Program-made: the position numbers and the translations under genes | Part shown: positions 1 to 24,398 of the stretch, in pieces | How positions within the stretch are numbered: position 1 is the first letter of the stretch | How the letters are laid out: each line of letters begins with the position of its first letter | IMG/VR virus record: IMGVR_UViG_3300008339_000459 | Span: 1-24,398 of that record | Strand: one strand, 5' to 3' | DNA length: 24,398 nucleotides | From: a virus | Notes under the pieces: model-generated | The model's database searches: none | What the model saw: the letters and a program-made list of their open reading frames with translations, nothing else | Told to the model about the DNA's origin: nothing

Positions 1-89
1 TCTGGGTGCGGCACGTTGTCATGCACCACCACACCATCAACGGCCTCGATGTACCGCCCACAGATAACGCAGTAATAGCCGTCATCCAT
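1..89 (-). CDS. Small CxxC-containing phage protein (partial, runs off the left edge)
   Basis: The visible N-terminus begins MDDGYYCVICGRYIEAVDG and continues to a VVHDNVPHP segment at the window edge. The CVIC pair suggests half of a zinc ribbon. The start at 89 is supported by an AAGGAG site about 8 nt upstream, and the gene overlaps the end of the preceding leftward gene by 8 nt, which is usual in this operon. Short proteins with a CxxCG motif followed by a VHDxVPHP-like motif are familiar in Burkholderiales phages, but their function is unknown to me. The C-terminus is outside the window. Confidence 0.65.
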   Translation of the reverse strand, partial: MDDGYYCVICGRYIEAVDGVVVHDNVPHP

Positions 90-438
90 TGTTCTTCTCC
101 TTGAGTTTGGCTTCGATGGCTTTAACTAAATCTCTCAAGTTGCCGCCTTCTTCCCAATCAATGTCATCCTCATCCGTCAGCCCAACCCATGTGCGCTGTG
201 CTTGAATCTTGTGGCCCTCTGAAGCGCACACACCTACCCGCAAACAATTACCTGTGCGAACCTGTGGCTGTGCTGGCTCATAGTTTAGCCCCAACTCTCT
301 GGCGTTCTCTGCCATCTTGTCGAGGGCTTCGTTTGCCAGTGCTTCTCGCAGGGCGGTGATGGCTTGCAATTGTTTTTGTTGCGGATACATAGATGTTTCC
401 AACGCCTCCAGCGCCAGCTTCATTGCTTCTTTGCTCAT
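82..438 (-). CDS. Hypothetical phage protein, MSKEAMKLALEALE type
   Basis: A 118-residue protein. The N-terminal segment (about residues 1-45) is a predicted helix of the MSKEAxKLALEALE type, seen at the head of many phage hypothetical proteins. The C-terminal half has a WVGLTDEDDIDWEEGG stretch and a charged helix. I chose 438 rather than the upstream in-frame ATG at 468 because 438 forms an ATGA overlap with the preceding gene's stop, and the conserved-looking sequence starts there. It is co-transcribed leftward with the early operon. No catalytic motif is visible and I cannot assign a function. Confidence 0.75.
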   Translation of the reverse strand: MSKEAMKLALEALETSMYPQQKQLQAITALREALANEALDKMAENARELGLNYEPAQPQVRTGNCLRVGVCASEGHKIQAQRTWVGLTDEDDIDWEEGGNLRDLVKAIEAKLKEKNNG

Positions 439-752
439 TCGACCCCCCGGTAAATCTTGGATTCCCACAGGGTCACAACCATTCCATGCACAGTAAGGCT
501 CTCAGCCCTCACCCATGAATCTGGTTGGATGTAGCCCTCCTTCTTTGCAAGTCTGGCAATCGCCCCCCAAGCCCTTTTGTCGGGAGGCTCGGGGAAGTCG
601 GGATTAGCTTTACGCACATCCTCAATCGTGAAGAGATGCTTCCTTAGAGCGTGTTGGCGGATTGCCTCCAAGGCAAGAAGACTCCAGTCATCTCCGGCAT
701 TCGCGGCTGCAACCTCGGCCATTGCGTGTCCAAGTTCAAGTCCTTTGTTCAT
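435..752 (-). CDS. Hypothetical phage protein, possible winged-helix fold
   Basis: A 105-residue protein with an alanine-rich N-terminal helix, then FTIEDVRKANPDFPEPPDKRAWGAIARLAKKEGYI (about residues 41-75, quoted in two parts: FTIEDVRKANPDFPEPP and DKRAWGAIARLAKKEGYI), then a C-terminal strand ending VTLWESKIYRG. A helical segment, a segment resembling a recognition helix, and a closing VHGMVVTLWES strand recall winged-helix phage proteins that end in HxxxxxxWRS. This is a family-level impression, not a motif proof. It starts 4 nt inside the end of the upstream gene (ATGA) with GGAG upstream, and its own stop overlaps the next gene by ATGA. Confidence 0.75.
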   Translation of the reverse strand: MNKGLELGHAMAEVAAANAGDDWSLLALEAIRQHALRKHLFTIEDVRKANPDFPEPPDKRAWGAIARLAKKEGYIQPDSWVRAESLTVHGMVVTLWESKIYRGVE

Positions 753-955
753 TCCTCTTCTCCTGTGGTTTTTAAGACGTAGTCTGATACCTCGTAGACG
801 TATTTCAAGACATCCTCAAGATCAGCCTTGTGTGTAAACTTGCGGTCAACACTGGACTTGATTTCTTGCAATGCCTTGAAGGCTTCATCTGCGTGTATGG
901 CTCTGCGGCACTTCTCAGTATCCTGTGGATAGTTGAATTCGAGTACGGCTTTCAT
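749..955 (-). CDS. Small hypothetical phage protein (MKAVLEFNYP)
   Basis: A 68-residue protein: an N-terminal strand (MKAVLEFNYPQD) followed by two or three amphipathic helices rich in charged residues. Openings of the MKAxLEF type are common in small phage proteins of unknown role. The start at 955 fits that pattern. An in-frame ATG at 967 would add MKAH, and it overlaps an ATTTAAAC copy (966-973). Neither start has a strong Shine-Dalgarno site, so coupling to upstream translation is likely. The stop overlaps the next start as ATGA. Confidence 0.7.
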   Translation of the reverse strand: MKAVLEFNYPQDTEKCRRAIHADEAFKALQEIKSSVDRKFTHKADLEDVLKYVYEVSDYVLKTTGEEE

Positions 956-1121
956 ATGCGCTTTCATTTAAACGCATGAGCAGTCTTGCCTTGCGCCATG
1001 TTTTTGTTACGTCAGTCTTAGAGGCGTCAAGCCACTTAAACTTTGGACTGGTGATGTGCCTGAGCGGCTTCACCATCGTTGGGTTCTGATTGCTCAACTT
1101 CTCGCTTGTCCATATTTCCAT
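915..1121 (-). CDS. Small hypothetical phage protein with a TDVTKTWRKARLLM core
   Basis: A 68-residue, basic protein. The core PKFKWLDASKTDVTKTWRKA resembles short phage proteins with an F-x-Y/W ... TDVxxTWR pattern and no assigned function. The start at 1121 has GGAG about 7 nt upstream. An internal ATG at 1076 would reduce the overlap but has no good ribosome site. It overlaps its upstream neighbour by 86 nt and its downstream neighbour by about 41-53 nt, which is far more than the 1-8 nt typical here. Either it is a genuine overlapping gene or one of the neighbours is called too long. Confidence 0.55.
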   Translation of the reverse strand: MEIWTSEKLSNQNPTMVKPLRHITSPKFKWLDASKTDVTKTWRKARLLMRLNESAYESRTRIQLSTGY

Positions 1122-1305
1122 GATATTGCTCCGTTATCCAAAATCCTGCGTGGTTGATAAGCATCCCGAGGGCCGTCATTTCTTCCGGCGTTCTGCAACG
1201 GCGGTTAACGCCGTGCTCTCCTGTGCGATGCATATCAAACGCAGTGGTGCTGTTGAAGTACTGCTTACATCCTTGGCATTGATTACGACTGCCCGTCAGT
1301 TTCAT
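1036..1305 (-). CDS. Small zinc-finger-like phage protein
   Basis: An 89-residue protein. Residues about 10-37 carry CQGCKQYF, then TAFDMHRTGEHG, then NRRC, giving a Cys2/His2/Cys arrangement that probably binds zinc. The order C-x2-C, F, AFxxHR, RRC, then a methionine-rich segment and GFW is a recurring small zinc-finger protein of phages infecting Burkholderiales and relatives. Its role is unknown, but nucleic-acid binding is plausible. Compared with the typical short form, this one has an extra charged C-terminal tail (about 30 residues after GFW) that lies in the overlap with the next gene. The start at 1305 has a GAGAGGGGG ribosome site. Confidence 0.75.
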   Translation of the reverse strand: MKLTGSRNQCQGCKQYFNSTTAFDMHRTGEHGVNRRCRTPEEMTALGMLINHAGFWITEQYHGNMDKREVEQSEPNDGEAAQAHHQSKV

Positions 1306-1606
1306 GATCTGCCCCCTCTCGCATAAGGCTCTTGCTGACCTCTTGCTCTACCAGTTCTGCAAAAGACAGGCCTGATGGGAAGCGCATCTGGGCGGCTTCG
1401 ATACTGCCCACCACCTTGATGGCCTTGAGCAATCCCTCGTTGAAACCGCTGGTGTATTGATTCCCAGAGGACAGACGGGCATCAATTCCCTCCCGCACAA
1501 TCTGCGTCATTGGCATCTTGTTGGCCTTGGAAAACCGCTTGAGTCTGGCGATGTTCTTGGGCTCAAGGTACGTCATGAATGGTTTGTAATTTGGTGAAAA
1601 TGTCAT
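1283..1606 (-). CDS. Hypothetical protein, ribbon-helix-helix-like N-terminus
   Basis: A 107-residue protein. Residues about 10-45 (MTYLEPKNIARLKRFSKAN, then PMTQIVREGIDARL) follow a strand-helix-helix pattern with the spacing of a ribbon-helix-helix DNA-binding domain. The C-terminal half is helical and acidic. Such proteins often act as small phage regulators, but no target is evident. The start at 1606 has GAGGAAAG upstream. It ends 23 nt inside the next gene. Assignment to the RHH/CopG class is inference from pattern only. Confidence 0.75.
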   Translation of the reverse strand: MTFSPNYKPFMTYLEPKNIARLKRFSKANKMPMTQIVREGIDARLSSGNQYTSGFNEGLLKAIKVVGSIEAAQMRFPSGLSFAELVEQEVSKSLMREGADHETDGQS

Positions 1607-1615
1607 TTTCTTTCC

Positions 1616-2008
1616 TCAGAAAGGGTCTTCCGGCCATTTGTATGTTTCATATTCCTTGACCAGATCATCAAAGATTTGCTTTGCGACCTCGTTGCCGTGC
1701 AGCTCGGTACGGCTTTCAATGCCGCATCGTTTACACAGCTCTACCGCTGCCTCGTTTTCCGTGTTGACCTCAAGGAAGTCATGGAACTTGGATTCTTTGC
1801 AGAGCATCCCTGCCTTCTGAACCCTGTTGGTGTACGGGGTAGCGGACTCGTCATCTTGAATCCGCACCAAAGCACAGCCGTATCGCGCCCCAACGAAGTC
1901 ACGCAGAATCTCTTCCGGGCATTCGTCAGGGTGGATCGCCAGCGTCAAGACAAAACCTGTGCGGTCTTGTTTTAACGCCACCTTTCGTGCTTCAAACTGA
2001 AGTGCCAT
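1616..2008 (-). CDS. Conserved hypothetical phage protein (MALQFEARKVALKQDRTG)
   Basis: A 130-residue protein opening MALQFEARKVALKQDRTGF with a following LTLAIHPDECPEEILRDFVGARYG segment (about residues 22-45). This opening is one I associate with a conserved hypothetical of phage early regions, often close to SSB and annealing proteins. The usual homologue is shorter. Here a C-terminal extension carries a CKRCG motif and an acidic end. It starts 1 nt after the upstream gene's stop and lacks a strong ribosome site, so translational coupling is probable. No enzymatic motif is recognised. Confidence 0.8.
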   Translation of the reverse strand: MALQFEARKVALKQDRTGFVLTLAIHPDECPEEILRDFVGARYGCALVRIQDDESATPYTNRVQKAGMLCKESKFHDFLEVNTENEAAVELCKRCGIESRTELHGNEVAKQIFDDLVKEYETYKWPEDPF

Positions 2009-2009
2009 C

Positions 2010-2408
2010 TCAGCAAACCAGTCCGCCTAGATCATCAATCTTGCCCTCAAGGTACTCAATGACGGCCAGATTTTTTTCAACTGTTCTTTTCAGCGCATCA
2101 ATGACTATGCGTTGCGTTTCGATTTCCTCTTTGAGGGCATCAAGCTCCTTATTGCTAACCGATTTGCTCTCTTTTGGCTTGGCGGCAACAGGCTTAGCCT
2201 TCTTGGCCTTCCTTGGCGGATTGGCTAAGATTTGGTAGACATACACGGCGGTCGTGCCAACGGCATCAGCAATTTCTTTTGCGGTGGCATCTGGGTTGGC
2301 GGCTTTGTAGTCGCGGATGCGTTGCGAAATGGAAGTCTTTGGGGTCTCAATCATGGTTATCTCCGGTGTGTTTGTCATATCAGGAACGGTCTTTAAAAAA
2401 TCCAACAT
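2010..2408 (-). CDS. HTH plus coiled-coil DNA-binding protein
   Basis: A 132-residue protein. Residues about 27-64 (ISQRIRDYKAANPDATAKEI, then ADAVGTTAVYVYQIL) look like a helix-turn-helix, with the helix 'ATAKEIADAVGT' followed by a recognition helix. A Lys/Pro/Ala-rich linker (about 65-85) leads to a long heptad-like helix (about 88-125), suggesting a dimeric coiled coil. It could be a small transcription factor or an accessory replication/recombination protein, given its place directly after the SSB-like gene. The start at 2408 has AAGGAG at good spacing. Confidence 0.75.
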   Translation of the reverse strand: MLDFLKTVPDMTNTPEITMIETPKTSISQRIRDYKAANPDATAKEIADAVGTTAVYVYQILANPPRKAKKAKPVAAKPKESKSVSNKELDALKEEIETQRIVIDALKRTVEKNLAVIEYLEGKIDDLGGLVC

Positions 2409-2419
2409 GGTTCTTCTCC

Positions 2420-2734
2420 TTAAAAGGGGACGTCATCATCGCCAAAGCTGTCTTCTTGGCGGGTAGGTTGACGGGTGTATCCGCCGCTCTCTTGCTTGGG
2501 GACAAAGCGGTCAACAGAGATTGACAGGTATGTCTTGCCCTGCTTGTCCACCTTCTTCCAACCAGAAAGCTTGATAACCGTCAGGCCATCCTCGTTCCTG
2601 ATGTTGGTCATGTCCTTAAGGTTGATTGCAATGTTCCCCCAGTAGTCGGGGGACTTTGCCCCCTTCTTGGTTGTTGAGGCTCTCAAGGAACCCGAGTCAG
2701 GAAACGCTTTGTATTCCGTCTTTTGGTAGGCCAT
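2420..2734 (-). CDS. SSB-like single-stranded DNA-binding protein
   Basis: A 104-residue protein of the compact OB-fold size. The core IAINLKDMTNIRNEDGLTVI and LSGWKKVDKQGKTYLSISV resembles small phage single-strand-binding proteins with a GWKK...K..L.L.V signature. The extreme C-terminus is SFGDDDVPF, closely resembling the acidic DDDIPF tail by which SSB recruits partner proteins. Its start overlaps the stop of the Sak gene as TAATG, so the two are translationally coupled, which fits joint work in recombination. The residues before the tail are Gln/Arg/Gly rich, as in the SSB linker. Confidence 0.8.
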   Translation of the reverse strand: MAYQKTEYKAFPDSGSLRASTTKKGAKSPDYWGNIAINLKDMTNIRNEDGLTVIKLSGWKKVDKQGKTYLSISVDRFVPKQESGGYTRQPTRQEDSFGDDDVPF

Positions 2735-3456
2735 TATTTACTCTCCGAAAGTTGCTTCTTCAGTTCTGCGAAGCGATTGCGAACCCGGTCATAAAGATCG
2801 GGGTGACTTACTTTGAGCCCATCAAGCTGACCTTGATTGGCCTTCCAGTAACTGTTTAAACCTTTGACGTCAGTGCAATGGTTTGTGTATGTCATCATTC
2901 CCTCGGCAAACAACTCTGCGTTTGCATCTGCCTGTCCAGTGTTGACCTGAACATCTGCCATCGCAGTACCGTCTGGAGTCACTGCCTTGACGATTACAGG
3001 CGCTGTTTCTTCGGATTGGGGCAAGTCCTCACCCGCATAGATATACAGGCCTAATCCGTGTAGCGCCAAGCCCTTGGTCATGCAACGCATGATGGCGGTG
3101 TTGATGTTGAAGCTATCGATCTTTTCAACCTTTTCGTTGCCGTACTTGTCTTTAAACTTCCGGCCCTCTATGGAAATGGGCTGGTTGCTACTGTTCATCA
3201 CAGGCAAGAAGCAAGTCATGGGCTTGCCAAACATGGTGACGGTGACCCAGACCATTGCTGTGCCATTGATCTGCATGTAAGGGAATTCCATATAGGTATC
3301 CTGTACTGCATGCCTAAAGGTCTTCACCTCAAACGTGGCGGCAGGGTCAGCCTTCAAGGCTTCTGCCCATGCCCATGCCCATGACAGGTAGGACAGGTTT
3401 TGCTTCTTCTCAACGTGCTCATTCACGTTCAGTTTCAAAAGGTCAAGCTGGGACAT
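2734..3456 (-). CDS. Sak-type single-strand annealing protein (DUF1071/SSAP_Sak)
   Basis: A 240-residue protein. The opening MSQLDLLKLNVNEH, the LSYLSWAWAWAEALKADPAA segment (about residues 21-40), VWVTVTMFGKPMTCFLPVM and the block FNINTAIMRCMTKGLALHGL, followed by GLYIYAGEDLP, are the hallmark of the Sak single-strand annealing family (DUF1071). These proteins anneal complementary single strands in phage recombination. The start at 3456 has AAGGAGA at 6 nt. A longer upstream reading frame exists but lacks family sequence. It overlaps the exonuclease gene by 14 nt, the classic exonuclease plus annealer pair. Confidence 0.9.
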   Translation of the reverse strand: MSQLDLLKLNVNEHVEKKQNLSYLSWAWAWAEALKADPAATFEVKTFRHAVQDTYMEFPYMQINGTAMVWVTVTMFGKPMTCFLPVMNSSNQPISIEGRKFKDKYGNEKVEKIDSFNINTAIMRCMTKGLALHGLGLYIYAGEDLPQSEETAPVIVKAVTPDGTAMADVQVNTGQADANAELFAEGMMTYTNHCTDVKGLNSYWKANQGQLDGLKVSHPDLYDRVRNRFAELKKQLSESK

Positions 3457-4309
3457 TGAGTTCTCCTTGGTATTGGGCGCACCACTCTGCCACTCCGCAG
3501 TAGTTACCTGTACAACGGCGTGGCTCTCCGGTTCTTGTTTCGACATATCCTTTTTCCTTCTCTGCCAGCGTTGTGGCTTCTTCGATGGTTTTAAACACAC
3601 GGATGGCAGTCTTCCTGCCTTCCCTCTTAACGGCGAATGTCGTCTCCGACATCCAACGTTCCTCGTTGGAGCAGTTCTGAAGTTCCTCTTCAAAGTCCGC
3701 TCTCATCTTTGCTTCACGGTGCATCTCAAGACGCTCCCGGATATACATCTCAGTCTTCACGCTGTCCCACATGGGGACATCCACCACGCAGATGGGGGAG
3801 GCTGGGTAGCCTTCCTTACGGTCATGCCTGTTGAAGTCCCTGACCAGCGCACAAATCTTCAGGCCAACAACCTTGCGTTGCTTGACGGTCTCGACCAGCC
3901 ATTTGTAGATGTTGAGTTGCTCTGTCCACTCCTCCTTCTCTTGCATGACTGCCCATGCGGAAGTGAACTTGTAGTCATGGATGATGATCCCGCCCTCTGC
4001 CTCTTCTTGTAGATCGATTGCCCCGCTGATCTTGACCCCAGACACCTCGGCAAAGATGCGCTCCTCCTTGATCCATCCCGGTGTCTCGCCCCTCTCCATC
4101 ACTACATGGAGGGCAGACCCCAACAGAGTCCACATCATGTCGCTGACATCTTGGGTGATCTGGTCGTTGTGCTTCTCACGCAATCTGCGAATCTTGGGGG
4201 GAGACATGATCTCGGTGACGCTGTACTGGGCCTCACCCTTGCTGTAATATTCCCGCTTTGCGAGGGTTACCAGTGGTTCTGGTAGATTGTGAACGTTCGT
4301 AACTTGCAT
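3443..4309 (-). CDS. PD-(D/E)XK exonuclease, Cas4/RecB-like, with four-Cys cluster
   Basis: A 288-residue protein. The nuclease core reads H68, GAID (D99), IIHDYKFTS (D112, K114) and EQLNIY (Q131, Y135), matching RecB-family PD-(D/E)XK nucleases. Cysteines C212, C266, C271 and C277 (QNCSNEERW and RRCTGNYCGVAEWC) are spaced like the iron-sulfur or zinc cluster of AddB-type phage exonucleases. It probably resects double-strand ends to provide substrate for the Sak annealer encoded next. The start at 4309 is supported by GGAG at 6 nt; an in-frame extension to 4462 would overlap rusA and has no family sequence. It is the first gene of the leftward early operon. Confidence 0.9.
   Translation of the reverse strand: MQVTNVHNLPEPLVTLAKREYYSKGEAQYSVTEIMSPPKIRRLREKHNDQITQDVSDMMWTLLGSALHVVMERGETPGWIKEERIFAEVSGVKISGAIDLQEEAEGGIIIHDYKFTSAWAVMQEKEEWTEQLNIYKWLVETVKQRKVVGLKICALVRDFNRHDRKEGYPASPICVVDVPMWDSVKTEMYIRERLEMHREAKMRADFEEELQNCSNEERWMSETTFAVKREGRKTAIRVFKTIEEATTLAEKEKGYVETRTGEPRRCTGNYCGVAEWCAQYQGELNVPA
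4291..4299. repeat. GAACGTTCG palindrome copy 1
   Basis: One of four exact GAACGTTCG words (the others are at 4994, 13958 and 16453). This one lies in the first codons of the exonuclease gene, 30 bp upstream of the divergent rusA start, where a regulator could affect either gene. Confidence 0.5.
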
Positions 4310-4328
4310 CTTAACTCCAGAGGTTTTT

Positions 4329-4763
4329 ATGACTGAGAAACTCAATGATAGTGATGATACAACAGAATTGCAAGCCCTAGTGCAAATTATTTTTGGTGAG
4401 CCAGCATCAAAAAGCAACAGTCGGCGGATGGTGAGGTTTGGAGGGATGTCCCGGCTCATCAAGTCAGAGAAGGCGCTGAGCTACTCGGATATGTTTAAAC
4501 AGCAATGCAAACCGCTGGCCAAGCTCATGACTGGCGACCTCCGGGTGACGCTGCATATCTACTACGCAAGCCGAAGGCCAGACTTGGACGAGACCTTGAT
4601 CCTCGACCTGATGCAGGGGTTAATCTACGAGAACGACCGACAGGTCAAGGAGCGCCATGCGTACTGGGGACTTGACCCAGAGAACCCAAGGGCAGAGATA
4701 TTGATAGAGAAGATTCCAGAGGTTGCCCCAAAAAAGAAACCCCAGCGCAAAGGCCGGGGTTAA
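4329..4763 (+). CDS. rusA: RusA-family Holliday junction resolvase
   Basis: A 144-residue protein. The GEPASKSNSRR segment (about 23-33) and SRRPDLDETLILDLMQGLIY with ENDRQV following (about 81-106) match the RusA signature. D85, D87 and D103 correspond to the catalytic acidic residues. RusA is a homodimer that resolves four-way junctions arising in replication and recombination. The C-terminus is Lys/Arg rich (PKKKPQRKGRG). It is the only rightward gene between the leftward recombination operon and the gene-free region, and its 5' end holds the leftward promoter. A GTTTAAAC copy sits at 4493. Confidence 0.88.
   Translation: MTEKLNDSDDTTELQALVQIIFGEPASKSNSRRMVRFGGMSRLIKSEKALSYSDMFKQQCKPLAKLMTGDLRVTLHIYYASRRPDLDETLILDLMQGLIYENDRQVKERHAYWGLDPENPRAEILIEKIPEVAPKKKPQRKGRG
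4345..4373 (-). promoter_or_regulatory. Leftward sigma70-type promoter inside rusA
   Basis: On the minus strand TTGCAA (4373-4368), a 17-bp spacer and TATCAT (4350-4345) form a good sigma70 match (4/6 and 5/6). A start near 4338 would give a leader of about 28 nt before the exonuclease ATG. The gap between the two divergent genes is only 19 bp, so a promoter inside rusA is expected. Confidence 0.6.
4729..4761 (-). terminator. Leftward intrinsic terminator at the rusA 3' end
   Basis: On the minus strand an AACCCC (4761-4756) / GGGGTT (4743-4738) stem is followed by TTTCTTTTTT. It overlaps the end of rusA. It would stop leftward transcripts entering from the gene-free region and so insulate the downstream leftward promoter. 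Confidence 0.5.
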
Positions 4764-4823
4764 AAGAGAAGCAACTGCAAGGGGGAGTGACCTCGCAGCG
4801 CCAGTGTAAACGAATTGCAGGCA

Positions 4824-4854
4824 GCGTGCAGGCACGCGGGCTCACCCGGTGAGC
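4824..4854. other. Two adjacent perfect hairpins
   Basis: GCGTGC/GCACGC (4824-4829/4832-4837) and GCTCAC/GTGAGC with a CCG loop (4840-4845/4849-4854). No T-run follows. GTGTAAAC (4804) and GTTTAAAC (4861) flank the pair. They may be a rightward structural stop for rusA or protein-binding sites. Confidence 0.45.
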
Positions 4855-4925
4855 TACCCTGTTTAAACAAATGTATCTCCAAATCAGCGATTTAAAGTTA
4901 CAGACACGCTCCTGCGGAGGGTGTA

Positions 4926-4977
4926 CCCCGTGATGGGGTATCCCCCGTAATGGGGTATACCCCCTTGAATGGGGTGT
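4926..4977. repeat. Three tandem CCCCGTRATGGGGTAT iteron-like repeats
   Basis: Units at 4926-4941, 4943-4958 and 4961-4977 (the last degenerate, with one inserted base). The period is 17-18 bp, and each unit is itself an inverted repeat, CCCC/GGGG. They lie about 35 bp upstream of the -35 of the small-RNA promoter. Tandem repeats of this sort serve as operators or replication iterons, and the sequence alone cannot say which. Confidence 0.7.
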
Positions 4978-4993
4978 AAGGGTTTATCCCTAA

Positions 4994-5002
4994 GAACGTT
5001 CG
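4994..5002. repeat. GAACGTTCG palindrome copy 2
   Basis: It lies 10 bp upstream of the -35 element of the rightward promoter at 5013, a typical position for an activator or upstream operator. Confidence 0.5.
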
Positions 5003-5012
5003 CAATCTTATC

Positions 5013-5041
5013 TTGCAAGCTCCAAAAAGCTGTGATACATT
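5013..5041 (+). promoter_or_regulatory. Rightward extended -10 promoter
   Basis: TTGCAA (5013-5018), a 17-bp spacer, then TACATT (5036-5041) preceded by TGA, giving an extended -10 (TGnTACATT). The predicted start is near 5048, immediately before the structured RNA. Confidence 0.6.
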
Positions 5042-5047
5042 GGAGTT

Positions 5048-5173
5048 GTTGTCGTCGAAAGCAACAGAGACAGAGGCCGCTTACACATGCGATTTCCGCC
5101 TTACCAAATACTCTCGTGGGAGGGATATTTGGCAAGGTTTCGACCGGGATCGCAGTTGCAAGCGGCTTTTTTT
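5048..5173 (+). ncRNA. Candidate 126-nt structured small RNA with intrinsic terminator
   Basis: A small 5' hairpin (5047-5051/5062-5066) is followed by one long rod: 5076-5082/5160-5166 (7 bp, GCCGCTT/AAGCGGC), 5088-5093/5149-5154 (6 bp, TGCGAT/ATCGCA), 5095-5098/5145-5148 (3 bp plus G-U), 5099-5110/5126-5137 (11 of 12 positions paired) and an apical 5111-5115/5120-5124 stem with a GTGG loop. A seven-T run (5167-5173) directly follows the outer stem, so the rod ends as a terminator. A well-spaced promoter sits just upstream. No credible protein runs across it. It matches no RNA family I can name; the overall rod with bulges is only loosely 6S-like. Confidence 0.65.
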
Positions 5174-5489
5174 CGTCTGTACTTTCTACGCCTTCCGTAC
5201 TCCGCACGACAGCAGGGGCCGCAAGTGGGGCCGCTCGGAAGAAAACCGCGACACGGTATGACCTACGTCTAGGGGGCAGTTCCCGAATAATCCGTGCGGC
5301 TGGTCGCATCATCAAGCCGAGGGTAGACGGTGAGAATCCGTCACATGATGATCCTGCTTTGCAGGGGTGGAACCTTCCCCTTCTCCTCACATCCCGTGGG
5401 GTAGGGGGTCTTTGGGTGGAAATTATCCACCCGGCGAAATCAGGGAGATTTATTGAGGCGACAAAGATCGCCATCAACCAAGGAAAACC
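5174..5489 (+). promoter_or_regulatory. Gene-free, hairpin-rich leader before the rightward early operon
   Basis: No convincing gene lies here. Hairpins include GACGG/CCGTC (5326-5342), CCTGC/GCAGG with a TTT loop (5353-5365), GGGG/CCCC (5364-5380, mutually exclusive with the previous one), GGGTGGA/TCCACCC with a 5-nt loop (5414-5432) and GGCGA/TCGCC (5457-5472), which ends 8 nt before the AAGGA ribosome site of the next gene. There is also a direct repeat GGGGCCGC (two copies, around 5215-5235). Overlapping alternative stems suggest a regulated leader, although GC-rich DNA forms some hairpins by chance. Confidence 0.4.
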
Positions 5490-5705
5490 ATGAGAGAAGA
5501 ACGCATTTACTTTATCGGCACATCGGATAACAATACCCGTCTGGTCAGGGCATCTACAAGGCAACAAGCCTTGATGTACGTTGCACAGAGTTCGTTTGTT
5601 GTACGCACAGCAAGTCAGGATGACTTGGTTATTGCGTTGACCAGCGGGGTCAAGGTGGAAAACTACCGTGCGCCAGAGCAAACTGAACTTAACTTGGAGG
5701 ACTGA
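5490..5705 (+). CDS. Small hypothetical phage protein
   Basis: A 71-residue protein. The pattern of strand (RIYFIGT), VRASTRQQALMYVAQSSFVV and RTASQDDLVIALTSGVKVE resembles short phage proteins with a VRAxxxxQAxxxVA ... V.VASxxDLV pattern that may modulate host factors, none characterised that I can name. The start at 5490 has AAGGA at 6 nt. It is the first gene of the rightward early set and is followed after 3 nt by the next gene. The 3' end contains the repeated TTAACTTGGAG ribosome-site cassette. Confidence 0.75.
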   Translation: MREERIYFIGTSDNNTRLVRASTRQQALMYVAQSSFVVRTASQDDLVIALTSGVKVENYRAPEQTELNLED

Positions 5706-5708
5706 GCC

Positions 5709-5915
5709 ATGCACACCCTTTTACCAATGAAGTTGCAAACCACTTTGAAGTTTGCCGCCAAGACCAGCCAACTGGATGCGGCCATCCGGATGGTTCAGGA
5801 AGAGCGCCCCGACCTCTTCCACACGGAGACAAGCATCAAGGATCGTGTCTTCTATGATGAGCCTAGAGGCGCATACACCGGAAGCTACATCAACCCCGCA
5901 CCACCCCGCATTTAA
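5709..5915 (+). CDS. Small hypothetical phage protein
   Basis: A 68-residue protein with an N-terminal helical half (LKFAAKTSQLDAAIRMVQEE) and a Tyr/Pro-rich C-terminus (YDEPRGAYTGSYINPAPPRI). It has no recognised domain. An ACTTGGAGGA ribosome site lies upstream. The first ATG (5709) and an internal ATG at 5727 (MKLQTTLKF) are both possible; the first is better spaced from GGAGG. Its TAA stop is part of an ATTTAAAC word (5910-5917), immediately followed by the TTGGAG ribosome site of the next gene. Confidence 0.65.
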   Translation: MHTLLPMKLQTTLKFAAKTSQLDAAIRMVQEERPDLFHTETSIKDRVFYDEPRGAYTGSYINPAPPRI

Positions 5916-5930
5916 ACTTGGAGAACTGAA

Positions 5931-6080
5931 ATGAAAAAGATTGTCTTAGCCCTGACCCTCGCCGCATCTGCCACCGCAGTGTGGGCGACCTGCACCACGC
6001 ACACATACATCCAAGGAAATCGGACGGTTATTTGCACTACCTGCTGTTATGGCACTAACTGCACGACAACCTGTTTTTAA
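5931..6080 (+). CDS. Secreted cysteine-rich microprotein
   Basis: A 49-residue protein. It starts MKKIVLALTLAASATAVWA, a textbook Sec signal peptide with a basic n-region, a hydrophobic core and an A-x-A-like site (VWA) before T20. The mature part of about 30 residues has six cysteines (C21, C35, C38, C39, C44, C48) in a C-TT-CC-YGTN-C-TTT-C arrangement, enough for three disulfides, so export to the oxidising periplasm is expected. TTGGAG lies upstream at good spacing, and the next gene follows after 13 nt. Superinfection exclusion, envelope interference or a lysis accessory are possible roles; none is shown by the sequence. Confidence 0.75.
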   Translation: MKKIVLALTLAASATAVWATCTTHTYIQGNRTVICTTCCYGTNCTTTCF

Positions 6081-6093
6081 CTTGGAGAGGCAA

Positions 6094-6312
6094 ATGATTG
6101 AATCTGGATACGATTTTGCTGTGCAAGAAAAGCAACGGGCCTATGCAAATCAAATTGATTCCATAGATCGCAACCCAACTGTCGAGGAAAACATTGACGT
6201 AAAAATTAAACGTCTTCAAGCTGAGATTGAACGGTTGCAGCAAAGCAAGGCGGACTTAGCCCCGCTTTTAAAGATGCGAATTCGTGACATTCGACACGCA
6301 ATGGATTATTGA
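6094..6312 (+). CDS. Small coiled-coil hypothetical protein
   Basis: A 72-residue protein, largely helical. Residues about 30-60 (NIDVKIKRLQAEIERLQQSK) form a clear heptad coiled coil. The start at 6094 follows CTTGGAGAGG; an upstream in-frame ATG at 6049 would run through the microprotein gene and is rejected. It probably forms a small dimeric accessory protein. It is followed by 118 nt without a gene, holding one CTAGG/CCTAG hairpin (6359-6375) and nothing else I can support. Confidence 0.75.
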   Translation: MIESGYDFAVQEKQRAYANQIDSIDRNPTVEENIDVKIKRLQAEIERLQQSKADLAPLLKMRIRDIRHAMDY

Positions 6313-6430
6313 TTAACCGGGGGAAAGCGGGTGCTGGTGATTGGGAGACCTTCACGCACTAGGGCACAAGCCTAGAGCAAACAGCCGCAGTGAGTACCCC
6401 ACCTATCGCCCCTCTCATTTAGGAAGCAAC

Positions 6431-6679
6431 ATGCGAGATTACAAACAAGAATACGCCAACTACGATGGCACACCCGAGGTCAAGAAAAAACGGGCGCAGA
6501 GAAACAAAGCCCGAAGAATGCTGGAACGTGAAGGGGTTGTCCGCAAGGGTGACGGCAAGGATGTCGATCACATCGCCCCTCTCAGTAAGGGAGGAACAAC
6601 ATCCCGCAGCAACCTCAGAGCCAAGCCTGCATCGGCCAATCGCTCGTTTAAACGCACCTCCACAGGGGCGATCAAATGA
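6431..6679 (+). CDS. Small HNH-type endonuclease-like protein
   Basis: An 82-residue, strongly basic protein. The N-terminal block MRDYKQEYANYDGTPEVKKK and RAQRNKARRML is typical of small phage HNH proteins. The core RKGDGKDVDHIAPLSKGG followed by SNL and ASANRSF gives the D-H ... N ... N arrangement of an HNH beta-beta-alpha-metal site. The start at 6431 follows TTTAGGAAG; an upstream in-frame ATG at 6341 lacks a ribosome site and family sequence. It overlaps the primase-helicase by ATGA. Such standalone HNH proteins may nick DNA during packaging or replication. GTTTAAAC at 6646 encodes part of SFKR. Confidence 0.75.
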   Translation: MRDYKQEYANYDGTPEVKKKRAQRNKARRMLEREGVVRKGDGKDVDHIAPLSKGGTTSRSNLRAKPASANRSFKRTSTGAIK

Positions 6680-8370
6680 TTGAAGCACTCGTAGCGGATA
6701 CATACTTCAATGATTCGACACGGGTGATCTGCCCATTCTGCACACCAGACCGCAGAAAACAAAACATCAAGGACATGACCCTGACCCGCAAGGATGACGG
6801 GGCCGTTGTCTATCACTGCCACCACTGCTACGCATCGGGTTCAGTGCAACCCAAGGAGAACAAATTGTCCGCAGTCCCTGCCGCAACAATAGTCAACAAC
6901 AGGCTCACCCATCAACATTACCAGTGGCTCAAGTCACGGGGCATATCAGAGATAACCGCAGATGCCATGCGTCTGTTCTCAGCGGAGAAGTTTTTCAGCC
7001 GACTCAGCAAACCAACACAAGCCATCGGCTTCCCCTACTACCGCAGTGGTGCGCTGGTCTCAGCGAAGTACCGAAGCATCGAAGCAAAGGACTTCACGCA
7101 AGACGCAGGGGGCGCACATGATTTCTTTGGCATCGACAAGGTAGAGAAGGGCCAGCCCCTGATCATTGTCGAAGGAGAGATGGATTGCCTCACTGCCATT
7201 GAGGCGGGTATCCACAACGTGGTCAGTGTTCCCGGCGGCGCCCCCGTCAAGGTCGCAGATGGCAAGGTGCTACCAACAGAAGACAAGAAGTTCGGGTTTG
7301 TCTGGAACGCAAGGGAGATCATCGATGCGGCTCCATACGTCATCCTAGCAACAGACCAAGACCCTCCCGGTCAAGCGCTGGCAGAAGAGTTGGCAAGGCG
7401 CATCGGCAAAGAAAAATGCAGACTCGCCAAGTTTGCATGGAAGGATTTAAACGAAGCATGGATGGACGACGACCCGACGGCAGACGACACGCCGACTGAA
7501 CGTTTAAACAAGATCATCAATGACGCAGAGCCGTACCCAATCAACGGCATTTCAGAAGCAACGGCATACCTCGACAAGATCAATGACCTCTACACCAAGG
7601 GATCGGGCAAAGGGTTTAGCACGGGATACCCATCGGTGGATAACATTTACACCGTAGCACCGGGGCAGTTGACTGTGGTCACAGGTTACCCGTCCAGTGG
7701 CAAGTCCAACTTTGTTGACCAGTTGATGGTCAACCTCGCAAGGACATCGGACTGGAAGTTTGCGGTCTGCTCCTTTGAGAATCAACCCGAAGTCCATATC
7801 ACCCGACTCATGGAACTCTACTCGTTCCAATCCTTTTACGAAGGCCGGGATAGGATGAGTCAGAGTGCGAAGGAGATGGCGTTTAAATGGGTCAACGAAC
7901 ATTTTCTTTTCATCGACACCAACGGCGAAGAACCCAGCACCCTTGAGTCAATCCTGACAAGGGCCAAGGCGGCGGTGAAGAGAATGGGGGTGCGTGGTCT
8001 GGTGATTGACCCGTACAACTACATTGAGATGCCGGGGTCAGACAAGAGCGAGACCAATGCCATCAGCGACATCCTGACGAAGGTCAAGAAGTTCTGTATG
8101 GCTCACGATGTACACACATGGTTTGTCGCCCATCCCAGCAAGATCAACCGCTCTGGTGTCGAACAGCCCCGTCCAGACGGGATGTCGATCAGTGGGTCGA
8201 TGGCGTGGTGGGCGAAGACAGACTGTGGCATCACGATCCACAGGAAGGATACGTTTACCGAGTTGGCAGTCTGGAAGTGCCGCTACCGCTGGGTAGGGAC
8301 ACAAGGGGAAACGTCCTTAATCTTCAACAAGACCGCAGGGACGTATTCAGAGAACTTGGATATGTTCTAA
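6676..8370 (+). CDS. DNA primase-helicase (T7 gp4/Twinkle type)
   Basis: A 564-residue protein with the full bifunctional order. The N-terminal zinc finger has C19-P-F-C22 and C48-H-H-C51. A TOPRIM fold carries IIVEGEMD (E166) and ATDQD (D227, D229). A linker leads to a DnaB/RecA-type helicase with Walker A GYPSSGKS (337-344), SFENQPE near 366-372, a Walker-B-like GLVIDPYNYI, and a VAHPSK segment. It would prime lagging-strand synthesis and unwind the replication fork as a hexamer. It overlaps the HNH gene by ATGA and ends at a strong terminator. No DNA polymerase gene is in the window. GTTTAAAC lies at 7502, ATTTAAAC at 7445. Confidence 0.93.
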   Translation: MIEALVADTYFNDSTRVICPFCTPDRRKQNIKDMTLTRKDDGAVVYHCHHCYASGSVQPKENKLSAVPAATIVNNRLTHQHYQWLKSRGISEITADAMRLFSAEKFFSRLSKPTQAIGFPYYRSGALVSAKYRSIEAKDFTQDAGGAHDFFGIDKVEKGQPLIIVEGEMDCLTAIEAGIHNVVSVPGGAPVKVADGKVLPTEDKKFGFVWNAREIIDAAPYVILATDQDPPGQALAEELARRIGKEKCRLAKFAWKDLNEAWMDDDPTADDTPTERLNKIINDAEPYPINGISEATAYLDKINDLYTKGSGKGFSTGYPSVDNIYTVAPGQLTVVTGYPSSGKSNFVDQLMVNLARTSDWKFAVCSFENQPEVHITRLMELYSFQSFYEGRDRMSQSAKEMAFKWVNEHFLFIDTNGEEPSTLESILTRAKAAVKRMGVRGLVIDPYNYIEMPGSDKSETNAISDILTKVKKFCMAHDVHTWFVAHPSKINRSGVEQPRPDGMSISGSMAWWAKTDCGITIHRKDTFTELAVWKCRYRWVGTQGETSLIFNKTAGTYSENLDMF

Positions 8371-8400
8371 AGAGAAGGGGGGCATCAAGCCCCCCTCTTC
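8371..8400. terminator. Terminator between convergent operons
   Basis: A 7-bp GC stem GGGGGGC/GCCCCCC (8377-8383/8389-8395) with an ATCAA loop, flanked by GAA and TCTTCATTT. It lies exactly between the rightward primase-helicase stop and the leftward stop at 8399, so it may serve both directions. Confidence 0.7.
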
Positions 8401-8626
8401 ATTTCAGCGCATAAAACACGGCGCTGATCACGTTGTCGTATCTACCGCAGATTTGCGGAGTGTCTCTGTGCGTGTAAACGCACCAGTGTAGGCGGATATA
8501 TCTGATGTATCGCTCACCTCGTTTGAACATCTGCGTGGTGTTGTGCAGTTCAAGAAGGTGGTCATACTTGGCGGCTTGTCTTACGAAGTGAGGGCAGGGA
8601 TCAATCAGCGTCTTGACCTTACGCAC
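8399..8626 (-). CDS. Small hypothetical protein, GTG start
   Basis: A 75-residue protein, rich in aromatic and basic residues (FKRGERYIRYIRLHWCVYTH). The full-length start is a GTG at 8626 overlapping the upstream gene's end by 8 nt, with no strong ribosome site. An internal ATG at 8527 (MFKRGERYIRYIRL) is possible. It is the last gene of the leftward operon and ends at the shared terminator. No domain is recognised. GTGTAAAC at 8472 encodes the VYT region. Confidence 0.55.
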   Translation of the reverse strand: MRKVKTLIDPCPHFVRQAAKYDHLLELHNTTQMFKRGERYIRYIRLHWCVYTHRDTPQICGRYDNVISAVFYALK

Positions 8627-8849
8627 AGATAAAGTCGTAGGTCTTTACATCAACCACCAATTGCGGGAACACCAGCAGTTTGCCAATCATCACTGGCGTG
8701 AAGCTGTAGCCCATCACGAAGGCCACATACCAAATGTCGATGGGCTCATCAATGACAACAGCCAGAGCGAACACGGCCTTGTCCTCTCCAATGTCGTGGA
8801 TGGTGACCTTGAGGTGTTCATCACGCAATTTTTGGATCAGGTCTTTCAT
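8619..8849 (-). CDS. Small hypothetical protein
   Basis: A 76-residue protein with a charged N-terminal helix (MKDLIQKLRDEHLKVTI) and a hydrophobic second half (VFALAVVIDEP, YVAFVMGYSFTPVMIGKLLV), possibly beta-rich or weakly membrane associated. The ATG at 8849 is chosen because it forms a TGATG junction with the upstream stop and has GAGGAG about 9 nt upstream; a TTG just before it is less likely. Function is unknown. Confidence 0.65.
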   Translation of the reverse strand: MKDLIQKLRDEHLKVTIHDIGEDKAVFALAVVIDEPIDIWYVAFVMGYSFTPVMIGKLLVFPQLVVDVKTYDFICA

Positions 8850-9073
8850 CAATGTATCTCCTCAGAACGGGGTCTCATAAATCGGTCAAGGTCATGGGCG
8901 GCGGAGATGATGCCCATCATCTCGGGCTTGGGCATATCCCCCGCAATTTGAACTACAAGCTTGACCAGCAAGCCGAAGGTCATCTCGGGCGTTAGTCTGT
9001 TGGCCTCGAAGACATCAAAGATTTGTTCGTAGGCCTCATTGATCCTGTTTATCTCTTCAGAGAGAACGGTCAT
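8849..9073 (-). CDS. Small helical hypothetical protein
   Basis: A 74-residue protein beginning MTVLSEEINRINEAYEQIFD, helical throughout, with a methionine/proline-rich middle (GDMPKPEMMGIIS) and an acidic end. Two adjacent ATG codons exist (9076 and 9073). GGGAGG is best spaced for the second, while the first gives an ATGA overlap with the membrane microprotein upstream. A longer reading frame reaching 9406 is a shadow of the next genes. No domain is recognised. Confidence 0.65.
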   Translation of the reverse strand: MTVLSEEINRINEAYEQIFDVFEANRLTPEMTFGLLVKLVVQIAGDMPKPEMMGIISAAHDLDRFMRPRSEEIH

Positions 9074-9198
9074 CATGCCTCCCAGAAAAGGTAGGCCAAC
9101 ATGAAGATGGCAAACAAAACAAAGATCACCGACTCGGCTTGGTCGCTGATGATCTCTCTGTTTAAACGAATGGGTTTGGCTGGGCCTGTGTATTTCAT
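9073..9198 (-). CDS. Single-span membrane microprotein
   Basis: A 41-residue protein. A basic N-terminal tail (MKYTGPAKPIRLNREIISDQ) precedes one hydrophobic segment, SVIFVLFAIFMLAYLFW (about 23-39), so it is likely an inner-membrane protein with a cytoplasmic N-terminus. The start uses the GGAGAGACAGC ribosome cassette, and the ATGA overlaps on both sides argue that it is real. It could be a holin-like, exclusion or membrane-anchor protein, but its position far from any lysin gives no support for lysis. GTTTAAAC at 9160 encodes RLN. Confidence 0.7.
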   Translation of the reverse strand: MKYTGPAKPIRLNREIISDQAESVIFVLFAIFMLAYLFWEA

Positions 9199-9458
9199 GC
9201 TGTCTCTCCAAAGATTGTGAAGCTGTGAATGGGTTCGCCGGGAGTGTTAACCCAGCCAGCCTTGTATGCGTCAACGTGCAGGTCGTTGTCGTTCTTGGCG
9301 TGGTATGAACATACAGACCCCGAAAAGTTGATGTCGTACTCACCCCAAACAACCCAGTCATCGCATTCAGCCAGCGTGTTTCCGTAGAAGTCACGTTCGC
9401 TGGCAAGCCCTTTGGCGTAGCCCTCGCAGAAGACTCGCAGTTCGTTCAATGTTTTCAT
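9195..9458 (-). CDS. Hypothetical protein ending in GETA
   Basis: An 87-residue acidic protein: helical start (MKTLNELRVFCEGYAKGLAS), then an aromatic segment (CDDWVVWGEYDINF) and HAKNDNDLHVDAYKAGWVN. No recognised domain. It uses the shared AAGGAGAGACAGC-ATG junction, and its own last codons (GETA plus TGA) encode the ribosome site and start of the next gene. Confidence 0.75.
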   Translation of the reverse strand: MKTLNELRVFCEGYAKGLASERDFYGNTLAECDDWVVWGEYDINFSGSVCSYHAKNDNDLHVDAYKAGWVNTPGEPIHSFTIFGETA

Positions 9459-9667
9459 GCTGTCTCTCCTTGTGGCCCATATGAGCGGGTTTCGTCAGTT
9501 GCAATGTCATCCAGTTCAATGGACTCAATGTCCCATGCCCCGTCATCTCGGTAGTAGTCTTGTTCCATCTGCCTCCATGCCAATGCCTCGGCCTCATCCT
9601 CATTCTCGGCCTCAATGGTCAGGTTGACGTAAGAGGTGCGCTTCAATTCAATCTGGTAGGTTTTCAT
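9455..9667 (-). CDS. Small hypothetical protein, DpnD/PcfM-like pattern
   Basis: A 70-residue protein. MKTYQIELKRTSYVNLTIEA followed by ENEDEAEALAWRQ gives a strand-strand-helix pattern with an acidic EA-E-EDEAE helix, similar to small DpnD/PcfM-like proteins. The start at 9667 uses the repeated junction; the in-frame extension to 9694 does not fit the family. It ends QGETA. It appears related in plan to the gene at 10168-10350, so an old duplication is possible. The role of the family is poorly known. Confidence 0.75.
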   Translation of the reverse strand: MKTYQIELKRTSYVNLTIEAENEDEAEALAWRQMEQDYYRDDGAWDIESIELDDIATDETRSYGPQGETA

Positions 9668-9849
9668 GCTGTCTCTCCTTTGGTTAATTCGCACAGTTCC
9701 TCAAGCATCTCAATCACAGGCTCCAGTTCATAGATGGCTTGTCTGGCACTCACGGTTTGCTGGTTACTATCTTCAAGCCACGCCTTGGCGTGACGTACCT
9801 TGCACAGAATGTGCTCCAACTCAATGTGCCACTGATGTTCTGCATTCAT
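9664..9849 (-). CDS. Small helical hypothetical protein ending in KGETA
   Basis: A 61-residue protein of two helices (HIELEHILCKVRHAKAWLE and ARQAIYELEPVIEMLEELCE) joined by a short polar turn, a helical-hairpin shape. It has the same AAAGGAGAGACAGC-ATG junction on both sides. No domain is recognised. Confidence 0.72.
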   Translation of the reverse strand: MNAEHQWHIELEHILCKVRHAKAWLEDSNQQTVSARQAIYELEPVIEMLEELCELTKGETA

Positions 9850-10040
9850 GCTGTCTCTCCTTTGGTGGTTGATGTTGCCTTGGCTACACGGTTAATGACA
9901 TCTTTTCGGTATCCGCATTGTGTATATATCCACTCTTGGCGGCATTCGATCCATTTGCACAGTCCGTGGACTGGGTCGATGCGGTGAGTGCCGCTTTTAA
10001 CTAATGCAATAAGTTGCTGAGTCCGGTTGGCTGATTTCAT
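9846..10040 (-). CDS. Small basic hypothetical protein ending in KGETA
   Basis: A 64-residue basic protein with paired cysteines (C28, C34, C43) and tryptophans in GLCKWIECRQEWIYTQCGYR, which could form a small metal or nucleic-acid-binding unit. The start at 10040 is set by AAAGGAGAGGCCGC and the ATGA overlap with the 47-residue gene upstream. An in-frame extension to 10193 would swallow that gene and is rejected. Confidence 0.7.
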   Translation of the reverse strand: MKSANRTQQLIALVKSGTHRIDPVHGLCKWIECRQEWIYTQCGYRKDVINRVAKATSTTKGETA

Positions 10041-10180
10041 GCGGCCTCTCCTTTGGTTGTTGCGAATAAAACAATGCGGCTCTTGATGGCTCGGCGCTCC
10101 TCTGCCAAAGCCTCTCGCTTGCTGGCGTAGGTGCGCTGACGGGTAGACCCGTCCATGAAGGTGATGGTCACGGTGTACAT
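10037..10180 (-). CDS. 47-residue hypothetical protein ending in KGEAA
   Basis: Sequence begins MYTVTITFMDGSTRQRTYAS and continues with a basic helix (KREALAEERRAIKSR), a beta-beta-alpha plan like its neighbours. GGAG lies about 7 nt before the start. It overlaps the upstream gene by 13 nt and the downstream one by ATGA. Its small size makes it easy to miss, but ribosome site and coupling on both sides support it. Confidence 0.65.
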   Translation of the reverse strand: MYTVTITFMDGSTRQRTYASKREALAEERRAIKSRIVLFATTKGEAA

Positions 10181-10350
10181 GGCGCTTCTCCAATCAGTTC
10201 AATGTCGTAAACCTCGCCCTCACCCTGCACACAAGCCCGTGTCGGGTCAAACCAATCAAGGGCAGTGGCCCCCGCCTCTTCTTTGCTTTCAGCCTCCACC
10301 TCAATGGTCTGCCAGTAAGACATCACCACCTGCACTTTGTATTTGCTCAT
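10168..10350 (-). CDS. Small hypothetical protein, DpnD/PcfM-like pattern
   Basis: A 60-residue protein. MSKYKVQVVMSYWQTIEVEA then ESKEEAGATALDWFD is the same strand-strand-acidic-helix plan as the gene at 9455-9667. It starts the tiny-gene array, directly after the hairpin that follows the VWA gene. AAGGAG stands at good distance. Function is unknown. Confidence 0.72.
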   Translation of the reverse strand: MSKYKVQVVMSYWQTIEVEAESKEEAGATALDWFDPTRACVQGEGEVYDIELIGEAPCTP

Positions 10351-10360
10351 GTTGCTTCTC

Positions 10361-10385
10361 CTTAAAAGCCCCCGAGGGGGCGGGG
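10361..10385 (-). terminator. Hairpin between the VWA gene and the small-gene array
   Basis: On the minus strand GCCCCC/GGGGGC (10381-10376/10373-10368) is followed by TTTTAAGG. The U-run is only four long, so termination is probably partial. The following ribosome site begins inside the run, so readthrough would feed the small genes. Confidence 0.5.
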
Positions 10386-10386
10386 G

Positions 10387-12000
10387 TCAAGCGGCAAGCT
10401 TGATCTGTTTAAACGAAACAGCACCGATATCGGCGATGTTGTTCACCTCCACGGCGTTGCCGTAGATGTCGGAGACATCAGCTTTGATGCCGATTCCGAT
10501 GGTGGTCACACCCAGCGCTTTGCCAGAGTTAACTTGCTGGCGCACAGCATCAGGCTGACCTCGCCCGTCAGTGATCACAAAGACCAGCTTGCGGGTTTCG
10601 TTGCGCTTTGCAAGCAACTCATGTGAGTAGCGCAGAGCGGTGTAATCGTTGGTTCCGCCGCAGGGTATGACCTTGCCGATCAGAGCGCTTGCCTTTTTGT
10701 GATTCATGGCGAAGGGCTTGATCTCATAGACATGGTTGGCAAAGCCAATCACGGCGGTGTTGACACCAGCCGCTGACAGGGTCTCCAACAGGGCACGGCA
10801 AGCAGTGATGGCAGGGTCAATGCGCTTCTTGCCAACATCACCGTTGAACATCGAACCGCTGATGTCCAGCAAGATCACAACCGCAGAGTCCACACCCTCT
10901 ACATCAAGGCGGCGTTTAAACACACGGTCGTTGCCAGTGGCCACAGATGGCAAGGCGTGGACGTTGACCACACCAGCCTTGCGGTTGCGGCTGAACTCAG
11001 TCAAGCCCGAGTTGTCGAACAGGCGCTTGACCTCATAGCGAAGCTTGGCAGGGACGGGTGCATTGGGCAGACCCTCTCTGTCAGACCCGAGTGCGTACTC
11101 AGACTTGCGCTTGGAGTAGTCCACCGAATAGCTCCCCATCAGGCCACCCTCGGACAGCTTGGGCTCAACCTCATTCGCCGCTTTGTCATCAGGCGAATCC
11201 ACCGGGGCATCAGAGGATTTGGAGGGATTAGAGGGCTTGGAAGGCTGGTCTGCACCCTTGTCCTCATCCTCGCCCTGATCGGGGCTTGTAGGCCCATCCT
11301 GACCCTTGGATGGGTCATTCTTTGGCTTGCCGGGGCGCTCTTGCGGCTTTTGCTTTGGCTTCTTGGACTCTTGCTGAATCTGGTCAAAGACCCACTCAGC
11401 AATCTCAAGGGTGTCGGTGCTGGACTTGGCTTTGGTACAGCGCCGTGCGGCCTCATCAAAGATGGCGGTCAAGCGGGGGTTGCAGGGAACCTTAACCGTG
11501 GCGTGTTTACGGCAAGCCACTGCAAGGATGTAGGGGTACTGACGGGCATCATTCCAATCCACCGCTGATGCCAGCGCCTCATTGGTCATGCCATCCACCA
11601 GTTCGGTGAGCAGGGAACCAATGTTGCCCAGCAGACCAGAGGCAATCCCGGTGTTCTCAATCCACCCGTCTTCCACGGCGTTGTGCAGGACTCGGATGTA
11701 CTGGAGGCCTCTGGTGCTGGACACGCCGAAGTCGGTGTACTTGTGATGCAACAACTCATGCACCACATAGCCAGCATACTTGACTACCATCGCACGGCTC
11801 ACCGTGGCCTCATCCAAGACCCCGGCAAGGTAGAGTTCGCCGTTGTCGTTGATGCCAGCAGTCTGGACATCACGGCTCCAGTGGACACGCACACGGGGCA
11901 GACCCAGAGCGGAGCCCACCTTGTGGGCGAAAGCCTCAAGGCCCAGCCTGAATTCAAGGCCACGCACAGTGGGACGGTTAAGGATAGTTTCGATGTTCAT
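10387..12000 (-). CDS. CobT-like protein: HExxH domain plus VWA (MIDAS) domain
   Basis: A 537-residue protein in three parts. The N-terminal domain has HELLHH (81-86) followed by LHNAVEDGWIE (E110), consistent with a zinc-metallopeptidase-like site. A low-complexity Lys/Pro/Ser/Asp linker runs about 211-275. The C-terminal VWA domain carries LLDISGSM (D379, S381, S383), CGGTND (T450) and VITDGRG (D478), a complete MIDAS. The plan matches CobT-like/MoxR-associated VWA proteins, whose partner is the AAA+ ATPase encoded immediately upstream (7-nt gap). The annotation 'cobaltochelatase subunit' is a fold resemblance only: no CobN-type chelatase or other cobalamin gene is present. Probably a substrate-binding adaptor of an ATP-driven remodelling complex. 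Confidence 0.88.
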   Translation of the reverse strand: MNIETILNRPTVRGLEFRLGLEAFAHKVGSALGLPRVRVHWSRDVQTAGINDNGELYLAGVLDEATVSRAMVVKYAGYVVHELLHHKYTDFGVSSTRGLQYIRVLHNAVEDGWIENTGIASGLLGNIGSLLTELVDGMTNEALASAVDWNDARQYPYILAVACRKHATVKVPCNPRLTAIFDEAARRCTKAKSSTDTLEIAEWVFDQIQQESKKPKQKPQERPGKPKNDPSKGQDGPTSPDQGEDEDKGADQPSKPSNPSKSSDAPVDSPDDKAANEVEPKLSEGGLMGSYSVDYSKRKSEYALGSDREGLPNAPVPAKLRYEVKRLFDNSGLTEFSRNRKAGVVNVHALPSVATGNDRVFKRRLDVEGVDSAVVILLDISGSMFNGDVGKKRIDPAITACRALLETLSAAGVNTAVIGFANHVYEIKPFAMNHKKASALIGKVIPCGGTNDYTALRYSHELLAKRNETRKLVFVITDGRGQPDAVRQQVNSGKALGVTTIGIGIKADVSDIYGNAVEVNNIADIGAVSFKQIKLAA

Positions 12001-12007
12001 ATGAACC

Positions 12008-13465
12008 TCACAGATATTGTTGGATGGTTGTCTCGCAGATGCAAGACAGGTAGATGGCAGTCAGTCCCGGCAAGGACTCGGCTGGTTGACGGGCGGCAAT
12101 CGTTGTTGCCCAAGCCTTTTCCACGGGCAAGACCCGCAGGGCACGGACAAAGGCGATCACAGACCGAATAGAAGGGGCATCGATAACCTCGCCTGTCTGC
12201 ACCTTTTCACGGGCCACACGCACGGCACTGAGGATATGCTCGGCAAGCTTGGGGTCACACTGGGTGTGGCGCACCACTGCATCCACCTCAGACTGCACAG
12301 GCAGATAGTCGAACTGCACCACACGGGCGAAGCGGTCAACCAAAGCGCTGTTCATGGCCCGAGTGCCAGCGTATCGGCCCGAGTCATCACCGTTGCCCAG
12401 CGTGTTGTCGGCGGCAAAGACCAGCACACCGGGGGCACGGGTCTGCACAGACCCACCGAATGAGACAGCGCTGTTCGGCTCAAGGAACCCGTTGAGAGGG
12501 GCCAGTTCGCCGGGGTCAGCGTTGGTCACCTCATCCAACAGGATCACAGTCGAGGGGTGCGTGAAGGCCGATAAGAAGTCACCCCGCTTGAACACGGTCT
12601 GCCCAGCCTCAAGACCCACCGCACCGATGTAGTCCTCGGCACTGGTGTACTTGTGGAAGTTGATGCGTTTAAACGCACGGCCTGTCATGGCGGCAAACTG
12701 ACGGGCGGTCTCAGACTTGCCCGTGCCCTTTGGCCCACCGAACCAGACGTTTTCGCCTGAGTCCTGAGACAAGATCAGGTGCTGGAGGATGTCAGCAGTC
12801 CAGATGAAGTTGGGGTCAACAGCCGGGGCGGTGGGGTCATTCCAGACATCCACCATCAAATGATTGCCTTTGGCGTCCAGCACGTCCACGCCGAACAAAA
12901 ACTTACAGGTGAAAGAATTCACCTTATGCACACCAGACAGGTCTGCGATCACAGACTGAGCGCCAGCGGCCTCCACCGCTTTGCGGAAGGGGGCGAAGGC
13001 ATCAGCGACAACCTTGGAAACAGCGGCCTCAACCTTACGGTCATCTATCGTGGTCTCGCCAAGCTTCTTGGTCAGACCCTTAACGGCCTTGCCCAACTCC
13101 TCCGAGTCCTGAAGGCGAAGGGAGCGCTCATCTGCGATCTCATCACCAAAGCGCTGGGCCAGCTTCTTCACGGCCTCAATGGCTTTGAGGGCGGCATCCT
13201 CCGCACGGGTAGCGGCGGCGGCTACAGCATCCACGGCGGCGGTGTCCACGCCGGGGGAGGTGGACACAACCACAGGGGTGGAGGCTTTGATCTCGGCAAG
13301 GGTCAGGTTGTTGGCCCGAACACAAGTCACAAGGTAATCGGCGGCTTTGCTTTTCTGCTCGGCTGGTGTCCCGGTCAGAGTGGCGCTTGAGAATCGGGCA
13401 AAAGCCCCCAGCACCGTGCCAATGGGAAGCTTCAAGATGTCGATTTTGATTTGCAGGTCAGTCAT
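12008..13465 (-). CDS. AAA+ ATPase, CobS/MoxR-like
   Basis: A 485-residue protein. Residues 1-170 form an unusual Ala/Lys/Glu-rich helical extension, probably coiled coil. The AAA+ core has Walker A GGPKGTGKS (243-251), FHKYTSAEDYIG, Walker B VILLDE (307-312), sensor-1-like FAADNT and an ALVDRF arginine-finger region. This fits the CobS/MoxR class, which works as hexamers with VWA partners. It is encoded between the SprT-like and VWA genes with near-contiguous spacing, so the three likely act together. GGAG lies 7 nt before the start. GTTTAAAC at 12667 lies within a perfect GCGTTTAAACGC. Confidence 0.9.
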   Translation of the reverse strand: MTDLQIKIDILKLPIGTVLGAFARFSSATLTGTPAEQKSKAADYLVTCVRANNLTLAEIKASTPVVVSTSPGVDTAAVDAVAAAATRAEDAALKAIEAVKKLAQRFGDEIADERSLRLQDSEELGKAVKGLTKKLGETTIDDRKVEAAVSKVVADAFAPFRKAVEAAGAQSVIADLSGVHKVNSFTCKFLFGVDVLDAKGNHLMVDVWNDPTAPAVDPNFIWTADILQHLILSQDSGENVWFGGPKGTGKSETARQFAAMTGRAFKRINFHKYTSAEDYIGAVGLEAGQTVFKRGDFLSAFTHPSTVILLDEVTNADPGELAPLNGFLEPNSAVSFGGSVQTRAPGVLVFAADNTLGNGDDSGRYAGTRAMNSALVDRFARVVQFDYLPVQSEVDAVVRHTQCDPKLAEHILSAVRVAREKVQTGEVIDAPSIRSVIAFVRALRVLPVEKAWATTIAARQPAESLPGLTAIYLSCICETTIQQYL

Positions 13466-13478
13466 GGTTTATCTCCGT

Positions 13479-14054
13479 TTAAACAAGGTTCAGGACATCG
13501 CTGTCCACAGGGCAAGAGGGAAGGCCAAGAGCGGCCCACTTGGATGTCAGTCGCACGGTGTACCCGCAGGATGGGCACACGGCCTTGAGCATCCTTGTGG
13601 TCTGCACCTTTTTGCTGTTCATGGTCAGGGCGGCATGGGGGTAAGCACCCAGTGAGTCCACGATTGCCCCGAATGTAGGGATGAATGAGTCGGCACGGGC
13701 TGTGGCTTTCCAGCCTTTGACCCCGGTGGGGGCAAGGTGCATCTTTTTGGCGATGCTCTGGAAGTTCACGCCGTGGTTCATTGCCCCGGCGGTGGCATGG
13801 CACAACTCATGCACCAGCACATCGAACACCCGCAGGGGGTCATCCAACACGGGGGAGATCAAGACCTCAAAGGTCGCATCAGCAGAGGCGGTGTCTGCCC
13901 AGCACTCACCAATGGCGCCAGAGCGCTTTGCGTTGGACGGGAACCCGCACGAAACCCGAACGTTCGCTGGCAGGGGTGAGCACACTGCATCAAAGAAGGG
14001 GCGCAGTTCACTCACAGCGGCATTGAGCCAGTCTTCACGGTTGTTGATTGTCAT
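13479..14054 (-). CDS. SprT-like zinc metalloprotease-like protein
   Basis: A 191-residue protein. VHELCHATAG (HExxH at 82-86) with a downstream H94 in MNHGVNF is the SprT-like zinc site. A C-terminal ribbon has CPSCGY (C160, C163) and GLPSCPVD (C181), where the fourth ligand is unclear (D184 where I would expect His or Cys). SprT-like enzymes process proteins, notably DNA-protein crosslinks in the Spartan branch; phage members are uncharacterised. The TAA stop is inside GTTTAAAC (13477-13484), immediately followed by the ribosome site of the AAA+ gene. The start at 14054 has TTGGAG. Confidence 0.85.
   Translation of the reverse strand: MTINNREDWLNAAVSELRPFFDAVCSPLPANVRVSCGFPSNAKRSGAIGECWADTASADATFEVLISPVLDDPLRVFDVLVHELCHATAGAMNHGVNFQSIAKKMHLAPTGVKGWKATARADSFIPTFGAIVDSLGAYPHAALTMNSKKVQTTRMLKAVCPSCGYTVRLTSKWAALGLPSCPVDSDVLNLV
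13958..13966. repeat. GAACGTTCG palindrome copy 3
   Basis: It is extended to CGAACGTTCG and lies inside the SprT-like coding sequence, about 90 bp after its start. It could be a chance codon match or a binding site. Confidence 0.35.
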
Positions 14055-14087
14055 ATCGTTTCTCCAATGATAGTGATTGTACAGTGT

Positions 14088-14402
14088 TTAAATGGAAGGG
14101 GTCAACACTTTGTTGAAACGCTCAGACCCGACACGCTCAATGAGGGCATCGATCTGGGCTTGGGCAAGGCCTCGGATGTCACGCAAGAGCATCCCGTTGC
14201 TGGAGCAGGGCACACCCTTGTATTGGCCCTGAACGTGCAAGACCTTGCCGCCGGAGCGGGGGTCAGACACAACCCAGAAACCGAGGCTGTCCTTGTGGAG
14301 GTGGAGGGTGTGGGTCACCGCCCCGGCATGGCAGACCAAGAGGTGTGACTTGGCGGTGGAGATTTCAGAGCCGTCCTTGCGGCGCAGGGTGATGGTAGGC
14401 AT
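14088..14402 (-). CDS. Hypothetical protein, beta-rich
   Basis: A 104-residue protein with many short strands (TITLRRKDGSEIS, HTLHLHKDSLGFWVVSD, KVLHVQGQYKGV) and a C-terminal helix (QIDALIERVGSERFNKVL). It has no recognised domain. AAGGAA lies 5 nt from the start. The TAA stop is part of GTTTAAAT (14086-14093). It lies 33 bp upstream of the SprT-like gene in the operon. Confidence 0.72.
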   Translation of the reverse strand: MPTITLRRKDGSEISTAKSHLLVCHAGAVTHTLHLHKDSLGFWVVSDPRSGGKVLHVQGQYKGVPCSSNGMLLRDIRGLAQAQIDALIERVGSERFNKVLTPSI

Positions 14403-14465
14403 GAGGTTCCTTTCGGTTGTTTAAACGGGTTGCACTCCAATGCCCCGCAGGGCATCAGGCTGAAA

Positions 14466-14633
14466 TCAGTCTTTGTAAATGTCGAGCCATGTCATGGCAT
14501 CACGCTTGGTGCGGCACTCACGCACGGTGAGGTTGCCGACTCGCACAACCCACTCAACCAGAGGGGTAGTGCGATGGTTGTAGGACTCTTTGCGGAACAG
14601 GGCCGCACGGCCCAGTGTGGCGACTAGGGTCAT
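14466..14633 (-). CDS. 55-residue hypothetical protein
   Basis: Begins MTLVATLGRAALFRKESYNH and ends with a KRDAMTWLDIYKD helix; the middle (EWVVRVGNLTVRECRT) looks like a beta hairpin. It is a compact basic protein with no known domain. The start at 14633 overlaps the upstream stop as ATGA, which supports it despite a weak ribosome site. The 63 nt after its stop hold GTTTAAAC (14419) and the ribosome site for the next gene. Confidence 0.65.
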   Translation of the reverse strand: MTLVATLGRAALFRKESYNHRTTPLVEWVVRVGNLTVRECRTKRDAMTWLDIYKD

Positions 14634-14938
14634 GGGCAAACAGCGTGTTCACGCAAGGCAGAGATGAGGGACACACCCAGCGCAGACTGGCAGATGGCAT
14701 TGCCCCAGTTGCCATCAGGGTCACGGGACAGGGCAACCAACAGGTTGAACTTTTGCTCTTGGGTGCGGGTCACGCTCCCAAAGAAGTAGTAAGCCTGTTG
14801 GTAGACAAAGGCGGTCTGGGTTTGCCTGTTCCAGTGGAAGGCGTTGGGGTTCTTGATGAAATTCTTGCTGGCCTGTTGGGCTTGAGCCTTGAGGGTATCA
14901 ACAACAGCGGCGGGGGACAGGACTGTGGTGATTTGCAT
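14630..14938 (-). CDS. Hypothetical protein, first gene of the second leftward operon
   Basis: A 102-residue protein beginning MQITTVLSPAAVVDTLKAQA, with a central aromatic block (AFHWNRQTQTAFVYQQAYYF) and a C-terminal ALSRDPDGNWGNAICQSALG segment. It has no recognised domain. The start at 14938 has CTGGAG at 7 nt; an upstream in-frame ATG at 14986 would lengthen it by 16 residues without a ribosome site. About 130 nt separate it from the predicted transcription start near 15065, leaving room for the boxA element. Confidence 0.75.
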   Translation of the reverse strand: MQITTVLSPAAVVDTLKAQAQQASKNFIKNPNAFHWNRQTQTAFVYQQAYYFFGSVTRTQEQKFNLLVALSRDPDGNWGNAICQSALGVSLISALREHAVCP

Positions 14939-15015
14939 GATGGTCTCCAGTGAAGTGCAAGATGGCACTGCAATGCCCTCTGTCACAGGGCATCACGGTT
15001 GCATCTATGTCTCTG

Positions 15016-15030
15016 AATTTTTAAAGAGCC
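15016..15030 (-). promoter_or_regulatory. boxA-like antitermination element
   Basis: On the minus strand the leader contains GGCTCTTTAAAAATT (15030-15016). GCTCTTTAA closely matches the ribosomal/lambda boxA that binds NusB-S10. It lies about 35 nt downstream of the predicted leftward start and about 80 nt before the first gene, the correct place for a nut-type site. No clear boxB stem is seen. Confidence 0.5.
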
Positions 15031-15071
15031 GTTGGGTGAGATCACCAGCACCATTGCTAGTGCATGGACGA

Positions 15072-15102
15072 ATGATATCACTAGTGTGTAAACAGGTGTC
15101 AA
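15072..15102 (-). promoter_or_regulatory. Leftward promoter of the SprT/AAA+/VWA operon
   Basis: On the minus strand TTGACA (15102-15097), a 19-bp spacer and TATCAT (15077-15072), preceded by TGA as an extended -10. The spacer holds a GTTTACAC word (15093-15086) and part of the palindrome CACTAGTG (15080-15087), so a regulator could block it. The 19-bp spacer is long, which weakens the call. Confidence 0.5.
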
Positions 15103-15255
15103 CACAATCCCGAGCAAACCGTAGGGTTATTAGTCCACGGGCCAGTGATGGGTACTCCAGATCAGGGGGTGACAGGGACAGTGCCAAATGCACTGCATCT
15201 ATATATGTTGGGTGGGTTCCAGTGAGTTGGACTAAAAAGTATTAACGTAAAACTG

Positions 15256-15296
15256 AGTACTTTCGTTAAGGATAAGCAAGTACTGATATTCGTTAA
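15256..15296. repeat. Two AGTACT...TTCGTTAA direct repeats
   Basis: AGTACT at 15256-15261 and 15279-15284, followed by TTCGTTAA at 15262-15269 and 15289-15296. They sit in a locally AT-rich stretch between the leftward promoter and the DnaA boxes. They may be origin-binding repeats or operators. Confidence 0.5.
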
Positions 15297-15308
15297 AACG
15301 GCCAGCAA

Positions 15309-15370
15309 GGGGGGTCAAATCACTTCCTAGGGGGGTAGTGGCGGGTAAGGGTCAAAGTGGCTGGAAGGGG
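15309..15370 (+). other. G-run cluster beside the DnaA boxes
   Basis: G-runs at 15309-15314, 15330-15335, 15343-15345, 15349-15351 and 15367-15370 give a strongly strand-biased G-rich stretch able in principle to form a quadruplex. It carries no gene. Confidence 0.4.
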
Positions 15371-15461
15371 CGTTTAAATCGATTCTAGAGCCATGTATCT
15401 TTATACAGTACTAGCTTACATTCGGTGGCTACAGTAGCACTCAGGTACACAGAAAAGAGGG

Positions 15462-15556
15462 TGTGGATAAAGCTGGGGACAAGCTGTGGACAGAGTTATT
15501 CAAGTTATCCACAGAAGGTTGTGGACAAGTTGACGTTATCCACAGGCTGTGGATAA
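15462..15556. other. Putative replication origin: six DnaA boxes in 95 bp
   Basis: Perfect TTATCCACA boxes lie at 15505-15513 and 15536-15544 (+) and at 15462-15470 and 15548-15556 (-). Near matches TGTGGACA occur at 15485-15492 and 15520-15527. The last two perfect boxes form a close inverted pair 3 bp apart. An AT-richer repeat region and a G-rich tract lie to the left. Such density of consensus boxes is typical of bacterial and DnaA-dependent plasmid or phage origins. Confidence 0.75.
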
Positions 15557-15557
15557 T
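15530..15557 (+). promoter_or_regulatory. Rightward late promoter overlapping two DnaA boxes
   Basis: TTGACG (15530-15535), a 16-bp spacer and GATAAT (15552-15557), each 5/6 to consensus. The predicted start is near 15564, 47 nt before TerS. The spacer and -10 are occupied by two perfect DnaA boxes, and GTGTAAAC lies at about +7 (15570-15577). DnaA binding should compete with RNA polymerase here. Confidence 0.6.
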
Positions 15558-15610
15558 GCGAACGAAGCTGTGTAAACGCACAGGCTGGATGAAACCACAG
15601 GAGTGAAACC

Positions 15611-16249
15611 ATGAGCGATACCGAAAAGGCCGGGAGGGCATCGAAAGATGAACTGTTGGCGGCACTGGAAGCGGCACACTTGCCGGGGGATGAATGGGAG
15701 GATGAAGGCCCGGAACTCAGCGAAGCGGAACGGTTGGCGGCTCATGCAGAACCTCCAGTAATAAGGGTAGATGGGAAACCAAGAGGGAGTGAAGACTACA
15801 AGAGAGTGCATCCTCTCACGCCATCAGCAATGGAGTTCGCAAAGGGCATGATCATTGGGAAAACAATGAGGCAAGCCTACAGGGATGCATACCCCAACGC
15901 CAAGGGAAGTGATCAGGTAATCACATCAGCGGCATACAGACTAAGCAGAGATCAGAGGATACAGAAGATACTCCAAGAGGCTTGGGGTGAGACAGTGGAA
16001 GTGCTGGCAGAGGATACCGCCGCATCCAAACGGTATGTGCTGAAGGAACTGTTGGCACTCAGCAAAGGAGCCAAGCAGGAAGGCTCTCGGTTGAAAGCAC
16101 TGGAACTGATGGGCAGAGCCGCAGGAATGTTCCAGCAGAGCACTGAAGTGGTGGCAGACAAGCCAACAGCAGAGCAGTTGCGTAAGGAACTCTCAGGGCA
16201 TCTCAAGCTACTGGACAACGTGAAGCCTCTCAAGCGCAAGGCCGTGTAA
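15611..16249 (+). CDS. Terminase small subunit
   Basis: A 212-residue protein. An acidic N-terminal tail (1-70) precedes LTPSAMEFAKGMIIGKTMRQ and AYRDAYPNAKGSD with AYRLSRDQRIQKIL (about 73-124), the helix-turn-helix arrangement of many small terminase subunits, in which a DNA-binding helical domain is followed by a helical oligomerisation region (VLKELLALSKGAKQEGSRLK). It would recognise the packaging start site and feed DNA to TerL. AGGAG lies 8 nt before the start. The last codons GTG-TAA are inside a GTGTAAAC word. TerL follows after the small winged-helix gene. Confidence 0.82.
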   Translation: MSDTEKAGRASKDELLAALEAAHLPGDEWEDEGPELSEAERLAAHAEPPVIRVDGKPRGSEDYKRVHPLTPSAMEFAKGMIIGKTMRQAYRDAYPNAKGSDQVITSAAYRLSRDQRIQKILQEAWGETVEVLAEDTAASKRYVLKELLALSKGAKQEGSRLKALELMGRAAGMFQQSTEVVADKPTAEQLRKELSGHLKLLDNVKPLKRKAV

Positions 16250-16294
16250 ACGCTGGGAGGAGGATCGGTCATCAGCGTGTAAACGGCTGGGAAG
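16244..16294 (+). repeat. Direct repeat around GTGTAAAC after TerS
   Basis: GTGTAAACGCTGGGAGG (16244-16260) is repeated as GTGTAAACGGCTGGGAAGG (16277-16295). The units are 33 bp apart; the first contains the TerS stop codon. It looks like a small duplication carrying the window-wide word. Confidence 0.6.
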
Positions 16295-16387
16295 GCGAAC
16301 CCACCCACTCCCGACACCCCAAATTTCTCGCTGACGGCCCCGCTCCCGCTTACGCTCTAATCCACACATCCCATCACATTCCCATAC

Positions 16388-16438
16388 ATACCCCCCATGC
16401 ATTTCAAATGCCCACCCCCCGGGGGTATATATATTTTT
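16388..16438 (+). terminator. Possible terminator or attenuator between TerS and TerL genes
   Basis: An outer stem ATACCCCC/GGGGGTAT (16388-16395/16421-16428) encloses a GCATTT/AAATGC hairpin (16399-16404/16406-16411) and is followed by ATATATTTTT. It could reduce transcription into the winged-helix and TerL genes. The GGGGGTAT arm resembles the repeats at 4926-4977. Confidence 0.45.
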
Positions 16439-16452
16439 CAGAAACACCTTGC

Positions 16453-16461
16453 GAACGTTCG
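16453..16461. repeat. GAACGTTCG palindrome copy 4, before the winged-helix gene
   Basis: Extended to CGAACGTTCG (16452-16461), 23 bp before the start of a LexA-like winged-helix gene and 7 bp before a GTTTAAAC copy (16469). An autoregulatory operator is an attractive reading. Confidence 0.45.
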
Positions 16462-16483
16462 TTTGTGCGTTTAAACTCTCGGC

Positions 16484-16717
16484 ATGTTGAAAGATAAACA
16501 TCAATTGGTTCTGGACTTCATCCGTGCGTATGTGCGTTTACACGGCGTGCCGCCGTCGTATTCCGTGATTGCTCGGGGGTTAGGGATGAAGAGCAAGTCA
16601 AACATCCACAGGGTGATCCACATCCTTCAGGATGAGGGGCTCTTGGTGACCAAGCCGCACAAGTTCAATTCGATCAAGCTATTGGATAAGACGGTGAAGG
16701 GGGTAGCCTCCCTATGA
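16484..16717 (+). CDS. LexA-type winged-helix DNA-binding protein, no protease domain
   Basis: A 77-residue protein. MLKDKHQLVLDFIRAYVRLH then GVPPSYSVIARGLGMKSKSN and IHRVIHILQDEGLL follow the N-terminal winged-helix domain of LexA almost along its whole length (helix, 'G.PPS...IA..LG..S...I...I..L...G.L'). The C-terminal autoprotease domain is absent, so it cannot self-cleave. It sits between TerS and TerL and overlaps TerL by ATGA, an unusual place for a repressor. It could instead be a packaging or late-transcription factor. The ribosome site is weak (CTCGGC), so expression may be low. Confidence 0.75.
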   Translation: MLKDKHQLVLDFIRAYVRLHGVPPSYSVIARGLGMKSKSNIHRVIHILQDEGLLVTKPHKFNSIKLLDKTVKGVASL

Positions 16718-18210
16718 TGACCCGGCAGGAAGTGGAGAGATACCGGGAACTGATCCCTCTCGTCGCAGATGATGAGAGAGCAAAGATCATGATGTTGTTG
16801 GAATACGACAGAGTGGAGAAGTGCAAAGAGTCCTTCATCTATTTTGCGTCCCACATGTGGCCGGGGTTTATTTCCGGGAAGCACCACCAGATCATGGCCA
16901 ACGCTTTTGAGCGTGTGGCCAAGGGGGAGCTTAAGAGGCTCATCATCAACATGCCTCCTCGGCATACCAAGTCTGAGTTTGCCTCGTATCTCCTCCCAGC
17001 ATGGTTCTTAGGTAAGTATCCGGAGAAGAAGATCATTCAGACGGCCCACACCGCAGAGCTTGCGGTGGGCTTTGGCCGGAAGGTGAGGAACCTTGTGTCC
17101 TCCGAAACCTTTTCCCGGGTGTTTGACACCAAGCTCTCTTCTGATTCAAAAGCCGCAGGAAGGTGGAACACCGGAGCCGGAGGTGATTACTTCGCTATCG
17201 GCGTTGGGGGAGCCGTCACGGGTAAGGGTGCGGACCTACTCATCATTGATGACCCGCATTCTGAGCAGGAAGCCAAGCAGGGTAACCCCGCAGTCTTTGA
17301 TAATGTGTATGAGTGGTACACATCTGGCCCTCGGCAGCGTTTACAGCCGGGGGGAGCCATTATTATTGTGATGACACGCTGGTCAAAGAGAGATTTGACC
17401 GGGCAGATTCTCAAAAACTCGGAAAAAGACGGCGTAAATGAGTGGGAGGTGATTGAATTTCCCGCTATTTTGCCGTCTGGATCGCCTTTATGGCCCGGAT
17501 TTTGGAAGAAAGAGGAACTCGAAGCTATTAAAGCTGAGATTCCCGTCTCTAAATGGGAAGCGCAGTACCAACAGAACCCCACATCCGAGGGAAATGCGAT
17601 TATCAAGCGCGACCACTGGCGGATTTGGGAGTCTGATGTCGCTCCGCAGTGCGAATATATTATCCAAAGCTGGGATACCGCATTTGAAAAATCAAATCGG
17701 GCAGATTATTCAGCTTGCACAACATGGGGTGTCTTCCAACACCCCAACCAACAAGGCGATTTGAAGCCAAACATCATCTGTCTGGACGCAGTGAAGGCTC
17801 GTATGGAGTTTCCGGAGCTGAAACAGAAGGCTCTTGAGATGTACAAGGAATGGGAGCCAGACACATTGATTGTGGAAAAGAAGGCCGCTGGCGCTCCGCT
17901 CATCTATGAGCTAAGGCAGATGGGAATTCCTCTTTCAGAGTACACACCGGGCAAAGGAAGCGATAAGATTGCGCGTGTAAACGCAATCTCGGACCTTTTT
18001 GCCTCGGGAGTTGTTTGGTGCCCAGAAACAAGATGGGCAGATGAGTTGATGGAAGAGCTGGCGGCGTTCCCTAACGGGGACAACGACGACCTTGTTGACT
18101 CCTCAAGCCAAGCTCTGCTTCGGTTTAGAAGGGGAGGCTTTATCCCGATTGAATCGGATGAGCCGGATGAACAGCGGTATTTTCGCCGCAAGAGTAACGC
18201 CTTCTATTAA
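16714..18210 (+). CDS. Terminase large subunit
   Basis: A 498-residue protein. The ATPase has a Walker-A-like PPRHTKSE (81-88), Walker B LLIIDDPHSE (175-184) and the coupling motif VMTRW (219-223). The C-terminal RNase-H-like nuclease shows SWDTAF (D321), IVEKKAAG (E388) and GDNDDLVDS (D458/D459), the three acidic clusters for metal binding. The length is normal for the family. It cuts concatemers and drives DNA through the portal encoded next. Starts at 16714 and 16717 are equally possible (ATGATG); the former gives an ATGA overlap. GTGTAAAC occurs at 17975. Confidence 0.95.
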   Translation: MMTRQEVERYRELIPLVADDERAKIMMLLEYDRVEKCKESFIYFASHMWPGFISGKHHQIMANAFERVAKGELKRLIINMPPRHTKSEFASYLLPAWFLGKYPEKKIIQTAHTAELAVGFGRKVRNLVSSETFSRVFDTKLSSDSKAAGRWNTGAGGDYFAIGVGGAVTGKGADLLIIDDPHSEQEAKQGNPAVFDNVYEWYTSGPRQRLQPGGAIIIVMTRWSKRDLTGQILKNSEKDGVNEWEVIEFPAILPSGSPLWPGFWKKEELEAIKAEIPVSKWEAQYQQNPTSEGNAIIKRDHWRIWESDVAPQCEYIIQSWDTAFEKSNRADYSACTTWGVFQHPNQQGDLKPNIICLDAVKARMEFPELKQKALEMYKEWEPDTLIVEKKAAGAPLIYELRQMGIPLSEYTPGKGSDKIARVNAISDLFASGVVWCPETRWADELMEELAAFPNGDNDDLVDSSSQALLRFRRGGFIPIESDEPDEQRYFRRKSNAFY

Positions 18211-18219
18211 GGAATTGAC

Positions 18220-20721
18220 ATGGCAGCATCAGATATGGTCCCCGGTATTGGTGGAGCCCCTATGGGATTTCCCTCTGGCCTTGAAGACATCCAGCAAGAC
18301 AACAGCCCCGCAGTTGAGATCATGATTGATAACCCGGATGATGTTGAAATTGGCATCGACGGCGTGACCATCGACCTCATGCCAGAGGAAGAGACTGCGG
18401 AAGATTTCGGCGCAAACCTTGCCGAATACATGGATGAGGGTGAGCTGGGTAAATTGGCCAGCGACCTTATCGGCGAATATGAAAGCGATGTCGCCTCCCG
18501 CAAAGACTGGGCAGACATGTATGTCCGAGGGCTTGAAGTGCTGGGCATGAAGTATGAAGAGCGCACAGAGCCTTGGACTGGAGCCTGCGGGGTTTACTCA
18601 ACAGTCCTGACGGAAGCTGCCATCCGGTTTCAGTCAGAGACCATCATTGAGACCTTCCCGGCCCAAGGTCCGGTCAAGACGCAGATCATCGGCGCAATCG
18701 ACAAACTCAAAGAAGACGCAGCCGAGCGTGTCCGCACCGACATGAACTACAAGCTGACCGAGCAAATGCCTGAGTACCGCTCAGAGCACGAGAGGATGCT
18801 CTACAACTTGGGTCTGGCAGGCTCAGCCTTCAAGAAGGTTTATTTTGACCCCAGCCTCGGCAGGCAAGTCGCTTTCTTCATCCCCGCAGAAGACCTGATA
18901 ATTCCCTATGGAGCCTCGAACTCCCGCACCGCAGAACGTGTTACCCATGTCATGCGCAAGACAAAGAATGAGATCAAAAAACTTCAGGTCTCGGGTTTTT
19001 ACCGCGATGTTGATCTGGGCGAGCCCCAGATGTTCAGCACCGACATTGAAAAGAAAAAGGCCGAAGAGCAGGGCTATGATTTAAACGAAGACAACCGCTA
19101 CCAGCTTCTGGAGATGTGCGTTGACTACGACATGCCCGGCTATGAGGATGAGGATGAGATTGCCGTTCCCTATGTTGTAACTATCGACAGAGCCACCACA
19201 AAGATTCTGTCTATCCGCCGCAACTGGAACGAGGAAGACAAGCTCAAGCTGCGCCGTCAGCATTTTGTGCAGTACACCTACATCCCCGGCTTTGGCGTCT
19301 ATGGTCTGGGCCTGATCCACGTTATCGGCGGCTATGCCCGTGCGGGAACTTCCATCATTCGTCAGTTGGTGGACGCAGGCACATTGGCCAACCTGCCCGG
19401 CGGTGTGAAGACCCGTGGCATGCGCATCAAGGGAGATGACACACCCATCTCTCCCGGCGAGTGGCGTGATGTGGACCTCCCATCCGGCACTATGCGCGAC
19501 AACCTAATGCCGCTGCCATACAAAGAACCATCTCAGGTTCTGGCTGGGTTGCTTGAACGCATCACAGAAGAGGCTCGCAGGCTCGGCTCAGTCGCAGACA
19601 TGAAGGTCAGCGACATGGGTGCAAACGCACCCGTGGGCACGACTCTGGCTCTTTTGGAGCGCCAGCTCAAGACCATGAGCGCGGTTCAGGCGCGTGTACA
19701 CAACTCAATGAAAGAGGAGTTTAAACTTCTCAAAGAAATCATCCGGGACAACACCCCGGAAGAGTATGACTACATGCCCATGGGCGGTAAGCCTGCCGCC
19801 AAGCGGGCAGACTATGACCTCGTCGAGGTAATCCCAGTCTCTGATCCAAACAGCGCCACTATGGCCCAGCGGATCATGCAGTACCAAGCTGTAATTCAGT
19901 TGTCTGCGCAGGCCCCTCAAATCTATGACCTGCCGCAGTTGCACCGTCAGATGATTGAGGTTTTAGGAATCAAGAACGCAGACAAGCTTGTGCCGATTGA
20001 TGATGACATGAGGCCTCGTGACCCAGTCTCGGAGAACATGGCTTTCCTGAACGGAAAACCCACCAAGGCGTTTATCTACCAAGACCATGACGCCCACATC
20101 GCAGTCCACACAGCCTTAATGCAAGACCCATTGATGGCTGCGCAGATAGGCCAGAACCCACAAGCCCAGAAGATGCAGGCCGAAATCACGGCTCACATCT
20201 CAGAGCACTTGGCGTTTGCGTACCGCAAGAAAGTTGAAGAGCAGCTTGGTGTGCCCATGCCTGCGCCTGATGAGAACTTGCCGGAGGATGTCGAGGTGCA
20301 GTTGTCTCGTTTGGTCGCTCAAGCCTCTCAGCAGGTGCTGGCCCAGAGTAAGGGACAAGTGGCCCAGCAGCAGGCCCAGCAGCAAGCTCAAGACCCGCTC
20401 ATCCAGATGCAGCAACAAGAGTTGCAGATCAAGATGAAGGACGCCGAGATCAAGGCTATGAAGGTCAGGGGCGATCTCCAGCTCAGGGCAGAAGAGCTGG
20501 GCCTCAAAGCCCGAGAGGCCGCTCAAAAGGTTGGAGAAGACCCAGAGCTTGCATATCAGCGGATGCAGACAGAAATCTCCCAGATGCAAGAGATGCATGC
20601 CATGGAAATGGCTGCCAAGCAGCAGCAGCTAATGATCCAGCAGCAAGAGGCCCAGCAAAAGATGGCGCAGCAAGCAGCACCTCAACAAGGAACGCCCCCA
20701 GCAGGCGGTAGGAGCCAATAA
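18220..20721 (+). CDS. Portal protein with long Gln-rich C-terminal extension
   Basis: An 833-residue protein. The central part includes WTGACGVYSTVLTEAAIRFQ, FPAQGPVKTQIIG, GLAGSAFKKVYFDPS and FIPAEDLIIPYGASN, typical of a large portal family in environmental podo- and siphoviruses. Residues about 690-833 form a coiled-coil, glutamine-rich tail with QQQAQQQAQ-type runs, more likely a barrel or internal extension than a separate enzyme. The portal is the dodecameric DNA gate for packaging and ejection. It starts 10 nt after TerL with GGAA upstream and ends TAATG into the next gene. GTTTAAAC lies at 19719. Confidence 0.88.
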   Translation: MAASDMVPGIGGAPMGFPSGLEDIQQDNSPAVEIMIDNPDDVEIGIDGVTIDLMPEEETAEDFGANLAEYMDEGELGKLASDLIGEYESDVASRKDWADMYVRGLEVLGMKYEERTEPWTGACGVYSTVLTEAAIRFQSETIIETFPAQGPVKTQIIGAIDKLKEDAAERVRTDMNYKLTEQMPEYRSEHERMLYNLGLAGSAFKKVYFDPSLGRQVAFFIPAEDLIIPYGASNSRTAERVTHVMRKTKNEIKKLQVSGFYRDVDLGEPQMFSTDIEKKKAEEQGYDLNEDNRYQLLEMCVDYDMPGYEDEDEIAVPYVVTIDRATTKILSIRRNWNEEDKLKLRRQHFVQYTYIPGFGVYGLGLIHVIGGYARAGTSIIRQLVDAGTLANLPGGVKTRGMRIKGDDTPISPGEWRDVDLPSGTMRDNLMPLPYKEPSQVLAGLLERITEEARRLGSVADMKVSDMGANAPVGTTLALLERQLKTMSAVQARVHNSMKEEFKLLKEIIRDNTPEEYDYMPMGGKPAAKRADYDLVEVIPVSDPNSATMAQRIMQYQAVIQLSAQAPQIYDLPQLHRQMIEVLGIKNADKLVPIDDDMRPRDPVSENMAFLNGKPTKAFIYQDHDAHIAVHTALMQDPLMAAQIGQNPQAQKMQAEITAHISEHLAFAYRKKVEEQLGVPMPAPDENLPEDVEVQLSRLVAQASQQVLAQSKGQVAQQQAQQQAQDPLIQMQQQELQIKMKDAEIKAMKVRGDLQLRAEELGLKAREAAQKVGEDPELAYQRMQTEISQMQEMHAMEMAAKQQQLMIQQQEAQQKMAQQAAPQQGTPPAGGRSQ

Positions 20722-20909
20722 TGGAATTACTTGAACACATCAGCAAGAAGCTGAAGGAACGTGAATCCGAATTGGTAAGAGTTGTTAGTGACGGAGCGTG
20801 TAAATCCTTTGATCACTACAAAGAGTTGTGCGGTTTTATCCGAGGTCTTCAGACCGCACAGCTTGAAATTGAAGACCTTGTGCGAAAGATAAAGGTAAAC
20901 GATGACTGA
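20721..20909 (+). CDS. Small hypothetical protein between portal and GroES-like genes
   Basis: A 62-residue helical protein (MELLEHISKKLKERESELVR and ELCGFIRGLQTAQLEIEDL). Short proteins of this plan regularly follow portal genes and may help head or connector assembly, but no function is established to my knowledge. It is coupled to the portal by TAATG and to the following gene by an 8-nt overlap. Confidence 0.75.
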   Translation: MELLEHISKKLKERESELVRVVSDGACKSFDHYKELCGFIRGLQTAQLEIEDLVRKIKVNDD

Positions 20910-21300
20910 CTTTAATGTGCAGGCCGTGGACCTGTCTGGCATTCTCAACCAGCCGGTTGCAGATAAAGCCAAACAGATTCCCGATCCAGCAACTTATCAC
21001 CTCCTGTGCATGCTTCCAGAGGCGAAAGAAGAATACGAGGGTGGATTATTGAAATCCAGCCAGACAATGCAGTTTGAAGAACTGCTGTCGCCCGTATTAT
21101 TCGTTGCCAAGATTGGACCGGATGCATTTAAAGACGAGAAACGCTTTCCAAGTGGGCCGAGTTGTAAGGTTGGTGATTTTGTTCTGGTACGACCCAATTC
21201 TGGTACGCGAATGAAAATTCACGGAACTGAATGGCGGATTATCAACGACGACTCAGTTGAGGCCGTGGTGGAAGACCCCCGTGGTATTCAACGCCCATAA
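20902..21300 (+). CDS. GroES-like co-chaperonin domain protein
   Basis: A 132-residue protein. YHLLCMLPEAKEEYEGGLLK, VLFVAKIGPDAFKDEKRFPS, GPSCKVGDFVLVRPNSGTRM and ND-DSVEAVVEDPRG follow the Cpn10 beta-barrel pattern: opening strand, a mobile-loop position, 'V...G', 'VGD.V', and 'G....II.DD'. The usual glycine-rich mobile loop that binds GroEL is here replaced by a QTMQFEELLS segment. Phage versions probably aid folding of the capsid protein encoded 2 kb downstream. It lies between portal and scaffold, in the head-assembly group. Confidence 0.78.
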   Translation: MTDFNVQAVDLSGILNQPVADKAKQIPDPATYHLLCMLPEAKEEYEGGLLKSSQTMQFEELLSPVLFVAKIGPDAFKDEKRFPSGPSCKVGDFVLVRPNSGTRMKIHGTEWRIINDDSVEAVVEDPRGIQRP

Positions 21301-21309
21301 GGAATAATC

Positions 21310-22254
21310 ATGGCAGAAATGGAAAAAGTTGAATTTGAGTTCCCGGATGAAGCGGAAGAAAAAAATCCTCGTGAAGGCGGCAGGGTTGTAGAGCCCGAGC
21401 CAGAAATTGAGGTTGTTGACGACACCCCGGAACAAGACAGAAACCGCACACCTCAAGACCCTCCAAAAGAGGTTACCGACGAGGAGTTGGAAAAATACAC
21501 CGACCAGCGGCTTAAAACCCGCTTGGCCCATTTGGGTCGCGGTTATCACGACGAGCGCAGAGCAAAGGAGATGGCCCTTCGAGAAAAAGAAGAGGCTATT
21601 AAGCTGGCTCAGCAGATTGTTGAAGAGAACAAAAAACTCAAAGGCAGTCTGCATCAAGGCCAAAGTGCGCTTCTTGAGCAGGCCAAGAAGGTCGTTGCCA
21701 ATGAAATGAAGGAGGCCAAGGACAAGTTCAAGGCAGCCTACGAAAGTGGCGACGCCGAGGCGCTGACCGCAGCCCAAGAGGAAATGACCTCTGTAAAGAT
21801 GAAGCTTGAGCGTGTAAACAATTTCAAGCCAGCCCCTTTACAGGAAGAAAAAATTGAGGTACAACCGCCTCAATCGCCTCCAGCGATTCAGTTGGATGAC
21901 AAAACTCGTAATTGGACAGAAAAGAATACGTGGTTTGGACCCAACAAGAAAATGACGGCCTATGCATTGGGTCTTCATGATGAGCTGGTTGCAAAAGGAT
22001 ATTCCTCTGGAAGCGACGATTACTACAAAGAAATCGACGCAGAAATGAGAAATCGTTTTTCAGATGTATTCGAGTCTGATAAACCGGGAGATGCTACTTC
22101 TCTCCCGAAAAGATCGAATGTTGTTGCACCGGCAACGAGAAGTACTGCTCCCCGAAAGGTCGTACTTACCAAATCGCAGGTGGAAATCGCCAAGCGGCTC
22201 GGCGTTCCTTTGGAACTCTATGCTCGTAAGGTTGCGGAAGAAATGAGGAAATGA
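21310..22254 (+). CDS. Capsid scaffolding-like protein
   Basis: A 314-residue protein, highly charged and without cysteine. An acidic disordered N-terminus (1-55) precedes a long coiled coil (about 60-175, e.g. EKEEAIKLAQQIVEENKKLK). A proline-rich linker and a small globular part (NTWFGPNKKMTAYALGLHDE) follow, and the basic C-terminal helix (RKVVLTKSQVEIAKRLGVPL) resembles the capsid-binding tail of scaffolds. The position between portal and major capsid supports this. AAGGAA precedes the start. It ends ATGA over the next gene. Confidence 0.78.
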   Translation: MAEMEKVEFEFPDEAEEKNPREGGRVVEPEPEIEVVDDTPEQDRNRTPQDPPKEVTDEELEKYTDQRLKTRLAHLGRGYHDERRAKEMALREKEEAIKLAQQIVEENKKLKGSLHQGQSALLEQAKKVVANEMKEAKDKFKAAYESGDAEALTAAQEEMTSVKMKLERVNNFKPAPLQEEKIEVQPPQSPPAIQLDDKTRNWTEKNTWFGPNKKMTAYALGLHDELVAKGYSSGSDDYYKEIDAEMRNRFSDVFESDKPGDATSLPKRSNVVAPATRSTAPRKVVLTKSQVEIAKRLGVPLELYARKVAEEMRK

Positions 22255-22712
22255 AAATGGCTGAACAAAATCGTGAAAAGCGTTCTCTTGATACCCGTGA
22301 AGCTGCCGCTCGCCCAGCGAAGTGGTTGCCTCCCCAGCTTCTACCCGACCCAGTACCTGAGCCGGGCTATGCTTACCGCTGGATTCGTGTCAGTACACAA
22401 AACACGGCTGATCCGCTAAACGTTTCGTCAAAACTCCGCGAAGGATGGGAACCCGTTAAAGCGGCAGATCACCCAGAAATTCGTTTGTTTGGCAGCACCC
22501 AAGATGCTCGCTTCCCAGACGCAGTTTTGGTTGGAGGTCTATTGCTTTGCAAAACACCTGCTGAGTTCATTGATCAGCGTAATGCCCATTATGGCCAGCA
22601 GGCCGAACAGCAGATGCAATCCGTGGACAACAGCTACATGCGTGAAAGTGATCCGAGGATGCCGCTCTTCAAAGAGCGTAAGTCCACAGTCACTTTCGGT
22701 AAAGGTATTTAA
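22251..22712 (+). CDS. Conserved hypothetical head-region protein
   Basis: A 153-residue protein. YAYRWIRVSTQNTADPLNVS and KLREGWEPVKAADHPEIRLF, then VLVGGLLLCKTPAEFIDQRN, recall a small conserved protein that often lies between scaffold and capsid genes in environmental phages. Its role is not known. Two starts are possible: ATG 22251, giving the ATGA overlap, and ATG 22257, better placed after GAGGAA. Confidence 0.8.
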   Translation: MKMAEQNREKRSLDTREAAARPAKWLPPQLLPDPVPEPGYAYRWIRVSTQNTADPLNVSSKLREGWEPVKAADHPEIRLFGSTQDARFPDAVLVGGLLLCKTPAEFIDQRNAHYGQQAEQQMQSVDNSYMRESDPRMPLFKERKSTVTFGKGI

Positions 22713-22730
22713 CTTTTTTGGAGTCCAAAC

Positions 22731-23327
22731 ATGGCTTACCCCACCGTTTCGGCACCCTATGGCCTTCTGCCTATCAATCGTATTGATGGCATGCCATACG
22801 CAGGTGCAATCCGTCAGATTCCCGTAGCCGCTGGCTTCGGCACCGCCATTTTCAATGGCGATACCGTAGTCATCAACAGCGATGGTTATCTCGTCAAATC
22901 AACCACAACCAACTCCGGCGACATCGTTGGCGTTTGTGTTGGCGGTCAGTACGTGAACTCGAGCGGCCAAACCGTTCAAGGGCAGTACATCCCCGCAGGT
23001 CAATCGACCTCCACCAACTATGCTTACGCCTACGTTGTGGATGACCCAATGGCTTTGTTCAAAGTCGCAGTTGTGACTTCGGGCACTACCATGGGTACTG
23101 CTGGTCGTACCGTTGTTGGCTCTAACTTGGCGCTCGTTTTGAACGCTGGTAACACCAACACTGGCAACTCTGCTTTCGCCGTCACTTTGACCGGCGCAGG
23201 CACTACCGCCACTATCCCAATCCGTGTGATCGACGTTGTGCCAGAGACAGCTACTGCCGCTGACACTTACACCGAGCTGTTGGTGAAAATCAACACACAC
23301 CAGTACAACGACACCACTGGTGTTTAA
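22731..23327 (+). CDS. Capsid decoration-like structural protein
   Basis: A 198-residue protein, rich in Thr, Gly, Ala and Val and beta-rich, with no lysine-rich DNA-binding tail. The opening APYGLLPINRIDGMPYAGAI and QIPVAAGFGTAIFNGDTVVI matches a family found just before capsid genes, probably an outer-head or decoration protein. TTGGAG lies 7 nt upstream. The codon choice shifts to C/T-ending, well-translated codons, as in the capsid gene, which suggests high expression. Confidence 0.8.
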   Translation: MAYPTVSAPYGLLPINRIDGMPYAGAIRQIPVAAGFGTAIFNGDTVVINSDGYLVKSTTTNSGDIVGVCVGGQYVNSSGQTVQGQYIPAGQSTSTNYAYAYVVDDPMALFKVAVVTSGTTMGTAGRTVVGSNLALVLNAGNTNTGNSAFAVTLTGAGTTATIPIRVIDVVPETATAADTYTELLVKINTHQYNDTTGV

Positions 23328-23337
23328 GGAGTAAATC

Positions 23338-24246
23338 ATGGCTATTTCACGCGCACAACTGCTGAAAGAACTGCTCCCCGGCCTGAACGCTTTGTTTGGT
23401 CTGGAGTACGCCAAGTACGGCGAGCAGCACAAGGAAATCTACGAGACCGAGACTTCGGAGCGTAGCTTTGAAGAGGAAACCAAGCTGTCTGGATTCAACG
23501 CCGCTCCGGTGAAGAACGAAGGCGCTGCCATTGCTTATGACAATGCGCAAGAAGCTTGGACTGCACGTTACAACCACGAAACCATTGCGATGGGCTTCTC
23601 CATCACTGAGGAAGCTGTGGAAGATAACTTGTACGACAGCCTCTCCAGCCGCTACACCAAGGCTCTGGCCCGTGGTATGGCTTACACCAAGCAAGTCAAA
23701 TCCGCTTATGTGTTGAACAATGCGTTCACCGCTGGCGTGACTTATGGTGACGGCGTTACCCTGTGCTCGACCGCTCACCCTCTGGTGTCCGGTGGTGTAA
23801 ACAGCAACCGTCCAGCCACTGCTGCCGACTTGAACGAAACATCGTTGGAAAACGCTGTTATTCAGATCGCAGCTTGGACAGACGAACGTGGTCTGTTGAT
23901 CGCCGCCAAGCCTAAAAAGCTGGTTGTTCCCCCATCGCTGCAATTCGTTTCCACTCGTTTGTTGGAAACTGAACTGCGTGTTGGCACAGCGGACAACGAC
24001 ATCAACGCCATCAAAAACAACGGTTCCATCCCCGGTGGTTACACAGTCAACAACTTCTTGACTGATCCCAACGCTTGGTTCCTGTTGACTGATGTGCCAA
24101 ACGGCCTGAAGCACTTTGTTCGTACTCCCCTCCAGAACTCCATGGATGGTGATTTCGACACTGGCAACGTCCGTTACAAGGCCCGCGAGCGTTATTCGTT
24201 CGGCGTGTCCGATCCATTGGGTATCTTCGGTTCTCCCGGAGCTTAA
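23338..24246 (+). CDS. Major capsid protein, Mu gpT-like
   Basis: A 302-residue protein. ELLPGLNALFGLEYAKYGEQ, ETKLSGFNAAPVKNEGAAIA, ARYNHETIAMGFSITEEAVE, then VTLCSTAHPLVSGGVN and LLETELRVGTADNDINAIKN are typical of Mu-like gpT (HK97-fold) capsid proteins, with a C-terminal VRYKARERYSFGVSDPLGIF. It is about 300 residues with no evident long delta domain, in line with a separate scaffold gene. AAGGAG gives a strong start. It is followed directly by a terminator. GTGTAAAC at 23795. Confidence 0.93.
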   Translation: MAISRAQLLKELLPGLNALFGLEYAKYGEQHKEIYETETSERSFEEETKLSGFNAAPVKNEGAAIAYDNAQEAWTARYNHETIAMGFSITEEAVEDNLYDSLSSRYTKALARGMAYTKQVKSAYVLNNAFTAGVTYGDGVTLCSTAHPLVSGGVNSNRPATAADLNETSLENAVIQIAAWTDERGLLIAAKPKKLVVPPSLQFVSTRLLETELRVGTADNDINAIKNNGSIPGGYTVNNFLTDPNAWFLLTDVPNGLKHFVRTPLQNSMDGDFDTGNVRYKARERYSFGVSDPLGIFGSPGA

Positions 24247-24253
24247 TGGTGAG

Positions 24254-24283
24254 AAAAAAAGAGGGGGCTTAGGCCCCCTTTTT
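24254..24283 (+). terminator. Strong intrinsic terminator after the capsid gene
   Basis: A GGGGGC/GCCCCC stem (24263-24268/24273-24278) with a TTAG loop, preceded by seven A (24254-24260) and followed by five T (24279-24283). It is nearly symmetric, so it may act in both directions. Confidence 0.85.
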
Positions 24284-24284
24284 G

Positions 24285-24313
24285 TTGCGTTGGTTTAAAC
24301 GCAGTGATATATT
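24285..24313 (+). promoter_or_regulatory. Possible promoter for the gene beyond the window
   Basis: An extended -10, TGA-TATATT (24308-24313), lies 17 bp after a weak -35, TTGCGT (24285-24290). A GTTTAAAC word (24293-24300) lies in the spacer, as in the leftward promoter near 15090. Confidence 0.4.
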
Positions 24314-24323
24314 GCACCCACCC

Positions 24324-24380
24324 CCGGACTTTCCGGTGTATCTGACGGCTCCGGGCCGACGTCATGCAGACAGATACGCC
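24324..24380 (+). ncRNA. Structured leader or RNA element after the capsid terminator
   Basis: A CCGGA/TCCGG hairpin (24324-24328/24332-24336) is followed by a stem GGTGTATCTG/CAGATACGCC (24335-24344/24371-24380; 9 of 10 paired) enclosing CGGC/GCCG (24346-24349/24355-24358) and a 12-nt unpaired ACGTCATGCAGA. It is gene-free and precedes the next gene. The two outer stems share two bases, so they may be alternatives. Confidence 0.45.
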
Positions 24381-24398
24381 TTAACCGCATGAGGAAAA

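Follow-up and report, generated by a model that had tools for sequence, protein, structure and literature searches.

Distribution of the octamer in the window

The window (the whole 24,398-nt stretch of viral DNA that was analysed) carries, among others, genes for a Sak-like annealing protein, a RusA-like protein, a primase-helicase, VWA/CobT-like and MoxR-like proteins, TerS, TerL, a portal and a capsid. Its commonest 8-mer is the palindrome GTTTAAAC, with 14 exact copies, the next palindromes having 4; 100 dinucleotide shuffles gave a mean of 0.28 copies and a maximum of 2. These counts bear out the preliminary description, which gave 14 copies against about 0.4 expected and mentioned many one-base variants: we found 40 copies with one mismatch or less to GTTTAAAC, where 6.3 were expected. 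Counting both strands, there are also 12 copies of GTGTAAAC (10 on the plus and 2 on the minus strand), rather than the 11 first given, and 7 of ATTTAAAC, as first given. The extended flanks proposed at the same time reflect a real preference, but GCG..CGC is too long, the preference being chiefly for Y before and R after the word.

Copies of GTTTAAAC lie within the genes for the Sak-like protein (2854..2861, with a site here in 11/20 dereplicated relatives), the RusA-like protein (4493..4500, kept in 14/22 dereplicated relatives), the primase-helicase (7502..7509, kept in 8/32), the VWA/CobT-like protein (10407..10414, near the end of the gene, kept in 15/39, and 10914..10921, kept in 31/39), the MoxR-like ATPase (12667..12674, kept in 23/64) and the portal (19719..19726, kept in 41/118). 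Others are found close to the end of the HNH gene (6646..6653), with the primase-helicase start 22 bp further; overlapping the SprT-like stop codon (13477..13484), with the MoxR-like start 11 bp further; 16 bp upstream of gene 14088-14402 (14419..14426); immediately upstream of the LexA-like gene (16469..16476); and 46 bp past the capsid gene (24293..24300). Two more exact copies are located between 4763 and 5490 (4861..4868) and among small leftward genes (9160..9167).

Plus-strand copies of GTGTAAAC occur in genes 749-967 (832..839), 8399-8626 (8472..8479) and 21310-22254 (21812..21819, kept in 25/89), between 4763 and 5490 (4804..4811), in the divergent intergenic region (15086..15093), between the DnaA-box cluster and TerS (15570..15577), over the TerS stop codon (16244..16251) and at 16277..16284, respectively 240 and 207 bp before the LexA-like start, at codons 421-423 of TerL (17975..17982, kept in 86/91 dereplicated relatives) and in the capsid gene (23795..23802), where no conservation of position was found. 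The minus-strand copies are in gene 1616-2008 (1729..1736, kept in 11/19) and within the LexA-like gene (16536..16543). Likewise, ATTTAAAC is present on the plus strand at the start of gene 749-967 (966..973), overlapping the stop codon that ends gene 5709-5915 (5910..5917), in the primase-helicase gene (7445..7452, kept in 18/32) and in the portal gene (19079..19086), and on the minus strand in the primase-helicase gene (7881..7888, kept in 24/32), overlapping the stop codon that ends gene 14088-14402 (14086..14093) and in the divergent intergenic region (15372..15379). The coordinates thus agree with the earlier remark that the word or a variant contains the stop codons of four genes, namely the SprT-like gene (13479-14054), TerS (15611-16249), 14088-14402 and 5709-5915.

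Candidate promoters around some of the sites, proposed in the preliminary description, found little backing: a simple sigma-70 scan of 14400-16720 returned one site (15530-15557) where 2.0 were expected, and none at 15086, and the same scan of 23900-24398 returned none. The one match coincides in part with two perfect DnaA boxes. An Rfam search of the window gave no match.

The excess of the word marks one phage clade

The excess of the word is the mark of a single phage clade, bounded by TerL identity. The observed/expected ratio is 21.0 in 204 sequences with a TerL at least 78% identical and a LexA-like gene, but 0.7 in 10 outgroup loci with TerL identities of 65–78% and no LexA-like gene, and 0.8 in 43 outgroup loci at 55–65%; these are counts of related and partly overlapping loci (one contig can have several locus identifiers), not of independent events. 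The pieces of the window itself (L001-L004) were left out of the relatives' counts, and the clade ratio and the counts that followed it also omit L195 and L196, together with the record pieces L085-L130 and L197-L211; cultured outgroups were counted over their first 50,000 bases, and G027 was covered to base 60,000 of 60,008. The word thereby also provides a simple sequence mark for spotting clade members in metagenomes. Judging by title and the start of the abstract, we found no paper treating the word in phages, nor any among those on phiC31 repeats.

The pattern RTKTAMAY has 54–95 sites per record in 10/10 long records, part of every such count being due to chance because the pattern is degenerate; the reversed-pattern control gave 16 vs 54 and 9 vs 92 sites in two long records. 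In some lineages the favoured member of this pattern switches, while the number of sites is roughly kept. For example, L217 and G033 prefer ATTTAAAT, ATTTAAAC and ATGTAAAT, and L216 and L219 prefer GTTTAAAC and GTGTAAAC.

The word is selected as DNA at fixed positions

An excess fully explained by amino-acid and codon usage should reappear when synonymous codons are shuffled. In such shuffles, with genes predicted, as in all our computed analyses, by a greedy ORF caller, the genes of the window held 1.0 copies vs 9 observed, and those of G002 and G013 held 1.4 vs 26 and 2.8 vs 32, respectively. The excess thus remains against a codon-aware background, which rules out codon or amino-acid usage as its source, and the counts in the window and its relatives rule out chance.

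Positions of sites are conserved in 10/18 genes examined. The site in TerL reads CGT GTA AAC in 198/208 clade loci and in 0/63 loci outside the clade. Among 56 TerL genes less than 95% identical, the constancy of the three codons is 0.98, 0.98 and 0.95, compared with a median of 0.48 and a 95th percentile of 0.86 over 155 conserved columns with four-fold or higher degeneracy; four other columns are equally codon-invariant, and GTA is frequent at Val422 in the outgroup too. Together, the codon shuffles, the clade boundary, the fixed places and the switching of the word with its number kept indicate that the word is under selection as DNA, at sites that are dispersed and fixed in position. A DNA word is hence selected in a large environmental phage group, strongly enough that codons stay constant within the terminase gene.

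Placement, orientation and spacing of the sites

Most sites (509/618) lie wholly in predicted genes and 109/618 do not. The stretches between 60 and 10 bp upstream of gene starts hold 81 sites vs 37 expected; gene ends are also enriched, although the word itself contains a stop codon. GTGTAAAC shows no strand bias, with 84 copies oriented with their gene and 74 against it. A spacing code, as had been suggested, was not borne out: at the 5% level, none of the 10 long records has gaps between sites that are more regular than chance would give, G029 and G030 coming near the threshold (0.06), and in several other long records the sites are more clustered than random.

Candidate readers of the word

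The leading candidate reader is a LexA-type winged-helix protein of 77 aa (16484..16717, plus strand), whose gene sits between TerS and TerL and directly precedes TerL. It matches Pfam LexA_DNA_bind above the cut-off (E 1.9e-9), with no peptidase domain in the Pfam results, and its AF2 model is closest to LexA-DNA 3jso/3jsp (Foldseek 3jso_B, E 4.2e-5). In many loci sites cluster upstream of this gene, and the 250 bp before it form the top bin of 9 kb, with 7.9 sites per kb. A LexA-type dimer would, in turn, not usually be expected to target an ungapped 8-bp palindrome. The second candidate is a ribbon-helix-helix (Arc-like) protein (1283..1606, minus strand; PHROG 2639, E 0.0013; Pfam RHH_3, E 0.016, under the cut-off), and the third is the product of the putative TerS gene (15611..16249, plus strand), named from its position only, which has no Pfam match and is present in 15/15 clade records.

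The distance between LexA-like proteins tracks the distance in word preference (r 0.33, partial 0.33, 73 loci; Mantel r 0.41, p 0.008 uncorrected, 18 records). Among 15 families, the RusA-like, LexA-like and Sak-like ones gave p < 0.05 uncorrected, and the other 12, including the ribbon-helix-helix, zinc-finger, HNH, MoxR and TerS families, did not reach that level in their match to word preference. The LexA-like proteins of L217, G033, L216 and L219 are nearly identical despite their different favoured words, and the cases of L217, outside the correlation set, and G033, inside it, contradict the LexA-like protein as sole determinant of the word. In L217, a recombinant, the junction lies directly before the LexA-like gene.

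Nor is proximity universal: L079 has no site from −450 to +260 of the LexA-like gene, L216, L217 and L219 have none closer than ca. 380 bp before it, and L234 has more than 2 kb before it without a site. Gene presence and absence fails to single out the LexA-like gene, because the outgroups also lack nearly all the other left-half genes. Two cultured phages, Synechococcus phage Yong-M2-251 and Pelagibacter phage Hodr, lack the excess, which is uninformative because their LexA-like proteins are distant. The HTH gene 2010-2408 was rejected as a reader, having no match in the site-rich records G005, G013 and G018, as was the loss of a basic wing residue in the LexA-like protein as an explanation of ATTTAAAC, since L232-L234 prefer ATTTAAAC and, by eye, keep the basic residue.

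Proposed function and alternative explanations

We consider it highly probable that the word is a selected site for some DNA-reading protein. Binding by a phage or host protein was one of the options first listed, and it is the one best supported by the fixed positions, the switching of words between lineages and the enrichment at gene starts. In the explanation that we propose, (Y)GTKTAAAC(R) would be the core of a dispersed, position-conserved binding site of a sequence-specific, clade-linked protein. Bound close to the start of a gene, the protein would work as it does at an operator, and within or between genes it would form a roadblock to RNA polymerase; a single protein could in this way tune transcription of the whole genome, in a stoperator-like manner. 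Its reader would most likely be the 77-aa LexA-type protein, in many lineages regulating also its own gene. A transcriptional role of this operator- or stoperator-like kind has, in our judgement, an even chance of being correct, as does the whole explanation with the LexA-like protein as the most likely reader, and the identity of that reader, taken by itself, is a tentative assignment that falls somewhat short of even.

We found no tyrosine recombinase (PF00589) in 9 records and no serine recombinase (PF00239) in 13, all possibly incomplete; an integrating temperate phage is on this account disfavoured, and with no integrase found no lysogeny to maintain is evident.

Among the alternatives, the one that survives best, though improbable, is that a phage nucleoid or packaging protein, rather than a transcription regulator, marks or folds the DNA of the phage so that it is selectively packaged, replicated or protected. 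The genome-wide, mostly coding location of the sites (509/618), their roughly kept number per genome as the word drifts and the location of the candidate gene between TerS and TerL would all fit; however, the excess near gene starts, the irregular gaps and the uneven density speak against it (in G001 the six 3-kb bins that precede TerL hold 25 sites and the fourteen that follow it hold 20).

Rather less probable is a host regulator or nucleoid protein as the reader, with the word changing upon a change of host. This would explain different words next to nearly identical LexA-like proteins, and none of the phage proteins tested predicts the word well. Nevertheless, a Burkholderiales MAG, the one bacterial assembly in which a relative occurs and a putative host, has no excess (GTKTAAAC, 90 forward vs 155 for the reversed control). 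Moreover, of two outgroup loci, L288 and L321, that share an IMG sample number with L005 and L008, L321 has one site word and neither GTTTAAAC nor GTGTAAAC, and the L288 record has one GTTTAAAC in 63,669 bases.

We find it unlikely that the sites are hot spots of recombination or junction resolution, either Chi-like or favoured by the RusA-like resolvase. RusA-like distance is the strongest correlate of word distance (r 0.50, p 0.002), and the window also contains Sak-like annealing protein and exonuclease genes; yet RusA-like is one of 15 families tested, the RusA-like protein of G028 is 81% identical to that of the window and goes with another word, and strict conservation of position is not expected from such hot spots.

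More unlikely still is a palindrome related to methylation or restriction, as proposed for HIP1, which is suggested by the lineage switching and the frequency of about one palindromic octamer per kb (PMC4390886, from the available text). Apart from the fixed positions, this is opposed by the near absence of four methyltransferase families from the long records: PF02086 and PF00145 had no match in 13 and PF01555 none in 9, and a Dam-like match appeared in 1/13. A phage methyltransferase was accordingly rejected and the methylation site of the preliminary description is poorly supported by these four Pfam families, with a host enzyme still conceivable. Finally, the view that codon usage, amino-acid usage or chance produced the excess is refuted by the synonymous shuffles and opposed by the TerL codon constancy, and has practically no probability left.

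Comparison with known systems

The candidate reader shares with LexA its DNA-binding domain family and fold, but it has 77 aa and lacks the C-terminal protease/dimerisation domain. LexA boxes are gapped, a form that the word does not have.

According to the available text of PMC4390886, HIP1 (GCGATCGC) of cyanobacteria is an over-represented palindromic octamer that is replaced by other words in some lineages and is nearly coextensive with methyltransferases in cyanobacterial genomes. The likeness first noted holds for the form, an over-represented palindromic octamer at about one per kb with word-switching lineages, but not for the carrier, here a phage clade, nor for a matching methyltransferase, no common one being found in the four Pfam families tested. 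SPBRE of the Bacillus prophage SPbeta, a 15-bp motif at promoter regions, was likewise found first by sequence; its reader, MrpR, was later identified as the master repressor (PMC10516654, in the part available). MrpR has a tyrosine-recombinase fold, unlike the winged helix of our candidate.

The stoperators of cluster A mycobacteriophages such as L5 and Bxb1 are, in the available parts of PMC6550527 and PMC9283540, a short site in many dispersed copies, up to 30 per genome, 13 bp long, asymmetric and mostly in one orientation relative to transcription; versions are similar but not identical between related phages, and a site near the repressor gene was proposed for autoregulation. Stoperators are further characterised by a location chiefly in short intergenic spaces and promoters, by temperate carriers with an integrase or parABS and by a bound repressor that halts transcript elongation. 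The sites described here resemble them in being short and dispersed in at least 20 copies per genome (54–95 for RTKTAMAY), in varying between related phages and, in many loci, in lying near the candidate reader gene, and the dispersal and fixed positions uphold the stoperator likeness first suggested; the asymmetry and orientation do not, as the word is an 8-bp palindrome without strand bias, mostly within genes of phages in which no integrase was found. Should these sites form a system of dispersed operators, it would be one found beyond the mycobacteriophages and the Bacillus prophage that the cited papers treat, and its lineage words would be a natural experiment on the joint change of a reader and dozens of targets. 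It is possible, though we hold it doubtful, that this clade, with no integrase and with symmetric sites arrayed over the whole genome at largely fixed positions, their word drifting between lineages while their number keeps to about one per kb, represents a new form of whole-genome marking and control, distinct from both lysogenic stoperators and methylation signals. In all, the sites appear closest to stoperators in behaviour, yet they are symmetric, show no strand bias and are mostly intragenic.

Abundance of the octamer in the window and in related phages

The window, a virus record of 24,398 bases, contains 14 copies of the palindromic octamer GTTTAAAC against 0.28 expected from dinucleotide shuffles, as many as the preliminary description had counted. 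Its claim of seven copies of the variant ATTTAAAC also holds, and the 11 claimed for GTGTAAAC become 12 when both strands are counted. GTTTAAAC is the top-ranking 8-mer of the window, where the next palindromes reach four copies. The coordinates likewise agree with the proposed overlap of stop codons with these words. The proposed association with promoters is weak: there is one promoter-like site in 14400-16720 (15530-15557, overlapping perfect DnaA boxes), versus 2.0 expected, and none in 23900-24398.

A search of IMG/VR with the terminase TerL retrieved 80 related loci. Pooled with the window and compared with an order-3 Markov expectation, they show a 17.5-fold excess of GTTTAAAC, 10.8-fold of GTGTAAAC and 4.3-fold of ATTTAAAC; other one-base changes in the left half-site are at 0.35 to 1.26-fold. 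The preferred flanks are chiefly Y before the word and R after it. We then compared the three words with a dinucleotide expectation in the window plus 290 loci from four scans. The 204 sequences with a TerL at least 78% identical and with the gene for a small LexA-like protein, encoded just before TerL, show a 21.0-fold excess. Five further loci at this identity lack that gene, their sequence starting at most 182 bp from TerL or inside it, and show 10.1-fold. At 65-78% identity, the ratio is 7.2 for the two loci with the LexA-like gene and 0.7 for the ten without it. Other loci without the gene give 0.8 (55-65%, 43 loci), 1.4 (40-55%, nine loci) and 0.2 (below 40%, 18 loci). No excess appears in the first 50,000 bases of the cultured relatives DSL-LC04, 023Pt_psg01, HTVC027P, HTVC023P and Pag-Yong1. 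The structural genes of the window have relatives among these five phages and 62 outgroup loci, of which 20 extend more than 5 kb ahead of TerL. Its left-half genes lack relatives there, apart from one small gene (in locus L283 and in DSL-LC04) and five distant matches, all in Pag-Yong1. These results confirm that the excess extends across the whole phage clade.

Codon usage and fixed positions inside genes

Codon usage, the explanation against which the preliminary description wanted its observation checked, is excluded as the source of the word, because the excess remains when synonymous codons are shuffled inside each predicted gene (50 rounds): window genes hold nine GTTTAAAC versus 1.0 in the shuffles (maximum 2), and 12 GTGTAAAC versus 1.1 (maximum 4). 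The GTTTAAAC count is above its own shuffle maximum in 14 of 17 records, the exceptions being the outgroup DSL-LC04 and two records with other preferred words, G007 and G016. Inside genes, GTTTAAAC uses its two stop-free codon phases near-equally (142 vs 136).

Many sites hold fixed places under selection. For example, of 91 dereplicated relatives, 86 carry a site at TerL codons 421-423. In a set of 56 TerL genes sharing less than 95% DNA identity (75% on average between pairs), the codons used are CGT for Arg421 (98%), GTA, the least used Val codon in these genes, for Val422 (98%) and AAC for Asn423 (95%). Across 155 conserved columns whose residue has at least four codons, the median constancy is 48% and the 95th percentile 86%. 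CGT GTA AAC is found in 198 of 208 clade loci, with CGT GTA AAT in seven more, and in none of 63 outgroup loci. Only 19 of the latter retain Arg-Val-Asn, six of them as CGT GTA AAT and 16 with GTA. Codons 421-423 are not the sole constrained place in TerL, since four other columns likewise pass 90% codon constancy in the 56 genes (Thr203 ACA, Arg209 CGT, Val219 GTG and Gly415 GGA), possibly representing further DNA or RNA elements.

Other fixed sites lie at codons 324 (26/32) and 402 (24/32) of the primase-helicase gene, 360 (31/39) of the VWA-like gene and 55 (14/22) of the RusA-like gene. At least one position exceeded the conservation threshold in ten of the 18 genes examined, and none did in Exo, SprT, LexA-like, 20902, 22251, 22731, MCP and the Arc-like RHH gene. 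By coordinate, 12 of the 33 window sites coincide with conserved positions.

Number, wording and gene context of the sites

In each of ten long records, of 57.8 to 64.8 kb, the wider pattern RTKTAMAY occurs 54 to 95 times, a density between 0.83 and 1.51 per kb. These totals are partly chance, because the reversed pattern also occurs 16 times in G033 (54 RTKTAMAY) and nine in G034 (92 RTKTAMAY). In seven of the ten, the preferred words are GTTTAAAC and GTGTAAAC; G028 has 34 ATTTAAAC and two GTTTAAAC, G027 prefers ATGTAAAC and GTGTAAAT, and G033 prefers ATTTAAAC, ATGTAAAT and ATTTAAAT. The shorter G007 has 22 ATTTAAAC, eight ATTTAAAT and no GTTTAAAC. Site number is thus roughly maintained across lineages while the favoured word changes. 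None of the ten long records showed gap regularity beyond random at the 5% level (two were at 0.06). Density is uneven: in G001, the six 3-kb bins that precede TerL hold 25 sites and the fourteen that follow it hold 20.

From 618 sites of the three words in 12 records, 509 lie inside predicted genes, 81 are 60 to 10 bp ahead of gene starts (37 expected) and 56 are within 10 bp of gene ends (17 expected), this last enrichment arising in part because the word contains TAA. GTGTAAAC shows no strand bias relative to its gene in these records (84 to 74). Across 9 kb in 72 loci, the densest 250-bp bin (7.9 per kb) is immediately before the LexA-like gene, with paired sites 10 to 31 bp apart in many loci, and the second densest is the TerL site.

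Fixed places, a symmetric core, a gene-start excess and a cluster before a regulator gene are the traces expected of a genome-wide system of operators and roadblocks. The proposal that the word is a protein-binding site is well supported; the LexA-like reader considered below and the operator or roadblock effect are less certain.

The LexA-like protein as candidate reader

The gene at 16484-16717 (+) encodes a LexA-type winged-helix protein, with a Pfam match to LexA_DNA_bind (E 1.9e-9) and profile matches to LexA structures. Its AlphaFold2 model has a mean pLDDT of 75, falling under 60 from around residue 61, and has LexA-DNA complexes as its top PDB matches. All 15 clade records in the initial set encode the protein, as do 206 of the 221 sequences whose TerL is 65% or more identical. 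The other 15 comprise five sequences cut at TerL and ten outgroup sequences without word excess. A relative of the protein, L195, is encoded on a contig of 5 kb from a Burkholderiales MAG, which may point to the host or reflect mis-binning of a phage contig.

In 73 loci, the partial correlation of protein divergence with word preference is 0.33 for LexA-like, versus -0.02 for TerS, 0.15 for SprT and -0.19 for TerL. Among 15 families in 18 records (p uncorrected for 15 tests), RusA-like (r 0.50, p 0.002), LexA-like (r 0.41, p 0.008) and Sak-like (r 0.34, p 0.022) correlate with the word, and the other 12 miss 0.05.

Several loci count against LexA-like as the reader. Locus L217 is a natural recombinant near 6500, with the junction directly before the LexA-like gene: LexA-like and TerL come from one lineage and the left part from another. 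Over the LexA-like and TerL stretch, its DNA matches L216 and L219 at 92-93% identity; its left part is mostly 64-75% identical to them and has a different word. The long record G033 has the L217-type word set, and only three positions, close to the start, separate its LexA-like protein from those of L216 and L219. Besides, there are no sites close before the LexA-like gene in L079, L216, L217, L219 and L234. Because of these mismatches and of the loci lacking nearby sites, we hold LexA-like as the leading, unproven, reader. The RHH protein (1283-1606) and TerS (15611-16249) are further candidates.

Other elements in the window

Just before TerS, 15455-15565 holds an origin-like cluster of DnaA boxes, four of them perfect (TTATCCACA, in both orientations) and others imperfect; the ten long clade records have one to five perfect boxes each, clustered in several. 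Between TerS and the LexA-like gene, 16410-16484 contains a CCCCCCGGGGG stretch, TATATATAT and CGAACGTTCG, which could be a promoter or a packaging site. In the pooled relatives, TATATATA and GAACGTTC are in strong excess, at slightly less than one copy per locus. A small protein encoded at 1036-1305 occurs in 26 clade sequences and has a zinc-finger-like CxxC...FDxHR motif. No tyrosine integrase was found in nine records, nor a serine recombinase in 13.

Comparison with known systems

The nearest known kind are the stoperators of mycobacteriophages, described in PMC6550527 and PMC9283540 as many dispersed sites, alike yet non-identical among relatives, with one near the repressor gene. The phage word shares the dispersal, the variants among relatives and the site near a regulator gene; however, stoperators are asymmetric and oriented, whereas the word is symmetric. 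The likeness to the cyanobacterial HIP1 octamer, also raised in the preliminary description, (PMC4390886) holds for form but, across the four Pfam families searched, not for an accompanying methyltransferase. One record of 13 has a match to a Dam-like methyltransferase (G021:C1:4134-4565), with a single TGA in frame. Finally, the SPbeta repeated element (SPBRE; PMC10516654) sets a precedent in which such an element was known by sequence ahead of its reader.
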